A stretch of DNA of 64,000 bases from Pedobacter helvus (lineage in GTDB: Bacteria > Bacteroidota > Bacteroidia > Sphingobacteriales > Sphingobacteriaceae). Positions 1 through 64,000 of the stretch are shown here, in pieces (the first letter of the stretch is position 1; every line of letters begins with the position of its first letter). The notes beneath the pieces were generated by a model, which saw only the letters and a program-made list of their open reading frames with translations, was not told the DNA's origin and made no database searches. The stretch covers positions 124,001-188,000 of the forward strand of contig NZ_SRMP01000005.1 of NCBI RefSeq assembly GCF_005925325.1. The letters are read 5' to 3'. The position numbers and the translations under genes were made by a program.

Positions 1-2
1 TA

Positions 3-1097
3 ATTGCAGCCAATACCGAGACTATTATGGGAATGCCAAATCGTGGTGTAGAGTCTAATATTGCTTTTGCTACTATGCGTATTTTTTCCCCTTTGTATAA
101 CTCAGGTAACCTAAAAACTCCATCTGGAGGAAATGCGATGGATATCTATCCTCGCAACAATACCAATTACCGTAACGATCTAGATTATGCTAGAGCACTG
201 GGACGTGGTATCGGTACTATTCGCCCTACGCCGTTTGCACAACATGGTTTATGGGCGGTTAATGGTCAAAGTGAACCTACAGATTTGAGACATAGTACAA
301 GCACTGGTAACTGGGTGAAAATGGAAAATCTGAAATATACAACAGCAGGATCTCCTAATCGAGGACAGAATGTAGTGTTATATCATCCTACCACCAATGC
401 TATTCTTTGTACCGATACTATTCGTAGTTATTATCAATGGCCTCATTACAAGCTTTATATTACCGATGTTGAACAAGAGGCTAACTTAGGCAGTAATGGT
501 TACCAGGGAGCAAGTAAAGGAAGTAATGGCGACTGGTACTTGTACCGTTTAGCGGAAGCTTATTTGTTAAGGGCAGAAGCTAAATTTTACTTAGGAGAAA
601 CCGCATCTGCTGCAGATGATGTGAATGAGATTAGGAAACGAGCAAACTGTACACGTTTATATACTACGGTTACTATCGGTGACATTATGGATGAGCGTGC
701 TCGTGAATTATATCTTGAAGAGTGGCGCCATATGGAATTGAGCAGAGTATCTTATTGTTTGGCTTTAAGTGGTAAGCCTGATGAGTGGGGAAATGTTTAT
801 AATTTGGCTACTTATGATAAATCTCAGGGAACTGACTTGAGCGGTGGTAGTTACTGGTACAAACGTGTAGTTAACGTAGGTAAGATATACAATACAGGCG
901 GTATACTTTCTAACGCTAGAACACTGAATTATAAAATGGATAAACGCAATTTATATTGGCCAATCCCTAATTCGGCAATCACAGCCAACAAAAAGGGACA
1001 GCTTGCTCAAAACTTCGGTTACACTGGATATAATGCATCTGTACCAGTTTGGTCAACTTGGCAAGAAGCCGTTGCCGATGAGGATAAAACAGAATAA
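3..1097 (+). CDS. SusD-like nutrient-binding outer-membrane lipoprotein, C-terminal part
   Basis: The reading frame is already open at the left edge, so the N-terminus, lipobox and first TPR helices lie upstream. About 365 residues are visible. The C-terminal part shows SusD/RagB hallmarks: a run reading WYLYRLAEAYLLRAEAKF, then a helix with ADDVNEIRKRAN, then DERARELYLEEWRHMEL, and a closing stretch with LYWPIPNSAI near the end. In SusD proteins this region forms helical repeats that help the lipoprotein cap its SusC partner and bind glycan at the cell surface. The SusC gene is presumably just upstream. A stem-loop follows the stop. The next gene, a T9SS-secreted GH128-like protein, probably serves the same locus. 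SusD identity is firm; the ligand is unknown. Confidence 0.9.
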   Translation: MAANTETIMGMPNRGVESNIAFATMRIFSPLYNSGNLKTPSGGNAMDIYPRNNTNYRNDLDYARALGRGIGTIRPTPFAQHGLWAVNGQSEPTDLRHSTSTGNWVKMENLKYTTAGSPNRGQNVVLYHPTTNAILCTDTIRSYYQWPHYKLYITDVEQEANLGSNGYQGASKGSNGDWYLYRLAEAYLLRAEAKFYLGETASAADDVNEIRKRANCTRLYTTVTIGDIMDERARELYLEEWRHMELSRVSYCLALSGKPDEWGNVYNLATYDKSQGTDLSGGSYWYKRVVNVGKIYNTGGILSNARTLNYKMDKRNLYWPIPNSAITANKKGQLAQNFGYTGYNASVPVWSTWQEAVADEDKTE

Positions 1098-1140
1098 TGA
1101 ATTGACGCTCTCAATTGTATAAAAGTTACATCCAATAATT

Positions 1141-1171
1141 AACCAGCTTCTGTTAATAGCAGAGGCTGGTT
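1141..1171 (+). terminator. stem-loop after the SusD-like gene
   Basis: Twelve-base arms AACCAGCTTCTG and CAGAGGCTGGTT pair with one G-T wobble around a 7-base loop, about 45 bases after the SusD stop. The T-run after it is poor, so termination may be partial. Confidence 0.5.
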
Positions 1172-1273
1172 TATCTCCAAAACTTATGATGAACCAAGGA
1201 TATGTAACACAACTTAAATCTAACCGATAGGCGAAATGCTTATGACGTTGGTATCAACCAAATAGTAAACCTA

Positions 1274-1288
1274 GGTACGTTCTGTACC
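1274..1288. promoter_or_regulatory. small inverted repeat upstream of the GH128-like gene
   Basis: GGTAC, five bases, GTACC, lying about 30 bases before the start of the large T9SS gene. It could be an operator or a leader hairpin. It is short enough to be chance and no clear TAnnTTTG element is seen beside it. Confidence 0.2.
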
Positions 1289-1318
1289 AATTTATTTAAC
1301 CTTTTAATTTCAAGACTA

Positions 1319-4300
1319 ATGAAAAGAAATTTACTCTTCTTTTTACTGGCTTTGCTATGCCTTGTGCATTTGAAATTAGCTGCCCAGGTGCCAAACCTGC
1401 CGGTTAAAGCAACGCTCAGTACACCGTTGAATGGGCAAAAGACATTCAATAATCCCTCACAAAGGGAAATTTTAACACTTCCTTTTAATCCTACAGGAGA
1501 TTATTCGCTAGAAGTAAAAGCTAAAGTTAACAGTGTTGTTGGTAGGGGATTGGATGTTGATACCCGATCTGCCGGTGGAATGGGTTTTAGAACATCGTTA
1601 GATGGAAACGGTTTAAGTTTTACCTCACCCCTTAATATTCCTTTGACATTAAGTGCATCTAATAACACCGAAGAGCAAACATTTAGGTATGCAATTAAAG
1701 GTAATACCGTACATATTTATCAAAATGGAGCGCACATCGCATCTAGAGCTTTGGTTGCGTCAAAAGATGTAGACGATACAAATGTTGAAGTAGATCCAGT
1801 GGTTGTTAAAGGACCGAATTTGATGGGCAATTGGTCAAATACAACTGGCTTGCCTACCGCTGCAGGTTGGGTTGCAACAGGTAATACGGGTACAGTAAAT
1901 TGGAATACATTGAATTCAACTAGTGGTGTACGTTTTTTAGATGTTAGTGCAACATCAACCAACAAGTTTACTTATAACGCGGCTAATTACACTGGAAGGG
2001 TATTCTTTATTCGTTGGGATAGTAACGATTATAATAATGCAACTTTTTCATTTCCAGTTACTTTAGAGGCTAATAAATCATATGATTTCTCTTTTTTACA
2101 GAGTTATTGGTCTAATGCGCAAAATGGTTCTAGAAATATTACGGTTGGTGTAAGTAAAAGAAATGACGGTACTGATATTATTAGTTCTAAAATATTTTAT
2201 CCGGCAGCTACACAAGGCGAATTAAATCATGGGAATTTTTTATTCACAGTTACTGATGCCGGACAATATTATATCACTTTTAAGGGTTCATGGGCTTTGT
2301 ATGGTATCAGTGCGCTATCTTTAAACAGTTTAACAATTACTCCGCAACTTCTTGTAGGTAAAAATTATCTTAATGGCGCTGTTGATATGGAGATATCTTC
2401 TGTATTTTATGAAGACGGAGCCTATGCACCAGCAGCTTATACTCCGAATACAAGGAAGGCTGTTCAGCTTACGGGAAATATAGTGAACCTGCCGGTTAGT
2501 TTCGACACAGATTTTATCGTTCCGGGTAAAACAGACGTTCATTTTACAGGAGATCCAACCCCGATGCTTAACTCTTCTATTGCACTAAATTCTAATGACG
2601 CTTGGTTGTTCTTAGATCATATCAAACCTTCAGTAGTAGTTAGTAATTGGTTAGATAAGATCACCATCAATGGAGCTGCGGTTGCCAATAATGTTAATGC
2701 TAGAATTTCGATATATAAAGATGGTACCGTCATTATTCCTAACGGTAATTTGACAGATCAATCGGCACTTCAGGTATTTACGGATGTTAATCTAGGTGGT
2801 ACTTCAAAAACACTAGCTATACAAACCTATCATAATAACCTAGCCGAATTTAATAATGCAATCAAATCTTTCAAATTGAAAAGAGGATATATGGCTACTT
2901 TGGCAAATAATCCTGACGGAACTGGTTATAGCAGAGTATTTATTGCAAATGATGAAGATTTAATCATTAATAATTTACCTAACGAACTGAATGCGAAGGT
3001 TTCTTTTATCAGAGTATTTAGATGGGATTGGGTTAGTAAAAAAGGAAAAGCGGGGTGGTCGCCAGCTAAGTTGAATGCTACTTGGTATTACGATTGGAAT
3101 ATCGCAGGCGGCTCATCAACAGATTACAAATATGAAGCGATCAGACAAAATGCAGGCTGGCCTTCGTGGGAAAGTATCAATACTAAAAGTGACGTGACCC
3201 ATCTTTTAGGTTTCAATGAGCCTGATCAGGCAGATCAATCCAATATGACTGTTGAAGAAGCTATTCGTCAATGGCCAGATATGATGAAATCCGGGCTACG
3301 GATAGGTTCGCCTGCGCCGGCCGTTCATACTAGAGATTGGTTACCTAACTTTATGAAAAAAGTAGATTCGCTTAATTACCGTGTAGATTTTATCGCCGTC
3401 CATTGTTACTGGGGTGGGAAATCTCCGGCTTCTTGGTATAGTGATTTAAAGGCAATATACGACAGGTACAAAAGACCGATCTGGATTACCGAATGGAATA
3501 ATGGTGCCAATTGGACAACTGAAACTTGGCCAGCAGATCAAACAGCACAATTCCAAAAACAATATGAAGATATTAAAGGTATACTAAACGTACTAGATAC
3601 TGCTTCTTTTGTTGAAAGGTACGCTATTTACGATTGGGTACAAGATAAAAGGGCAATGGTTTTAGCTGATACGCTTACACTTGCTGGAAAATACTATGCA
3701 GCAAATAGATCTGATATCGCCTATAATCCGCAGAAAGCATTCGTACATGATTGGAAGCTTTCTGCTCCCTACATCTTTAGTGCAATAAAGTCGGATAATT
3801 TTGCAAAAGTAATACTGAGATGGAATGATATTAATGGAGAATTAGGTAGTAAATATGTGCTCGAAAGAAAGGTTGATGGAACGGATGCCAACTTTATTCC
3901 CATACAAGAGTTTACAGGTTATGCTGCCAGCAGTCAAATGACTTATGAAGATGATGTCTTTGACAAAGCGTCCTATAGATTGGCCGCTTACGATAATGAT
4001 GGTATTAATTTAGTCTATTCTGTACTCCATGATGTTGTAAAGGATGCTGTACCTCTAGCGCCGACACCATTTTCTGGAGAGATTATCTTTTCGTCTAAGT
4101 TAAAATTGACATGGTCTGCTAGCACATCAGCAAGATCTTACAACCTAAAACGTTCGTTAAATTCAGCTGGTCCTTTCAATACAATATCGGCATCAACTAC
4201 TGCCTTAACTTATTTGGATGAGAATTTGACGCCAAATACAGACTATTACTATGTGGTTACTTCGTTAAATACTGCGGGAGAAAGTGTAGCATCAACAACA

Positions 4301-5764
4301 GTACATTTAAAAACGCCAGTATTGGCAGTGCCAATGGGGGCAGATAATTTACGTATAGCTTCTGGCGATACCAAACTTACCTTAACTTGGGATTTTCAAT
4401 ATGATACGAAGTATGATATCTTAAGATCAACAACAGCTAATGGTACTTATACCGCTATTGCTACAAATGTAGATGCGGTAAGATATGAAGATAATGGAAC
4501 ACAAAACGGAACGGCATATCATTATAAAGTAGTTGCTCACAACGATGCTGGAGCTAGCTCTGAGTCAGCGGTTTTAAGTGGTACGCCAGTTCGAGGTCAG
4601 CACCTAAGTATTTCCTTCAATGAAAACCTAGGAACAAAAGTTTATGACGTTTGGGGTGGTTATCATGGTACGTTAACTAATTCTCCAACTTGGGCAAGCG
4701 GTAAAGAAGCTGGTTCTTCGGCTGTTACCTTAGTGAAATCAGCAAGTTCTTACGTTCAATTGCCTCAAGGCATAGTGAGTACTTTGAGCGATTTTACTGT
4801 TGCAACTTGGGTTAAACTTCCGGCTAATCAGGGTACAAATACACGTATTTTCGATTTTGGATCGGGTACAGGTACTTTTATGGTTTTAATTCCTAGACAA
4901 AGTACTACTGCGATGAGATATAAAATTACTTGTCCTGCAGGTACCTATCAACAAGATATTCCTTACGTTTTACCATTAGATCAATGGGTGCACGTAGCGG
5001 TTTCACAACAAGGCACGCAATTGAAGGTATATGTGAATGGTCAGGAAATTTTTACTGACAATACAGCAACGGTTAAGCCTTCGGATATGGGTTTCACTAC
5101 ACAAAATTATTTGGGAAGATCGCAGTGGCCATCAGATCCTTACAGCGATCATACCTATGATGACTTTAGAATTTACAACAATGCATTGTCTTTGAATGAA
5201 ATTCAAGGCTTGGCTAATGTTTCTGTATTGCCTGTTACACTTAATAATTTCACTGCTAAAAAGCAGAATAATAGCGAGGTATTGCTAAAATGGGAAACTT
5301 TATCAGAAACCAATAGCCATAGCTTTATTATTGAAAGAAGTACCGACGGACTTAACTTTGTTTCTATTGGCGAGCAATTGGCAAAAGGTAATGCTACCTC
5401 TTTAAATAGCTATTCTTTTGTAGATAGGAGACCTGCCAATGGCAATAATTATTATCGCTTAAAACAGGTGGACATCAATAATGATTTTGATTATTCTGCT
5501 GTAGAGCAAGTGAAGATGGCAATCGATAACCGTAACCTGCAAGTATATCCTAATCCTGCATCTAGTTACGTACATCTATTTGGACTTGAAAGCAATAAAA
5601 TTCATTCGTATGCCTTATTTAATATCCTAGGCTTAAAAGTAGCAAGTGGAAAAGTACTAAACGCAAGAATTGATCTGCCACAATTACCGAATGCGGTTTA
5701 CACACTGCAGATATTCGAAGTAGATAAAAATATTGCTAATCACAAAATTATCATTAGGAGATAA
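1319..5764 (+). CDS. large T9SS-secreted GH128-like multidomain glycoside hydrolase
   Basis: 1481 residues. Order of parts: signal peptide ending about LKLAAQ (residues 1-22); a LamG-like beta-sandwich (about 25-140) and a further beta-rich region to about 560; a TIM barrel about 600-850 with GFNEPD (E near 636) and WITEWNNG (E near 724), the two glutamates expected of the Asl1/GH128 glycosyl hydrolase core; two fibronectin III-like repeats (about 910-1095); a LamG/concanavalin domain (about 1097-1300); an Ig-like linker; and a type IX sorting domain from about 1405 beginning LQVYPNPASS. Known GH128 enzymes cut beta-1,3-glucan, so a surface or released endo-glucanase is plausible. It probably belongs with the SusD gene before it. 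The barrel assignment is from motifs only and its substrate is inferred. Confidence 0.8.
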   Translation: MKRNLLFFLLALLCLVHLKLAAQVPNLPVKATLSTPLNGQKTFNNPSQREILTLPFNPTGDYSLEVKAKVNSVVGRGLDVDTRSAGGMGFRTSLDGNGLSFTSPLNIPLTLSASNNTEEQTFRYAIKGNTVHIYQNGAHIASRALVASKDVDDTNVEVDPVVVKGPNLMGNWSNTTGLPTAAGWVATGNTGTVNWNTLNSTSGVRFLDVSATSTNKFTYNAANYTGRVFFIRWDSNDYNNATFSFPVTLEANKSYDFSFLQSYWSNAQNGSRNITVGVSKRNDGTDIISSKIFYPAATQGELNHGNFLFTVTDAGQYYITFKGSWALYGISALSLNSLTITPQLLVGKNYLNGAVDMEISSVFYEDGAYAPAAYTPNTRKAVQLTGNIVNLPVSFDTDFIVPGKTDVHFTGDPTPMLNSSIALNSNDAWLFLDHIKPSVVVSNWLDKITINGAAVANNVNARISIYKDGTVIIPNGNLTDQSALQVFTDVNLGGTSKTLAIQTYHNNLAEFNNAIKSFKLKRGYMATLANNPDGTGYSRVFIANDEDLIINNLPNELNAKVSFIRVFRWDWVSKKGKAGWSPAKLNATWYYDWNIAGGSSTDYKYEAIRQNAGWPSWESINTKSDVTHLLGFNEPDQADQSNMTVEEAIRQWPDMMKSGLRIGSPAPAVHTRDWLPNFMKKVDSLNYRVDFIAVHCYWGGKSPASWYSDLKAIYDRYKRPIWITEWNNGANWTTETWPADQTAQFQKQYEDIKGILNVLDTASFVERYAIYDWVQDKRAMVLADTLTLAGKYYAANRSDIAYNPQKAFVHDWKLSAPYIFSAIKSDNFAKVILRWNDINGELGSKYVLERKVDGTDANFIPIQEFTGYAASSQMTYEDDVFDKASYRLAAYDNDGINLVYSVLHDVVKDAVPLAPTPFSGEIIFSSKLKLTWSASTSARSYNLKRSLNSAGPFNTISASTTALTYLDENLTPNTDYYYVVTSLNTAGESVASTTVHLKTPVLAVPMGADNLRIASGDTKLTLTWDFQYDTKYDILRSTTANGTYTAIATNVDAVRYEDNGTQNGTAYHYKVVAHNDAGASSESAVLSGTPVRGQHLSISFNENLGTKVYDVWGGYHGTLTNSPTWASGKEAGSSAVTLVKSASSYVQLPQGIVSTLSDFTVATWVKLPANQGTNTRIFDFGSGTGTFMVLIPRQSTTAMRYKITCPAGTYQQDIPYVLPLDQWVHVAVSQQGTQLKVYVNGQEIFTDNTATVKPSDMGFTTQNYLGRSQWPSDPYSDHTYDDFRIYNNALSLNEIQGLANVSVLPVTLNNFTAKKQNNSEVLLKWETLSETNSHSFIIERSTDGLNFVSIGEQLAKGNATSLNSYSFVDRRPANGNNYYRLKQVDINNDFDYSAVEQVKMAIDNRNLQVYPNPASSYVHLFGLESNKIHSYALFNILGLKVASGKVLNARIDLPQLPNAVYTLQIFEVDKNIANHKIIIRR

Positions 5765-5791
5765 TAAGCTTGCAATTGTTTTTTCTAGTTT

Positions 5792-5821
5792 AAAATCCCA
5801 TTCAATCGAATGGGATTTTTT
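5792..5821. terminator. bidirectional intrinsic terminator
   Basis: Perfect 12-base arms AAAATCCCATTC and GAATGGGATTTT around a 4-base loop, followed by more T on the plus strand and preceded by A-rich sequence. It sits between two convergent genes (stops at 5764 and 5835) and can serve both. Confidence 0.85.
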
Positions 5822-5834
5822 GTAATATTTGACC

Positions 5835-6551
5835 CTATAGGATAAAATTCTCCGGATTTGGAATGAAGTTGATAAAAGACTGGAATTTAGCCTTATACTT
5901 ATTCATATCGAGTTCGTAATAAAAAGCACCTCTTTTTGAACTTGATTTATCTTTCTCCGTAAGCTTGATCAGTAGTCCAGTTGAATTTACTTTTCTAATA
6001 AAATTCCTGTTGTCTATTTTGGCGTTGTAAACCTGTTCGTATAAATTTTGTAACTGAGGGATCGTGAATTTTTTAGGTAATAATTCAAATAAGATGGGGT
6101 GAAAAGCAGCCTTATACCTTATTCTCCTTTTAGCCTTCTCAACCATTTCGTCATGATCGAAGATCAATTTAGGGGCATCTTGTAGGAGAAACCACTCAGC
6201 GTGATAGGTATCGTTAATTTGCTCACGATATTTATTGATATCAATGAGCGCAAAGTAAGCTACTGATATCGTACGCTCTAAAGGATCTCTGTCCGGATCT
6301 CCAAACGATTTAAGTTGTTCGAGATAAACCTTTTTTAAACCTGTACAATTAAATAAAATTCTTTCGGCAGCTCCATATAAATTTTCTCTGGGTTCAATAA
6401 ATCCTCCCATTAAGCTCCATTGATCTTTTTGCGGCTCAAACCCTCTTTTTACTAAGAGAATCTTTAATTGCTCACCGTCATAACCAAAAATAATGCAGTC
6501 TATGGCAACTAGAATGCGTTTTTGGTTTTTGTATTTGTTGAGTGCAGTCAT
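5835..6551 (-). CDS. Nudix-family transcriptional regulator (AraR/NrtR type)
   Basis: 238 residues: an N-terminal Nudix fold (about 10-145) and a C-terminal winged helix (about 150-225). The Nudix box is broken: the stretch starting GGFIEPRENLYGAAERIL keeps the glycine and first glutamate but lacks the REUxEE glutamates needed for hydrolysis, as expected where the domain has become a ligand sensor. Bacteroides AraR, an arabinose-responsive repressor, has this architecture. The gene is divergent from galactose mutarotase and a GH51/GH43/GH127 run, so an arabinose or galactose signal is likely. A close paralogue lies at 31017-31721. The family is confident; the effector is inferred. Confidence 0.8.
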   Translation of the reverse strand: MTALNKYKNQKRILVAIDCIIFGYDGEQLKILLVKRGFEPQKDQWSLMGGFIEPRENLYGAAERILFNCTGLKKVYLEQLKSFGDPDRDPLERTISVAYFALIDINKYREQINDTYHAEWFLLQDAPKLIFDHDEMVEKAKRRIRYKAAFHPILFELLPKKFTIPQLQNLYEQVYNAKIDNRNFIRKVNSTGLLIKLTEKDKSSSKRGAFYYELDMNKYKAKFQSFINFIPNPENFIL

Positions 6552-6571
6552 AAAAATGTTTATCTTGTTTC

Positions 6572-6611
6572 GACTTATTTTTATTCCATTATAAGTCTGA
6601 CTTTGAAGATA
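6572..6611. promoter_or_regulatory. dyad motifs in the divergent regulator/mutarotase interval
   Basis: Two overlapping dyads: GACTTAT, 12 bases, ATAAGTC (6572-6597) and AAGTC-T-GACTT (6593-6603). The AGTC/GACT half-site also occurs in the long palindrome beside the paralogous regulator at 30.9 kb, so this may be an operator of the Nudix regulator. The arms are short and the call is tentative. Confidence 0.3.
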
Positions 6612-6656
6612 ATGTTTTAAAATTTAATTAGGATAATTGTTAAGAAAAAATGTTAG

Positions 6657-6687
6657 TTTGACGTTTAATTTGTTTTTACTAATTTAG
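6657..6687 (+). promoter_or_regulatory. probable promoter of galactose mutarotase
   Basis: TTTG at 6657-6660, 19 bases, then TAATTTAG at 6680-6687, which matches the Bacteroidota TTTG/TAnnTTTG promoter with one mismatch. The TTTG is followed by ACGTTTA, also found ahead of the GH51 gene (8000-8010). Confidence 0.5.
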
Positions 6688-6718
6688 CCATAACTAGACC
6701 AACCAAATATATAATACC

Positions 6719-7882
6719 ATGAAATTTAACCTAAGTGTTTTAGCCGCTGTAAGCCTTTTTTTTTCTTGTACAACTAATCAGAATAATGATAGGGAAATCT
6801 TATCAAAAAACAATAACGATGTAGTGTTGCTAGACACTTCGGCTTATCTAATAAATACACAGGGAAAAGAGACAAAGCTTTTTCAGTTAAGTAATAAGAA
6901 TGGGGCAAAATTATACATAACTAATTATGGAGCTAGGGTAGTTTCTCTCATTGTCCCAAATAGAGATGGTATATCTACCGATGTAATCTTGGGATATGAT
7001 AGTGTTCAATCAAACCAGAAAAAAGGAGAACCGTTTTTTGGAGCCATTATAGGTAGATATGGAAATCGTATTGCTAAAGGAAAGTTTAGTTTGGCTGGTA
7101 CTACTTATCAGCTACAGCTAAATGACGGCGTAAATACTTTGCACGGTGGAACAGATGGTTTCTATGCAAAAGTATGGGATGCGAAACAACTTGATGCGCA
7201 ACATTTAGAAATGAACTATTTCTCTAAAGATGGCGAAGCTGGTTATCCAGGAAATGTGAATGTTAAAGTTTTATACACTTTAACAGACGATAATAGTTTT
7301 AAAATAGACTATTCGGCAACAACGGATAAAGAAACGATATTGAACTTAACCAATCATGCTTATTTTAACTTGAACGGAGAGGGAAATGAAACCGTCTTAG
7401 ATCACGAGTTAACGATAGCTGCCGATGGCTACACCCCTGTAGATGATACCTTGATTCCTACGGGTAAGATAGAACCAGTTAAAGGTACTCCATTTGATTT
7501 TACTAAGGCTAAAGTAATAGGTAAAGAGATCGAAACTAAAAATGAGCAGTTAACTTATGGAAAAGGTTACGATCACAATTTTGTACTGAATAAAAATGAC
7601 GGAAAGAGCCCGGTAGCAATTGTTAAAAGCCCAAAAACAGGTATTGTGATGGAAGTTTATACTACAGAGCCAGGTATTCAATTTTATAGTGGTAATTTTT
7701 TAACGGGTACAGATAAAGATGGAAAAGGAGGTAAGTCTTACCCATTTAGATCTGCGTTTTGTTTAGAAACACAACATTTTCCAGATTCGCCCAATCAGCC
7801 AAATTTTCCTTCAACAGTGTTGAAGCCAGGCCAAACTTACAGCACCACTACTACCTATAAGTTTTTGGTAGATAAGAAATAA
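6719..7882 (+). CDS. galM: galactose mutarotase (aldose 1-epimerase), lipoprotein
   Basis: 387 residues with a lipoprotein signal ending LFFSC (Cys17), so it is exported and membrane-anchored rather than cytoplasmic. The aldose 1-epimerase fold is clear: ITNYGARVVSLIVPNRDG, then FFGAIIGRYGNRIAKGKF, the histidine motif NHAYFNLNG, GYDHNFVL, and the C-terminal LETQHFPDSPNQPNFPS carrying the catalytic glutamate. It interconverts alpha and beta anomers of galactose or other aldoses (including arabinose) released by the secreted hydrolases that follow. It is first in the plus-strand run and has its own promoter and a strong terminator, so it is probably its own transcript. Confidence 0.92.
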   Translation: MKFNLSVLAAVSLFFSCTTNQNNDREILSKNNNDVVLLDTSAYLINTQGKETKLFQLSNKNGAKLYITNYGARVVSLIVPNRDGISTDVILGYDSVQSNQKKGEPFFGAIIGRYGNRIAKGKFSLAGTTYQLQLNDGVNTLHGGTDGFYAKVWDAKQLDAQHLEMNYFSKDGEAGYPGNVNVKVLYTLTDDNSFKIDYSATTDKETILNLTNHAYFNLNGEGNETVLDHELTIAADGYTPVDDTLIPTGKIEPVKGTPFDFTKAKVIGKEIETKNEQLTYGKGYDHNFVLNKNDGKSPVAIVKSPKTGIVMEVYTTEPGIQFYSGNFLTGTDKDGKGGKSYPFRSAFCLETQHFPDSPNQPNFPSTVLKPGQTYSTTTTYKFLVDKK

Positions 7883-7907
7883 GATTGTTCGAATAAAATA
7901 TAAGATC

Positions 7908-7940
7908 AACAGCCTTTATCATTTCAAGATAAAGGCTGTT
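7908..7940 (+). terminator. intrinsic terminator after galM
   Basis: Perfect 13-base arms (AACAGCCTTTATC and GATAAAGGCTGTT) around a 7-base loop, ending in TTTTGCTTT. It separates galM from the GH51 gene. Confidence 0.85.
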
Positions 7941-7992
7941 TTGCTTTCTACTCTGCAACATTTTTATGGGATAAATTAATCAAAATTAATAA

Positions 7993-8025
7993 TTGTTGAT
8001 TTGACGTTTATTTTTTCTTATTTTG
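7993..8025 (+). promoter_or_regulatory. promoter/control region of the GH51 run, shared motif
   Basis: TTGTTGATTTGACG at 7993-8006 recurs exactly at 16100-16113 ahead of the DUF4861 gene, in both cases preceded by ATTAATAATT. A -7-like TATTTTGG follows at 8019. It probably includes the -33 TTTG, with the flanking match suggesting a common regulator. Confidence 0.45.
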
Positions 8026-8063
8026 GCAAAACCAAATCAGTTAGACCAAATTAAAACACAGTA

Positions 8064-10034
8064 ATGAACAGAAGAATACTAGCAGCTTTGTTGCTCTCAG
8101 CTATTTCTCTTAATGCGATGTCGCAACAGAGCAAAACAATCTCAGTGAACATCGATCAACCAGTTGCACCTGTTCAATCCACTATGTGGGGTGTTTTTTT
8201 TGAGGATATTAACTTTGGCGCCGACGGTGGTATTTACGCAGAATTGGTAAAAAATAGATCCTTTGAATTTGCCAAACCTTTAATGGGGTGGAGTGTCAAA
8301 GGTAAGAAGATAAAAGAAGGTGATGCCTTGGTGTTAAGTAGACAGGCTAGCCAATCTAATCCTAGATTTTTAAGATTAAATATCAAAGAAACTTCCAAAG
8401 GAGATGCGGGTATTAGTAATGAAGGTTTTAGAGGTATTGGGGTTAAAAAGGATTTGAGATATGATTTCTCCTTAATGTACAGAAAACATAAAGGCGATAT
8501 CTTGATGCATGTAGAGTTGGTTGACGATAAAAATAACGTCATAGGAACTACACAATTGAAAGTTAACAGTAACGATGCCAACTGGCACAAGCAAGAAGTC
8601 AGTTTTGCATCAACAGCTACTGTCGAAAAAGCTAGATTAAATATTTGGTTTGAAGGAAATGGTTTGATTGATGTTGATATGATTTCCTTATTTCCCCATG
8701 ATACTTGGAAAGGTAGAAAACGTGGGATGAGACGAGATATGGTACAAATGTTGGCAGATATGAAACCTGGGTTTATTCGTTTCCCGGGCGGATGTATTGT
8801 AGAAGGGATGGATCTGGCCAACCGCTACCAATGGAAAAAAACAGTCGGTCCAATTGAAAACAGGCAATTAATCATGAACCGTTGGAATGTGGAGTTTGGC
8901 CACAGACCAGCACCTGATTACTTCCAAACTTTCGGACTTGGCTTTTTTGAATACTTTCAGTTGGCGGAAGATTTGGACGCAGCGGCTTTACCTATTCTAA
9001 ATTGCGGAATGGCTTGTCAATACAATACCGCAGAGTTAGTTCCTATCGAAGATTTAGAACCGTATGTACAAGATGCCTTAGATTTAATTGAATTCGCTAA
9101 TGGCGATGAAAATAGCAAATGGGGTAAAGTTAGAACTAGCATGGGGCATCCAGAACCGTTTAATCTAAAATACTTAGGGGTAGGAAATGAAAACTGGGGA
9201 CCTCAATACGTCGAAAGAGCAAAAATTTTTCAGCAAAAGATCAAAGCAAAGTATCCTGAAATTCAGTTGATCTTTAGTTCTGGTACAGATCCAGATAGTG
9301 AAAGGTTTCATTACCTAAATAATGAGTTACGTGGGATGAAGGCCGATATCATTGATGAACATTATTACCGCTCGCCAGAATGGTTCTTACAAAATGCCTC
9401 ACGCTATGATAGCTATGATAGAAAAGGTGCTAAAGTTTTCGCAGGTGAGTTTGCAGCACATAACAATAATAAAATCATTGGAAGCGATAAGAATACTTGG
9501 CAAGCTGCCATTGCTGAAGCTGCATTTATGACGGGATTGGAACGTAATGCGGAGGTGGTGAATATGGCTTCTTATGCACCCTTGTTTGCACATAGCGAAA
9601 GTTGGCAATGGGCACCGGATTTGATTTGGGTAAATAATCTTAACGTGTATGGCACACTAAATTACTATGTTCAAAAATTATTCTCTACCAACAAAGGAAC
9701 TAGCGTGTTAGAAATCACAAGGGAAGCTAAACCAGTTAGTGGCACAGATGGCCTTTATGCTTCTTCGGTAATCGATACCATAAAAAAGGAGATCATTATC
9801 AAAATTGTAAACACGGAGAAAACAGCGCTAAGTCAAAACATTGTCCTTAATGGTAAAAAGAAAATTGCTGTTGGAACGATTACAACTATGGAGGGTGATC
9901 CGGACGGAAAAAACTCTTTTGAACAGGCAAAGAATTTCAGTCCTAAAGAGCAAAATATCTCAGTGAAAAAGCAGCAGGTAGCTTTGAATTTAGCACCAAA
10001 TTCATTTAATGTGTTGAAGTTAAAATATAAATAA
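8064..10034 (+). CDS. GH51 alpha-L-arabinofuranosidase
   Basis: 656 residues, signal peptide ending NAMSQQ. Family GH51 is recognised from STMWGVFFEDINFGADGG near residue 40, FIRFPGGCIVEG, the acid/base motif GNEN (E376), DEHYYRSPEWF, and the nucleophile motif GEFAAH (E462). A carbohydrate-binding beta-sandwich insert (about 70-215) precedes the barrel, as in the larger bacterial GH51 enzymes. It removes terminal alpha-L-arabinofuranose from arabinan or arabinogalactan side chains, probably in the periplasm. The next gene (GH43-GH43) starts 18 bases after the stop, so they are co-transcribed. Confidence 0.95.
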   Translation: MNRRILAALLLSAISLNAMSQQSKTISVNIDQPVAPVQSTMWGVFFEDINFGADGGIYAELVKNRSFEFAKPLMGWSVKGKKIKEGDALVLSRQASQSNPRFLRLNIKETSKGDAGISNEGFRGIGVKKDLRYDFSLMYRKHKGDILMHVELVDDKNNVIGTTQLKVNSNDANWHKQEVSFASTATVEKARLNIWFEGNGLIDVDMISLFPHDTWKGRKRGMRRDMVQMLADMKPGFIRFPGGCIVEGMDLANRYQWKKTVGPIENRQLIMNRWNVEFGHRPAPDYFQTFGLGFFEYFQLAEDLDAAALPILNCGMACQYNTAELVPIEDLEPYVQDALDLIEFANGDENSKWGKVRTSMGHPEPFNLKYLGVGNENWGPQYVERAKIFQQKIKAKYPEIQLIFSSGTDPDSERFHYLNNELRGMKADIIDEHYYRSPEWFLQNASRYDSYDRKGAKVFAGEFAAHNNNKIIGSDKNTWQAAIAEAAFMTGLERNAEVVNMASYAPLFAHSESWQWAPDLIWVNNLNVYGTLNYYVQKLFSTNKGTSVLEITREAKPVSGTDGLYASSVIDTIKKEIIIKIVNTEKTALSQNIVLNGKKKIAVGTITTMEGDPDGKNSFEQAKNFSPKEQNISVKKQQVALNLAPNSFNVLKLKYK

Positions 10035-10052
10035 GTAACGATTTAACGGAAT

Positions 10053-12215
10053 ATGAACAATAGATATACAATTAAGAACTTTCTTTTAGCACTTGCAGTC
10101 TTCGGTATTTACAGTTCGGTCGCAATTGCCCAACAGAAGAAAAGTAGTGCTGGGAATTCGGCTTATTTGTTTACCTATTTTACGGGAAATACTGCGAATG
10201 AAGAAGCGATAAGGTTCGCCATTAGTAAAGATGGCTACAACTACATAGCCTTAAATGGAAACGAACCTGTGATCAGTTCTGCTAAAATCAGTTCTACTGG
10301 AGGCGTAAGAGATCCACATATTTTGCGTGGTGCAGATGGAAAGACCTTCTATATGGTAGTTACCGATATGGTTTCTGCCAAAGGCTGGAGTTCCAATCGA
10401 GCGATGGTATTGCTAAAATCAACCGATCTCGTTAACTGGACTTCTAGCATCGTTAATATTCAAAAACGTTTTGCAAATCAAGAAAACCTTTTGCGAGTTT
10501 GGGCACCTCAAACCATTTACGATCCGAAAGTGGGTAAATACATGCTGTATTGGTCTATGAAACATGGAGATGATCCTGATAAGATTTATTATGCTTATGC
10601 CAATAAGGATTTTACAGATCTAGAAACTGAACCAAAACAATTGTTCTTTAGTCCCACAAATGGCGCTTGTATAGATGGAGATATCATTTTTCACAAAGGC
10701 AAATATCATCTGTTCTTTAAAACTGAAGGACAGGGCAATGGCATTAAACAGGCAGTTTCTGATCGTTTAACCGAAGGCTATGTACAGCAAGATAAATATT
10801 TGCAACAAACTACCGATGCCGTTGAGGGAGCGGCTGTTTTTAAGCTCAACAACAGCGAAGACTATATACTAATGTATGATGTGTACATGAAAGGCAAATA
10901 TCAATTTACCAGAAGTAGCGATCTACAGAATTTCAAAGTGGTAGATCAAGCCGTCTCAATGGATTTTCATCCTAGACATGGGACGGTTTTACCTATTGAT
11001 GAAAACGAATTGAAGCGTCTATTGGCAAAATGGTATCATCCAGCTCAGGTATTAAGCACCGCAAAAGCAGATGTAATTAAGAAGAACAACATCATTGTAG
11101 ATACCACTAAAAAGACTCTTTTTCTACCTTTAAAGGATGGCGCTAATTTGAAAGCTATCGATCCGCTTTTTCAGCAGATCCCTTATGTAAGCATTTTGCC
11201 TAAGGCACCCTATGATTTCAGCCAAGGCTCAGTTAAAGTTACCATCAATATTTTAGGACAAAAACCTCAGGTTTATACAATTCACGCTGGTGTAAATCAT
11301 AATCCGGTATTAAATGGCTATTATGCCGATCCGGAGATTTTGTATTCCAATAAAACCCAAAAATATCATTTGTACCCTACTAGTGATGGTTTTACCAGTT
11401 GGAGTGGTACGAGTTTCAAAAGTTTTTCTTCAACCGATTTAGTGAATTGGAAAGACGAAGGTACTTTACTTGATTTACCAAAAGAGGTAAGTTGGGCAAA
11501 ACGTAATGCTTGGGCACCTGCCATGGCAGAACGTAAAATCAATGGTCAGTACAAATATTTCTATTATTTTACTGCGGCACAAAAAGTAGGTGTGGCGGTA
11601 GCTGATCATCCTTCTGGGCCATTTAAGGATAGCGGGAAAGCATTGGTTTCCAAAAGACCAGCTGGCATAAAAGGAGGCCAAGAGATAGATCCTGACGTAT
11701 TTATTGATCCCCAAACGCAAAAAGCTTATCTGTATTGGGGTAATGGCTATATGGCTGGAGCGGTGTTAAACGATGACATGGTTTCAATCGATACCAATTC
11801 CATCAAAGTGATGACACCAGATGCTACTTTTAGAGAAGGTACAGAGGTGTTCTACAGAAACGGAAAATATTATTTTCTATGGTCTGAAGATGATACTCGT
11901 AGCGAAAATTATCGAGTAAGATATGGCTATTCTGATTCGCCGATGGGTAAGATCATTGTTCCAGAAAATAACTTGATACTAGCTAAAGATGCCGCAAATG
12001 GTATCTACGGTACTGGCCACAACAGCGTGATCCAAGTTCCAGGTAAAGACGAATGGTATATCGTATACCATCGTTTTACGAGACCAAGAGGAATAACGAT
12101 GGGAAATGCTGCCGGATATAATCGCGAAGTATGTATCGATAAAATGGAATTTAACAGTGATGGAAGTATCAAGAAAGTAATTCCAACTGTAGCAGGTATT
12201 CAAAAATTGAAATAA
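10053..12215 (+). CDS. tandem GH43-GH43 protein, arabinan/galactan-side-chain hydrolase
   Basis: 720 residues with signal peptide ending VAIAQQ. Two five-bladed-propeller GH43 units are fused. Unit 1 (about 35-340) has VRDPHIL, TIYDPKVGKY and VEGAAVF, which could supply the base Asp, the helper Asp and the acid Glu. Unit 2 (about 415-720) has YADPEIL, DPDVFIDPQTQ and REGTEVF. Both units therefore appear to retain a triad. A paralogue of the same two-unit design lies at 23434-25374. Likely substrates are arabinofuranosyl or galactosyl side chains; the subfamily is not determined. It sits between GH51 and GH105 with gaps under 45 bases. Confidence 0.88.
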   Translation: MNNRYTIKNFLLALAVFGIYSSVAIAQQKKSSAGNSAYLFTYFTGNTANEEAIRFAISKDGYNYIALNGNEPVISSAKISSTGGVRDPHILRGADGKTFYMVVTDMVSAKGWSSNRAMVLLKSTDLVNWTSSIVNIQKRFANQENLLRVWAPQTIYDPKVGKYMLYWSMKHGDDPDKIYYAYANKDFTDLETEPKQLFFSPTNGACIDGDIIFHKGKYHLFFKTEGQGNGIKQAVSDRLTEGYVQQDKYLQQTTDAVEGAAVFKLNNSEDYILMYDVYMKGKYQFTRSSDLQNFKVVDQAVSMDFHPRHGTVLPIDENELKRLLAKWYHPAQVLSTAKADVIKKNNIIVDTTKKTLFLPLKDGANLKAIDPLFQQIPYVSILPKAPYDFSQGSVKVTINILGQKPQVYTIHAGVNHNPVLNGYYADPEILYSNKTQKYHLYPTSDGFTSWSGTSFKSFSSTDLVNWKDEGTLLDLPKEVSWAKRNAWAPAMAERKINGQYKYFYYFTAAQKVGVAVADHPSGPFKDSGKALVSKRPAGIKGGQEIDPDVFIDPQTQKAYLYWGNGYMAGAVLNDDMVSIDTNSIKVMTPDATFREGTEVFYRNGKYYFLWSEDDTRSENYRVRYGYSDSPMGKIIVPENNLILAKDAANGIYGTGHNSVIQVPGKDEWYIVYHRFTRPRGITMGNAAGYNREVCIDKMEFNSDGSIKKVIPTVAGIQKLK

Positions 12216-12256
12216 TCCCGTCCATAAACCATAGCACACGAATAATTTAAATACAA

Positions 12257-13381
12257 ATGAAGAAATTTACTTTTTTAACCTTAAGCTTTTTGATATTGGC
12301 CATGGGCGTAAATGCTCAGTTGCCCAATAAAGAAGAGGTATTGGCGATGATTGACAAGGCTAATAATTATTGGCAAGCCAATAATAAGGCAGAAGTTAGA
12401 TCTTTTTGGGATCATGCAGCTTACCACACTGGAAATATGGAAGCTTATAGCATTACCAAAAATGAAGCTTTCCGTCAATACTCCGAGAAATGGGCTGTTC
12501 ACAATCAGTGGAAGGGAGCCAAATCAACTGATAAAAGCAAATGGAAATATAGCTATGGCGAAAGCGATGATTATGTATTGTTTGGCGATTACCAGATCTG
12601 TTTCCAAACTTATATCGATTTATATAACCTTCATCCAGACGAGCAAAAAATAGCGAGGGCTAAAGAGGTGATGGAATACCAGATGAGTACACCTAAAAAT
12701 GATTATTGGTGGTGGGCAGACGGTTTGTATATGGTAATGCCAGTAATGACGAAGATGTATAAGCTCACGGGAAATCAACAATATTTAGATAAACTTCATG
12801 AATATTTTACCTATGCTAACAGCATCATGTACGATAAAAAAACTGGGCTTTACTATCGCGATGCGAAATATGTTTATCCTAAGCATAAATCTACCAATGG
12901 AGGAAAAGATTTTTGGGCTCGTGGAGATGGATGGGTTTTCGCTGGATTGGCAAAAGTATTGAAAGACCTGCCCGCTAATGATAAACACAGAAAAGAATAC
13001 ATCGATAAATATAAGAAGCTCGCTAAAGCCATCATCAAAAGTCAGCAAGAAGAAGGTTATTGGACGAGAAGTATGTTAGATCCGCAACATGCACCAGGCA
13101 AAGAAACCAGTGGTACTGCATTTTTTACCTATGGCTTGTTGTGGGGTATCAATAATGGTTATCTAAAAGAAAAAACTCATTTGCCAGCCGCTTTAAAAGG
13201 GTGGAATTACTTAGCTAAAACAGCTTTACAAGAAGATGGTAGGGTTGGCTATGTGCAACCTATTGGCGAAAAAGCTATTCCTGGTCAGGTGGTCAATGCC
13301 AATTCTACGGCAAACTTTGGAGTTGGTGCTTTTCTACTAGCAAACAGCGAAATGTTCAGGTATCTGGAGAAACAAAAATAA
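12257..13381 (+). CDS. GH105 unsaturated uronyl hydrolase
   Basis: 374 residues, signal peptide ending GVNAQ. The (alpha/alpha)6 barrel typical of GH105 (YteR/YesR) is visible: DYWWWADGLYMVMPVMTK, with the aspartate expected to hydrate the enol ether; DFWARGDGWVFAGLAKVL; and ETSGTAFFTYGLLWGINNGYL near the C-terminus. Such enzymes remove 4,5-unsaturated galacturonate or glucuronate from oligosaccharides made by a lyase. No classical pectin lyase is nearby. The BNR_4 protein two genes downstream is a candidate source of its substrate. The next gene begins 8 bases after the stop. Confidence 0.9.
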   Translation: MKKFTFLTLSFLILAMGVNAQLPNKEEVLAMIDKANNYWQANNKAEVRSFWDHAAYHTGNMEAYSITKNEAFRQYSEKWAVHNQWKGAKSTDKSKWKYSYGESDDYVLFGDYQICFQTYIDLYNLHPDEQKIARAKEVMEYQMSTPKNDYWWWADGLYMVMPVMTKMYKLTGNQQYLDKLHEYFTYANSIMYDKKTGLYYRDAKYVYPKHKSTNGGKDFWARGDGWVFAGLAKVLKDLPANDKHRKEYIDKYKKLAKAIIKSQQEEGYWTRSMLDPQHAPGKETSGTAFFTYGLLWGINNGYLKEKTHLPAALKGWNYLAKTALQEDGRVGYVQPIGEKAIPGQVVNANSTANFGVGAFLLANSEMFRYLEKQK

Positions 13382-13389
13382 GATCAACA

Positions 13390-14637
13390 ATGAGACAACT
13401 TTTAAAATATACTTTAATGCTTTCACTGTTGATGGCAATCAGCATCAGTTTATTTGCGCAGAAGAAGAAGGTTGATAAAGCAAAAACGCTTACCGACCGT
13501 CAGCTATGGCTAAAAGAAATGGACAAAATGGTTAGACCGATGATGTCAAGTTTGGCCAAAGACAGCCTGACGATTTTAATGCCCCAAGAAACTTCGATTA
13601 GGGTAGATAACAAAGCACACAGGGTAAAAGTACAATACCTAGAAGTGTTGGGTCGTGTGTTAAGTGGTATTGCGCCTTGGTTACAATTAGAAGGAGGTTC
13701 GGCAGAAGAAGTGGCTTTGCGTAACCAGTATCGCCAATGGGCTATACAAGGCATCAAAAATTCTCTAGACTCTAATGCAAGGGATTTTATGAGGTATGAT
13801 GTAGGAGGTCAGCAGCTTGTTGATGCTTCGTTTGTAGCTTATGCGTTCGTTCGTGCGCCGTGGTTGTGGGAAAATTTAGATCAAGAAAATCAAGAGCTAC
13901 TGGTGAAGTCCATTCAAACCACACGTAGATTTAAGCCAGTGTTTTCAAATTGGTTATTGTTCTCTGCAATGAATGAGGTTTTCTTAGCCAAGTTTGGTAA
14001 AGATTGGGATGTGATGAGAGTTGATTATGCTTTGCAACAACTAGAGCAATGGTATGTGGGCGATGGCATATACAAAGACGGCACTTCTTTCGCTTTTGAT
14101 TACTACAACAGTTTTGTGATCCATCCTTATTTGGCTACGATCATGAACGTAGTTAAAACCAAGACCAACGCTTACAATCAAATGTTTGAAAAGATCAAGA
14201 AACGTAACGAACGTTATGCCATTATCCAAGAACGTTTGATCAATGCCGATGGTACTTTTCCTGCAACGGGTCGTTCGTTGATCTATAGAGGGGCAGCTTT
14301 TCAGCACTTGGCAGATATGGCTTGGAGAAAAGTTTTGCCAAAAGAATTAAGCCCCGAGCAAGTTCGCTGCGCATTAACTGCGGTAATTAAAAAAACGCTA
14401 GAAAGTCCAAGTACCTATAAAAATGGTTGGTTAACCCTTGGATTATATGGTTCGCAACCTAATATCGCTGATTTTTATAATAATCAGGGAAGCCCGTATT
14501 TGGCCACTGCCATATTCCTGCCTTTGGGCTTGACAGAAACAGATGCTTTTTGGGCTAATCCGCCAGTAAAATGGAGTGCTCAGAAAGTATGGGCAGGCGA
14601 AGATTTTCCAAATGATCATAGTTCAGATTTAAGATAA
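13390..14637 (+). CDS. DUF2264 protein, possible GH154-type beta-glucuronidase
   Basis: 415 residues, signal peptide ending ISLFAQ. The sequence matches the DUF2264 family: DRQLWLKEMDKMVRPMMSSL at the start, GRVLSGIAPWLQLEG, DASFVAYAFVRAPWLWENL, NWLLFSAMNEVFLAKFG, and DGTFPATGRSLIYRGAAFQHL. The helical content suggests an alpha/alpha toroid. To my knowledge the Bacteroides beta-glucuronidase that founded CAZy GH154 is of this family and acts on arabinogalactan glucuronate; that equivalence should be verified. Here it lies between GH105 and a BNR_4 protein, fitting a role in removing uronic-acid caps. Family confident, activity inferred. Confidence 0.75.
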   Translation: MRQLLKYTLMLSLLMAISISLFAQKKKVDKAKTLTDRQLWLKEMDKMVRPMMSSLAKDSLTILMPQETSIRVDNKAHRVKVQYLEVLGRVLSGIAPWLQLEGGSAEEVALRNQYRQWAIQGIKNSLDSNARDFMRYDVGGQQLVDASFVAYAFVRAPWLWENLDQENQELLVKSIQTTRRFKPVFSNWLLFSAMNEVFLAKFGKDWDVMRVDYALQQLEQWYVGDGIYKDGTSFAFDYYNSFVIHPYLATIMNVVKTKTNAYNQMFEKIKKRNERYAIIQERLINADGTFPATGRSLIYRGAAFQHLADMAWRKVLPKELSPEQVRCALTAVIKKTLESPSTYKNGWLTLGLYGSQPNIADFYNNQGSPYLATAIFLPLGLTETDAFWANPPVKWSAQKVWAGEDFPNDHSSDLR

Positions 14638-14685
14638 TACTTACGTCATAAATGCTTACGAGTTATTTTTTAATCTGTAAATAAG

Positions 14686-15993
14686 ATGCTGTTTAAAAAT
14701 CCAATACCGTTTCTATTATTTTTTCTTTCATGGCTGGGCGTCGCTGCACAAAATGTAGAGCAACTTACTATTGCAGAAAACGGTTGGGCAAACAACTCGG
14801 TAAACACCGTAATTTTTAGAAAAAATGCCTTAACCACTTTTAAGGATAATCAATACGTTGCTTATTATGATAACGAACAATATGTAGTGTTGGCAAAGCG
14901 CAAGCTCAATAGTAAACAATGGGAAGTTGCTCGCACAGCATTTAAAGGCGATGCTAATGATGCCCATAAATCTATCAGTATCATGGTAGATGGTAATGGT
15001 TATTTGCATTTAGGTTGGGGGCAGCACAACAATAAATTGAACTATGCTAAATCAATTGCTCCAAATTCCACAACCATGGGCGAAAAAGAGGAAATGATAG
15101 GTAAAGAAGAAAATAAAGTTAGCTATCCCGAATTCTATAAACTGGCCAATGGTAATCTCTTATTTTTTTATAGGGATGGCGGCTCTGGTAATGGCAACTT
15201 AATGATTAACCAATACGATACCAAAACCAAAACCTGGAAAAGGATACAAAATAATTTGGTTAGCGGTGAGGGTAAACGTAATGCTTATACCCAAACTACT
15301 ATCGATGCGAAAGGTACTATTCATATCTCTTGGGTATGGCGAGAAAGCCCGAATGTGGCTAGTAACCATGATTTATGTTACGCCAAATCTACCGATGGGG
15401 GTATTACTTGGACTAAATCATCGGGGAAGAAATACACACTTCCAATTACACTCGAAAACGCGGAGTATGCATTTAAAATTCCACAGGGAAGTGAGCTGAT
15501 CAATCAAACGGCAATGGCTACCGATGCCAAAGGTAATCCGTTTATTGCTACTTATTGGCGGCCAGGGGAAACTTCTGTTCCGCAGTATCATATGGTTTAC
15601 CATTTGGACGGAAAATGGCAGGTTCGTAATTTGAATTTTAGAAAACAAGCTTTTACGTTAAGTGGTAGTGGAACAAAGAAAATTCCAATTTCACGTCCGC
15701 AATTGATAGTTTGGCAAAAGGGAAAAAACTTTAATGCCGCTTTACTTTTTAGAGATGTAGAGCGAGGCAATAAAGTTTCTATGGCCTTAAGCATCGATAA
15801 GAATTTAGCTGAATGGGTATGTAGGGATTTGTCAGAAGAGAGTGTTGGCGAATGGGAACCAACGTATGATACCGAGCTGTGGTTGGCTAAAAGGCAGTTA
15901 GGTATTTTTGTTCAGGATGTAGAGCAAGTGGATGGAGAAGGTAAATCGCAAAAGCGTCCTACAGCAGTAAAAGTATTAAATTGGATGCCTTAA
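14686..15993 (+). CDS. BNR_4 beta-propeller protein (GH145 / PL24-25-42-like)
   Basis: 435 residues, signal peptide ending VAAQ. Repeated blade motifs (VDGNGYLHLGWG, IDAKGTIHISWVW, STDGGITWTKSSGKK, TDAKGNPFIATYW) mark a seven-bladed BNR propeller of the BNR_4 type. This fold is shared by GH145 rhamnosidases acting on Rha-alpha-1,4-GlcA and by uronate lyases such as PL24/PL25 and, to my knowledge, PL42. Histidines H94 (NDAHKSIS) and H114 (GQHNNKLNY) are where BNR_4 lyases keep catalytic histidines. A lyase would make the unsaturated uronide that the nearby GH105 needs. GH145 versus lyase cannot be settled by eye. Confidence 0.65.
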   Translation: MLFKNPIPFLLFFLSWLGVAAQNVEQLTIAENGWANNSVNTVIFRKNALTTFKDNQYVAYYDNEQYVVLAKRKLNSKQWEVARTAFKGDANDAHKSISIMVDGNGYLHLGWGQHNNKLNYAKSIAPNSTTMGEKEEMIGKEENKVSYPEFYKLANGNLLFFYRDGGSGNGNLMINQYDTKTKTWKRIQNNLVSGEGKRNAYTQTTIDAKGTIHISWVWRESPNVASNHDLCYAKSTDGGITWTKSSGKKYTLPITLENAEYAFKIPQGSELINQTAMATDAKGNPFIATYWRPGETSVPQYHMVYHLDGKWQVRNLNFRKQAFTLSGSGTKKIPISRPQLIVWQKGKNFNAALLFRDVERGNKVSMALSIDKNLAEWVCRDLSEESVGEWEPTYDTELWLAKRQLGIFVQDVEQVDGEGKSQKRPTAVKVLNWMP

Positions 15994-16099
15994 GGGCCCT
16001 TCTGTCTCAAATTAATTACCTTTTATTTTAGAAATTATTTGCATAAACCATAAATCACTACTACTTTTAAAATAAACGTCATTTTTACGATTAATAATT

Positions 16100-16135
16100 T
16101 TGTTGATTTGACGATTTTGCTAACCGAATATTTCT
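16100..16135 (+). promoter_or_regulatory. promoter/control region ahead of the DUF4861-GH16-GH127 run
   Basis: TTGTTGATTTGACG at 16100-16113 is identical to the element at 7993-8006, about 45 bases before the DUF4861 start. A -7 match (TATTTCTA at 16129) is poor. The repeat suggests that the second half of the cluster is a separate, co-regulated transcript. Confidence 0.45.
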
Positions 16136-16144
16136 ATTGTACTA

Positions 16145-17347
16145 ATGAAGATTAAACGATCATACTGCGCTAAATTTCTAACTGCTGCTATTTGTTGGCT
16201 TGCTTTTAGCGCTTTCACTGGCGGTGCTGACTATCCAGAATTAAATGTTACCGTAAAAAACACACTAGATTTCGATCGAAGTGAAGTAGTGACTATCAAT
16301 ACCGAAAAGCTTTCGAAATTGTTGAAGGTGGCTTCTCCAGATCAAATCCGTGTTAGGGAAGTAGGGAAAACATCCAATTTGATATTGCAATGGATAGATC
16401 ATGATAACGATGGTAAGCCAGAGGAATTGCTATTTAAGCCTACTGTGCAGGCAAATGCTATTGCTAAGTATGTAATTTTAGTAGACGGAACTACGCCGTT
16501 GGCAGAAAGCAACATCACTACCTATTCTCGTTTTGTACCAGAAAGAACTGATGATTACGCTTGGGAAAATGATAAGGTTGCATTTCGTACTTATGGTCCA
16601 GATGCGCAGATGAGAACAGAGAAAAAGATGCCAAATGGTACGCTGAGTAGCGGTATTGATCTTTGGTTGAAAAGAACAGATTTGCCCGTGATTAACGAAT
16701 GGTACAAAGGCTATTTAACCGACCCTAATTATTACCATAAAGATAGTGGTAAAGGCTATGATCCTTATCATGTTGGTGCTAGTCGTGGTACTGGAGGTAC
16801 AGGCGTTTGGGAAGGCGATACTTTATTGGTTTCTAAAAACTTTACGAGCTATAAAACTATTGCCACTGGACCATTACGTACCGTGTTTGAACTAGACTAT
16901 GCACCTTATAGCCACTATGGGGTAAAAGAGAAAAAACGTATTTCGCTAGATTTAGGTTCCAATTTTTCAAAATTCGAAGTTTTCTATACTTCCTCAAAAA
17001 AACTGCCTAACTACACTATGGGTATAACCTTGCACGATAAAAAAGGGCAAGAAAATATATGGAAAGATCAGGGGATCTTCATTCACCATGAAACAATGGA
17101 TAACACCTATTTGGGCGAAGCAATTATCGTAGATCCTAAAATTGTAACGCAAGCATTTGCAAACAAAAGTAATATAAGAGATCAAAGTAACCTCTTGGTA
17201 CTAACGAAGCCTAATAAAAGCGCTATTTTTTATGCTGGTTTTGCTTGGGTTAAAAGTGGTCAGGTAAAAGATGGTAACGATTGGGAAAACTTTGTGAAAA
17301 AACAAAAGCAAATAATTAATAGTCCATTACAAATCGTAATCAAATAA
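16145..17347 (+). CDS. DUF4861 family secreted protein
   Basis: 400 residues with an N-terminal signal (about 1-27, ending FTGGA). Matches the DUF4861 family: PELNVTVKNTLDFDRSEVV, WIDHDNDGKPEELLFKP, TEKKMPNGTLSSGIDLWLKR, YHVGASRGTGGTGVW, FELDYAPY. These proteins are predicted beta-rich and are often found beside GH105/GH88 and pectin or arabinogalactan genes in Bacteroidota; I know of no established activity. It starts a new run with GH16, GH127, GH97 and GH43 after a shared upstream element. The next gene begins 22 bases later. A debranching or uronide-processing role is only suggested by context. Confidence 0.75.
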   Translation: MKIKRSYCAKFLTAAICWLAFSAFTGGADYPELNVTVKNTLDFDRSEVVTINTEKLSKLLKVASPDQIRVREVGKTSNLILQWIDHDNDGKPEELLFKPTVQANAIAKYVILVDGTTPLAESNITTYSRFVPERTDDYAWENDKVAFRTYGPDAQMRTEKKMPNGTLSSGIDLWLKRTDLPVINEWYKGYLTDPNYYHKDSGKGYDPYHVGASRGTGGTGVWEGDTLLVSKNFTSYKTIATGPLRTVFELDYAPYSHYGVKEKKRISLDLGSNFSKFEVFYTSSKKLPNYTMGITLHDKKGQENIWKDQGIFIHHETMDNTYLGEAIIVDPKIVTQAFANKSNIRDQSNLLVLTKPNKSAIFYAGFAWVKSGQVKDGNDWENFVKKQKQIINSPLQIVIK

Positions 17348-17369
17348 GATCATTCTAAACTTAACAGAT

Positions 17370-18230
17370 ATGAAAAAGTTCAACTTCTTAATGTTTGCAT
17401 GCCTAGTGATCAGCATTTCATCTTTTGCGCAAAAGGAATTTGCAAAAGAAGGATACCAACTGGTTTGGGCAGATGAATTTAATCGCGATGGCAAGTTAGA
17501 TACCACCAAATGGAAGTATGAACATGGATTTGTTCGTAATCAGGAGTTACAATGGTACCAGCCAGATAATGCATGGTGCGAAAAAGGAGTTCTGGTTATC
17601 GAAGCCCGTAAAGTGCAAATCCCAAATCCTACTTATAAAGAAGGAAGTAAAAGCTGGGGTGCAGCGAGAAAGAACATTGAGTATACCTCGGCCAGCGTAA
17701 ATACGGCAGGGAAGCACAGCTGGCAATACGGTCGCTTTGTAATGCGGGCTAAAATTGATGTGAGTAGTGGCATGTGGCCAGCTTGGTGGACTTTAGGCGT
17801 GGCCGGCGAGTGGCCATCAAACGGAGAAATCGACATCATGGAGTACTATCGTAACATGTTATTGGCCAATATCGCAATAGGAACAGATCAACGATACAAA
17901 GCCCATTGGTTCAGTAAAACGAAAGATATTAAAGAACTAGGTGGTAAAAAATGGGCGAACAAATTTCACACTTGGCGAATGGATTGGGACGAAAACGCCA
18001 TTTCCCTATATATGGATGACATGTTATTGAACAAGGTCGACATGAAAGATTTGCATAATAAAGATAAAGCTGGCTTAAATCCATTTAAACAACCACATTA
18101 TATGCTGCTAGATTTAGCCATTGGCGGCATGAACGGGGGAGAAGTAGGTGACACTGTTTTCCCTAATAGATTTGAAATAGATTATGTGAGGGTCTATCAA
18201 AAGGAAAATCAAATTAAGAGAGCGTTTTAA
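17370..18230 (+). CDS. GH16 endo-beta-glycanase (galactanase or laminarinase type)
   Basis: 286 residues, signal peptide ending SSFAQ, then a single GH16 jelly roll. Opening motif YQLVWADEFNRDGKLDTTKW, substrate-cleft motif MWPAWWTLG, and catalytic EIDIME at residues 153-158 (E153 nucleophile, E158 acid/base; beta-bulge type with the extra residue). FEIDYVRVYQK closes the domain. Members of this group cut beta-1,3-linked glucan or the beta-1,3-galactan backbone of arabinogalactan. The neighbouring exo-beta-1,3-galactanase-like GH43 and GH127 favour galactan. No lipobox, so probably periplasmic. Confidence 0.9.
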   Translation: MKKFNFLMFACLVISISSFAQKEFAKEGYQLVWADEFNRDGKLDTTKWKYEHGFVRNQELQWYQPDNAWCEKGVLVIEARKVQIPNPTYKEGSKSWGAARKNIEYTSASVNTAGKHSWQYGRFVMRAKIDVSSGMWPAWWTLGVAGEWPSNGEIDIMEYYRNMLLANIAIGTDQRYKAHWFSKTKDIKELGGKKWANKFHTWRMDWDENAISLYMDDMLLNKVDMKDLHNKDKAGLNPFKQPHYMLLDLAIGGMNGGEVGDTVFPNRFEIDYVRVYQKENQIKRAF

Positions 18231-18248
18231 ATAAGAGAACATTTTAAA

Positions 18249-20264
18249 ATGAAGAAAGTCCTCATCATAACAGTATTTACCCTTTTTTCTTTAGGGGTAA
18301 ATGCTCAAAAAAATAAAGCCAAATATTCAGGATATCCGATTACGCCAGTGCCTTTTACGGCGGTAAAGGTAACAGATAATTTTTGGGGACAACGATTGAA
18401 AGCCAGTAGAGAAGTGACTATTCCGCTGGCATTTAGTAAAAGTGAAGAAACGGGAAGATATGAGAACTTTGTAAAAGCTGCCCACCCTTCAGAAAAGTAT
18501 AAGGTAGAAGGTTTCTCATTTGATGATACCGATGTCTATAAAACCATAGAAGGTGCGAGTTATTCCCTTCAAACCTATCCCGACAAAAAGCTATCAAAAT
18601 ACATTGATAGTGTGTTAAAAATAGTGGCTGCGGCGCAAGAACCAGATGGTTATTTGTATACTTCACGAACGATGAACCCAAAGCATCCTCATGCTTGGTC
18701 GGGCGATAAAAGATGGGTAAAGGAAGAAGATTTGAGCCACGAGCTTTACAACCTTGGTCACATGATAGAAGGTGCAGTTGCACATTACCAAGCTACTGGG
18801 AAGCGTAATTTCTTGGATATCGCTATCAAATATGCAGATTGTGCGGAAAGCGCTATCGGTAGTGCGCAAGGTAAATTAACCATTGTTCCTGGGCATCAGA
18901 TTGCCGAAATGGCATTGGCAAAACTGTACATCGTAACTGGAGATAAAAAATACCTTGATTTAGCTAAGTTTTTCTTGGACAAAAGGGGCTACACGAAAAT
19001 TAAGCAAGAATATAGCCAGTCGCACAAACCTGTACTGAAACAAGATGAGGCCGTTGGTCACGCCGTACGTGCAGCTTATATGTATTCGGGCATGGCCGAT
19101 GTAGCCGCACTGACAGGCGACACGGCTTACATTCATGCCATAGATCAAATTTGGGATAATGTGGTTTCAAAAAAACTTTACATTACTGGCGGTATTGGCG
19201 CTACACATCATGGCGAAGCTTTCGGTAAAGCTTATGAATTACCTAATCTTACTGCTTACAATGAAACCTGTGCTGCCATTGCCAATGTGTATTGGAACCA
19301 TCGCTTGTTTCTGTTGCATGGCGATGCCAAATATTACGATGTACTGGAGCGCACTTTATATAATGGTTTAATTTCGGGCGTATCTTTAGATGGCGGTGAA
19401 TTCTTCTATCCAAATCCTTTAGAGTCGGATGGGATTTATAAATTCAATCAGCAGGCTTGTACACGTCAGTCCTGGTTTGGATGCGCTTGTTGCCCATCTA
19501 ACTTAAGTCGTTTTATTCCTTCCTTACCAGGTTATGTTTATGCCGTAAAGGATAATAAAGTCTTCGTCAATCTGTTTATGGGTAGCTCGTCTGAGCTGTC
19601 GGTAAATGGAAAGAAAGTTCAAATTAAACAAGCAACGGCCTATCCTTGGGATGGCAACGTGAAAATAGAAATCATTCCGCAAGGCAAACAAAGTATAGCT
19701 TTAAAAATTAGAATTCCAGGATGGGTGCAGGGCAAGGTGCTACCAAGTGATTTATATAGTTTTTCGGATCGACAACAGTTAAGATTTAAAATCAAATTGA
19801 ATGGCCAACCAATAGATAGCAAAATTGAAAATGGCTATTTTACTATTGAGCGTTTATGGGCCAAAGGCGATGTGGTTGAAGTTGATTTCGACATGAAGGC
19901 ACGTGTAGTTAAAGCTAACGAAAAAGTGAAGGATGACGCTGGGAAAATTGCATTTGAAAGAGGACCTATAGTGTATTGTGCAGAATGGCCAGACAATAGC
20001 TTTGCTATACATAGTGTGTTGTTGCCTTCGCAACCTGAGATCGAAGTGGTTAATTCGCCAAATATGCTTCATGGCATCAAGCAATTGAAAACACAGGCGC
20101 AATCGCTTTCAGTTAATGATAAAGGGTTTTTAGAAACTAAAAATGTGTCGCTTACGCTGATCCCATACTATACTTGGTTGCACCGTGGTAGTGGAGAAAT
20201 GTCAGTTTGGTTACCACAAAATGTGAGTGCGGTAAAAACACCATCTAAAACGAATAGTAAATAA
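18249..20264 (+). CDS. GH127 beta-L-arabinofuranosidase
   Basis: 671 residues, signal peptide ending GVNAQ. The former DUF1680 family is clear: VTDNFWGQRLKASREVTIPL at the start, YLYTSRTMNP, GHQIAEMALAKLYIVTGDKKYLDLA, and the zinc/nucleophile set YNETCA (E339, C341) with CACCPSN (C412, C414, C415). In Bifidobacterium HypBA1 the equivalent Glu and Cys residues bind zinc and a cysteine is the nucleophile. It releases beta-L-arabinofuranose from extensin or arabinogalactan-protein glycans, and fits the arabinogalactan context. Gap to the next gene is 20-38 bases depending on its start. Confidence 0.92.
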   Translation: MKKVLIITVFTLFSLGVNAQKNKAKYSGYPITPVPFTAVKVTDNFWGQRLKASREVTIPLAFSKSEETGRYENFVKAAHPSEKYKVEGFSFDDTDVYKTIEGASYSLQTYPDKKLSKYIDSVLKIVAAAQEPDGYLYTSRTMNPKHPHAWSGDKRWVKEEDLSHELYNLGHMIEGAVAHYQATGKRNFLDIAIKYADCAESAIGSAQGKLTIVPGHQIAEMALAKLYIVTGDKKYLDLAKFFLDKRGYTKIKQEYSQSHKPVLKQDEAVGHAVRAAYMYSGMADVAALTGDTAYIHAIDQIWDNVVSKKLYITGGIGATHHGEAFGKAYELPNLTAYNETCAAIANVYWNHRLFLLHGDAKYYDVLERTLYNGLISGVSLDGGEFFYPNPLESDGIYKFNQQACTRQSWFGCACCPSNLSRFIPSLPGYVYAVKDNKVFVNLFMGSSSELSVNGKKVQIKQATAYPWDGNVKIEIIPQGKQSIALKIRIPGWVQGKVLPSDLYSFSDRQQLRFKIKLNGQPIDSKIENGYFTIERLWAKGDVVEVDFDMKARVVKANEKVKDDAGKIAFERGPIVYCAEWPDNSFAIHSVLLPSQPEIEVVNSPNMLHGIKQLKTQAQSLSVNDKGFLETKNVSLTLIPYYTWLHRGSGEMSVWLPQNVSAVKTPSKTNSK

Positions 20265-20302
20265 TCAAGTTCAAAAAATCAGCAATGCTGTTTAACGAAA
20301 AA

Positions 20303-22258
20303 ATGAATAAAGGAATCATCTTATTATTAGCAAATTTAGTAGCTGTTTTTTCTCTAAAAGCCCAAACGGTAGTAGTTAACAGTCCAGATAAAAATCTTGT
20401 GGTTGCTGTCTCTCAAAATGAGACGGGGAGTGTTTATTACCACGTTTCGTATAAAGGAAAGGCCATACTAGAAAAATCCCCTTTAGGTTTGGTTTCTAAT
20501 GTGAGCGATTTTAGTAAAGAGCTGAAACTAATTGGTCAGAAAGACTCCGTTGTTAATGATAACTACAAGTTAAATCGAATTAAGAAGTCTGCAGTGACTT
20601 ACCATGCGATAGAAAAGACATTAACTTACGAAACCCCCAAAAAGGAGCGTATTGATATGGTATTTAGGGTGAGTAACAACGACATTGCCTTAAAGTATAT
20701 TTTATTGCAAAAAGGCGAGACGCTACGTTGCATTATCGAGAAAGAGCTCACAGGATTCAAGTTTCCTCTAACAACAACTACATTTCTTACGCCGCAGGCC
20801 ACACCAATGATTGGTTGGAAAAAAACAAAACCAAGTTATGAAGAAGAGTATGTGCCTGATCAAGCTATAGGAACGCCATCTAAGTATGGTGTTGGTTATA
20901 CCTTTCCTGGTTTGTTTCGCGTAGGCGGTAATGGATGGGCATTGGTTTCGGAAACTGGGGTAAGTAGTTTTTATTGTGCCTCCAAACTTAGTGAAGGTAC
21001 AAAAGAAGGTTTATACACAGTTGCTTTTCCGGAAGCTGGCGAGAATAACGGCATTGGCAGTGCAAAACCATCAATTAGTTTACCAGGCGAAACACCTTGG
21101 AGAACCATTACCGTTGGTGATCATCTAAAACCAATTGTTGAAACCACTATTCCATTTGATGTAGTGAAACCTATGTACGAGCCGTCAATAGATTATAAGT
21201 TTGGTCGTGCAACGTGGAGTTGGTTAGAATGGCAAGACAACAGCATAAATTATAAAGATCAGATTGCCTTTATTGATTTGGCAGCGAAAATGAGATTTGA
21301 GTTTGTGTTGATTGATGGGTTGTGGGATAAACAAGTAGGCTATCAAAAAATAGAAGAACTGATTAAATATGCTCAAAGTAAACATGTAGATGTATTTATT
21401 TGGTACAATTCAAATGGTTTTTGGAATGATGCGCCACAAGGGCCAAGAAACAAAATGAATACGGCCATTGCTCGCAAGAAAGAAATGGCTTGGATGAAAA
21501 GCTTAGGAGTGAAAGGCATTAAGGTTGATTTTTTTGGGGGTGATAAGCAGGAAACCATCAAATTGTATGAAGATATTCTTTCTGACGCAAATGATTATGG
21601 CTTAGCAGTTATTTTTCACGGTTGTACTTTGCCTAGAGGCTGGGAACGTATGTATCCTAACTTTGTAAGTGCTGAGGCGGTATTAGCATCTGAAAATCTG
21701 GTTTTTACTCAACATGCTAACGATCAGGAGGCTTATAATGCTACGTTACATCCGTTCATTCGCAATAGTGTGGGTAGCATGGATTTTGGTCCAGCCTTGC
21801 TCAACACCCGTCACAATCGTGAGAACAATGGTGGCACTATTCGTAAAACTACAGATATCTTCCAGTTGGCCACTGCGGTACTGTTCCAGTCTTCTGTGCA
21901 AAATTTTGGTATCACACCTAACAACCTCACTGATCGAGAGCCTTTCATTATCGATTTTATGAAAAATGTACCCACTACTTGGGACGAGACCGTGTTTATC
22001 GATGGTTATCCTGGCAAGTATTGCATTTTGGCTAGACGAAATAAGGATAAATGGTATATCGTTGGTATCAATGCAGAAAAAACAGCTAAAAAGATAGACG
22101 TTACCCTGCCAATGCTAGCGGGAACTAAAGTTTCATTTTATACAGATAAGCCAGACCGTAATCCCGAATTGAAAAATCTTATGATCAATAAAAATGGGAA
22201 AGTAACATTGACTATTCAGTCAGAAGGTGGTATAATGCTAATTAACGATGGAAAGTAA
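20303..22258 (+). CDS. GH97 alpha-galactosidase-like enzyme (retaining type)
   Basis: About 651 residues. The start at 20303 gives a clean signal peptide (MNKGIILLLANLVAVFSLKAQ is preferred over six extra residues from an ATG at 20285). GH97 features: an N-terminal beta-sandwich, then GRATWSWLEWQD, VKGIKVDFFGGDKQ, HGCTLPRGWERMYPN, and a C-terminal beta domain. The aspartate in KVDFF matches the nucleophile of retaining GH97 alpha-galactosidases; inverting SusB-type enzymes lack it. Alpha-galactosidase or alpha-L-arabinopyranosidase is therefore likely. A second GH97 lies at 37894. Confidence 0.88.
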   Translation: MNKGIILLLANLVAVFSLKAQTVVVNSPDKNLVVAVSQNETGSVYYHVSYKGKAILEKSPLGLVSNVSDFSKELKLIGQKDSVVNDNYKLNRIKKSAVTYHAIEKTLTYETPKKERIDMVFRVSNNDIALKYILLQKGETLRCIIEKELTGFKFPLTTTTFLTPQATPMIGWKKTKPSYEEEYVPDQAIGTPSKYGVGYTFPGLFRVGGNGWALVSETGVSSFYCASKLSEGTKEGLYTVAFPEAGENNGIGSAKPSISLPGETPWRTITVGDHLKPIVETTIPFDVVKPMYEPSIDYKFGRATWSWLEWQDNSINYKDQIAFIDLAAKMRFEFVLIDGLWDKQVGYQKIEELIKYAQSKHVDVFIWYNSNGFWNDAPQGPRNKMNTAIARKKEMAWMKSLGVKGIKVDFFGGDKQETIKLYEDILSDANDYGLAVIFHGCTLPRGWERMYPNFVSAEAVLASENLVFTQHANDQEAYNATLHPFIRNSVGSMDFGPALLNTRHNRENNGGTIRKTTDIFQLATAVLFQSSVQNFGITPNNLTDREPFIIDFMKNVPTTWDETVFIDGYPGKYCILARRNKDKWYIVGINAEKTAKKIDVTLPMLAGTKVSFYTDKPDRNPELKNLMINKNGKVTLTIQSEGGIMLINDGK

Positions 22259-22259
22259 A

Positions 22260-23384
22260 ATGTTAAAACCAATATTTATAGCGATTTTTCTGCTGTTTGC
22301 TACAGGTAGTTTTGCTCAGCAAAAACAAAACACCGTCAGTCCGGGAGAATTATGGAAAGACGATCAAGGTAACCACATCAATGCACATGGTGGCGGAATG
22401 CTATATCATAAAGGAACTTACTACTGGTTTGGCGAACATAAGGGCGAGAAATCTAACAATGCCTATGTTGGCGTAACTTGTTACTCCTCAAAAGACCTTT
22501 ACAACTGGAAAAATGAAAGTGTTGCCCTTGCTGTCGAAGATAATCCAGAAAGTTTGATTTACAAAGGTTGTATCATCGAAAGACCAAAAGTGATTTACAA
22601 TGATCAAACAAAAAAGTTTGTAATGTATTTCCATTCGGAGCTTTTTAGAAGAGGCTATGAAGCTGCTTATACTGGAGTTGCTGTTAGTGATAAAGCTACT
22701 GGTCCGTATCAGTTTTTAAGCGCTGCTAGGGTAAACCCTGGTTACTGGCCTTTAAATATGTCACAAGATCATCGAAGACTAAAGTTGAAAGCAGAAGATT
22801 ATGGTAAATGGTGGACACCAAAATGGAGAGAAGGCGTGGAGCAAGGTTTGTTTGTTCGTGAGAATTTTTACAGCGGTCAGATGTCTAGAGATATGACCTT
22901 GTTTGTTGATGATAACGGAAAAGCTTACCAAATTTATTCTTCGGAAGAAAACCTGACCTTACAAATTGCAGAGCTATCAAACGATTATACCAGACATACT
23001 GGAAAATACATTAGGGTAGAGCCAGGAGGACATAATGAAGCGCCAGCTATTTTCAAAAGAAACGGTAAATACTTTATGATTACCTCAGGTTGTACCGGTT
23101 GGGATCCCAATGCTGCTAGATTGTTGGTGGCCGATGATATATTAGGAGAATGGAAGTTGTATCCCAATCCTTGTGTGGGCGCCGGCGCAGAATTGACATT
23201 TAAATCTCAAGGGACTTATATTTTTCCAGTGCAGGGAAAGAAAGACGCCTTTATTTTTATGGCAGATAGATGGCGACCATCAAATCCTATAGATGGCCGA
23301 TACATATGGCTACCTATCCAATTCGAAAATGATTTTCCTGTTATCAAATGGATGGATAGATGGGATCTGTCAGTTTTTAATTAG
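22260..23384 (+). CDS. GH43 exo-beta-1,3-galactanase-like enzyme (GH43_24 type)
   Basis: 374 residues from the ATG at 22260, directly after the previous stop; an in-frame ATG at 22248 would overlap that gene by 11 bases. Signal peptide ends TGSFAQQ. It resembles fungal and clostridial exo-beta-1,3-galactanases: INAHGGGMLYHKGTYYWFGE, KDLYNWKNESVAL, IERPKVIYND, FVMYFHSE, EAPAIFKRNGKYFMITSGCTG and MADRWRPSNP. Such enzymes strip galactose units from the beta-1,3-galactan backbone, bypassing beta-1,6 side chains. This is the strongest single pointer to type II arabinogalactan as the substrate of this cluster. Confidence 0.88.
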   Translation: MLKPIFIAIFLLFATGSFAQQKQNTVSPGELWKDDQGNHINAHGGGMLYHKGTYYWFGEHKGEKSNNAYVGVTCYSSKDLYNWKNESVALAVEDNPESLIYKGCIIERPKVIYNDQTKKFVMYFHSELFRRGYEAAYTGVAVSDKATGPYQFLSAARVNPGYWPLNMSQDHRRLKLKAEDYGKWWTPKWREGVEQGLFVRENFYSGQMSRDMTLFVDDNGKAYQIYSSEENLTLQIAELSNDYTRHTGKYIRVEPGGHNEAPAIFKRNGKYFMITSGCTGWDPNAARLLVADDILGEWKLYPNPCVGAGAELTFKSQGTYIFPVQGKKDAFIFMADRWRPSNPIDGRYIWLPIQFENDFPVIKWMDRWDLSVFN

Positions 23385-23433
23385 TAAATATTTCATATCA
23401 TAATTGAGCAGGATTTTGCTCTAAATAATTAAG

Positions 23434-25374
23434 ATGAACATAAATAGATTTTTGGTTTTTGTTTCATTAATGTTGCTTTCCAAGGGCGGTTCTGCTCAGG
23501 TAAAAGCTAATGAGAAAGATTTTGTTGGCTATCTTTTTGCCTATTTTGAGGGCTCTAGCGACAAGTTTAAACAAGAACAATTACGATTTGGAGTAAGTGC
23601 AGATGCAGTAAATTGGTTTGCGCTAAATCTAAATCAACCTGTTCTCCCTTCAGAAAAAATAGCGCAAACTGGGGGGCTACGTGATCCGCATATCCTTAGG
23701 GCAGAAGACGGCTCTTTTTTGATGACAGCCACAGACATGTTTACCGTAAAAAATGGTTGGGAAAAGAATACGGGCGTCATTCTTTTAAAATCTAAGGATC
23801 TAATTGATTGGAAACATGCCAATGTGGATTTGGCAAAAGCATACCCGAAGAAATTTGCTAACGTAAAATGGGTTTGGGCTCCTCAAACTATTTACGATCC
23901 GAAAGCAGGTAAATATCTAGTGTATTTCACCGTTCGTTTTCAGGGAAGTAATGAATTAAATTTTTACAGTGCTTATGCCAATAAAGACTTTAATGGTTTC
24001 GAGGTAGAGCCGAAATTGATGTTTAAACCAAGGTTTGGAGCTATAGATGGTGACATCATTTACAAAGACGGAATTTATCACCTTTTCTATAAAGGAAATA
24101 CAAAAGACGCTAATGGTAAGGAGATTAAAAATGGCATAAAAAAAGCAACTAGTAAATCTTTAGAAGGACCTTGGGTAGAAGACTTCAAATATTTAGATGC
24201 CTATGCGGATACCACTGTTGCGGTCGAAGGTTCGAGCGTATTTAAGTTGAATAATTCTGATGAGTACATCTTGATGTATGATCTTTACAACAATCAACGT
24301 TACGAATTTCAACGTAGTAAAGATTTATCCAATTTTACTTCGAAGCCAGAAAAGTTTACGAAGAACTTTAATCCTAGGCATGGTAGTGTGATAGGCATTA
24401 CAAGAGAGGAGGCCCGTCGTTTGCAGAACAAATGGGGAGGAGCTCCTGAAGTTTTGTTACAGCCAGCAACACCAAGCGATCGTTACCATTTTCAATCGAA
24501 AGGCAATCCAATCATTACACACTCATATACCGCAGATCCGGCTGTATTGGTAAAAGGCGATACACTTTGGCTTTATGCCGGACACGATTTTGCAGGTGGT
24601 CAAAAGAATTATAAAATGAAAGACTGGTTGGTATATGCAACCACAGATATGAAAAATTGGGTGGAGTGTCCTACGCCTTTAAAAATAGGTGATTTTGCAT
24701 GGGCTAAAAGTGGTGATGCATTTGCCGGTCACGTAACCGAACGTAACGGAAAATATTATTGGTATGTTAGTACCAACTGGTCGGGTATTGGCGTAGCTGT
24801 TGCCGATAGACCGGAAGGACCTTTTAAGGATGCCTTGGGTAAACCCTTGCTGACGAATAAAGATTGTTTCGCTTCTACACACTCCTGGGCTTGCATAGAT
24901 CCAGCCGTATTTATTAATGATGACGGGCAAGCTTGGATATTTTGGGGTAATCGCGAGTGTTATTATGCCAAGTTAAAGCCTAACATGGTTGAAATAGATG
25001 GCCTAATCAAGAAAATAGATTTTAACGGTTTTTCTTTTACGGAAGCTCCTTGGGTACATAAATACAACAACAAATACTACTTAACCTATGCCACCGGATT
25101 TCCTGAAAAAATTGCTTATGCCATGGCAGATCAAATTGAAGGACCATACGAATACAAAGGTATTTTAAACGAAATAGCAGGAAACAGCAATACCAACCAT
25201 CAAGCAATTGTTCCGTTCAAAGGTAAATGGTACTTCGTTTACCATAATGGCGCAATCGAAACTGAAGGAACTAGCTTTAGCCGTTCTATTTGTATAGATA
25301 AGTTGGAGTACAACACAGATGGAACGATTAAGAAAATTGTGATGACTACTGAAGGAGTGGAAGTTGAGAAATAG
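23434..25374 (+). CDS. tandem GH43-GH43 protein, paralogue of the 10 kb gene
   Basis: 646 residues, signal peptide ending GGSAQ. Unit 1 (about 25-330) has LRDPHIL, TIYDPKAGKYLVYF and VEGSSVFKLN, nearly matching unit 1 of the 10053-12215 protein. Unit 2 (about 355-646) has YTADPAVL, DPAVFINDDGQAWIFWG and FTEAPWVHKYNNKYY, with the GH43 Asp/Asp/Glu pattern, but is a different subfamily from the other protein's second unit. Activity on arabinofuranosyl or galactosyl side chains is likely. It ends the plus-strand run and converges on the CE15 gene. Confidence 0.87.
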   Translation: MNINRFLVFVSLMLLSKGGSAQVKANEKDFVGYLFAYFEGSSDKFKQEQLRFGVSADAVNWFALNLNQPVLPSEKIAQTGGLRDPHILRAEDGSFLMTATDMFTVKNGWEKNTGVILLKSKDLIDWKHANVDLAKAYPKKFANVKWVWAPQTIYDPKAGKYLVYFTVRFQGSNELNFYSAYANKDFNGFEVEPKLMFKPRFGAIDGDIIYKDGIYHLFYKGNTKDANGKEIKNGIKKATSKSLEGPWVEDFKYLDAYADTTVAVEGSSVFKLNNSDEYILMYDLYNNQRYEFQRSKDLSNFTSKPEKFTKNFNPRHGSVIGITREEARRLQNKWGGAPEVLLQPATPSDRYHFQSKGNPIITHSYTADPAVLVKGDTLWLYAGHDFAGGQKNYKMKDWLVYATTDMKNWVECPTPLKIGDFAWAKSGDAFAGHVTERNGKYYWYVSTNWSGIGVAVADRPEGPFKDALGKPLLTNKDCFASTHSWACIDPAVFINDDGQAWIFWGNRECYYAKLKPNMVEIDGLIKKIDFNGFSFTEAPWVHKYNNKYYLTYATGFPEKIAYAMADQIEGPYEYKGILNEIAGNSNTNHQAIVPFKGKWYFVYHNGAIETEGTSFSRSICIDKLEYNTDGTIKKIVMTTEGVEVEK

Positions 25375-25470
25375 TTGATGAGCTAAATTTAACCAATAAA
25401 AGTAGGTTTGTACTTCTTATGGGATCTACCAACTTTTTTGTTCTAAACTAATCTGGTTAAGGTGTTCTTG

Positions 25471-25493
25471 ATCAAAATCAGAGTGATTTTGAT
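25471..25493. terminator. stem-loop between convergent transcripts
   Basis: Perfect 10-base arms ATCAAAATCA and TGATTTTGAT around GAG, in the 252-base gap between convergent genes. No strong T-run follows on either side, so it may be a weak bidirectional terminator. A looser hairpin with a T-run precedes it near 25400-25440. Confidence 0.4.
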
Positions 25494-25626
25494 GCTCAAA
25501 GTTAAATAAATCCTTTTTCCTCAATTATGGGCTCAATAACTAATAAAAAGCGTTTTAAATGTTCAAAGTATTCCTCTTTATCGGTACTCTTTTTAAACAA
25601 CCAACAAATTAAAGCCAGTTTTAGTG

Positions 25627-26883
25627 CTATTGCTTTTTCTCTCTTGAACCATAATGAAAATTAGCGAAGCGAACGAAATTGGTCCAATCATATACATTTA
25701 GGTCGTGTGCACCTTCTCTAAAGTGATATCCGATGGTTGAGTTGATGATTGGACTATTTACCTGCGGCATATCTTTGGGGAGTGTTACTTTTTGATGATA
25801 GAGGTCGTAAATTGGTTTGGCATTTACCGAAGACAGGAAAGAGCCATAAGGATCTGCCCAACGGTCTTGCGTGGCATTGGTGGTATAAACAGGTCTAGGT
25901 GCAATCAAACCTATGAGCATATGTTGGTCTACTGGTAAGCTATCTACGTTATTACTAAAGTTTTTGTAGTTGTTATTAAACCAATGACCAAATTGTTTAT
26001 TGATTAAGCTTACCGTTTCGCCATACTTTCTGCGAGCCAAAGCGGCGCCACTATTTCCAGAACAACTGTTAAAAACCATTGCAAAGCGCTGATCTTGTGC
26101 GCCTGCCCATAAAGCCGTTTTTCCACCACGAGAGTGACCAACAATGGCTACTTTTTTAGCGTCGATATCTTTATCCGTTAAGAAATAGTCCATTACTCTG
26201 CTCGCTGCCCAAGCCCAAGATCCAATGGCTTTCATTCCATTGGCTTTTTCTAATTCCTCAGGAAACAATTGCTTTAGAATTCCGTTTTGGTAAGTTTCTT
26301 TACGATCTAGAGCTATATCTGCATTATGAAAAGAAGCAATGGCATAACCACTGTCAATGATCGTTTCTGCAGGCCAAAAGGTACTTTTGGTTTCTCTAGT
26401 AGGGTCTGTATTTCTTTTTCCACGATTGTTGATTAATAGAAATGCAGGAGCAGGTTTTGTACGTTTATTAGGAACGAAAAGCACTACAGGAAAGCTCACT
26501 GAATTGCCTTTATTCCAAACCGTAATTTGAATTTCCTTTAAATGCGCTTTCCCATCCATAGCATCAGTTTTTTCATTAATCATTTTGAAATTAAGACTAT
26601 CGAATTTGCTGGGCATGTGTCCGTAAATATGCTCTTCGAATAAGCTGAGTATTTCAGGACGACGTTTCTTTTCCCAAGTAGCAACGTTTTTAACTTTTTC
26701 TCCTTTTAAGGTTTGTAAAAGGGGAGGTAAAGTGTATTTAGGGACGGTTGTTTCATCGTAATTAACAATCTCGCCCATAAATTTGTCGGTTTTTATCTGT
26801 GCATGTAAGCTACTTGACAGTAAAGCAAGTGCAAGCAGGATACCCATCGGGCTCCTGCTTAAATTTAAACCTGATCTTTTCAT
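25627..26883 (-). CDS. CE15-like glucuronoyl esterase
   Basis: 418 residues, signal peptide ending SSLHAQ. Alpha/beta hydrolase with CE15 marks: nucleophile elbow GHSRGGKTALWAGAQ (S251), NSGAALARRKYGET, QDRWADPYGSF and catalytic histidine in EGAHDLNVYDW (H393). CE15 enzymes hydrolyse esters of (4-O-methyl-)glucuronic acid, known best from lignin-xylan links. Here it is the last gene of the galT-galK-symporter operon, 49 bases after the symporter. That is unexpected; glucuronate or its methyl ester in arabinogalactan is a possible target. Family likely; substrate inferred. Confidence 0.8.
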   Translation of the reverse strand: MKRSGLNLSRSPMGILLALALLSSSLHAQIKTDKFMGEIVNYDETTVPKYTLPPLLQTLKGEKVKNVATWEKKRRPEILSLFEEHIYGHMPSKFDSLNFKMINEKTDAMDGKAHLKEIQITVWNKGNSVSFPVVLFVPNKRTKPAPAFLLINNRGKRNTDPTRETKSTFWPAETIIDSGYAIASFHNADIALDRKETYQNGILKQLFPEELEKANGMKAIGSWAWAASRVMDYFLTDKDIDAKKVAIVGHSRGGKTALWAGAQDQRFAMVFNSCSGNSGAALARRKYGETVSLINKQFGHWFNNNYKNFSNNVDSLPVDQHMLIGLIAPRPVYTTNATQDRWADPYGSFLSSVNAKPIYDLYHQKVTLPKDMPQVNSPIINSTIGYHFREGAHDLNVYDWTNFVRFANFHYGSREKKQ

Positions 26884-26932
26884 CTCAAATTTCTCATTAG
26901 TTCTATTAAAAACTTTTGATTTCTCTCGATTA

Positions 26933-28609
26933 CTACCAATAAATGCTATAAAGAGCAGTTAATAAACCAATAATAATGATGGCTCCAACCGCAAAACTTC
27001 TAGAGGTTTTAAACATGTTGACATCAATCTCAAGTCCTTTAGAATCTGCTGCACTAACTTTTTGCAATTTGCTGATGATAAACATACCGATGATACAGAA
27101 TACAAAAACAAAGCCCATTCTGTCGATAAAAGGAATTTCGTAAATGCCTTCGCTATTTTTAACAGCAAAACCTGTTGAAGCAAGCCAAGAAAGATCGGCG
27201 AAATTTGGTAATGCCTTTAAGATTAACGACATGATGAAACCACCAATAGTTGCAAATAAGGCAGCACTTGATGTAGTTTTTTTCCAGAAGAAGCCTAGAA
27301 TAAACATGGCAAAAATACCTGGTGATACAAAACCTGTATATTCTTGAATGTATTGGAAACCGCCTTTTTTATCGATACCTAAGTGTGGAGCAATTAAAAC
27401 GCTCAACAGCATTGCTACGATAATGGTGACCTTTCCAGTTACGATTAGATTTTTCTCTGTTGCTTGGGTATTGAAAACTTTTTTATAAACGTCTAAGGTA
27501 AAGATAGTAGCGATACTGTTTGCTTTACCAGCAAGTGAGGCCACCACGGCAGCGGTTAAAGCTGCAAATGACAATCCTTTTAATCCGGCAGGTAATAAGT
27601 TCAATAGTACGGGGTAAGCACGATCTGGATTTACTGAGCCGTCGTGTACCATTTCGCTTTGGAAATGTCCTTCTTTATAAAGTACATAAGCCGCTATACC
27701 CGGTAATACTACAATAATTGGCATTAATAATTTAAGGAAAGCTGCAAATAATAATCCGCCTCTTGCCGTATTTAAATCTGCCCCTAAGGCTCTTTGAGTG
27801 ATGTATTGGTTACATCCCCAGTAGTTTAAGTTCACAATCCACATACCACCAATCAGAACTGAAAGCCCAGGAAGATCGATGTAATTTTCGTTTTCTGGTT
27901 TCAAGATCATGTGGAAATGCTCCGAAGCTTTAGACGTCATTAAGCTATAACCTTCAAGAATTCCATTGGTACCATAATGTTCAGAAACTAGGTTAAGCGC
28001 CAGATAAGTAGTCGCTAATCCGCCAAGAATTAAGAAAAATACTTGGATAACGTCAGTATAACCAATCACTTTCATGCCGCCAAGCGTAATGATGATGGCG
28101 AATATTGCGATGGCATACATACATGCCTCTATGCTAAAGCCAGATATGCTACTCACTGCCAATGCACCTAAATAAAGAATAGAAGTAAGGTTAACAACCA
28201 CATAAAGTAGTAACCAGAAAACTGCCATGATCATTGCTACTGTACCATTATACCTTTGATGAAGGAACTGCGGCATGGTAGCAATTTTGTTCTTTAAGTA
28301 AACAGGAATAAAGAATACTGCAACGATTATTAGTGTTAATGCGGCCATCCATTCGTAAGTAGCAATAGCTAATCCCATTTTGAAGCCAGAACCACTCATA
28401 CCTATAAATTGTTCTGCAGAAATGTTGGAAGCAATTAATGATGCTCCAATAGCCCACCAAGTCAATGATCCTTCGGCAAGAAAATAATCTTTTGAGTCTG
28501 ATGTAGCTGATTTTTTCTTTTTGTAGATGTATAGCCCGTAAGCAGCAACAATTACAAAGTACACCGCAAATACGATGTAGTCTTTTAGTTCTAGTAAATT
28601 GGTTTTCAT
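26933..28609 (-). CDS. sodium/sugar symporter (SSS family), probable galactose importer
   Basis: 558 residues, highly hydrophobic with about 14 membrane spans. Sodium:solute symporter signatures are present: LTWWAIGASLIASNISAEQF, GMSGSGFKMGLAIATYEW, GMKVIGYTDVIQVFFLILGG, NYWGCNQYITQRAL, and ALTAAVVASLAGKANSIATI. It is of the SGLT-like bacterial branch that carries glucose or galactose with sodium across the inner membrane. It starts 21 bases after galK, so galactose is the natural cargo. It would bring in the monosaccharide released by the enzymes at 6.7-25.4 kb. Confidence 0.92.
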   Translation of the reverse strand: MKTNLLELKDYIVFAVYFVIVAAYGLYIYKKKKSATSDSKDYFLAEGSLTWWAIGASLIASNISAEQFIGMSGSGFKMGLAIATYEWMAALTLIIVAVFFIPVYLKNKIATMPQFLHQRYNGTVAMIMAVFWLLLYVVVNLTSILYLGALAVSSISGFSIEACMYAIAIFAIIITLGGMKVIGYTDVIQVFFLILGGLATTYLALNLVSEHYGTNGILEGYSLMTSKASEHFHMILKPENENYIDLPGLSVLIGGMWIVNLNYWGCNQYITQRALGADLNTARGGLLFAAFLKLLMPIIVVLPGIAAYVLYKEGHFQSEMVHDGSVNPDRAYPVLLNLLPAGLKGLSFAALTAAVVASLAGKANSIATIFTLDVYKKVFNTQATEKNLIVTGKVTIIVAMLLSVLIAPHLGIDKKGGFQYIQEYTGFVSPGIFAMFILGFFWKKTTSSAALFATIGGFIMSLILKALPNFADLSWLASTGFAVKNSEGIYEIPFIDRMGFVFVFCIIGMFIISKLQKVSAADSKGLEIDVNMFKTSRSFAVGAIIIIGLLTALYSIYW

Positions 28610-28630
28610 ACTATAATTAGGTTTGGTTGA

Positions 28631-29821
28631 TTAAAAATTGGAGTGTTGTAAAGTAGATGCGATACCAGTTGGTTCAATAGTTTGAGAGCCATTTCCGGTT
28701 TGTACTACATAAGCGCTAAGTGATAAGCCAAATTGCTCTTGATAAGCTTTGCTAACTGTCTCAATCAATCCTTCAATTGCTTCATCTTTAACAATGTTAA
28801 TGGTACAGCCGCCAAAGCCACCACCCATCATTCTTGCACCTAAAACATCGTCTAAGCCTTTAACCTGATCTACTAGAAAATCTAATTCTTTGCAGCTTAC
28901 TTCATAGGCTTTGCTTAAACCTTCATGCGTTTCGAACATTAAATGGCCAAGCGCTTTTAAATCGCCTTCTTTTAACGCTTTAGCCGCTTTTTTAACGCGT
29001 TCTATTTCTGTTACCACAAAGCTGCATTTGGTATATGTTTCATAGTTTTTAGGCTGAACGTGCGCTAACAACATCTCTTCACTCACATCTCTCAAGAATT
29101 CTACAGCCGGATGGTACGCCTTTACCCATGTTACACCTTGTTCGCATTGTGCCCTTCTGTCGTTATAAGCAGAATCGCTTAACGAATGCTTTACATTGGT
29201 GTTTAGTAAAACCAATTTGTATCCGTCTAGCTTTAAGGGGATATATTCGTGTGCTAAGGATCTGCAATCTAGCATCATGGCATAATTTTCTTTGCCAAAC
29301 ACAGAAGCAAATTGATCCATAATACCACAGTTAACGCCGGCAAATTCATGTTCTGCCTTTTGAGCAATCAAAGCTAAATCCATACTGGCTACCGAAAGCT
29401 CGTTTAGCTGTGCTAAGGCAAAAGCAGTTGCACATTCAATGGCAGCAGAAGAAGACAAACCAGCGCCCAAAGGCACATCGCCATAGATGTAAAGGTTGAA
29501 ACCGGCAACAGAAAGATTTCGTTTTAAAAAGCCATCAACTACGCCTAAAATATAGTTTGCCCAGGCCTTGTCCGATTTTTTAACATCGTTAATGTTGCCA
29601 ATATATTTTTCCTGATAACTTTCTGAGAATAGATGAATTTCGCTGTCTTCTCTTTTTGAAATGGCTACGTAAACCGCTTTGTTAATAGCTGCGGGCATTA
29701 CCAAACCTCCATTGTAATCGGTATGTTCGCCAATAATATTGATACGTCCCGGCGATTTCACCAACATAGGCTCGGTATCGAAAATCTCTTTGAAAGCTTG
29801 TTTAAGCTGTAACGGTTCCAT
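28631..29821 (-). CDS. galK: galactokinase
   Basis: 396 residues, no signal, cytoplasmic GHMP kinase. All three signatures are present: galactose-binding SPGRINIIGEHTDYNGG near residue 25, the ATP loop PLGAGLSSSAAIECA, and the C-terminal MMGGGFGGCTINIV. It phosphorylates alpha-D-galactose to galactose 1-phosphate, first committed step of the Leloir pathway. It overlaps galT by 20 bases and is followed closely by the symporter, giving a tight import/activation operon. The mutarotase that feeds it is separate at 6.7 kb. galE is not in the window. Confidence 0.97.
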   Translation of the reverse strand: MEPLQLKQAFKEIFDTEPMLVKSPGRINIIGEHTDYNGGLVMPAAINKAVYVAISKREDSEIHLFSESYQEKYIGNINDVKKSDKAWANYILGVVDGFLKRNLSVAGFNLYIYGDVPLGAGLSSSAAIECATAFALAQLNELSVASMDLALIAQKAEHEFAGVNCGIMDQFASVFGKENYAMMLDCRSLAHEYIPLKLDGYKLVLLNTNVKHSLSDSAYNDRRAQCEQGVTWVKAYHPAVEFLRDVSEEMLLAHVQPKNYETYTKCSFVVTEIERVKKAAKALKEGDLKALGHLMFETHEGLSKAYEVSCKELDFLVDQVKGLDDVLGARMMGGGFGGCTINIVKDEAIEGLIETVSKAYQEQFGLSLSAYVVQTGNGSQTIEPTGIASTLQHSNF

Positions 29822-30878
29822 CTTGCTGTGCTTTACTTTTATAGTGTTCGGTCGATAATTCTTTTAGGCGATTTGCTGCATATTCAGGAGTAATGTCGCG
29901 TTGTGGATTAGCCAGCATTTCGTAACCTACCATGAATTTTTTTACAGTTGCAGAGCGAAGCAATGGCGGATAGAAATGCATATGCCAGTGCCATTCCGTG
30001 TGATTTCCGTCATTTACTGGTGCTTGATGCATTCCTGCGGAGTAAGGAAATGAAGTTTCGAATAAGTTGTCGTATTTGGTAGTCAGTACTTTAATTGCTT
30101 CTGCCAAAAGTTCTTTTTCATGTGCACTAAAAGCAGTAATGTTTTGTACGTGTCTTTTGCTGATGATCATGGTTTCGTATGGCCAAACTGCCCAAAATGG
30201 AACCAGTACTACAAAAGCATCGTTTTCAAAAATGATACGCTCATTTTTTTCTAGTTCGATTTTTAGATAATCCTTTAAAAGACTGCTTTTGTTGATAGCG
30301 TAATACTTTCGCTGACGTTCGGTTTCTTTGGTGATCTCTACAGGGAATTCACTCTGTGCCCAAATTTGTCCATGCGGATGCGGATTGCTGCAGCCCATAA
30401 TTTCACCTTTGTTTTCGAAAATTTGGATGTATTTAATCCAAGGTTGCTCAGCAAGACTTCTAAATTCGGCCTGCCAAAGGTCTACCACTTTCGTAATTTC
30501 TGGTACACTAAGTTCTGGCAAGGTTAGGTTATGTTTTGGACTAAAACTGATTACTTTGCAAATGCCACGTTCACTTTGAGCAACTAGCAAATCATTTTGA
30601 TTGTAGCTGTCGGTTGGTGTATCTTCTAATAATGCTGAGAAATCATTTTTGAATACGAAGCTTTCCTTATAATCCGGATTGGTATCACCATCGGCTCTGC
30701 TATTGGTAGGGCAGAGGTAACATTTCGGATCATATGCAGGTCTGTTATCCTCTGGCAAATCTTCTACTTTGCCTTGCCAAGGGCGTTTAGTGCGGTGTGG
30801 TGATACCAGTACCCATTCTCCCGTAAGTATATTTAATCTCCTGTGCGGATTTAAGTCTAGTTGCTGCGCTTCGTTCAT
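29802..30878 (-). CDS. galT: galactose-1-phosphate uridylyltransferase
   Basis: 358 residues. GalT of the HIT superfamily: RRLNILTGEWVLVSPHRTKRP at the N-terminus, zinc site CYLCPTN (C53, C56), and the active-site MGCSNPHPHGQIWAQ (H167-P-H169, H169 the uridylylated histidine), followed by WHWHMHFYPPLLRS. It exchanges UMP between UDP-glucose and galactose 1-phosphate. First gene of the minus-strand operon; it lies divergent to a Nudix regulator across a 35-base palindrome that probably controls both. Confidence 0.97.
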   Translation of the reverse strand: MNEAQQLDLNPHRRLNILTGEWVLVSPHRTKRPWQGKVEDLPEDNRPAYDPKCYLCPTNSRADGDTNPDYKESFVFKNDFSALLEDTPTDSYNQNDLLVAQSERGICKVISFSPKHNLTLPELSVPEITKVVDLWQAEFRSLAEQPWIKYIQIFENKGEIMGCSNPHPHGQIWAQSEFPVEITKETERQRKYYAINKSSLLKDYLKIELEKNERIIFENDAFVVLVPFWAVWPYETMIISKRHVQNITAFSAHEKELLAEAIKVLTTKYDNLFETSFPYSAGMHQAPVNDGNHTEWHWHMHFYPPLLRSATVKKFMVGYEMLANPQRDITPEYAANRLKELSTEHYKSKAQQDGTVTA

Positions 30879-30924
30879 GTAAAATGAAATTTGGTTTGTA
30901 ATTGGATGCTGCTAAGCTACATAT

Positions 30925-30959
30925 AATTTATTATTAGTCAATATGACTAATAATAAATT
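30925..30959. promoter_or_regulatory. 35-bp palindrome in the galT / Nudix regulator divergent region
   Basis: Perfect 16-base arms around the loop ATA, core TTAGTCA-ATA-TGACTAA. It lies 47 bases before the galT start and 58 before the regulator start. Position and symmetry suit a dimeric repressor operator, most simply autoregulation and gal control by the adjacent Nudix regulator. Confidence 0.7.
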
Positions 30960-31016
30960 TCTTAAGATTTATAAATTTTGGTAGGTTTATAACCAGAAAT
31001 ATAATTGATACGAAAG

Positions 31017-31721
31017 ATGATCGAATATGCTAGTCAGCCACATTATTTAGTTGCTGTAGACTGTATTGTGTTTGGTTTTGATGGCGAAAGCTTAAAGTTG
31101 CTTCTTGTAAAAAGGGGGCTGGAGCCTGAAATAAATAAATGGAGTTTGATAGGTGGGTTTGTTGGCCCAGAAGAGAGTACCGACGACGCTGCCAATAGGG
31201 TATTGAAAAAGAACACAGGTTTGGACGGAATTTATTTGGAACAATTTAAAGTATACGGACAGCCAAATCGAGATCCTATCGAAAGAATTTTATCTGTAGC
31301 TTATTTTGCATTAATTGATATCAATAAATATAGCGCACAACTTAATAATGACTTTCAAGCCGAGTGGTTTCCTGTTAATGAAAAACCGGAACTGATCTTC
31401 GATCATAATACGATGGTTAGTGATGCTCGAAAAAGGTTACGTTACAAAGCTGCATTGCATCCCATATTATTCGAATTGCTACCTAAGAAATTTACGCTTC
31501 CTCAACTTCAAACTCTCTTCGAAGAAGTAAACGATACTAAGATGGATACTGGTAATTTCAATAGAAAGATGAATTCGACAGGCTTGTTAGTTAGGTTGGA
31601 TGAGAAGGATAAGTCGAGCTCAAAAAAAGGGGCTTATTATTTCAAGCTCAATCATAAGAAATACCGATCAGATTTCCATCTTGTACTTAACCTAATGCCT
31701 AACCTTCGGTTAGATATTTAA
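31017..31721 (+). CDS. Nudix-family transcriptional regulator of the gal operon
   Basis: 234 residues from the ATG at 31017; a TTG twelve bases upstream is a weaker start. Close paralogue of the 5835-6551 protein, sharing LLPKKFT, NSTGLL and EKDKSSSKKGA in the winged-helix half. The Nudix box (GGFVGPEESTDDAANRVL) has lost the catalytic REUxEE glutamates, so a ligand-sensing rather than hydrolytic domain is expected. Being divergent from galT-galK-symporter and next to a long palindrome, it is probably the galactose-responsive repressor of that operon. Bacteroides AraR is the nearest characterised example I know. Confidence 0.82.
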   Translation: MIEYASQPHYLVAVDCIVFGFDGESLKLLLVKRGLEPEINKWSLIGGFVGPEESTDDAANRVLKKNTGLDGIYLEQFKVYGQPNRDPIERILSVAYFALIDINKYSAQLNNDFQAEWFPVNEKPELIFDHNTMVSDARKRLRYKAALHPILFELLPKKFTLPQLQTLFEEVNDTKMDTGNFNRKMNSTGLLVRLDEKDKSSSKKGAYYFKLNHKKYRSDFHLVLNLMPNLRLDI

Positions 31722-32042
31722 GCTTAGTATGATATACTTCATAAGTAAATAGGCAATTCCACATCGTTTCATCTTTGAATATAAATAAGCTATTTAAGCA
31801 GTTACTATTTGTTCGTTGTCACTGACTGCGAGTAGAAACGACGTGGCAATCTTTCATGCTTATTTATAGTTGGATTTAGATTTTGGAAACATTGCTTCGC
31901 TCTCTATTTTTGCCTTACGCTTCGGCTCGTAACAACGATAATATTATCGTTAGCCGCTTAGAAACTACCATAATAAATCGTTAATGGATCATCTTTGAAT
32001 TTTGGAAACAATGGACATCTGAACGTTTTGAAGCATTTTTTG
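31722..32042. repeat. gene-free stretch with degenerate intergenic repeat
   Basis: No credible gene. Around 31815-31850 the text CTGCGAGTAGAAACGACG plus GGCAATCT, and around 31890-31940 GCTTCGCTC / GCTTCGGCTCGTAAC on the opposite sense, resemble worn copies of the short intergenic repeats scattered in Sphingobacteriaceae genomes. The copies here are imperfect and their limits are vague. Confidence 0.35.
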
Positions 32043-32106
32043 TACAAAAACGAACCATTTCTGAACAAAACCATACCATAGGCAAATACCTGTTTAAATA
32101 CTTTTG
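32043..32106 (+). promoter_or_regulatory. HTCS-type promoter 1: direct repeats plus -7 element
   Basis: TACAAAAACGAACC (32043-32056) and AACAAAACCATACC (32064-32077), 21 bases apart, then 21 bases, then TACTTTTG (32099-32106), a TAnnTTTG element. The same design occurs at 52152 and 54786. Repeat 2 is the most degenerate of the six. The -33 box is absent, as expected of activator-dependent promoters. It should drive the 32.4-47.6 kb operon. Confidence 0.75.
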
Positions 32107-32201
32107 TAATCAAGCTTCGGGTAGATTTTTAATCTGCTTGCTGCTTCAGCTTCTTGTCTTGAAAAGATAAGGTGGCGTTATCGACTTAACCAAATGAATG
32201 T

Positions 32202-32306
32202 ATGAAAATGAATTGCTACAAGCTTAAAATCTTGTTATGGTCTTCTCTTGACCTTATCATGTCCAACAACAATGCTGTTGCCATAAGCACTCATCGTTCC
32301 AATTAA
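32202..32306 (+). CDS. small ORF in the leader of the DUF4832 operon
   Basis: A 34-codon ORF starting MKMNCYKLKILLWSSL, with a hydrophobic, signal-like start and an A-rich AACCAAATG context, in the roughly 295-base leader after promoter 1. It could be a leader peptide, a decayed N-terminus of a SusC- or SusD-like gene, or chance. No similarity can be claimed. Confidence 0.2.
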   Translation: MKMNCYKLKILLWSSLDLIMSNNNAVAISTHRSN

Positions 32307-32403
32307 TTTGCGTTAGACAACACAGAAGTTTCGCCGATAATACCTGCGGTTAGAGATAAGGATTTTAAACATGCACACGAATACAAGCGCTTTCCAAGAA
32401 TTA

Positions 32404-33978
32404 ATGAACAAGAATTTTATACAACAATATATCCTAAAGACAGCGCTGTTAGCTTTTTTATCCTTATCTGTATTAGTGAGTTATTCGAAAGACGATAGTG
32501 GTAAGGATGATGGCAGAATTAAGATCGGTTATATCTCCGTTAAACCAAAATACGATGGCAAAACCGTATTACGCAACCCTTTAAATGGTTGGGTGATGTA
32601 CGCTTCTCGTAACGCAGATGAATCTTATTGGGATACCGAATTTTTTGTGCCAGAACTTAATAAAAAAGTAAAAGCAATAGATTATGCTTCGGCTTGCTAC
32701 ATCAGAACCAGTTGGTCTTCTCTAAATCCTAAAGATGGGGTTTATGCTTGGAATAACCCTAATTCTAGGATAGCAAAGCTGATTAAAGGTGCCGAAAAAA
32801 GAGGATTACCTGTAGCATTCCGTATTGTGGTTGATGGTCGCGATCAAGGGCAGAATACACCACAATTTGTATTCGAAGCGGGAGCAAAATATTATCTAGA
32901 AAACCCAGAAAATCCCAATAGGCAAACGCCTTATCCACAAGATCCAATATTTAGAAAGTACTACGCTAAATTTATCGAGGCTTTTGCTAAAGAATTTAAT
33001 GACCCGAAACGCACTTCATTTATTGATGCTTATGGTTTAGGTAAATGGGGCGAAGCGCATCACGTGGTTTATCAAGACCCAAAAACTGAGGAAACGGTAG
33101 ACATAGAAAAAACTAAAGAAGAGGTATTGGATTGGGTAACTGATTTATATGTGAAAACTTTTACTAAAATCCCTTTGGTCATTAACTATCACCGATTGGT
33201 TGGGCATCCCGAAAGTTGGGCTCCCGCAAATCCTAACAGTGAGCGTTTATTGGAAAAGGCCATTGCAAAAGGTTATAGTTTAAGGCATGATGCTTTTGGT
33301 ATGACCGGATATTACCAAGGCTGGGAAAAAGATTTTGCTAAGAAATGGAATTTCAAACGGCCAATTATTATGGAAGGTGGCTGGATTACCTCAAAAACAC
33401 ACAGCTATTGGATTGATCCGAGTGGTAAATATAGAAAAGGGCACCCAGAAGATGTAAGAAAAGGCGAGTATGTAGCTTCGGCAGAGGCACATGTAAATAT
33501 GATGGATTTTAGGGTAGGTGATACTGAATCTTGGTTTAAGGAATTCTCTTTGGTGCAAGGTTTTAATGCCGAAGGTGGCTATCGTTTGTATCCAGATGAA
33601 ATCAATTTTCCAAATCAAATTAAGGCAAATGCCACAGCAACCATTACACATCGTTGGAAAAATATGGGTTGGGGGTATTTTCCTAACAACATTCCGCAAT
33701 GGAACTATAAATATAAAGTAGCTTTTGCCTTATTAGACGCAGAAAACATAGTGAAGCAAGTTTTTGTAGATCAAAAAGCTGAGCCTTCTAGTTGGTTAAA
33801 AGGTAATTCTGTAACTAATGATTTAAAAACCAAGATAGAACTTCCGGCAGGAAAATACACTTGGGCAATAGCAATTGTAGATACTACAGAAAATAACCAA
33901 CCAGCAATACAATTGGCTGTAGAAGGAGAAACAACGCAAGAGGGATGGATAAAACTGAACGAGATACAAGTGCAATAG
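32404..33978 (+). CDS. DUF4832 TIM-barrel-like protein, paralogue 1 (putative hydrolase)
   Basis: 524 residues from the ATG at 32404; an upstream ATG at 32371 would put eleven residues before a good signal peptide. Conserved order with the 61233 paralogue: RNPLNGWVMY, AIDYASACYIRTSW, GLPVAFRIVVDGRDQG, AYGLGKWGEAH, INYHR, DAFGMTGYYQGW, IIMEGGWIT and a C-terminal beta-sandwich with HRWKNMGWGYFPNN typical of DUF4832. The glutamates in KWGEAH and MEGGW lie where a retaining TIM-barrel hydrolase keeps acid/base and nucleophile. The lipobox cysteine of the paralogue is replaced (LVSYSKD). First gene of the HTCS-controlled operon. Activity unknown. Confidence 0.78.
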   Translation: MNKNFIQQYILKTALLAFLSLSVLVSYSKDDSGKDDGRIKIGYISVKPKYDGKTVLRNPLNGWVMYASRNADESYWDTEFFVPELNKKVKAIDYASACYIRTSWSSLNPKDGVYAWNNPNSRIAKLIKGAEKRGLPVAFRIVVDGRDQGQNTPQFVFEAGAKYYLENPENPNRQTPYPQDPIFRKYYAKFIEAFAKEFNDPKRTSFIDAYGLGKWGEAHHVVYQDPKTEETVDIEKTKEEVLDWVTDLYVKTFTKIPLVINYHRLVGHPESWAPANPNSERLLEKAIAKGYSLRHDAFGMTGYYQGWEKDFAKKWNFKRPIIMEGGWITSKTHSYWIDPSGKYRKGHPEDVRKGEYVASAEAHVNMMDFRVGDTESWFKEFSLVQGFNAEGGYRLYPDEINFPNQIKANATATITHRWKNMGWGYFPNNIPQWNYKYKVAFALLDAENIVKQVFVDQKAEPSSWLKGNSVTNDLKTKIELPAGKYTWAIAIVDTTENNQPAIQLAVEGETTQEGWIKLNEIQVQ

Positions 33979-34012
33979 CGTAAACAACAGCAACCTAAAA
34001 ACCAAATATAAC

Positions 34013-35812
34013 ATGAACCAAACGTTGTACTTTAAACGCAAAACTAAGCCTATTGCCTTGTTGCAAAAAGGTAAATTGGCACTTTCTTACCTGCTCGTAG
34101 TATTAGCTATAAGCATGGGCTCCTGCTCTAAACCAAAATCTGAAGACAGTCCCGAACCAAGTATATCAGTAAAGTTAGATCAAGAGAAAATTACTTTAAA
34201 AGAAGGTGATGCCATTAAGATTACACCGAACTTTACCCCAGAAGTAACTTCAGCCAATACGCAATACCTATGGGAGGTAGCAGATTCTAGAATAGCCGAA
34301 GTTAAAGTCAATACAGATTTTTCGATAAGTGTAACTGGGAAAACCAAAGGAACAACTGAAATCAAACTATCCAATTTATCTGGGAAGAAGTTAGCTAGCT
34401 GTTTAATTAATGTAGAAGCTAAGGAGGTTCAGTACCAAGATGATGGCATCGTAAAGATTCTTGCTATTGGAAATAGTTTCTCCGAAGATGCGCTAGAATC
34501 TTTTCTGTTCGGTTTAGCAAACGCAAAAGGGCATAAAATTGTGATTGGTAATATGTATATCGGTGGCGCAAGTCTTTCGCTCCACGTACAAAATGCTACT
34601 AACAACGCAAACGCTTATTCTTATCGTAAAATCAATCAACAAGGTGTGAAAGCAACTACCGCTAATGTTTCTATTGCTACCGCATTGGCGGATGACGATT
34701 GGGATTATATCAGTTTTCAGCAAGAAAGTCCAAATTCTGGGATTTTCACCACATTTGCACCTTTAACTGATTTGTACAATTATGTAAAAACGAGGACAAA
34801 AAATCCACAAGTAAAATACATTTTGCACCAAACTTGGGCTTATCAAAAGAACTCAACCTATTCTGCGTTTGCGAATTACGATAAAGATCAGGATAAAATG
34901 TACGCCGCTATTGTTGACGCTTATATCCAAGCTAAAACTTTAATTCCTGTAGATCGGGTAGTACCAGCAGGTACGGCCATTCAAAATGGTAGAACAAGTC
35001 TCATTGGAGATAATTTTTGCCGAGATGGTTACCATTTAGATGTGAATATTGGAAGATACACCGCATCTTGTGCTTGGTTTGAAACTTTGTTTAACGAAAC
35101 TGTAGTCGGTAATAGCTACAAACCATCGGCTTTATCAGCTCTTGATACTGAAATTGCACAAAATGCAGCTCATTTTGCTTACTTAACTCCTAATAAAGTA
35201 ACTCCATTAGTGAATTATCAGGGAGGAGGAACTTCAGATTTAACCAAACCTATCTTGATTAATTTTGGAGGAAACACCGCTGCATCATGGAACACGGTAC
35301 CTCAATACACTGCCGGAACGACCGTCGCAAATTTAAAAGATCAAGCTGGTGCTAACACCGATTTTTCTATCACCATTGTAGAAGGTTTTAACAATAGAAA
35401 TCAAAACGGGCCAACAACAACCACTACCACTTCTTTTACTATGCCTAGTGCTGTTTCGTCGGATTCTTATTACGGTAATTCAAAAGCAGTATGGGAAGGT
35501 AAATCTGTAGAAAAGAGCATAGTTAAATTAAGCGGTTTAAATTCTGCAAAGAAATACAGCTTCTGCTTTTTCGGTTCTAGAACAGGTGTTACGGCTGGCG
35601 AAAACAGAGAGACGAAATATACGGTTAAAGGAACCAACGAAGTAATTGCTTTGTTGGATGCTGCAAATAATACTAATAACATTGCTTGCGCAGAGCAGGT
35701 TACGCCAAATTCCGCTGGAGAAATTACCATCACCATTACTGCTGGTAGTAACAACAATAACTCCTACGGCTTTTACTATATCAATGCTTTGCAACTTAAA
35801 CAAGTCAACTAA
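34013..35812 (+). CDS. DUF4886 SGNH-like esterase with Big_2 domain, lipoprotein
   Basis: 599 residues. Lipobox AISMGSC (Cys38) after an unusually long positive N-terminus; a bacterial Ig-like (Big_2) domain about 50-135; a DUF4886 SGNH-like domain about 145-385 with ILAIGNSFSED (S155 candidate nucleophile), DWDYISFQQES and the closing DGYHLD that supplies the Asp-His pair; then a C-terminal beta-rich domain (about 405-599) that looks carbohydrate-binding. An acetyl- or other acyl-esterase acting at the cell surface is a fair guess. It follows the DUF4832 gene by 34 bases and precedes GH36 by 16, so it deacylates or otherwise prepares the operon's glycan. Confidence 0.75.
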   Translation: MNQTLYFKRKTKPIALLQKGKLALSYLLVVLAISMGSCSKPKSEDSPEPSISVKLDQEKITLKEGDAIKITPNFTPEVTSANTQYLWEVADSRIAEVKVNTDFSISVTGKTKGTTEIKLSNLSGKKLASCLINVEAKEVQYQDDGIVKILAIGNSFSEDALESFLFGLANAKGHKIVIGNMYIGGASLSLHVQNATNNANAYSYRKINQQGVKATTANVSIATALADDDWDYISFQQESPNSGIFTTFAPLTDLYNYVKTRTKNPQVKYILHQTWAYQKNSTYSAFANYDKDQDKMYAAIVDAYIQAKTLIPVDRVVPAGTAIQNGRTSLIGDNFCRDGYHLDVNIGRYTASCAWFETLFNETVVGNSYKPSALSALDTEIAQNAAHFAYLTPNKVTPLVNYQGGGTSDLTKPILINFGGNTAASWNTVPQYTAGTTVANLKDQAGANTDFSITIVEGFNNRNQNGPTTTTTTSFTMPSAVSSDSYYGNSKAVWEGKSVEKSIVKLSGLNSAKKYSFCFFGSRTGVTAGENRETKYTVKGTNEVIALLDAANNTNNIACAEQVTPNSAGEITITITAGSNNNNSYGFYYINALQLKQVN

Positions 35813-35828
35813 AATAGAATAACAAGCA

Positions 35829-37883
35829 ATGATGAAACGGACACTTATAGCATTATTATTTCTTTCGGTTGTTAACACCTTGAAGGCAGAAGATAGCTAT
35901 TACAGTCGATTGGAAAAAGATACCCTAATAATAGGGAATAAGTGGATTGAAAGAAAATTTCTTTGGAACAACGGAAACCTAATTACTTTTAGTTTAAAGG
36001 ATAAATCTACTCAACAAACTTGGTTGAATAGGTTAAAAACTCCAGATTTTCAGCTGACCAAAGATGCAGCTTCTAATGGAAATTATACTTCAAAAGAAGT
36101 AAAGGAAACTGCTATTCATCCCAACTATTTGGCTGTAGAAGTGAACGTATCACTTGGCACTTTATCCATCAAGAAGGTGTATCGAATTTATGAGGATAGT
36201 CCTGTAATTGCTTGCGACGTCTACTTAAAAGGGAGCACAGAATTGGTGTTAGACAGTAAAGCAACTAATGCCGCAGATCGAAAAAACATAGAATTTGCAG
36301 AAGATATGAAGTCTCAGCAGATGACGGCCATATTAGATCAAATTAAGTTGGACGGCTTCCATTGGCAAACCAAAATTGTAGAGTTTTTCGATGTTACCGA
36401 CTGGAACAACAACCTGATACAAGAGAGAAGTATCATTCCTTATCGCAAAACCAATTATCGGGGAAATTTATTGGTGGCGCATAATAATGAAAACAATAAA
36501 GGTTTTTTCTTTTTGAAGGAAGCGCCAACCTCCAGCGTACAGTTGGCTTATCAAGGACACGATTTTACTATTGATTTCGGCCATTTTACAGTTAGCGGCT
36601 TGGGATTAACAACTAAAGACATCAAACCTGAGGAATGGACTAAAGCCTACAGCAGTGTAATTGGCGTGTACAGTGGGGGAGAATTACAGCAGCTTACCGC
36701 ATTACGTAACTATCAAAAAAATATCCGCAGGTTATTGCCACAACGTGATGAAATGGTGATGATGAACACTTGGGGAGATCGTAGCCAAGACTCAAAAGTG
36801 AACGAGAAATTCAGTTTGCTAGAGGTAGAAAAAGCTGCAGAACTCGGTGTGTCTCACTTTCAAATAGATGATGGTTGGCAGATTGGCAAAAGCCCTAACT
36901 CTGCATTAGCTAAAGGTTCTTTCAAAAATATTTGGGACAATCCAAACTACTGGAAACCTGACCCTGCAAAGTATCCCAATGGTTTGCATCCTATTGTTAA
37001 AAGAGGGAAAGAATTAGGCGTAGAAATTTGTCTGTGGTTTAACCCGAGTGTACAAAACGATTATGCCGATTGGCAAAAAGATGTGAATGCAATGGTGAAT
37101 TTATATAAAGAATATGGTATCCGCACCTTTAAAATCGATGGTTTAGCTATTCCAACCAAACAATCGGAAATCAATTTGCGCAAACTATTTGATAGCGTTT
37201 TGGAGCAAACCAATAACGAAGTGGTATTTAATTTAGATGCTACAGCGGGTAGGAGAGCGGGTTATTACACTTTCAATGAATATGGAAATGTGTTCTTGGA
37301 AAACCGTTACACCGATTGGCAGAATTACTATCCGTATTGGACTTTAAGGAACTTATGGCAATTGTCTAAATATGTGCCTGCTGAGAAATTGCAAATCGAA
37401 TTTTTAAATAAATGGCGAAATACGGATAAGTACGGCAAAGACATTTTTGCGCCAAACAATCATTCTTTCGAGTATTTATTTGCGACTACGATGGCTGCAC
37501 AACCTTTAGCTTGGTTCGAGGGAACAGGTTTACCTAGCGAAGCATTGAGGGTTAAAGATCTGATTAAAGCTTACCGGAAAATACAGCACGATTTCCATTT
37601 GGGAACTATTTTACCTATTGGCGATGAACCTTCAGGCAGGTCTTGGACTGGCTTTCAATCGCTAAATGGCAATCAAGGTTACTTCATTTTTTACAGAGAA
37701 AATACTGCCGGAGCTGTTGGCGCTGTGAAAACTTGGTTGTCCGCTGGCACCAAAGTGAAATGCACGGCTGTTTTAGGAAATGGAAAGACCATCAATACTA
37801 CCATCGCTAAAAACGGAACTATCGAAGTTACGCTTCCAAAAATTAACGACTTCGTGATGTACCGCTACGAAATCACAAAATGA
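35829..37883 (+). CDS. GH36 alpha-galactosidase
   Basis: 684 residues, signal peptide ending NTLKAED. N-terminal beta-supersandwich, then a barrel with MMNTWGDRSQD, GVSHFQIDDGWQIG, GVEICLWFNPS, TFKIDGLAI (D437, nucleophile position) and NLDATAGRRAGYY. It is a divergent member of GH36 of the kind common in Bacteroidota. Expected to release terminal alpha-galactose (or a related alpha-linked sugar) from oligosaccharides in the periplasm. GH97 starts 10 bases after its stop. Family good, exact sugar uncertain. Confidence 0.85.
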   Translation: MMKRTLIALLFLSVVNTLKAEDSYYSRLEKDTLIIGNKWIERKFLWNNGNLITFSLKDKSTQQTWLNRLKTPDFQLTKDAASNGNYTSKEVKETAIHPNYLAVEVNVSLGTLSIKKVYRIYEDSPVIACDVYLKGSTELVLDSKATNAADRKNIEFAEDMKSQQMTAILDQIKLDGFHWQTKIVEFFDVTDWNNNLIQERSIIPYRKTNYRGNLLVAHNNENNKGFFFLKEAPTSSVQLAYQGHDFTIDFGHFTVSGLGLTTKDIKPEEWTKAYSSVIGVYSGGELQQLTALRNYQKNIRRLLPQRDEMVMMNTWGDRSQDSKVNEKFSLLEVEKAAELGVSHFQIDDGWQIGKSPNSALAKGSFKNIWDNPNYWKPDPAKYPNGLHPIVKRGKELGVEICLWFNPSVQNDYADWQKDVNAMVNLYKEYGIRTFKIDGLAIPTKQSEINLRKLFDSVLEQTNNEVVFNLDATAGRRAGYYTFNEYGNVFLENRYTDWQNYYPYWTLRNLWQLSKYVPAEKLQIEFLNKWRNTDKYGKDIFAPNNHSFEYLFATTMAAQPLAWFEGTGLPSEALRVKDLIKAYRKIQHDFHLGTILPIGDEPSGRSWTGFQSLNGNQGYFIFYRENTAGAVGAVKTWLSAGTKVKCTAVLGNGKTINTTIAKNGTIEVTLPKINDFVMYRYEITK

Positions 37884-37893
37884 GACCAAAAAT

Positions 37894-39882
37894 ATGAGAA
37901 TTACCCTAACCACATTTTTACTAGCCCTTACCATCAGCTCTTGGGGACAAAAAAAGTATCAGCTAAAATCCCCCGATGGGAAATTGATTGCTGCTATTTC
38001 TTTGAACGATAAGATTAGTTATGCCATTACCCATCAAAACGACACTATTTTAAAACCTTCTGTCTTGAACATGACCTTAAATAACGGCGTGACTTGGGGC
38101 AAAGGCTCACAGTTAAGAAGTGCAAAAACAACTACCTCCCATCAACAGATTAACGCTCTGTTTTATAAAAGAAATCAAATTGACGACCATTACAATGAAC
38201 TTGTTTTGAGTTTCAAAGAGAACTTTAATCTCATTTTTAGGGCTTATAACGAAGGCATTGCTTACCGCTTTGTATCTACTAGCGATAAACTAATTACAGT
38301 AAAAAATGAGGAAGCTATTTTCAATTTTACCAAAGATTTCAACGCCTATGTACCTTATGTAAAAGGGAAGTTTAAGGATATCGAAAGTCAGTATTTCAAT
38401 TCTTTTGAGAATGAATATACTTATACGCCATTGAGTAAAATCAGTGCTGATAAGTTGGCTTTTTCGCCTTTGGTAGTGAGCTTAGATAACGGTAAAAAAG
38501 TTTGTTTAGCAGAAGCTGATTTGGAAAGTTATCCAGGCATGTACCTTACCAATACCAACGGTTCTAAGTCCTTACAGTCTAATTTTGCACATTACCCAAC
38601 AGCAACCAAACAAGGCGGGCACAACGAGTTGCAACAATTGGTTACGGCTCGTGAGCCTTATTTGGCTAAAAGCAAAGCTAAAGCCCAATTCCCTTGGCGT
38701 ATCGTGATTGTATCTACTAACGATAAACAATTGGCAGATAATGATATGGTCTACAAATTGGCGGCACCATCAAGAGTGGCAGATGCTTCTTGGGTTAAGC
38801 CAGGAAAAGTTGCTTGGGAATGGTGGAACCACTGGGGAATTTCAAACGTAGATTTTGAAGCGGGTATCAATACCGAAACTTACCAAGCTTACATCGATTT
38901 TGCCTCGAAAAATGGCATCGAGTATGTGATTTTAGATGAAGGATGGGCGGTTAACAAAAAAGCCGATTTGTTCCAAGTAGTACCGGAAATTGATTTGAAG
39001 AAACTGATTGCTCATGCCAAAGTTAAAAACGTAGGTATCATTTTATGGGCTGGTTATTATGCTTTCGAAAGAGATTTAGAGAAAGTGTGCAAGCATTATT
39101 CGGAAATGGGCGTAAAGGGTTTCAAGATTGATTTTATGGATCGTGATGACCAACAAATGGTAGATTTCCATTACCGAGCGGCAGAAGTAGCTGCTAAATA
39201 CAAACTGATGCTAGATTTCCATGGAACTTACAAGCCAACAGGCATAAACAGAACTTATCCAAATGTGATCAATTTCGAGGCTGTTCACGGTTTGGAGCAA
39301 ATGAAATGGACTGGGCCAGAGTTAGATCAAGTGACCTATGATGTGACTTTTCCTTTCATCCGCATGGTGGCTGGGCCAATTGATTATACACAAGGTGCGA
39401 TGCGCAATGCTACGAAAAGAACCCATCGTGGCATCAACGATGAACCGATGAGCCAAGGCACGCGTTGTCGTCAGTTGGCGCAATATGTCATTTTCGAATC
39501 GCCGCTAAATATGTTGTGCGATAGCCCAACCAATTACGAAAAAGAGCAAGAGTGTACCGATTTCATTTCTACTGTACCAACGGTTTGGGATCAAACTGTT
39601 GCCTTGGAGGGAGAGATTGGCAAGCATATTGCTATCGCACGTAAAAAAGGAGACCAGTGGTATGTGGGCGCTATGACCAATTGGGATGCTCGTAAAACCG
39701 AACTCGATTTATCTTTCTTAGGCGAAGGAAGTTATGTAGCAGAGCTGTACAGAGATGGCGCTAATGCCAATCGCATTGCCTCAGATTATAAAAAAGAAAC
39801 CATCACTATTCCTGCTAACCGCAAATTGAGCGTTTCAATGGCTAAAGGCGGGGGTGTGGCAATGAAAATCTATAAGAAATAA
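37894..39882 (+). CDS. GH97 alpha-glycosidase, second copy
   Basis: 662 residues, signal peptide ending SSWGQ. GH97 landmarks: ISYAITHQNDTIL in the N-terminal beta domain, WEWWNHWGIS, YVILDEGWA, VKGFKIDFMDRDDQ (D413), HGTYKPTGINRTYPN, FEAVHGLEQMKW, and FIRMVAGPIDYTQGAM. The Asp in KIDFM is the position of the retaining nucleophile, as in the 20303 protein, though the surrounding residues differ enough to suggest a different substrate. It follows GH36 and precedes GH2 by 6 bases, all in the HTCS operon. Confidence 0.88.
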   Translation: MRITLTTFLLALTISSWGQKKYQLKSPDGKLIAAISLNDKISYAITHQNDTILKPSVLNMTLNNGVTWGKGSQLRSAKTTTSHQQINALFYKRNQIDDHYNELVLSFKENFNLIFRAYNEGIAYRFVSTSDKLITVKNEEAIFNFTKDFNAYVPYVKGKFKDIESQYFNSFENEYTYTPLSKISADKLAFSPLVVSLDNGKKVCLAEADLESYPGMYLTNTNGSKSLQSNFAHYPTATKQGGHNELQQLVTAREPYLAKSKAKAQFPWRIVIVSTNDKQLADNDMVYKLAAPSRVADASWVKPGKVAWEWWNHWGISNVDFEAGINTETYQAYIDFASKNGIEYVILDEGWAVNKKADLFQVVPEIDLKKLIAHAKVKNVGIILWAGYYAFERDLEKVCKHYSEMGVKGFKIDFMDRDDQQMVDFHYRAAEVAAKYKLMLDFHGTYKPTGINRTYPNVINFEAVHGLEQMKWTGPELDQVTYDVTFPFIRMVAGPIDYTQGAMRNATKRTHRGINDEPMSQGTRCRQLAQYVIFESPLNMLCDSPTNYEKEQECTDFISTVPTVWDQTVALEGEIGKHIAIARKKGDQWYVGAMTNWDARKTELDLSFLGEGSYVAELYRDGANANRIASDYKKETITIPANRKLSVSMAKGGGVAMKIYKK

Positions 39883-39888
39883 TACAAA

Positions 39889-41673
39889 ATGATGAAGCCG
39901 AGAACCCTTTATTTAGCATTATCCCTGATTTTTAGTTTGATTTTTTCCAATTCCATCGCACAACAAACCATGACCAATGTGTATGGCAGAAATGTGCAAT
40001 CGTTAAATGGAAAATGGGATGCCATTATTGATTTGTATGATCAAGGTAGAAAAAACAAGATCTTTTTAAATAAGAAACCAGAAACCAAGATCGATTTTTA
40101 TGAGTATTCTTTTGATCATGGACTTCGTTTAAACGTGCCATCAGATTGGAACAGCCAAATGCCAGAGCTTAAATATTACGAAGGCACCATTTGGTATGCT
40201 CGCAGGTTTGATGTAGCGAAAACAGCTAATAATCGTATGTTCCTTTATTTTGGAGCGGTAAGTTACCGTTGTAGAATTTACCTGAATGGAAAAGAAATTG
40301 GTCAGCATGAAGGTGGTTTTACGCCGTTTCAATTTGAAGTAACCGATGCCGTTAAAGAAAAAGATAACTTCTTGGCGGTTGAGGTGAATAACACTCGTCA
40401 AGTTGATGCGATCCCAGCGATGGCTTTTGATTGGTGGAACTATGGCGGCATTACCCGCGATGTATTTTTGGTAAGCACGCCAAAAGTGTTCATCGAAGAT
40501 TATTTCATCCAGTTGGATAAAACTAAAGCAGATAAAATTAATGCTAGCGTAAAGCTTTCAGAAAAGGTTAGTCAATCGGTAACGATCGAAATTCCAGAAT
40601 TACAATTAAAGCAAACGCTAAAAACAGATGCCAATGGCGAAGTGAAAACTTCCTTTGCTTCCAAAAAAATCAAACGTTGGTCGCCAAGCCTACCGACTTT
40701 GTACAAGGTGAAAGTTTCTAGCGAAAGCGATCAGGTAGAAGAGCAAATCGGTTTCCGTAATGTTTGGGTAAAAGGGGAGGATATCTATCTGAACGATAAA
40801 CCTATTTTCTTGAAATCAATCTCCTTCCACGAAGAAATTCCGCAACGTAAAGGTCGTGCTTTTTCCGAAGCAGATGCCGTAGTATTATTATCAGAAGCCA
40901 AAGCTTTGGGTTGTAATATGATCCGTTTGGCGCATTATCCGCAGAACGAATATATTGTAAGGCTAGCAGAGAAAATGGGCTTTTTGCTATGGGAAGAAAT
41001 TCCGATTTGGCAAGGTATCGACTTCAAAAATGATGCAACCAAAGAAAAGGCTGGCAAAATGATGCGTGAGATGATTATGCGTGATAAAAATCGTGTTGCC
41101 TTAACTTTTTGGGGCGTAGCTAACGAAACGCAACCTTCGGCACCTCGTAATGCCTTCATCAAATCGCTCATTGATATCGCAAAATCTATAGATACGACTA
41201 GATTAATTACAGCGGCCTTCGATTTAGTTCGCTTTAACAAAGAGAGACAGGTTTTCGTCATGGATGATCCGTTCATCAAAGAGTTGGATGTAGTAGCGAT
41301 TAACAAATACATGGGCTGGTACCATCCTTGGCCAGTTACACCAGATAAAGCCATTTGGGATGTAGCTAAAGGTCAACCTTTAATTGTTTCGGAATTTGGT
41401 GGTGAAGCACTCTATGGCAAAACTGGTGATGCAGATGTAGTGAGCTCATGGAGCGAGGATTACCAAGCGACTTTGTATAGAGAGAACCTAGAGATGTTTA
41501 AGCATATTCCGAACCTACGTGGCACTTCGCCTTGGGTATTGTTCGATTTCCGTTCACCATTCCGTTTTCATCCAACCAACCAAGAAGATTGGAACCGTAA
41601 AGGTTTGGTTTCTGATCAAGGCTACAGAAAGAAAGCTTGGTATTTAATGAAGGAATATTACGATAGTAAATAG
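39889..41673 (+). CDS. GH2 beta-glycosidase (beta-glucuronidase/galactosidase type)
   Basis: 594 residues, signal peptide ending SNSIAQQ. Classic GH2 three-domain core: jelly roll (about 30-190) with GTIWYARRFDVAK and GGFTPFQFEVTDAV, Ig-like domain, and barrel from about 300. Acid/base in WGVANE (E413) and nucleophile in VSEFGGEA (E502). The compact length and the RLAHYPQNEYIVRLAEKMG and INKYMGWY motifs resemble beta-glucuronidases, which would fit the uronic acid implied by GH88 in the same regulon. Substrate is not certain. A 183-base gap with an inverted repeat separates it from the next gene. Confidence 0.88.
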   Translation: MMKPRTLYLALSLIFSLIFSNSIAQQTMTNVYGRNVQSLNGKWDAIIDLYDQGRKNKIFLNKKPETKIDFYEYSFDHGLRLNVPSDWNSQMPELKYYEGTIWYARRFDVAKTANNRMFLYFGAVSYRCRIYLNGKEIGQHEGGFTPFQFEVTDAVKEKDNFLAVEVNNTRQVDAIPAMAFDWWNYGGITRDVFLVSTPKVFIEDYFIQLDKTKADKINASVKLSEKVSQSVTIEIPELQLKQTLKTDANGEVKTSFASKKIKRWSPSLPTLYKVKVSSESDQVEEQIGFRNVWVKGEDIYLNDKPIFLKSISFHEEIPQRKGRAFSEADAVVLLSEAKALGCNMIRLAHYPQNEYIVRLAEKMGFLLWEEIPIWQGIDFKNDATKEKAGKMMREMIMRDKNRVALTFWGVANETQPSAPRNAFIKSLIDIAKSIDTTRLITAAFDLVRFNKERQVFVMDDPFIKELDVVAINKYMGWYHPWPVTPDKAIWDVAKGQPLIVSEFGGEALYGKTGDADVVSSWSEDYQATLYRENLEMFKHIPNLRGTSPWVLFDFRSPFRFHPTNQEDWNRKGLVSDQGYRKKAWYLMKEYYDSK

Positions 41674-41691
41674 AAGTTCGAAACTAGAAAA

Positions 41692-41811
41692 ATCCTCCCC
41701 CTACCCACGCTCTTGCCGGCGCACCCCCCTCCAAAAGGAGACATGCATAGTTTTCTATTCGATACTGTTTAGGTGCTACGTATGTCCCCTTTGGAGGGGG
41801 TAGAGGGAGGA
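41692..41811. repeat. imperfect inverted-repeat element inside the operon
   Basis: TCCTCCCCCTACCC and CCCCCTCCAAAAGGAGACAT on the left pair with ATGTCCCCTTTGGAGGGGG and TAGAGGGAGGA on the right. This C-rich/G-rich pair looks like the small mobile intergenic repeats of Bacteroidota. It lies between the two GH2 genes and could form a long hairpin in the transcript, lowering expression downstream. Confidence 0.6.
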
Positions 41812-41856
41812 ATATCTAAATAAAAAGAAACTTGAAATATAACACAAAACCCACAA

Positions 41857-44583
41857 ATGAACCTATATAAAAACCTAACACGCCTACTTTTAATGCTCTT
41901 TTTGATGCAGGCTTATGCACTAAAAGCGCAGACCGTATCTGTTGATTTATCTGGTAAATGGAAGTTTCAAACCGATGTAATGGATTTCCGCAGAGGATCT
42001 CTTTCTCCTCGATACAACCACGTTTTACAAGAAGAAATTCAGCTTCCGGGCATTACCGACGATTATAAAATTGGCTACAAAGTACCTTATCAGTACATTG
42101 ATCGTTTAACGAGAAAATACGAGTACATGGGACCAGCTTGGTACCAACGTGATATCGAAATTCCGGCAGCTTGGAAAGGCAAGAAGATTTTTATGTATTT
42201 TGAGCGTACGCACTGGCTGAGTTCTATTTATGTAGATACCAAAGAAGTAAGTGCCATTGATTACATCAGTGTGCCGCACAATCACGATTTAACCAACTTC
42301 GTGAAGCCTGGAAAAACGCATCGCATTACGGTTTGTATCGATAACAGATTTCAGTATAAAACCCACAAATGGAACCACGCACATACCGAATTTACCCAAA
42401 TTAACTGGAACGGTATTTTGGGAGAAATGAAGTTAATAGCGATCGATCCAGTTTATTTGGAGGATCTTCAGGTATATCCAAATATTGCAAATAATTCTGT
42501 AAAAGTACGTTTGCAGGTGAATAACGAAACCAAAAAGCAGTTTAAAGGCAAGGCTTCGTTCACTATCAATGGTAAAAATTACAGCCTTAAAAATGAAGTT
42601 GCGGTCGTTAGCACAGACTCGGTAACTTTTGTAGAGGCCAATATCCCAATGGGGAAAAACGCCAAGCTGTGGGATGAGTTTAATCCAAATGTGTACGAAA
42701 TTACGGCACAGCTTCAAACTTCTGATGGTAAAGCCAACTATCAACATGAAAAATCGACCACTTTTGGCTTGAGAGAAGTAAAACAAGGCAAAAACCATGT
42801 GATGTTGAATAATCGTCCGATTCACCTGCGTGGAAACGTAGAAAATGCAGTTTTTCCAAAGACGGGACATGTACCTGTAGACGATGCCTCTTGGGAGCGC
42901 ATCATGCTGTTGATGAAGGATTATGGCATGAACCATTTACGTTTCCACTCTTGGTGTCCACCAAAAGCAGCTTTTCGCATGGCGGATAAACATGGGATTT
43001 ATTTCGAAGTAGAAATGCCAATGTGGGGTAAGGATGCTGAGCCTGATGAGGCCCGTTACAATTTCTTCCGCAGGGAAATCAAAGCGATTTTGAAAGAATA
43101 CGGTAATCATCCATCATTTGTTTTGTATTGCAACGGAAATGAAATCACTGGAAATTTCGATTTTATTGAAGAATTGACAGCAGAAGGTATCAAGTTAGAT
43201 CCTCGTCATTTGTTCAGTGGCTCTACCGCTCGTACCCGTGTAAAATCAGATCAATATTATGTGTCGCAGCAAACCAACAAAGGACCAGTTAAGGTTTACG
43301 AAGGTTTACCAAATACAGATTGGGACAGAAGTGCGGAGTCGGATGTAGATGTACCGGTAATTTCTCACGAGTCGGGGCAACGCTGTGTATATCCAAATTT
43401 TGAGGAGATTAAAAAATATGCAAATAGCCCCGTAGAAGCACGAAATTTCGAAGTTTTCAGAGATATGCTACAAAAGAATGGCATGCTAGATCAAGCTAAT
43501 GATTTCTTTAAAGCATCAGGAGCATTGACGGTTTTAGAATACAAGGCAGTAATTGAAGCATTGTTGCGTTCGTCAAAATCTGCAGGTTTTCAATTATTGT
43601 CTATTAATGATTTCCCTGGACAAGGCTACGCACCTGTAGGTATTCTAGATCCGTTCTGGGATAGCAAAGGCTTGGTTACTCCAGAGAAATTCAGAGAATT
43701 TTGTGCACCTACAGTTGCCTTGTTGCGCTACGAAAAAAGCAGTTATTTCAATACCGAAACCTTTACAGGCAAAGCCGAAGTGTATAATTTCAGTAATGCT
43801 GACATTAAAAACGCCAAATTAAAATGGTGGTTAACGGATGAGAGTGGTAAAGTGTTACAAAAAGGAAATCTGAAAAACCAAACCATTGCTAACGATAACG
43901 TATCGCCCGTTGGCGAATTTTCGATTTCCTTAAAAGGGATTAGCGTTGCTCAAAAGTTAACGGTGCATTTATCGGTTAACGATCAAATCAAAAACAGTTG
44001 GAACATTTGGGTTTACCCAAGCCATCAAGATTTAATGCAGTCTACAGACCAAGTGTTGTACACTTCGGTTTATGATGATGCTGCCAAAAAACAATTGGCA
44101 CAAGGTAAATCGGTGGTGCTTTATCCCACTCCTGAAAATGTAAAAGGACGTAAATCGATGTTTCATAATCATTTTTGGAACCCAATTATGTTTGCTTGGG
44201 CACCAATGACGATCGGAAATTTGGTGCATAACGAGCAGCCAATGTTTAAAGATTTTACCACTTCATATCATACCGATTGGCAATGGTGGGATATCTTGAA
44301 CAACGCCAAAGTGATTGAAATGCAAAACACACCAGAAAAACTTCGCCCATTTATTCAAGTGATTGATAGCTATGATAACAACCAGAAATTGGGTATCGGT
44401 TTTGAAGCTAAAGTGAATGGAGGAAAATTATTGGTCTTGGCAGTAGATACGAAGACGGATATGGATAAACGTCCGGCTACGCAGCAGTTATTGTACAGTA
44501 TAGATAATTATGTAAAGAGCGATAAATTCTCGCCACAAGTACCCGTGGAAGAGACATTTATCCAATCGTTTTTAAATAAATAA
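41857..44583 (+). CDS. large GH2 beta-glycosidase
   Basis: 908 residues, signal peptide ending ALKAQ. GH2 sugar-binding jelly roll (about 28-200, WYQRDIEIPAAWKGKKIFMYF), Ig-like domain, and barrel with NNRPIHLRGNVENAVFPKTG, HLRFHSWCPPKAAFRMAD, acid/base YCNGNE (E429) and nucleophile SHESGQ (E505). A C-terminal beta region follows (about 640-900). This long GH2 form in Bacteroidota often acts on beta-galactosides or beta-mannosides of complex glycans; the substrate here is open. Next gene starts 12 bases later. Confidence 0.87.
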   Translation: MNLYKNLTRLLLMLFLMQAYALKAQTVSVDLSGKWKFQTDVMDFRRGSLSPRYNHVLQEEIQLPGITDDYKIGYKVPYQYIDRLTRKYEYMGPAWYQRDIEIPAAWKGKKIFMYFERTHWLSSIYVDTKEVSAIDYISVPHNHDLTNFVKPGKTHRITVCIDNRFQYKTHKWNHAHTEFTQINWNGILGEMKLIAIDPVYLEDLQVYPNIANNSVKVRLQVNNETKKQFKGKASFTINGKNYSLKNEVAVVSTDSVTFVEANIPMGKNAKLWDEFNPNVYEITAQLQTSDGKANYQHEKSTTFGLREVKQGKNHVMLNNRPIHLRGNVENAVFPKTGHVPVDDASWERIMLLMKDYGMNHLRFHSWCPPKAAFRMADKHGIYFEVEMPMWGKDAEPDEARYNFFRREIKAILKEYGNHPSFVLYCNGNEITGNFDFIEELTAEGIKLDPRHLFSGSTARTRVKSDQYYVSQQTNKGPVKVYEGLPNTDWDRSAESDVDVPVISHESGQRCVYPNFEEIKKYANSPVEARNFEVFRDMLQKNGMLDQANDFFKASGALTVLEYKAVIEALLRSSKSAGFQLLSINDFPGQGYAPVGILDPFWDSKGLVTPEKFREFCAPTVALLRYEKSSYFNTETFTGKAEVYNFSNADIKNAKLKWWLTDESGKVLQKGNLKNQTIANDNVSPVGEFSISLKGISVAQKLTVHLSVNDQIKNSWNIWVYPSHQDLMQSTDQVLYTSVYDDAAKKQLAQGKSVVLYPTPENVKGRKSMFHNHFWNPIMFAWAPMTIGNLVHNEQPMFKDFTTSYHTDWQWWDILNNAKVIEMQNTPEKLRPFIQVIDSYDNNQKLGIGFEAKVNGGKLLVLAVDTKTDMDKRPATQQLLYSIDNYVKSDKFSPQVPVEETFIQSFLNK

Positions 44584-44595
44584 GAAAGGAACGTG

Positions 44596-45363
44596 ATGTG
44601 GAATAAAATTGCATTAGGGGTAACGATGTTGGCCAGTCAGACTTTGGTGGCGCAGGAAATTGTATTTAACCAAAAAGCAGCTTTGGAGCAAGTGTATCAA
44701 AAACCTGTTGAAGCCGAAGGTTTGTTGCCAATGAACGATTTAAATGTGGATTTTGGTTATGTACTTTATCAATCTGAAATTACAACACAATCGGAAAGTG
44801 AAGATTTGGAATTAGAGAATGTTCGTGATTATGCTGCGGTTTACGTAAATGGAAAATTGCAAGGAAGAGTAACCGACAATAACAAGAAAATCACCATTAA
44901 AACTAATCCTGGTAAGTATTTGCTACAGATTTACGTAGAAAACATTGGCAGAATTACCTACGGACCAGAAATTACCGATAACTCGAAAGGCTTGTTCGGA
45001 GAAGTGACTTTAGACGGAAATGAAGTAGAAAACTGGAAAATGGTACCCCTAAACATCAAAAAATATCCTGTTAAAGATTTGAAGTTCGAAAACCGTGCTG
45101 AAGTGGAAACGCCAGGTTTTTATAGAGGCAAATTTGAGTTAAAGGAATTGAAAAATAACTATCTAGATATCACCGGATGGGGAATGGGCGAAGTGTGGGT
45201 AAACCAAAAATATGTAGGTTCTTATTGGGAGGAGGAAAAACAAAGATCCATTTTGATCCCATCAGAAGACTTGGTGCAGGGAGAAAACGAAATTGTAGTT
45301 TTCGAACTGAAGAATAATCAACAAAAAACAATGAAATTATCGCAAACACCTGTTTTTAAATAG
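44596..45363 (+). CDS. GH35-like protein lacking the catalytic barrel
   Basis: 255 residues from ATG 44596 (a GTG just before is less likely). Signal-like start, cleavage near LVAQE. The rest matches only the two C-terminal beta-sandwich domains of GH35 beta-galactosidases: NVDFGYVLYQSEITTQ, VRDYAAVYVNGKLQGRV, LLQIYVENIGRITYGPEI, then DITGWGMGEVWVNQKYVGSYW and ENEIVVFELKNNQQ. The roughly 330-residue TIM barrel with both catalytic glutamates is missing. The gene before it ends 12 bases upstream, so no hidden barrel remains. It may be a stand-alone glycan-binding module. It is joined to GH3 with a 2-base gap. Confidence 0.75.
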   Translation: MWNKIALGVTMLASQTLVAQEIVFNQKAALEQVYQKPVEAEGLLPMNDLNVDFGYVLYQSEITTQSESEDLELENVRDYAAVYVNGKLQGRVTDNNKKITIKTNPGKYLLQIYVENIGRITYGPEITDNSKGLFGEVTLDGNEVENWKMVPLNIKKYPVKDLKFENRAEVETPGFYRGKFELKELKNNYLDITGWGMGEVWVNQKYVGSYWEEEKQRSILIPSEDLVQGENEIVVFELKNNQQKTMKLSQTPVFK

Positions 45364-45365
45364 AA

Positions 45366-47564
45366 ATGATGAAGAAGACTATTTTAGTGCTGGCACTTAC
45401 GTCAGCCACTTTATTTTCAAGTTATAAACAAGAAAACCCACTTTATAAAGATGCTAAACAGCCTATCGAGAAACGTATAGAAGATTTGTTGGCTCGTATG
45501 ACCTTGGAAGAAAAGGTAATGCAGTTGAACCAATATACCTTAGGCAGAAACGATAATGCCAACAACATGGCAGATCCGGTAAACGATATTCCTGCGCAGG
45601 TGGGCTCATTAATTTATTTCGGTAGCAATGCCGATTTACGTAATCGAGTACAGAAAAAAGCGATGGAGCAAAGTCGTTTGGGTATTCCGATTATTTTTGG
45701 GTACGATGTCATTCACGGTTTCCGCACTATTTACCCAATTTCTTTGGGGCAAGCTTGTTCTTGGAACCCAGCTTTGGTAGAAAAAGCTTGTGGGGTTGCT
45801 GCACAAGAAGCGAGAATGTCGGGTATTGATTGGACTTTTTCGCCTATGATCGATGTAGCAAGAGACGGTCGTTGGGGACGTGTTGCCGAGGGTTATGGCG
45901 AAGATACCTACACCAATGCCATTTTTACTGTGGCTTCGGTTAAAGGTTACCAAGGAACAAATTTGGCTAGCGACAAAAACGTAGCTGCTTGTTTGAAACA
46001 TTACATCGGTTACGGCGCATCAGAAGCTGGACGTGATTATGTGTATTCAGAGATTTCTAACCAAACACTTTGGGATACTTACATGCCACCCTACGAAGCA
46101 GGAGTAAAGGCAGGCGCAGTAACTTTGATGAGTTCGTTCAACGATATCAGTGGCACGCCAGGTTCGGCAAACCATTACACTTTAACAGAAGTATTGAAAA
46201 AACGTTGGAAACACGATGGTTTTGTGGTTTCAGATTGGGGGTCTATCGAACAGCTTCGTCCGCAAGGTGTGGCGGCAAACAAAAAAGAAGCGGCTTTAAA
46301 AGCATTTACGGCTGGCGTAGAGATGGATATGATGAACAGAAGCTACGACAACCATTTAGGAGATTTAGTGAAAGAGGGTAAGGTATCGGAAACATTATTA
46401 AATGATGCTGTAAGACGTGTGTTGAGAGTGAAATTCAAATTAGGATTATTTGATCGTCCCTACACACCAACCACCACCGAAAAACAGCGTTTCTATCGCC
46501 CAGAGAGTTTAAAAATTGCAGAACAATTGGCTGAAGAAAGTATCGTTTTGCTTAAAAATAAAGATAAAGCATTACCGCTAAATAACGTTTCAAAAATTGC
46601 AGTGATTGGTCCAATGGCAAAAAGCCAGTGGAATTTATTGGGTTCTTGGGCAGCACAAGGCAAGTCAGACGATATCATTAGCATTAGCGATGCTTTACAA
46701 GCAGAATTTAAAGGCAAAGCCGAAGTGTCTTACGCTTTAGGTGCCGATTTTGATGGTCAGGATAGAAAAGGTTTTGAAGAAGCGAAAGCTTTAGCTGCGA
46801 AATCTGATGTGATTGTGTTATGCTTAGGCGAAAAGAAAAACTGGAGTGGCGAAAATGCTTCTCGCTCAACCATCGCGTTACCACAAATACAGGAAGAATT
46901 GGCTATCGAGCTGAAGAAATTGGGTAAGCCTATCATTTTAGTGTTGTCTAGCGGCCGTCCGTTAGAGTTGAACAGATTAGAACCAATTAGTGATGCGATT
47001 TTAACGATGTGGCAACCAGGAACACCAGGCGGCAAACCACTTTCAGGTGTTTTGTCTGGTCGTGTCAATCCATCGGGTAAATTAGCCATGACCTTCCCAT
47101 TCTCTACAGGTCAAATTCCAATTTATTACAATTACAGACAAAGTGCTCGTCCGCATCAAGGTAAATATCAAGATATTCAAAGTACGCCTTTATATGAGTT
47201 TGCACACGGTTTAAGCTACACTACTTTCGAGTACGGCGATTTAAAAGTTTCAGCCATACAAATCAAACGTGGTGAAAAACTAACAGTTGAAATTCCAGTG
47301 AAAAATACTGGCGATAGAGACGGCGTGGAAACGGTACATTGGTTTATTCAAGATCCAGTTTCCAGCATTTCTCGCCCTATTAAAGAGCTTAAATATTTTG
47401 AAAAACAGCTGTTGAAAAAAGGCGAGACTAAAACCTACAAATTCGAAGTAGACTTACAGCGTGACTTGAGCTTTGTTGATGGTGATGGCAAACGCTTTTT
47501 AGAAGCTGGAGACTACAATATCATCGTTAAAAACAAGAAAATTAAAATAGAAATCGTAGATTAA
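45366..47564 (+). CDS. GH3 beta-glucosidase (BglX-like)
   Basis: 732 residues. GH3 with barrel, alpha/beta sandwich and C-terminal FnIII-like domain: IEDLLARMTLEEKVMQLNQY, GIPIIFGYDVIHGFRTIYPI, DGRWGRVAEGYGEDTY, nucleophile in VVSDWGS (D290), KNWSGENASRSTIALPQIQEE, and YEFAHGLSYTTFEYG. It removes terminal beta-linked glucose, xylose or related sugars from oligosaccharides. The N-terminal signal ends LFSSYKQE, where relatives have a lipobox cysteine, so this copy may be soluble. It ends the operon, followed by tandem hairpins. Confidence 0.92.
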   Translation: MMKKTILVLALTSATLFSSYKQENPLYKDAKQPIEKRIEDLLARMTLEEKVMQLNQYTLGRNDNANNMADPVNDIPAQVGSLIYFGSNADLRNRVQKKAMEQSRLGIPIIFGYDVIHGFRTIYPISLGQACSWNPALVEKACGVAAQEARMSGIDWTFSPMIDVARDGRWGRVAEGYGEDTYTNAIFTVASVKGYQGTNLASDKNVAACLKHYIGYGASEAGRDYVYSEISNQTLWDTYMPPYEAGVKAGAVTLMSSFNDISGTPGSANHYTLTEVLKKRWKHDGFVVSDWGSIEQLRPQGVAANKKEAALKAFTAGVEMDMMNRSYDNHLGDLVKEGKVSETLLNDAVRRVLRVKFKLGLFDRPYTPTTTEKQRFYRPESLKIAEQLAEESIVLLKNKDKALPLNNVSKIAVIGPMAKSQWNLLGSWAAQGKSDDIISISDALQAEFKGKAEVSYALGADFDGQDRKGFEEAKALAAKSDVIVLCLGEKKNWSGENASRSTIALPQIQEELAIELKKLGKPIILVLSSGRPLELNRLEPISDAILTMWQPGTPGGKPLSGVLSGRVNPSGKLAMTFPFSTGQIPIYYNYRQSARPHQGKYQDIQSTPLYEFAHGLSYTTFEYGDLKVSAIQIKRGEKLTVEIPVKNTGDRDGVETVHWFIQDPVSSISRPIKELKYFEKQLLKKGETKTYKFEVDLQRDLSFVDGDGKRFLEAGDYNIIVKNKKIKIEIVD

Positions 47565-47572
47565 GCGGATTA

Positions 47573-47640
47573 TATGGATGGCGGGTACGCCATCCATAAG
47601 CTACTTGCTAGGTTTGGCGTCCTCGCCGAACCCTTTTAAT
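47573..47640 (+). terminator. tandem terminator hairpins before the HTCS gene
   Basis: Hairpin 1: TATGGATGGCG, GGTA, CGCCATCCATA (47573-47598). Hairpin 2: GGTTTGGCG, TCCT, CGCCGAACC (47611-47632), followed by CTTTTAATTTTT. It separates the GH3 operon from the sensor gene. Confidence 0.75.
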
Positions 47641-47689
47641 TTTTACTATTGTTATCCTTAACTGGAATAAAAGAGAAGCTTTTTGTTAA

Positions 47690-50600
47690 ATGAAGAAATA
47701 TGTACTGGTCGCTTTTTTAGCTACGCTACTTTTTCAAAGTGTTTTTGCAATTGATATCTCCAAATATCGATTTCATGTGATGCCCGAAACTTCCTATTAT
47801 GGAGGCATACAAAGTATCGCTAAAGACAGTTTAGGTAGAATGTGGTACACAGGACCAGATGCGCTTTTCATGTACGATGGCAACAGCTTTTATCAGTTAA
47901 ACGATATCGTTTTTGCCATTCAGCCTAAAGTTAAATGGGGTTACGGTTCGGTAGTTAGAGATAAAAAAGGAAATCTTTTTCTCAGTACCGGACATGGCTT
48001 GTTAAAATTCGACTATCAAAAGTTTGCATTCGATTTAGTGGTGAATGGCAGGATCCGTTCAATTTGCTTACATGACGATGGTAAACTGTATATGTTATCA
48101 GGCGATACCTTGAAGCGATACGACGACAAAACCAAAAAAACAGATTTCTTTCCGCTGCCTAAAAATCAGCCGTTAAACAATCTCATTAGCCTAAAAGGGA
48201 ATGTCTATCTCACACAAGATGCAGTTTTGCAAAAGGTAGATATGGCTAAAAAAAGGTTGATCCCTTTTGCCAATTTCGGTGCGGTTACCAATGCGGTAAA
48301 CGATGGTTTAGCATATCGAGGTCTGTATTATTTCCTTACGCAAAGAGGAGGAATTCATGTTACGGATGCTGCGGGAAATTTGAAACAGAAAATTCCAGTA
48401 GTGGTAGGTGGCAATCAATCCATGTTGTCTAAAAAGCTGTATATAGATCAAACTGGGGTAATTTGGGTAGCTACGCAAGCAGGATTGTTTTTCTACGATC
48501 CAGTGTCGGAAACGAGCAATTACCTGCGTATGAACCTTAACGATGCTTTTTCGCTACCAACTAATTCCATTTGGACCATTTATCCCGATCCTGATCAAGG
48601 TGCTTGGATAGGAACTTACGGTGGTAAAATTGCCTATTGTTCACTGTACGATTCGCGGGTTCGTTACTTTAATCCAAGTCCTGGTGGACTAAACCATCCC
48701 ATTGTAAGTAGTTTTCAGGAAGATCATTTGGGCAATATTTGGATTGGTACCGAGGGCGGTGGACTGAATTATTGGAACAGGCAAAGCGATGCTTTCAGTC
48801 ATTATTTAAAGTCGCAGGGCAATTCGCCAAATTCTAATATGATCAAGCGTCTAAAGTTTGATCGAGCGAATAAACAATTGGCGATCTCTGCATATAGTGG
48901 TGGCATTGGCTATCATGATATGAATAGCAGAGCATTTAGCAGTCTTGATTTCCTTTCTCCAGAAAGTAAGCAGCCTTTAACTGTTTACGATTTTGTTAGA
49001 GATAATCAGGGCACATGGTGGATGAGTGATCCAGATCGTTCGTTTTTTTACAGAAAGAAACAAAATGGTCCTGTCGAGTTGGTTCGGGTAACTGGAACTG
49101 ATGGTAAAATAATGGGTTTGGAAGTCGAAGCGGTATTTATTGATAAGCAAAATCAACTTTGTTTAGTTACGCACCAAGGCTTTTTTATTGTAGATCCGAA
49201 TACGCTGAAAGTCCTCAAACAGTATTTAATTGATGATCCGTTTTACTCCGCAAATTATCTGTGCACTTTTGTTCAGGCTTCTAACGGCGATTTATGGTTT
49301 GGAACCTTAGGCCGCGGGGTGAATGTGCTTAAAAAGGACGGAACCTATGTAAATTATGGTACTGCTAACGGTTTGGCAGCCAAAATGGTTTTCGGTATTT
49401 TAGAAGATAATGCCTCTAAAAACATGTGGCTAAGTACAAATGATGGTTTGTATTTTTACGATAGCAAGTCGAAGGTGTTTGAAAAAGCCAGATTTTACCA
49501 GGAAAACAGCTGTGGTTCGTTCTACATCCGCTCTGCTTACAAAACAAGCAAAGGCGAAATGCTATTTGGCGGAACCAATGGTTTCATGCTATTTGATCCC
49601 GCTTTTTTAAACAAAAACCCACAGAAGCCAAAAGTATTTTTTACTGGTTTTCTGGTGAATAACAACTTGGTTACACCGCATTCAGAAAATTCTCCCTTAG
49701 AAAAGGATATTGCTAGTCTTTCTAACCAGAAGAATGACAGGATACGACTTTCGAGTAGCCAATCTAACGTCGAAATCAGGTTTTCGGCTAATAGTTATTT
49801 GTCGGCAGATAAGAACCAATTTGCCTATCGTATGAAAGGTCTTGGCGATAAATGGCAAATTAGTCACGCCAACCAAAAATCACTACAGTTTTTGAATTTG
49901 CCAAGCGGAGATTACACTTTCGAGATCAAGGCTTCAAATAACGATGGACTTTGGGGCGACGAGATTTCGAGATTGTATATTCACGTAGATCCACCATTTT
50001 TCTTATCGTGGTGGGCCTATTGCTTTTACTTCGCGGTAGCACTTTCTTTGTTATTTTTCATGACAAGATATTACACCAATAAGAAGGTTTTTAACGAAAG
50101 ACTGGCTTTGGAAGCTTTAAAAGAAAGAAATATGCGTGAGTTGAACCAAGCTCGTACAGATTTCTTTACCAATATTTCACATGATTTAAAAACGCCATTA
50201 ACGCTTGTTATTCAGCCTTTAAAACAATTGAAAGAAACTTTGGCAGCTAATGATAGCGCCGTGGGGTACATGGGCTTAATCGAGAAAAATGTATCCAAAA
50301 TACAGCGAATGATCAGTCAATTGTTGCGTTTCCGTGAAATTGAAAGTCAGAAAATTACACTTAATCCGCAGATTGGTGATTTTATCAACTTTGTGAAAGA
50401 TCTTTTTGGATTATTTGAACTTTATGCGAACAAGAAGGAAATTGAAACTAATATCGCAGCTCATAAGGATAATTTGCTAGTTGCTTTTGATTACGATGTG
50501 ATCGAGAAAATCTTAACCAATCTGTTCTCAAATGCGTTGAAATATACGCCAAATAAAGGTTATGTTGGGGTTCGCATATACAACTCAACCGATGAAGAGA

Positions 50601-51760
50601 AGGAAAGATTAGCGGAAAAATTGGATGAGCGGGAAACGGAATATGTTTCTATTGAGGTTTTAAATAGTGGCGATGGATTTTCGGAAGAGCAGATTGCTAC
50701 GCTTTTTACTTCATTCAACCGTTTATCGTCGCATCGACCTACTTTTGAAGAAAGTTCTGGATTGGGTTTAGCGATTGTGAAAGAATTGGTTGATGTGCTG
50801 AACGGGAAAATCTGGATGGTGAACAAAACGGATAAAATCTCGTTCACCATTATGCTACCGCTGAAAAAGCAAGCAGGTTCTGGAGATATGCAATCTACCG
50901 TTTACGATTATACCATTTCGGAGATCGATGATATTGTGATGCAAGATACAGCCGAACCAGAGAATGGTACTACAGGCATCAGAAAGGCAGATAACATTTT
51001 GTTGATTGAAGATGATCCGCAATTGCGTGCTTATTTAGAACAACGACTGGCAGAAAAGTACAATGTGTACACGGCGAGCGATGGGGCAGAAGGAATGACC
51101 AAGGCAGAAAAAATTTATCCTCAATTGATCATTACCGATTTGATTATGCCGAACAAAAACGGTTTGGATGTTTGCCGTAGTTTAAGACAGAATTTCAAAA
51201 CCAGTCACATTCCAATCATCATGATTTCGGGTAATGGAGATGACAACCAGAATAAAATCAAGGCATTAGAGTATGGTGCCAGTGTGTTTATCGATAAGCC
51301 TTTCGATGTTGAATATTTGTTGCAACAGGTAGAAACAACGCTTAAAAATCAGCAAGAACTGAAGGAAAAATATAGTAAACGCATTCAGGTAGATCCGTCT
51401 AATGTAACAGTGACTTCGATGGACGAAGAATTGCTACGAAAAGCGATGAAAGTAATTGAAGAAAATATTGCCAATGCCAATTATTCGGTTGAAGATTTCG
51501 TGTCGGATATGAATGTGGGTAGAACGATCCTATATCAGAAAATCAATGATATTGTGGGCATGTCTATCAAAGAATTTATCTTGAATATTCGTTTGAAAAG
51601 AAGTGCTTATTTATTAGAGAAATCAGATTTGACAGTTGCCGAAGTAGCTTATCAAACCGGTTTTAATAATGCGAAATACTTTAGTGTTTGTTTCAAAAAG
51701 CAGTTCGATTTAAGTCCTTCGGATTTTAAGAAGAAAACTGCTGCAGGTACGAGGAAATAG
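47690..51760 (+). CDS. hybrid two-component system sensor/regulator (HTCS)
   Basis: 1356 residues in one chain: signal peptide (1-21); periplasmic two-propeller sensor of repeated blades (DSLGRMWYTGPDA, DQTGVIWVATQAG, DHLGNIWIGTEGG, ASNGDLWFGTLGR) to about 640; Y_Y_Y domain to about 765; a membrane span near 768-790; HisKA with ISHDLKTP (H831); HATPase with LFSNALKYTPNKG and SSGLGLAIVKEL; receiver with IITDLIMP (D1150); and an AraC-type helix-turn-helix about 1255-1356 ending in YFSVCFKKQFDLSPSDFKK. HTCS proteins bind an oligosaccharide outside the membrane and switch on their locus. The shared direct repeats at 32.05, 52.16 and 54.79 kb, which flank this gene, are its likely targets. Confidence 0.96.
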   Translation: MKKYVLVAFLATLLFQSVFAIDISKYRFHVMPETSYYGGIQSIAKDSLGRMWYTGPDALFMYDGNSFYQLNDIVFAIQPKVKWGYGSVVRDKKGNLFLSTGHGLLKFDYQKFAFDLVVNGRIRSICLHDDGKLYMLSGDTLKRYDDKTKKTDFFPLPKNQPLNNLISLKGNVYLTQDAVLQKVDMAKKRLIPFANFGAVTNAVNDGLAYRGLYYFLTQRGGIHVTDAAGNLKQKIPVVVGGNQSMLSKKLYIDQTGVIWVATQAGLFFYDPVSETSNYLRMNLNDAFSLPTNSIWTIYPDPDQGAWIGTYGGKIAYCSLYDSRVRYFNPSPGGLNHPIVSSFQEDHLGNIWIGTEGGGLNYWNRQSDAFSHYLKSQGNSPNSNMIKRLKFDRANKQLAISAYSGGIGYHDMNSRAFSSLDFLSPESKQPLTVYDFVRDNQGTWWMSDPDRSFFYRKKQNGPVELVRVTGTDGKIMGLEVEAVFIDKQNQLCLVTHQGFFIVDPNTLKVLKQYLIDDPFYSANYLCTFVQASNGDLWFGTLGRGVNVLKKDGTYVNYGTANGLAAKMVFGILEDNASKNMWLSTNDGLYFYDSKSKVFEKARFYQENSCGSFYIRSAYKTSKGEMLFGGTNGFMLFDPAFLNKNPQKPKVFFTGFLVNNNLVTPHSENSPLEKDIASLSNQKNDRIRLSSSQSNVEIRFSANSYLSADKNQFAYRMKGLGDKWQISHANQKSLQFLNLPSGDYTFEIKASNNDGLWGDEISRLYIHVDPPFFLSWWAYCFYFAVALSLLFFMTRYYTNKKVFNERLALEALKERNMRELNQARTDFFTNISHDLKTPLTLVIQPLKQLKETLAANDSAVGYMGLIEKNVSKIQRMISQLLRFREIESQKITLNPQIGDFINFVKDLFGLFELYANKKEIETNIAAHKDNLLVAFDYDVIEKILTNLFSNALKYTPNKGYVGVRIYNSTDEEKERLAEKLDERETEYVSIEVLNSGDGFSEEQIATLFTSFNRLSSHRPTFEESSGLGLAIVKELVDVLNGKIWMVNKTDKISFTIMLPLKKQAGSGDMQSTVYDYTISEIDDIVMQDTAEPENGTTGIRKADNILLIEDDPQLRAYLEQRLAEKYNVYTASDGAEGMTKAEKIYPQLIITDLIMPNKNGLDVCRSLRQNFKTSHIPIIMISGNGDDNQNKIKALEYGASVFIDKPFDVEYLLQQVETTLKNQQELKEKYSKRIQVDPSNVTVTSMDEELLRKAMKVIEENIANANYSVEDFVSDMNVGRTILYQKINDIVGMSIKEFILNIRLKRSAYLLEKSDLTVAEVAYQTGFNNAKYFSVCFKKQFDLSPSDFKKKTAAGTRK

Positions 51761-51799
51761 TCATGCACTGCCTCCTTCTGCACTTCGTCATCCCCTTTT

Positions 51800-51890
51800 G
51801 CTCTTCGGAATTTGCAATTCCGAAGAGCTACCGTCGGATCTGTGATCCGAAAAATAAATGAAATTAAATATTTCACGATAGGTGAAATAT
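51800..51890 (+). terminator. series of three hairpins after the HTCS gene
   Basis: GCTCTTCGGAATT, TGC, AATTCCGAAGAGC (51800-51828); TCGGATC, TGT, GATCCGA (51834-51850) followed by AAAATAAAT; ATATTTCAC, GATAG, GTGAAATAT (51868-51890). The first is the strongest. They probably end the HTCS transcript. Confidence 0.6.
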
Positions 51891-51961
51891 TTTAGTATTT
51901 GTTTTAAAAACAGTTCGAGTTAAGTCCTTCGGAGTTTAAGAAGAAAGCAGGCAAGAAGTAG
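51885..51961 (+). pseudogene. remnant of a second HTCS/AraC gene 3-prime end
   Basis: About 70 bases repeat the final part of the HTCS coding sequence (51675-51745): the blocks TTTAGTATTTGTTTT, CAGTTCGAGTTAAGTCC and TTCGGAGTTTAAGAAGAAA match with six or so changes and one deleted base that breaks the frame, and it ends with its own TAG. The sequence is diverged rather than identical, so it looks like the tail of a lost paralogue or of an old partial duplication. Confidence 0.75.
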
Positions 51962-51969
51962 GTCGAATT

Positions 51970-52125
51970 AAAATCTCTCTCTAACTCTCTCCTTGAAAAA
52001 GAGAGAGGACAGTAGTTCCGAATTGTTTTGAACGGTGCTTACTTTAAAGTAAGCTCTGCCTTTCCCAAAAGCTACTCCCTTCCTCTAAGGGAGAGAAACC
52101 GCAAAGCGGAGAGAGTAAATCTCCA
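51970..52125. repeat. low-complexity CTCTC/GAGAG inverted intergenic repeat
   Basis: CTCTCTCTAACTCTCTCC with nearby GAGAGAGGA, and again CCTCTAAGGGAGAG with GCGGAGAGAG. Between them lies an exact 18-base palindrome GCTTACTTTAAAGTAAGC (52037-52054). It looks like another of the short dispersed intergenic repeats of this bacterial group. No gene is seen. Confidence 0.5.
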
Positions 52126-52151
52126 AAAACCTTCAAATTTCCATCCTAAAG

Positions 52152-52215
52152 TACAAAACCGAACCATTTCTGTACAAAAATGAACCCTTCAACCTGGGTG
52201 TTTGTGTTAGTTTTG
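52152..52215 (+). promoter_or_regulatory. HTCS-type promoter 2: direct repeats plus -7 element
   Basis: TACAAAACCGAACC (52152-52165) and TACAAAAATGAACC (52173-52186), 21 bases apart; 21 bases later TAGTTTTG (52208-52215). The GH88 start follows 39 bases after. A small hairpin TGCCAAA-TCTCC-TTTGGCA (52220-52238) lies in the leader. Confidence 0.85.
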
Positions 52216-52254
52216 AAAATGCCAAATCTCCTTTGGCACCAAATATCAAACTAA

Positions 52255-53445
52255 ATGAACAAAAAAAGAACACAAATTTCATTGCTATTGCTGATAGCGT
52301 TAACTACTGTAGGGCAACTAAAGGCTCAGTCCTTAAAAAAAGTAATCGATAAAGCTTTCGAAAATGCACAGCAACAAAGTTTGCTGATGGCGAAGAAATA
52401 CGAAAATCAGCCAAGAAGATTACCGAGGTCTTTTGAAGGAGGCAAAGATACCTCGTCAGACTCCAGATGGTGGTGCAGTGGTTTCTTTCCAGGTACACTT
52501 TGGTATTTGTACGAAAACGGCAAAAATCAAGACGTATTGAAATACGCTAAACTTTACACGGATAGGGTAGAGCGAGAAAAATACACTACCGATAATCACG
52601 ATGTAGGTTTTATGTTGTATTGCAGTTTTGGTAATGGTTTGCGACTTACCGGCGAAGAACGCTATAAAGAAGTACTGTTGACAGGAGCAAAATCTTTAGC
52701 TACTCGTTTTGACGCTAACGTTGGATTGATCCGTTCCTGGGATCATAACACCGATATTTGGCAATACCCTGTGATTATTGATAACCTGATGAACTTGGAA
52801 CTGATGTTATGGGCAGCTAATTATTCCAAAGATGAAAAGTTTAAAAAAATAGCAGTTTCACATGCAGATAAAACGATGATCCACCATTTTAGACCAGATT
52901 TTAGTTCTTACCACGTGGTTTCTTATGATAAAAAAACGGGTTTACCCCATAAAAAACAAACCCATCAAGGTGCTGCAGACGATTCTGCTTGGAGCCGCGG
53001 ACAGTCTTGGGGTTTGTACGGTTACACCTATCTTTACCGAGAAACTAAAGACAAACGTTATCTAGAGCAGGCAAAAAATATCGCCAATTTTTTGATCAAT
53101 CATCCGCAAATGCCAAAAGATTTTATTCCTTACTGGGATTACAATGCACCACAAATTCCAAATACTACACGTGATGCTTCTGCGGCAACAGTGATGGCTT
53201 CGGCATTGATAGAGCTCAGCGATTTCGTAGATGCAGATTTGAAAAAGAAATACATGAAAGTAGTTGATACTCAAATTAGAACCTTGGCATCTGATGAATA
53301 TACTGCTAAATTAGGCGAAAATGGGGATTTCATCTTGAAACATAGTACTGGTGCCTTCCCTTTTAAGTCGGAAGTTGATGCACCTTTAACCTACGCAGAT
53401 TATTATTATTTAGAAGCATTAACAAGATTGAAGAAAAGGCTTTAA
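52255..53445 (+). CDS. GH88 unsaturated glucuronyl hydrolase
   Basis: 396 residues, signal peptide ending LKAQS. GH88 (alpha/alpha)6 barrel: SRWWCSGFFPGTLWYLYE, NHDVGFMLYCSFGNGLRLTG (D116), IIDNLMNLELMLWA (D176), GAADDSAWSRGQSWGLYGYTY, YWDYNAP and DASAATVMASALIELS. The two aspartates are spaced as in characterised unsaturated glucuronyl hydrolases. It removes 4,5-unsaturated uronate from oligosaccharides produced by a polysaccharide lyase. No classical lyase family is recognisable in the regulon, so the partner may be the next gene or a DUF4832 protein. Confidence 0.93.
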   Translation: MNKKRTQISLLLLIALTTVGQLKAQSLKKVIDKAFENAQQQSLLMAKKYENQPRRLPRSFEGGKDTSSDSRWWCSGFFPGTLWYLYENGKNQDVLKYAKLYTDRVEREKYTTDNHDVGFMLYCSFGNGLRLTGEERYKEVLLTGAKSLATRFDANVGLIRSWDHNTDIWQYPVIIDNLMNLELMLWAANYSKDEKFKKIAVSHADKTMIHHFRPDFSSYHVVSYDKKTGLPHKKQTHQGAADDSAWSRGQSWGLYGYTYLYRETKDKRYLEQAKNIANFLINHPQMPKDFIPYWDYNAPQIPNTTRDASAATVMASALIELSDFVDADLKKKYMKVVDTQIRTLASDEYTAKLGENGDFILKHSTGAFPFKSEVDAPLTYADYYYLEALTRLKKRL

Positions 53446-53504
53446 ATAATAGTAAAAACAAGGTATTCTTGCGTTCAAATTTATAATCTATACTAAATAC
53501 ACCA

Positions 53505-54722
53505 ATGTCGATCTTTAAGAAAGCATTATTCACGATCTGCCTTTTGTTTTGCAGCTTCCACGTTTTATCAGCAAAGCCAAATCTTAAGGCTGAGGATACT
53601 TATATCAGTCCGAATAATTATAAGTCTGGTACACAATCAGAACGCATACAGAAGGCCATCAATGATGCCAAGAAAACCACAGGCAAAGTGGTAATTCCGA
53701 GATATGATGCCGTTACAAAAACGAGTGTTTGGTTAATAGATCAGGCAATTTTGCTGCCTAACGATTTTGAGCTAGAACTGAACAATTGCAAAATCAAATT
53801 ATCAGATAGATGCAGAGATAATTTCATCCGTTCTGCAAATGCAGGTTTAGGAATTAAGGATATCGCTCCGCTAAAAAATATCAAGGTTATTGGCGTAGGT
53901 AATGTATTGTTGGAGGGAGCTAACAATCCGCGTTCTACTGGCGATCACAACAAAACTTTGTCATTAAATCCAGATGGTTTTGGCCAATCTTATGGTACCG
54001 ATGCAGGCAAGCCAAACGAAAATCAAAAAGGTGGTTGGAGAAATCATGCGATTATTTTTGCCTATGTGGATGGCTTTCAGATCAGCGGAATTACTTTGAA
54101 AGATTACCACGGTCACGGTTTAGTAATGGAGCGTAGCACGAATGGTGTGGTTAAAGACATTACTTTCGATGTGCGACAAGCCGTAAACGTTGCCGGAACA
54201 GAAAAGCAAATCCTTAATCAGGATGGAATGGGTGTACGTTTTGGCTGCAAAAACATCATCATTTCTAACATCAAAGGAAAAAGTGGTGACGATTTTATCA
54301 ATATCGGTTTAACTGATACAGGGGTAGAAGCGGGCAAAGAAAACGTGAACGTAGTCAGCGGTTCAATATACGCTGGAGAAAAAGATAACATCTCAAATAT
54401 TTACCTGCAAAACTGGCAAGATTTCTATTCCATTTCACATCGAGCTATTCGAATTATGCCAGTTGGCAAATTGAGGATCAGCAATGTATTTATCGAAAAT
54501 ATGATCATCAGCCCTTTATCTAAAAAAGGATTGGAAGCCGAATATGCCGAGAACATCAAAGGTCTATTTGTAAGAAACCTGGTAAGTAATTTCCAGGTAA
54601 AAGCCAAAGGAATAACTGAAGCTAGCTTTAGAGATATTTTTTATACAGGTGAAGGAGCTGCGATAGATATTCAACAAAGTGATAATGTGGTGGTAGATAA
54701 TGTGAGAAATATTAAGAAATAA
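53505..54722 (+). CDS. right-handed beta-helix protein, GH28/lyase-like
   Basis: 405 residues, signal peptide ending LSAK. Parallel beta-helix pattern with repeated short strands. The N-terminus YKSGTQSERIQKAINDA is typical of polygalacturonase/pectate-lyase-like proteins. GH28-like residues are partly present: NQDG (N238, D240), GDD (D262, D263) and SHRAIR (H312, R316), but the classical GHG and RIK spacing is not kept. It could be a divergent GH28 or a lyase. It is downstream of GH88 on the same transcript, so it may generate that enzyme's substrate. Family fold likely, activity unassigned. Confidence 0.65.
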   Translation: MSIFKKALFTICLLFCSFHVLSAKPNLKAEDTYISPNNYKSGTQSERIQKAINDAKKTTGKVVIPRYDAVTKTSVWLIDQAILLPNDFELELNNCKIKLSDRCRDNFIRSANAGLGIKDIAPLKNIKVIGVGNVLLEGANNPRSTGDHNKTLSLNPDGFGQSYGTDAGKPNENQKGGWRNHAIIFAYVDGFQISGITLKDYHGHGLVMERSTNGVVKDITFDVRQAVNVAGTEKQILNQDGMGVRFGCKNIIISNIKGKSGDDFINIGLTDTGVEAGKENVNVVSGSIYAGEKDNISNIYLQNWQDFYSISHRAIRIMPVGKLRISNVFIENMIISPLSKKGLEAEYAENIKGLFVRNLVSNFQVKAKGITEASFRDIFYTGEGAAIDIQQSDNVVVDNVRNIKK

Positions 54723-54734
54723 AAACGCTCAAAA

Positions 54735-54769
54735 CGCATTTTTTCGGCTAAAACGGTTGAAAAAATGCG
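54735..54769. terminator. stem-loop after the beta-helix gene
   Basis: Perfect 11-base arms CGCATTTTTTC and GAAAAAATGCG around a 13-base loop, directly after the stop at 54722. The tract of T is inside the stem, so it is an unusual terminator or a processing hairpin. Confidence 0.5.
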
Positions 54770-54785
54770 GATAATGCCTCGTTTG

Positions 54786-54848
54786 TACAAAACCAAACCA
54801 TTTTCGTACAAAAGTGAACCCTCCGAATAGGCGATGTATATAGTTTTG
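54786..54848 (+). promoter_or_regulatory. HTCS-type promoter 3: direct repeats plus -7 element
   Basis: TACAAAACCAAACC (54786-54799) and TACAAAAGTGAACC (54807-54820), 21 bases apart; 20 bases later TAGTTTTG (54841-54848). This is the likely promoter of the SusC-SusD-SusE-DUF4832 operon. Confidence 0.85.
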
Positions 54849-54877
54849 TCTTAACCATTATAACAACCAAACCTTGT

Positions 54878-55072
54878 ATGAAAACTAACCAGTTGATCGC
54901 ATTGGCTATTGCTAATGAAACGGGAGGCTCAAATTCAAGAGCTATCAGAAAACTAAAAATACAAACTACTATTCAGCTTTTAAATCCAATAGAGATTAGG
55001 CCTAGCTACTTAAACAGTTTAATCGAAAAGTTGAATTCGGTATTAAAAATTCTACAAATTTTACAGAGTTAA
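54878..55072 (+). CDS. small ORF of unknown function in the SusC leader
   Basis: 64 codons starting about 30 bases after promoter 3, ahead of SusC, in an ACCAAACCTTGTATG context. The product has no signal peptide or obvious domain. It begins MKTNQLIALAIANETGG and ends in a leucine-rich amphipathic helix (LIEKLNSVLKILQILQ). Its position between promoter and SusC, in a leader of about 400 bases, makes expression plausible. I do not recognise it; it may be chance or a leader peptide. Confidence 0.35.
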   Translation: MKTNQLIALAIANETGGSNSRAIRKLKIQTTIQLLNPIEIRPSYLNSLIEKLNSVLKILQILQS

Positions 55073-55251
55073 AATGTGCTCGTTCGTTGAGCATAATCTC
55101 AATACAATTCTAGTTAACGACGAGAAATTAAATTGCAAACTACACAAAACTTAATGCCTATAGCGGAATTTAAAACAACTTTAAATATTCACATCATCAA
55201 TAAAGTGAATACACAAATTGTAAAATTTTAATCCTAACCAATATAAATTAA

Positions 55252-58251
55252 ATGATAAAAGAATTACACATTAAGCTCAAAAGCTGGCTAATGATTGTCG
55301 CCGTCATGTTGATGGCAACAAATTACAGCTACTCACAAACAACAGATCCGGTCAGAGTTAAGGGGAAAGTAACCGACGAAAAGGGCGAAAGTCTAATTGG
55401 GGTTTCGGTACTTGTTAAAGGAACGAGAAATGGTACACAAACTGACGCTGACGGTAACTATGTAATCGATGCACCAAGTAATGCCGTATTAGTTTTCACT
55501 TACATTGGCTTCGACCCACAGGAACAAAAAGTAGTTCCGTCTGGAATTCTCAATGTTAAATTATCTGGAGATAAAGTATTAGATCAAGTAGTGGTAGTAG
55601 GTTATGGTACTGCTAAGAAAAAAGATTTAACAGGAGGTTTGACAGTGGTGGGAAAAGAACAACTAAGTATGGTTTCTACACCTAACTTAATGGACCGTTT
55701 AGTTGGCCAGGTGGCAGGTTTTACCATTACTACAGGTAATGCGGCGCCAGGGGCTGCTCAGTCGTTATTAATTCGTGGAGAAAATTCTATCTCTGCTAGT
55801 AACAATCCTTTAATCGTGTTAGATGGGATACCATTTAGCGGAGCTTTAGCTGATCTTGACCCTAACAATATCGAAAATATGAGTGTATTGAAAGATGCTT
55901 CTGCAACTGCAATCTATGGATCTCGTGCTTCGAATGGAGTTATCTTAATTCAAACCAAGAGAGGAGCATTAGGTAAAGCCAACGTTTCTTATCGTGGACA
56001 ATTGGGCGTTGCCGAACCAATGCAACAAATAGAAGTAATGGGGCCTAATGAGTACATCCGTTTTCAACAAGATATTGGTAGGTTAAGACAAGGATACACT
56101 GGTTCTTTACTAGATCCAATTGCGGGAGATATCATCAGTGTCACAGAGCGTGGAAACTACGCCAACAACGTAACCCACAACTGGCAAGACTATATTTTCA
56201 GAGAGGCTGCCATGATGGATCATCAGTTGAGCATTTCTGGAGGTACAGAAAACACAAAGTACATGGCTTCTTTGGCAGCCTTAGATCAAGATGGTGTGGT
56301 TTATAATTCACGGTTATCTCGTTTAAATATGACAACCAACCTTGACCAAACTTTTAACAAGTGGTTAACGATTGGGGTAGGAATGCAGTACACACAAAGA
56401 AGTGATGGTGGCGTGCAGCCGAATATAGAACATGCAATTAAGCAAAGTCCTTATGGTAGCTATAAAGATGCGTCGGGTAATTACGTGCCAGAACCTATGG
56501 AGTATTCGCTAATTGCAAACCCAATGCGTAATGTAAATGCCATACAAGATAGGCTGAACAGAAGTTTCTTTCTCTCGGGATATGCTAACATTTTATTACC
56601 AGTTAAAGGTCTTTCTTTAAGATCTAATTTCGGATATAATTACAGAAGTGGCTTTACAGGTACTTATTATGGTCGTAATACTTTTGATGGAAGAGAGCAA
56701 GCTGGTTTAGTTGGGGGTAGTGCTTCTATAAGCAATTCGCATTACAATGATTACACTTGGGAAAATATTTTAAGATACGAACGTGAGATAGGCGATCATC
56801 GTTTTGATGTGACTGGTCTATTTAGTATGCAGCAAACCAAAAGTGTAAGTTCATCTCAAAGTGGACAAGGATTTGTGACTGACGATACACAGTACTTCAT
56901 GATGAATACTGCAGCACGTAATATTACTAACGACTCGAACCTATCCGAAACGGCGTTGCTTTCATACATGGGTAGATTAAACTATAGTTACAAAGGCAAG
57001 TATATGCTTACGTTAACTGGTAGAAGTGATGGTGCATCTGTTTTCGGAATAAATAATAAATATGCCTTTTTTCCAGTTGCTGCGGCAGCATGGCATGTAG
57101 GCGAGGAAAGTTTTGTTAAGGATCAATTGAAGTGGGTAGATATGTTAAAGCTTCGTATCTCATACGGTGCAAATGGTAACCAAGCAATTACGCCTTATAG
57201 AACCTTAGATCGTTTATACTCAAACGTAAAATACATTTGGGGTGATGCTGGTATAGCTGCTAACACAGCTTATTTAGCTGCTGATGGTGTTGGCAACCCT
57301 AACTTAAAATGGGAAACTACCTATTCTACCAATATCGGATTGGATTTTCAATTATTTAAAAACAGAATTGGTGGTACTATTGATGTTTACAATTCAAGAA
57401 CTAAGGACTTGTTAATGACCCGTACTGTTCCAATTATGAATGGATATAGCAGAATTTGGGATAACATCGGCGAAACTCAAAATAGAGGTATTGAGGTTAC
57501 TTTAAATACTGCAAACATAGATAAGAAAGACTTTAAGTGGAGTTCTACAGCTGTGTTTTCACTAAACCGAGATAAGATCGTAGAATTAAGAGGCGACGGT
57601 AAGGACGATATTGGCAACAACTGGTACATCGGAAAACCGTTGAGGGTATTTTTCGACTACAATATGATTGGAATTTGGCAAACAGGTGAAAATTATAGTA
57701 TGCAACCTGGAGCTGCAGCAGGTGCCGCCAAGTTAGAAGATGTAAATGGTGATGGAATAATTAATACTGCTGATAGAAAGATTATCGGCTCTAAAAATCC
57801 TCGTTATACTGCATCATTTGCAAATAGGTTAAGTTATAAGAATTTCTATGCATCTGCTTTAGTAACAGGAGTTTTTGGCGTATGGCGTGATGATCACATG
57901 GCAAATCTAGGTGCATGGACTTTCGGGATTACCAACTATGTACACGGTGCTAATTACTGGACACCAGAAAATCCAGATGCAACCATCGTTTCTCCAGGTT
58001 ACTTAAATACACAAGGACATGGTTATTATAAAAAAGTGAATTATGTACAAGTTAGAAATATCACTTTTGGATATAGAATTCCTCAAAACATTGCTAAAAA
58101 AGTAGGTGTAAGTGGCATCGACGTTAACGCAAGTGTAAATAACTTACATACGTTCTCCAACATCAGACAAGTGCTTAACTACGACAACACTTGGATGGCT
58201 TCTTTTCCAACAGCACGTTCTTACATGTTCGGTCTAAATGTAAACTTCTAA
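55252..58251 (+). CDS. SusC-like TonB-dependent outer-membrane receptor
   Basis: 999 residues. Signal peptide ending NYSYSQ; carboxypeptidase-regulatory-like domain about 32-110 (VRVKGKVTDEKGESLIGVSV); plug domain with VVVVGYGTAKKKDLTGGLTV, NPLIVLDGIPFSG and SVLKDASATAIYGSRASNG; then a 22-strand barrel ending ARSYMFGLNVNF. It imports oligosaccharides across the outer membrane with TonB energy, paired with the SusD 18 bases downstream. It is the transport port of the HTCS-controlled locus. Length is normal for the family. Confidence 0.96.
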   Translation: MIKELHIKLKSWLMIVAVMLMATNYSYSQTTDPVRVKGKVTDEKGESLIGVSVLVKGTRNGTQTDADGNYVIDAPSNAVLVFTYIGFDPQEQKVVPSGILNVKLSGDKVLDQVVVVGYGTAKKKDLTGGLTVVGKEQLSMVSTPNLMDRLVGQVAGFTITTGNAAPGAAQSLLIRGENSISASNNPLIVLDGIPFSGALADLDPNNIENMSVLKDASATAIYGSRASNGVILIQTKRGALGKANVSYRGQLGVAEPMQQIEVMGPNEYIRFQQDIGRLRQGYTGSLLDPIAGDIISVTERGNYANNVTHNWQDYIFREAAMMDHQLSISGGTENTKYMASLAALDQDGVVYNSRLSRLNMTTNLDQTFNKWLTIGVGMQYTQRSDGGVQPNIEHAIKQSPYGSYKDASGNYVPEPMEYSLIANPMRNVNAIQDRLNRSFFLSGYANILLPVKGLSLRSNFGYNYRSGFTGTYYGRNTFDGREQAGLVGGSASISNSHYNDYTWENILRYEREIGDHRFDVTGLFSMQQTKSVSSSQSGQGFVTDDTQYFMMNTAARNITNDSNLSETALLSYMGRLNYSYKGKYMLTLTGRSDGASVFGINNKYAFFPVAAAAWHVGEESFVKDQLKWVDMLKLRISYGANGNQAITPYRTLDRLYSNVKYIWGDAGIAANTAYLAADGVGNPNLKWETTYSTNIGLDFQLFKNRIGGTIDVYNSRTKDLLMTRTVPIMNGYSRIWDNIGETQNRGIEVTLNTANIDKKDFKWSSTAVFSLNRDKIVELRGDGKDDIGNNWYIGKPLRVFFDYNMIGIWQTGENYSMQPGAAAGAAKLEDVNGDGIINTADRKIIGSKNPRYTASFANRLSYKNFYASALVTGVFGVWRDDHMANLGAWTFGITNYVHGANYWTPENPDATIVSPGYLNTQGHGYYKKVNYVQVRNITFGYRIPQNIAKKVGVSGIDVNASVNNLHTFSNIRQVLNYDNTWMASFPTARSYMFGLNVNF

Positions 58252-58269
58252 TTTAATACAACACGAAAA

Positions 58270-59916
58270 ATGAAAAATATTATCAAAACAAGTATTGCAC
58301 TTATCGTATTGATCTCATTAGGTGGCTGTAAAAAGTTTTTGGAAGAAGATTTAAAAACTGAATTAGCCCCAACTAATACTTATACCAGTACCTACGGATT
58401 TGAAGTGGGTAGTGCCGGACTTTATGCACTTACTCGCTCAGAATATAATACTTATGGCGAGGGTGGAGCGTACATTCACAATGGAGCTGCTCCTTACGAA
58501 GCATTGCAAGCAGCAACTGATATTGCAGATGTAATTAACAGTGATGCCTCTTTAATGGCTTTTGCGAACCTTACACTTACACCTACAGAACGTTTTGTGG
58601 GGACCTATTGGAACTGGGCTTATAGCCTAATTTCATCAGCCAATTTAATGCTGGTATACTCCGAGAAAAATACCAATTGGGATTCGCCATCGGATAAAGT
58701 TCGTTTCCAAGCAGAAGCACGTTTTTTTAGAGCTTACGCTTACCGTACCTTGGTTTATTTATACGGAGACGTGCCTTACGAAGAAACAATTTTGTATGAT
58801 TTCCAATTGAATTTTACCCGTACACCAAAAGCTGAGGTAATTGGCCACATGGTAGATGATCTAAAGTTTGCAGTTGAAAATTTACCAAACAATCCGGATG
58901 CAGGTAATTTTAAGCAGGGTAAATTAACCAAATGGGCGGCGAGCCACTTGTTAAGCGAAATTTATTTATTACAGGGTAATTATCCTGCTGCTGAGCAGGC
59001 AGCGCTAGCCGTAATCAACAGCGGTTATTATAACTTGATGAAAACCAGATTTGGAGTGAACAAAGACAAACCTGGAGATGTATTTAGTGATTTATTCTTG
59101 GAAAACAATCAAAACAGACCAACTGGTAATAGAGAAAGTATCTGGGTGTTACAATTCCAATTTAACGTTGTTGGCGGTGGTACCAATTCAGATGATTGGA
59201 CCCGTAGAGCTTGGATCCCGAATTATTCTTCTATCACTGGTTTCGTTTTAGCCGATACACTTGGTGGCCGTGGTTTAGCACAATTGGTACCAATGAAATG
59301 GTGGACGGGTACTACCCGTACCAATGCTAGCGGTAATGTACCAGGCATTTTTACAACCAATGATATCCGTAATTCAAACTACAATATCAAACGCGATTGG
59401 TACTATAACAATCCAAACGAAACCTCTTTGTTTGGTAAAAAAGCACCTATCACCGAGCAAACTTGGTTTACTACTAAAACTTTGTTTCCAGCAATTACCA
59501 AATTCTTTTATGGTCGTGCAGAGAACTTAAGCTTAACAGGTAGTTATAAAGATCGTATGAAGTTCCGTTTGGCGGAAACCTATTTGTTATTGGCAGAGGC
59601 TTATTTAGGGCAAAACAACCCTTCAAAGGCCGCTGATGCTGTTAATGAAGTACGTAGAAGGGCAGGTGCTACAGATGTGGCCGCTGCCAATATGAATATG
59701 GATTTCCTTTTGGATGAACGTATCAGAGAACTGGTAGGAGAGGAAAGTCGTCGCTTTACCTTGGTTCGTACTAAAAAATACGTAGACCGTGTAAAACAGT
59801 ATAATCCGGCAATAGCAGGAAAAGTAAACGAAAACTATGCACTGTGGCCTATTCCACAATCAATTAGAGACGCCAATACTGGTGCGCCGTTTCCTCAAAA
59901 TCCAGGCTATCAATAA
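58270..59916 (+). CDS. SusD-like surface glycan-binding lipoprotein
   Basis: 548 residues with lipobox ISLGGC (Cys20) and the usual SusD start KKFLEEDLKTELAP. Family features: FQAEARFFRAYAYRTLVYLYGDVPY, KWAASHLLSEIYLLQGNYPAAEQAA, FRLAETYLLLAEAYLGQNN, AADAVNEVRRRAGA, DERIRELVGEESRR and YALWPIPQS. It caps the SusC barrel and delivers glycan. It is translated right after SusC. Not a close copy of the SusD fragment at the left edge. Confidence 0.96.
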   Translation: MKNIIKTSIALIVLISLGGCKKFLEEDLKTELAPTNTYTSTYGFEVGSAGLYALTRSEYNTYGEGGAYIHNGAAPYEALQAATDIADVINSDASLMAFANLTLTPTERFVGTYWNWAYSLISSANLMLVYSEKNTNWDSPSDKVRFQAEARFFRAYAYRTLVYLYGDVPYEETILYDFQLNFTRTPKAEVIGHMVDDLKFAVENLPNNPDAGNFKQGKLTKWAASHLLSEIYLLQGNYPAAEQAALAVINSGYYNLMKTRFGVNKDKPGDVFSDLFLENNQNRPTGNRESIWVLQFQFNVVGGGTNSDDWTRRAWIPNYSSITGFVLADTLGGRGLAQLVPMKWWTGTTRTNASGNVPGIFTTNDIRNSNYNIKRDWYYNNPNETSLFGKKAPITEQTWFTTKTLFPAITKFFYGRAENLSLTGSYKDRMKFRLAETYLLLAEAYLGQNNPSKAADAVNEVRRRAGATDVAAANMNMDFLLDERIRELVGEESRRFTLVRTKKYVDRVKQYNPAIAGKVNENYALWPIPQSIRDANTGAPFPQNPGYQ

Positions 59917-59970
59917 ACTATCGTGTTAACACGTAAATAAAATAGAAAATTGATTTGATATCACAACAAT

Positions 59971-61194
59971 ATGAAAACAAGCAATTATTTATATAAAACC
60001 TTATTATCGTTAAGTCTTGTGCTTGGCCTTTCGGCGTGCAAAAAAGGCATTAACGACATAGATAAAGTTGAAGAGAAGATGGAACTGAAAGTTTCCTCTG
60101 CCAACGTAACACTCGATGAAAATAACCTGTCTAAAGACATCGTAACCTTCAGCTGGTCGCCGGCACGCCCTCAATCTGACGACCACATGGTTACCTACAC
60201 CACTCGATTAGATGTGGTAGGAAATAACTTTGGAACGGCTACTACTATCATGACGTATGAAGATGATGGTGTGTACAGCAAAAGTTTCAGCTCAGAGCAA
60301 CTACAGAACTGGGCAAACGAAAAATGGGGTATTCCGGCTAATAAATCTTTTACCCTTGAGTTTAGAGTAGTGGCCGAGTGGGAAGGTGGTGGCAGTTTCG
60401 AAGCACCTGAAGTTAGAACCACTAGGGTGGTGGTAACGCCAATTAAGACTGTAGTTTTCGATGCTGATAAGGTTTTCTTAGGTGGATCAGCCATTACTGG
60501 CATTAACAAAATTGAAATGCCAAAAACTTTGGAAAACCTTAACCAATATGCTTTTGTATTGAATTTGCAGCCGGGCAACCTAGAAATTCCGATAGAGTTT
60601 CAAGGAGCTACGAATTATGTTGTGCCTACCAATGCTAATAATGTCGTTCAAGATGGCGAAGCAGTACCAATCAGACTGCGAGAAAATCCATTTTCTTTCA
60701 AAATTGAAACTGCAGGTGAATACCGTGTGGTTGTGAATATGCAAAAGGCAACTGCTACGATCTACTCACCAGCCACAGCACTAACACCTCGCGTAGTTTC
60801 TTGGAATGGTGATGGCGGTGTCGCTCAAAATACTACGGTAACCGAATTGTATATGCATGGTGCCATTAACAATTGGGGTACACCAATTAAAATGGATATG
60901 AAGGTAAGCTTGGCGGATCCGCAAATACTGGTTTATACTGGCGGCCGCGTAGGTAAAGCCAAGTTTATAGTGTATGGTGGTAGCGATAATAATAAAAACT
61001 TATCGTATGCCTTTGTTGGTCCGCTTACCGCTGCAGGTTTAAGACAAGACCAAAACCTGGTACTTGGAACAGCCATGACACTGGCAGGGGGTTCTTCTGG
61101 AGAACATCGCAACTCTTACCTAACTATACCAGCAACAACAAACGTGTTAATCTTCGATTTAAGGAACAACACCATTTTAGCACAAAAACGCTAG
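59971..61194 (+). CDS. SusE-like surface glycan-binding lipoprotein
   Basis: 407 residues, lipobox LGLSAC (Cys23). An N-terminal SusE-type Ig-like domain (about 35-150; VTLDENNLSKDIVTFSWSP), then beta-sandwich repeats of the SusE/SusF starch-binding-like type: AFVLNLQPGNLEIPIEF, GEYRVVVNMQKATATIYS and LYMHGAINNWGTPIKMDM. It binds the target polysaccharide at the surface and feeds the SusCD pair. Position straight after SusD supports the call. The ligand is unknown. Confidence 0.85.
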   Translation: MKTSNYLYKTLLSLSLVLGLSACKKGINDIDKVEEKMELKVSSANVTLDENNLSKDIVTFSWSPARPQSDDHMVTYTTRLDVVGNNFGTATTIMTYEDDGVYSKSFSSEQLQNWANEKWGIPANKSFTLEFRVVAEWEGGGSFEAPEVRTTRVVVTPIKTVVFDADKVFLGGSAITGINKIEMPKTLENLNQYAFVLNLQPGNLEIPIEFQGATNYVVPTNANNVVQDGEAVPIRLRENPFSFKIETAGEYRVVVNMQKATATIYSPATALTPRVVSWNGDGGVAQNTTVTELYMHGAINNWGTPIKMDMKVSLADPQILVYTGGRVGKAKFIVYGGSDNNKNLSYAFVGPLTAAGLRQDQNLVLGTAMTLAGGSSGEHRNSYLTIPATTNVLIFDLRNNTILAQKR

Positions 61195-61232
61195 CAATAA
61201 TCGAGTATAAACGAAATCAACTTACGCTAAAA

Positions 61233-62798
61233 ATGAAAAAATTGAACTACAGAATAATTGGCAGCAAAACATTGGCTGCTGCCCTGTGCCTGCTCGTTTT
61301 CGCCTGTAAAAAGAATGATAATGAGAACGAGAAACAAGCGGAAGGTACGCTGGTAAAACCAAACTATAATCGCAACACGATGTTTCGCAACCCGCTGAAT
61401 GGTTGGGTAATGTACGGTTCCGGTACTGGTAACGTTTCGCATTGGGATACGGAATATTATGTTCCCGATTTAGGTAAGAAAGTAAAAGCCATTGATTATG
61501 CTTCGGCTTGCTACATCCGTACCCGTTGGGCAAACTTTAATCCTTCAAATGGGGTTTATGCTTGGAGAGATCCAAATTCGGCACTTTATAAAATGATCAA
61601 AGGAGCACAAGACAGAGGCTTACCGATTGCTTTTCGTATCGTAGTTGACGGTCGTGACCAAGGTTTGAATACGCCCCAGTTCGTGTTCGATGCGGGAGCA
61701 CAATACATCACTGAAGATCCAAAATTTCCGGACCGTAGGACACCGCTACCCCAAGATCCGATTTTCAGACAACACTATGCTAAATTCATAGAAGAGTTGG
61801 CGAAGGATTTTAACGATCCAAAGAAAACCTCGTTTATTGATGCTTATGGATTAGGTAAGTGGGGCGAAGCGCACAACGTGATTTATTTTGATCCGGCTGC
61901 CAATACACCAAAGGATAAAATTGAACAAGCGAAAGAGGAAGTGATGGATTGGATTTCAGATCTTTATGTGAAGAATTTCTCTAAAGTACCTTTGGCTATT
62001 AATTACCACCGTGTGGTTGGCGATCCGGTAAGTTGGGGTTCGGCTAACCCGAATTCAGATCGTTTATTAACGAAGTTGATCAATAAAGGCTATATCTTGC
62101 GTCAGGATGCTTTTGGTATGACTGATTATTATCAAAGTTGGGAAAAGGCTTTTGCCAAAACCTGGAACTTTAAACGCCCAATTTTAATGGAAGGTGGCTG
62201 GATTACCAGCGGCACGCACCGTTACTGGACTGACCCAAGTGGAAAATACAGAGAAGGACATCCTGAGGATGTAAGAAAAGGGGAATTTGACTCGTCGTTG
62301 GAAGCTGCCGTAAACATGATGGATTTCCGTGTCGGCGACACTGAAAGTTGGTTTACCAAATCATTTACGCTGGTGCAACGTTTCATTTCAGAAGGTGGTT
62401 ACCGCTTATACCCTGAGCGTGTGTATGTGCCAGAAAAAATGAATGCTAACAGCGAAACGACCATTACACACCGATGGAGAAACATGGGCTGGGGCTATTT
62501 CCCAAATAATATCCCGCAATGGAACTATAAATATAAAGTTGCTTTTGCCTTGTTGGATGCTAGTGGTGCAGTAAAGAAAATCATTGTAGATAAAGATAGC
62601 GAACCTTCAACTTGGTTGAAAAGCAGTGCCACCAATTACGAACTTAAAACTAAGGTAGATATTCCTGCCGGAACCTACACTTGGGCAGTCGCCATCGTAG
62701 ATACAACGAATGATAACAAGCCTGGTATAAGGTTAGCCGTAAATGGCGATATCACCACCGAAGGTTGGTTAAAATTAATTAACATACAAGTTCAATAA
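61233..62798 (+). CDS. DUF4832 TIM-barrel-like lipoprotein, paralogue 2 (putative hydrolase)
   Basis: 521 residues, lipobox LLVFAC (Cys25), so it is lipid-anchored, probably on the surface beside SusCDE. Sequence runs parallel to the 32404 protein over its whole mature length with clearly more than half the residues alike. Candidate catalytic glutamates are E212 (KWGEAH) and E320 (LMEGGW), at the ends of barrel strands 4 and 7 by pattern; the C-terminal DUF4832 sandwich includes HRWRNMGWGYFPNN. Last gene of the SusC operon. As the only lipid-anchored putative enzyme there, it is the best candidate for the endo-acting enzyme that opens the polysaccharide. Confidence 0.8.
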   Translation: MKKLNYRIIGSKTLAAALCLLVFACKKNDNENEKQAEGTLVKPNYNRNTMFRNPLNGWVMYGSGTGNVSHWDTEYYVPDLGKKVKAIDYASACYIRTRWANFNPSNGVYAWRDPNSALYKMIKGAQDRGLPIAFRIVVDGRDQGLNTPQFVFDAGAQYITEDPKFPDRRTPLPQDPIFRQHYAKFIEELAKDFNDPKKTSFIDAYGLGKWGEAHNVIYFDPAANTPKDKIEQAKEEVMDWISDLYVKNFSKVPLAINYHRVVGDPVSWGSANPNSDRLLTKLINKGYILRQDAFGMTDYYQSWEKAFAKTWNFKRPILMEGGWITSGTHRYWTDPSGKYREGHPEDVRKGEFDSSLEAAVNMMDFRVGDTESWFTKSFTLVQRFISEGGYRLYPERVYVPEKMNANSETTITHRWRNMGWGYFPNNIPQWNYKYKVAFALLDASGAVKKIIVDKDSEPSTWLKSSATNYELKTKVDIPAGTYTWAVAIVDTTNDNKPGIRLAVNGDITTEGWLKLINIQVQ

Positions 62799-62821
62799 AT
62801 ATTACATTCACAGCTCTCTTT

Positions 62822-62868
62822 AAAGCTTCTTGTTGCCATTTGGTATACAAGAAGCTTTTTCTGTTTTA
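62822..62868 (+). terminator. intrinsic terminator of the SusCDE-DUF4832 operon
   Basis: Perfect 12-base arms AAAGCTTCTTGT and ACAAGAAGCTTT, 13-base loop, then TTCTGTTTT, 24 bases after the stop. Confidence 0.85.
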
Positions 62869-63065
62869 AGCGATTTGATAACAGTTATGCTAGCTTAGGT
62901 TGGGATGCTTTTTTAGGTGTTAAGTTTAGTGTGGCAAACAGTTTCATGAAACAACTACGCAACGATGTCATAACCTAGCCAATTTCTTAATAGTAATGGC
63001 AGATAGGAAAATAAACCTTTAAGTTGTTTGGAAAACAGTAACAATGGTTCCTTACTTAAAAGCTA

Positions 63066-63095
63066 TAATGAGTTTAAACTTTTTTGAACTCATTA
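63066..63095. other. inverted repeat in the long leader region
   Basis: TAATGAGTT and AACTCATTA separated by 12 T-rich bases, within the 620-base gene-free stretch 62799-63418. It might be a terminator or binding site; nothing else recognisable lies between 62870 and 63160. Confidence 0.25.
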
Positions 63096-63166
63096 ATGAA
63101 GGGGATTTTGTTGTTGTTTAATAGTGTTGGTTGTCTTAATGTGTTGATTTTCTGTGTGTTTTTGTG

Positions 63167-63209
63167 TTTCATGGAAACGTTCCCAAAAATTGGGAACGTT
63201 TCCATGAAA
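63167..63209. promoter_or_regulatory. 43-bp palindrome with LacI-type half-sites
   Basis: Perfect 20-base arms around AAA; each arm contains GGAAACGTTCCC, itself nearly palindromic and carrying the AAACGTT core seen in LacI/GalR-family operators. It lies about 40 bases before a TAnnTTTG element (TATATTTG, 63250-63257) ahead of the next SusC gene. Likely a control site for that locus; a regulator gene is not in the window. Confidence 0.6.
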
Positions 63210-63249
63210 AATAGATAAATCTTCTCGAGGGTAGGAATAAAAACGTGGA

Positions 63250-63257
63250 TATATTTG
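63250..63257 (+). promoter_or_regulatory. -7 promoter element for the last SusC gene
   Basis: TATATTTG matches TAnnTTTG exactly. No clear -33 TTTG is seen. A 13-codon ORF (63296-63337, starting MKIKSTLYLF) with a good start context lies between it and the SusC start. Confidence 0.45.
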
Positions 63258-63418
63258 AGTGTAATCGAACAAATCTATAACCTAACCAAATTAAAATGAA
63301 GATTAAATCTACTCTGTATTTATTCAAGAGCCCCTAAGTTATTTTCAATTTACGGTATCGATTAATGTAATCTCTACCTCCATAATTTAACAGCTTTTTC
63401 CAACTTAAATAACTACTC

Positions 63419-64000
63419 ATGTCAGTTTTTGTTAAACCGCTGAGAGTGTTTACTTGCTGTGCCTTATTGATTTCTCAAGTATCAACGGTCAAAGCACAGC
63501 AGGTTTCAGATACTATCAGCAAAAAGCAAGATACCTTGCAGCTTGTAGATAAGAAGCTAAAAAAACTTATCTATTTTAATACGCCCAAAAATCTCTCTAC
63601 AGGTTCTTCTGCGGCAGTTTCGGGTGATGAACTCAGCAGTACTTTGGTGGTATCGTATCCCATAGCGCTTGCAGGGCGTTTAGCCGGGTTAACAACTAGC
63701 CAGAACAGCGGACAACCTTTCAACGAAGGCTATAGTATGCGATTACGTGGCCAAAGTCCTTTAATATTTATTGATGGTATCCCGCGTTCGGTTTCGGAAA
63801 TTGGTATTGAAGAAATTGAATCAGTTACTGTACTAAAAGACGCGGTTTCTTTAGCTATGTTGGGAGTGAGGGGTGCAAATGGTGCAGTTTCTATCATCAC
63901 TAAAAAGGGAATTTCATCGGGACAAAAGATCAGCTTTACCAGTCAATGGGGTATTCAAAAACCTATCCAAAATCTAATTTCGAAGCAATTAGATGCTTAT
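63419..64000 (+). CDS. SusC-like TonB-dependent receptor, N-terminal part
   Basis: 194 codons are visible; the gene runs off the right edge. Signal peptide ending STVKAQQ, then a plug domain: VVSYPIALAGRLAGLTTSQN, SMRLRGQSPLIFIDGIPRSV, SVTVLKDAVSLAMLGVRGANG and VSIITKKG. The carboxypeptidase-like domain of ordinary SusC proteins is missing; a short linker of about 50 residues takes its place. The motif order is otherwise typical. It starts a separate utilisation locus, not the one controlled by the HTCS repeats. Confidence 0.85.
   Translation, partial: MSVFVKPLRVFTCCALLISQVSTVKAQQVSDTISKKQDTLQLVDKKLKKLIYFNTPKNLSTGSSAAVSGDELSSTLVVSYPIALAGRLAGLTTSQNSGQPFNEGYSMRLRGQSPLIFIDGIPRSVSEIGIEEIESVTVLKDAVSLAMLGVRGANGAVSIITKKGISSGQKISFTSQWGIQKPIQNLISKQLDAY

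Follow-up and report, generated by a model that had tools for sequence, protein, structure and literature searches.

Organization of the locus

The window analysed here is a 64-kb stretch of DNA from Pedobacter helvus (GCF_005925325.1, contig NZ_SRMP01000005.1, positions 124,001 to 188,000 of the forward strand). Its features are collected in Table 1. One operator type heads each of three operons, as the first-pass annotation of this DNA had proposed, and the locus contains one HTCS with an AraC domain. This gene is not simply flanked by the operons, as had been thought, but is the last gene of the first of them. The protein combines a propeller/Y_Y_Y sensor, HisKA, HATPase_c, a receiver and an AraC HTH, the domain set of an HTCS, and is encoded beside susC/susD and CAZyme genes, the usual context of one.

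Table 1. Genes, operators and promoter elements, in window coordinates
Feature	Position	Strand	Remarks
NUDIX/NrtR-type protein	31005–31721		winged-helix domain; adjoins operon 1
Operator 1	32042–32077	+	GTACAAAAACGAACC-ATTTCT-GAACAAAACCATACC; imperfect proximal half-site; 44.2 bits
−7 element, promoter 1	32099–32106	+	TACTTTTG; gap 21
DUF4832-like protein	32371–33978	+	operon 1, gene 1; E 7e-6, under Pfam cut-off
DUF4886 protein	34013–35812	+	operon 1
Melibiase-like protein	35829–37883	+	operon 1
GH97	37894–39882	+	operon 1
GH2	39889–41673	+	operon 1
GH2-like	41857–44583	+	operon 1
Beta-galactosidase-type accessory domains only	44593–45363	+	operon 1
GH3	45366–47564	+	operon 1
HTCS	47690–51760	+	operon 1, final gene; Reg_prop, Y_Y_Y, HisKA, HATPase_c, receiver, AraC HTH
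Operator 2	52151–52186	+	perfect direct repeat; 49.7 bits
−7 element, promoter 2	52208–52215	+	TAGTTTTG; gap 21
GH88-type unsaturated glycuronyl hydrolase	52255–53445	+	presumably GH105-like
GH28-like	53505–54722	+	
Operator 3	54785–54820	+	copy 1 with one mismatch; 47.0 bits
−7 element, promoter 3	54841–54848	+	TAGTTTTG; gap 20
SusC-like TonB-dependent receptor	55252–58251	+	
SusD-like	58270–59916	+	
SusE-like	59971–61194	+	
DUF4832-like paralog no. 2	61233–62798	+	E 7e-5, under Pfam cut-off

Operator sites and promoter architecture

The three operator sites are real and not chance occurrences. They had been placed at 32043, 52152 and 54786, each with a 21-bp period, and both positions and spacing are correct. 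Two copies of the motif had been claimed at every site; this is exact at 52152 and true with a single mismatch at 54786, but too strong for 32043, because there copy 1 is perfect while copy 2, AACAAAACCATACC, has three mismatches among 12 specified bases. The window holds a single exact TACAAAAnnGAACC-N7-TACAAAAnnGAACC arrangement, at 52152, and none appeared in 100 shuffles. The lone half-site, allowed up to three mismatches, is weakly enriched (128 occurrences against a shuffle mean of 99.8, with 1 of 100 shuffles as high).

A TAnnTTTG element lies 20–21 bp downstream of each repeat, as predicted (Table 1). Since 37 such elements occur on the plus strand of the 64 kb, finding one by chance at a gap of 20 or 21 has p ~0.0012 per site. 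The window was also scanned for 14-mers that recur at a period P with at least 10 of 14 positions identical and end 17–24 bp before a TAnnTTTG. A period of 21 gave four matches, namely the three sites and one at 57228 on the minus strand within susC, and the remaining 16 periods between 15 and 31 gave 0 or 1 apiece.

Comparison of conserved sites corrects the half-site to GTACAAAAnnRAACC. What had been read as an N7 spacer is instead a conserved ATTTYY linker, and the G after it is part of the half-site. The two-turn direct repeat is borne out by a 21-bp period in 26 of 29 close half-site pairs from 22 loci; a tandem pair of sites spaced by about 21 bp ahead of regulated operons is what characterizes an HTCS direct-repeat regulon. 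The gap to TAnnTTTG is 19–22 in 36 of 39 conserved sites and 20 or 21 in 34 of them, so that a −7 element of the Bacteroidota primary-sigma kind stands at a fixed distance. Among the 36 sites having TAnnTTTG, none carries a TTG of a −33 TTTG element at 17–23 bp spacing, and two carry TTG at 16 bp. The place of the −33 element is taken by the downstream half-site. The absence of a −33 box, used earlier as an argument for an activator, thus holds but is weak evidence, because half-site 2 sits in that position and because Flavobacterium johnsoniae also has no identifiable −33 motif, according to the available text of PMC7366714.

Conservation of the operator and its probable regulator

A genome-wide scan with the 14-N7-14 matrix had been proposed as a check. 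With up to two mismatches the bare matrix is close to noise: it matches in 73 of 395 genomes of the class, a sample in which HTCS orthologs were sought within family genomes, and matches to the reversed pattern are also scattered widely. G258 and G465 have many matches, with evident tandem repeats. Among the matches listed, those with no mismatch fall in G000 and G061 only, both with an HTCS ortholog. The form containing ATTT is specific, with 38 matches in 201 family genomes (own genome included) against two for its reverse. All 38 were read, and 33 have at most two mismatches: 28 precede SusC, DUF4832, melibiase-like, GH2 or GH105-like genes (several of these identified by eye), four precede a secreted C5-type protein and one precedes something else. 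The strong site G110:C5:14268 lies before a gene unlike the other targets. At three mismatches, one of five loci looks real (L086, with a melibiase-like gene behind it) and four do not (L063, L064, L069 and L075).

The operator, at up to two mismatches, is found in all 12 family genomes, own genome included, that have an HTCS ortholog of at least 60% identity, and in one of the remaining 189, G105. Fisher's test gives 2e-18, a statistic that ignores shared ancestry and uses an identity cut chosen after the table was inspected. A thirteenth genome, G011, has an HTCS homolog (42% identity) within the E 1e-70 threshold but no operator. In G105 no HTCS exceeds 39% identity, and the locus breaks off inside GH3. 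Among 21 orthologous stretches, all contain the HTCS and 19 the operator, the other two not covering the needed region; the site is thus kept ahead of orthologs where the orthologous regulator exists. The AraC domain is 84–100% identical among the 21 orthologs and 33–38% identical to those of the two other HTCSs of the genome. Neither for these two (C10) nor for the G011 homolog was an operator found at period 21 with 10 of 14 identical. A 22-bp pair at C10:148044, between HTCS and susC, is a lead at most.

The degenerate copy 2 of site 1 raises the question of whether one HTCS binds and sites 2 and 3 alone matter, site 1 being weak or dead. This is unlikely, since the DUF4832-first operon is headed by the same degenerate form, AACAAAnnnATACC followed by TAnnTTTG, in G110 and in all 12 Sphingobacterium stretches with that gene order.

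Co-occurrence alone does not distinguish the HTCS from other parts of a co-inherited locus, and another regulator might read the operator, such as the NUDIX/NrtR-type protein, whose gene adjoins site 1, which has a winged-helix domain, and which in G105, where the HTCS is missing, again has an ortholog next to operon 1. This protein is, however, found at 40% identity or more in none of the 21 orthologous stretches, where the DUF4832-first operon head is visible in 12 (all Sphingobacterium) and lies outside six Pedobacter-type stretches. G110 has no homolog in the 12-kb stretch around the operon 1 head (ORFs of at least 150 aa), and regulators of the NrtR type typically bind palindromes. The NUDIX protein is therefore a quite improbable reader.

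Probable regulon members away from the locus

Matches had been expected to be confined to the locus. They are not: two unlinked genes, one for a third DUF4832-like paralog and the other for a secreted protein, bear the operator with the same promoter as the window sites, and one broken copy lies at C10. The two genes are located at C5:542326 and on the minus strand of C9 (300258–302243). Profile scores in the genome are 44–50 bits for its five sites, which belong to the profile's own training rows, 29.5 for the broken copy and 14.4 for the next among the matches listed. The profile has 37 rows, and 150 candidates were scored per genome; it omits L064 (full pattern with three mismatches, chance-looking) and L088 (a strong site with an unrelated-looking gene behind it).

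The C5 site and site 3 have a longer stretch in common, which takes in the beginning of a short leader ORF, and one of them therefore probably arose by duplication. This favours a reading of the sites as a core-promoter or duplicated DNA repeat and no activator operator. That reading is highly improbable, as the flanks are otherwise unlike, the period and −7 gap are conserved across two genera, and operators with at most two mismatches are missing from 188 of the 189 family genomes that lack a close ortholog. The sites are instead, at a probability of roughly 0.88, operators of the one HTCS, which would also drive the two unlinked genes. Judged from sequence, a 36-letter operator that precedes three operons for sugar degradation and two genes far from them is very probably read by this single membrane sensor.

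Expression of the HTCS and a proposed mechanism

We infer that a periplasmic oligosaccharide activates the HTCS sensor and that the fused receiver then gets a phosphate, which would free the AraC domain. Each of the two half-sites (GTACAAAAnnRAACC), arranged head to tail and separated by two helical turns, would bind one AraC domain. The downstream half-site lies at the −33 position, and RNA polymerase would be recruited to TAnnTTTG. As operon 1 ends with the HTCS gene, self-amplification of the system is expected. Autoregulation is not universal, since in G063, G073 and G076 a susC operator directly follows the HTCS and no operator was found upstream of that gene.

In the window the HTCS may have its own promoter, as its 125-bp leader contains TAGGTTTG and a hairpin. 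A conserved promoter of this kind was rejected: TAnnTTTG occurs in the preceding gap in one of 22 loci, namely the window. The idea that a weak half-site marks the regulator-bearing operon was also dropped. Such a half-site heads this operon in the window, G110, 12 Sphingobacterium stretches and L053, but the site is perfect there in L054 and has one mismatch in G006. A self-amplifying regulon, in which the HTCS usually lies within operons under its own operator, single-gene members are dispersed and the ATTTYY linker carries specificity alongside the half-sites, is a tentative proposal, somewhat short of even odds.

Comparison with known systems

In AraC I1-I2 activation, half-sites lie head to tail, 21 bp apart, beside the core promoter, as they do here. 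The systems differ in the signal, which here would be relayed by a sensor kinase, and in the promoter, which here belongs to the TAnnTTTG type of Bacteroidota.

The two-turn HTCS direct repeat is a known operator type, since the available text of PMC3878776 describes the same architecture for Bacteroides: HTCS motifs there are direct repeats with a mean of 21 bp, on which dimers sit two turns apart. The B. thetaiotaomicron regulons described there share the AraC-domain HTCS, the 21-bp repeat and the inferred two-turn dimer, and some include distant operons, likewise the case here. They differ in that their spacers are called non-conserved, in contrast to the ATTTYY linker of Pedobacter and Sphingobacterium. 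That paper gives 16 motifs; the present operator may be similar to one of these or may be undescribed. BT4124 and BT4663 of B. thetaiotaomicron are different genes with the same receiver-AraC layout, and they share the SHIP part of the published receiver motif, which is read from the sequence at HTCS residue 1172; excerpts of PMC11253607 link SHIP to suppressed DNA binding before phosphorylation and report binding at susC promoters. HTCSs are described as constitutive and low in the accessible part of PMC6874557, with which the present one would contrast if it is self-amplifying.

In the open-licence literature no HTCS operators were found for Pedobacter or Sphingobacterium, the published examples found being from Bacteroides. 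With so clear an operator and a regulator to match it in the two genera, binding, autoregulation and operator-regulator co-evolution become open to direct testing, and two unlinked genes may now be assigned to a glycan system.

Predicted operators in the window

A direct motif search finds predicted operators at all three positions where the first-pass annotation had placed them (see table). The accompanying claim of two motif copies per site holds exactly at site 2 and with one mismatch at site 3, and is too strong for the second copy at site 1, which carries three mismatches beside a perfect first copy. The exact double motif occurs once in the window, at site 2, and in none of 100 shuffles. 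The TAnnTTTG (−7) element, claimed to lie 20-21 bp downstream, is separated from sites 1, 2 and 3 by 21, 21 and 20 bp, respectively. A sequence-free scan for period-21 repeats 17-24 bp ahead of TAnnTTTG returned four matches in the window, the three operators and one within susC; each of the other 16 periods returned 0 or 1.

Coordinates of the operators and associated features
Feature	Position	Description
Operator site 1	32043	
Operator site 2	52152	
Operator site 3	54786	
Operon 1	32371-51760	DUF4832-like, DUF4886, melibiase-like, GH97, two GH2-type, beta-galactosidase accessory-domain protein, GH3, HTCS last
HTCS	47690-51760 (+)	AraC domain
Operon 2		GH88-type enzyme (presumably GH105-like), GH28-like enzyme
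Operon 3		SusC, SusD, SusE, second DUF4832-like protein
Nearby minus-strand genes		galT, galK, sodium:solute symporter, glucuronoyl-esterase-like protein
NUDIX/NrtR-type regulator	5835-6551 (-)	
NUDIX/NrtR-type regulator	31005-31721 (+)	adjoins galT-galK-symporter genes
Hairpin	47573-47598	between GH3 and HTCS; 11-bp arms
TAGGTTTG	47609-47616	follows hairpin
Leader ORF	54878-55072 (+)	64 aa, MKTNQLIALAI..., between site 3 and susC
Period-21 scan match	57228	within susC
Unlinked operator	C9:302428	heads 661-residue gene, third DUF4832-like paralog
Unlinked operator	C5:542013	heads 716-residue protein; sole Pfam match a secretion-system sorting tail
Broken copy	C10:190390	
Degenerate third half-site	L043:2332, L044:2291, L045:2305	three Sphingobacterium stretches; 21 bp upstream of operon-1 operator
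Split HTCS copy	L060:10001-14066	Pedobacter agri PB92; two ORFs near contig end
Operator before atypical gene	G110:C5:14268 (L088)	strong; TAnnTTTG gap 21

A glycan containing galactose and uronate is a guess at the substrate. Three of the 21 orthologous stretches have a homolog of the glucuronoyl-esterase-like protein within the PUL. The two NUDIX/NrtR-type genes are candidate sugar-responsive regulators like BtAraR (PMC4666351). The first ~11 residues of the leader ORF are similar in five relatives (L040, L041, L042, L055, L058) and diverge thereafter, and the C5 operator (L001) also precedes a leader ORF with a similar start and a divergent remainder.

Operator and promoter architecture

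Thirty-nine non-redundant sites, drawn from 64, define the half-site consensus GTACAAAAnnRAACC and a linker, ATTTYY. Part of this set was found using ATTT in the pattern; the 20 sites found without that requirement read ATTTCTG (10), ATTTTCG (6), ATTTCCG (3) and TTTTTTG (1). The linker is absent after the second half-site copy, where CT mostly stands. The gap to TAnnTTTG is 20 bp in 18 sites, 21 bp in 16, and 19 and 22 bp in one each. The exact element is missing in the remaining three: L005 (TAGTTTTA), L085 (TACTTTCG) and L064, the last probably a chance match.

In none of the 36 sites with TAnnTTTG does a TTG stand at a −33 spacing (17-23 bp), because the position is taken up by half-site 2, an arrangement that fits an activator substituting for the −33 contact. 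This absence is weak evidence, since PMC7366714 likewise reports no identifiable −33 motif in F. johnsoniae.

The HTCS and its expression

The AraC domain is 84-100% identical across 21 orthologs and 33-38% identical in the two other HTCSs of the genome. The receiver contains SHIP, which in Bacteroides has been linked to keeping DNA binding suppressed until phosphorylation (PMC11253607). The window and each of the 21 stretches have a same-strand gene 48-218 bp ahead of the HTCS, and that gap holds a TAnnTTTG at one of the 22 loci, the window. An operator heading the gene run that includes the HTCS can be seen in the window and in 14 of the 21 stretches, and positive feedback of the HTCS on its own operon is therefore predicted from the arrangement of sites and genes. 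Such autoregulation would differ from the constitutive, low expression described as typical for regulators of this kind in PMC6874557. In three genomes (G063, G073, G076; HTCS identity 61-63%), a susC operator directly follows the HTCS and none was found ahead of it. The hairpin and TAGGTTTG ahead of the HTCS are possibly an attenuator or the gene's own promoter; L055 has a similar hairpin with 10-bp arms.

Conservation and co-occurrence

The 21 orthologous stretches represent Pedobacter and Sphingobacterium, plus a single record under the title Flavobacteriaceae. All contain the HTCS, 20 contain SusC, none the NUDIX regulator at 40% identity or more, and 19 carry at least one operator (up to two mismatches, linker sequence not required). 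Of the other two, L052 does not reach back to the operon start, and L060 opens within operon 1 and is cut off by the end of its contig. Half-site pairs within 60 bp, allowing one mismatch per half-site, are spaced by 21 bp in 26 cases and 5 bp in three across these stretches and the window; the reversed-pattern control gave one pair at 22 and one at 51. The degenerate third half-sites form an overlapping pair with 3-4 mismatches.

Among named records, the closest HTCS ortholog is that of Pedobacter xixiisoli, with 94% identity over its best-matching segment, records very near the present genome possibly being omitted. The HTCS of L055, titled Flavobacteriaceae bacterium PS02338, is 91% identical to the window's; either the record is mislabelled or the gene was transferred.

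Across 201 family genomes, 13, including this one, have an HTCS match at E ≤1e-70. All 12 with at least 60% identity (61-100%) carry an operator with up to two mismatches; G011, at 42%, has none. Outside the 12, one of 189 genomes (G105) has such an operator (Fisher 2e-18, with ancestry ignored and the 60% cut chosen post hoc). G105 retains operon 1 except for DUF4886, with proteins 83-96% identical; its GH3 is cut short, other genes follow and the best HTCS in the assembly is 39% identical, so an apparent deletion took out the regulator. This apparent loss, on G105:C52 (L096, L113), covers the HTCS and the susC half of the PUL and leaves operon 1 and its operator, which has two mismatches and TACTTTCG where TAnnTTTG is expected; the G105 C5 operator is intact. 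Four genomes (G020, G067, G115, G190) have solely 3-mismatch matches, which look like chance.

Unlinked sites and candidate target genes

The first-pass expectation of matches confined to the locus did not survive a search of the 4.62 Mb genome, in which the window is C8:124001-188000. The full operator occurs five times with up to three mismatches (reversed form, 0), and two of these are unlinked. A 38-column profile scores the five at 44-50 bits, C10:190390 at 29.5 and the next best match at 14.4; the five are training rows and score highly by construction, so the informative result is the gap to background. Mid-score matches elsewhere are a second G142 site (29.1 bits) and the 3-mismatch match in G115 (20.9 bits), which lacks the ortholog. 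The broken copy on C10 is directed at the 3' end of an opposite-strand neighbour, and no ORF belonging to it was seen at the site.

The C9 paralog falls below the Pfam cut-off for DUF4832 and is 68% identical to the protein at 32371 over the part read. Unlinked members recur in relatives: operators head C5-protein relatives in G006, G105 and G110 (59-77% identical across the sequence read), and DUF4832-like proteins off the HTCS contig in G006 (C25) and G110 (C9). All 38 operator matches in family genomes were read for the downstream gene, several being named by eye from their N-terminal portions. The matches with no more than two mismatches, 33 in all, precede 14 SusC-type, seven DUF4832-like, four melibiase-like, two GH105-like and one GH2 gene, four C5-type secreted proteins and one unrelated-looking gene (G110:C5). 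This last encodes a large protein that does not resemble the other targets.

Relation to known HTCS regulons

The mechanism proposed in the first pass, a tandem AraC dimer on a 21-bp repeat, was already known: the motifs that PMC3878776 predicted, for 16 of 36 HTCSs, are direct repeats of 21 bp on average, interpreted there as dimers spaced by two turns of the helix, and some of its regulons include distant operons. No prior description of this operator was found in the open-licence literature searched. The present analysis adds a specific predicted operator, the group of HTCSs from two genera that very probably reads it, and unlinked candidate targets.
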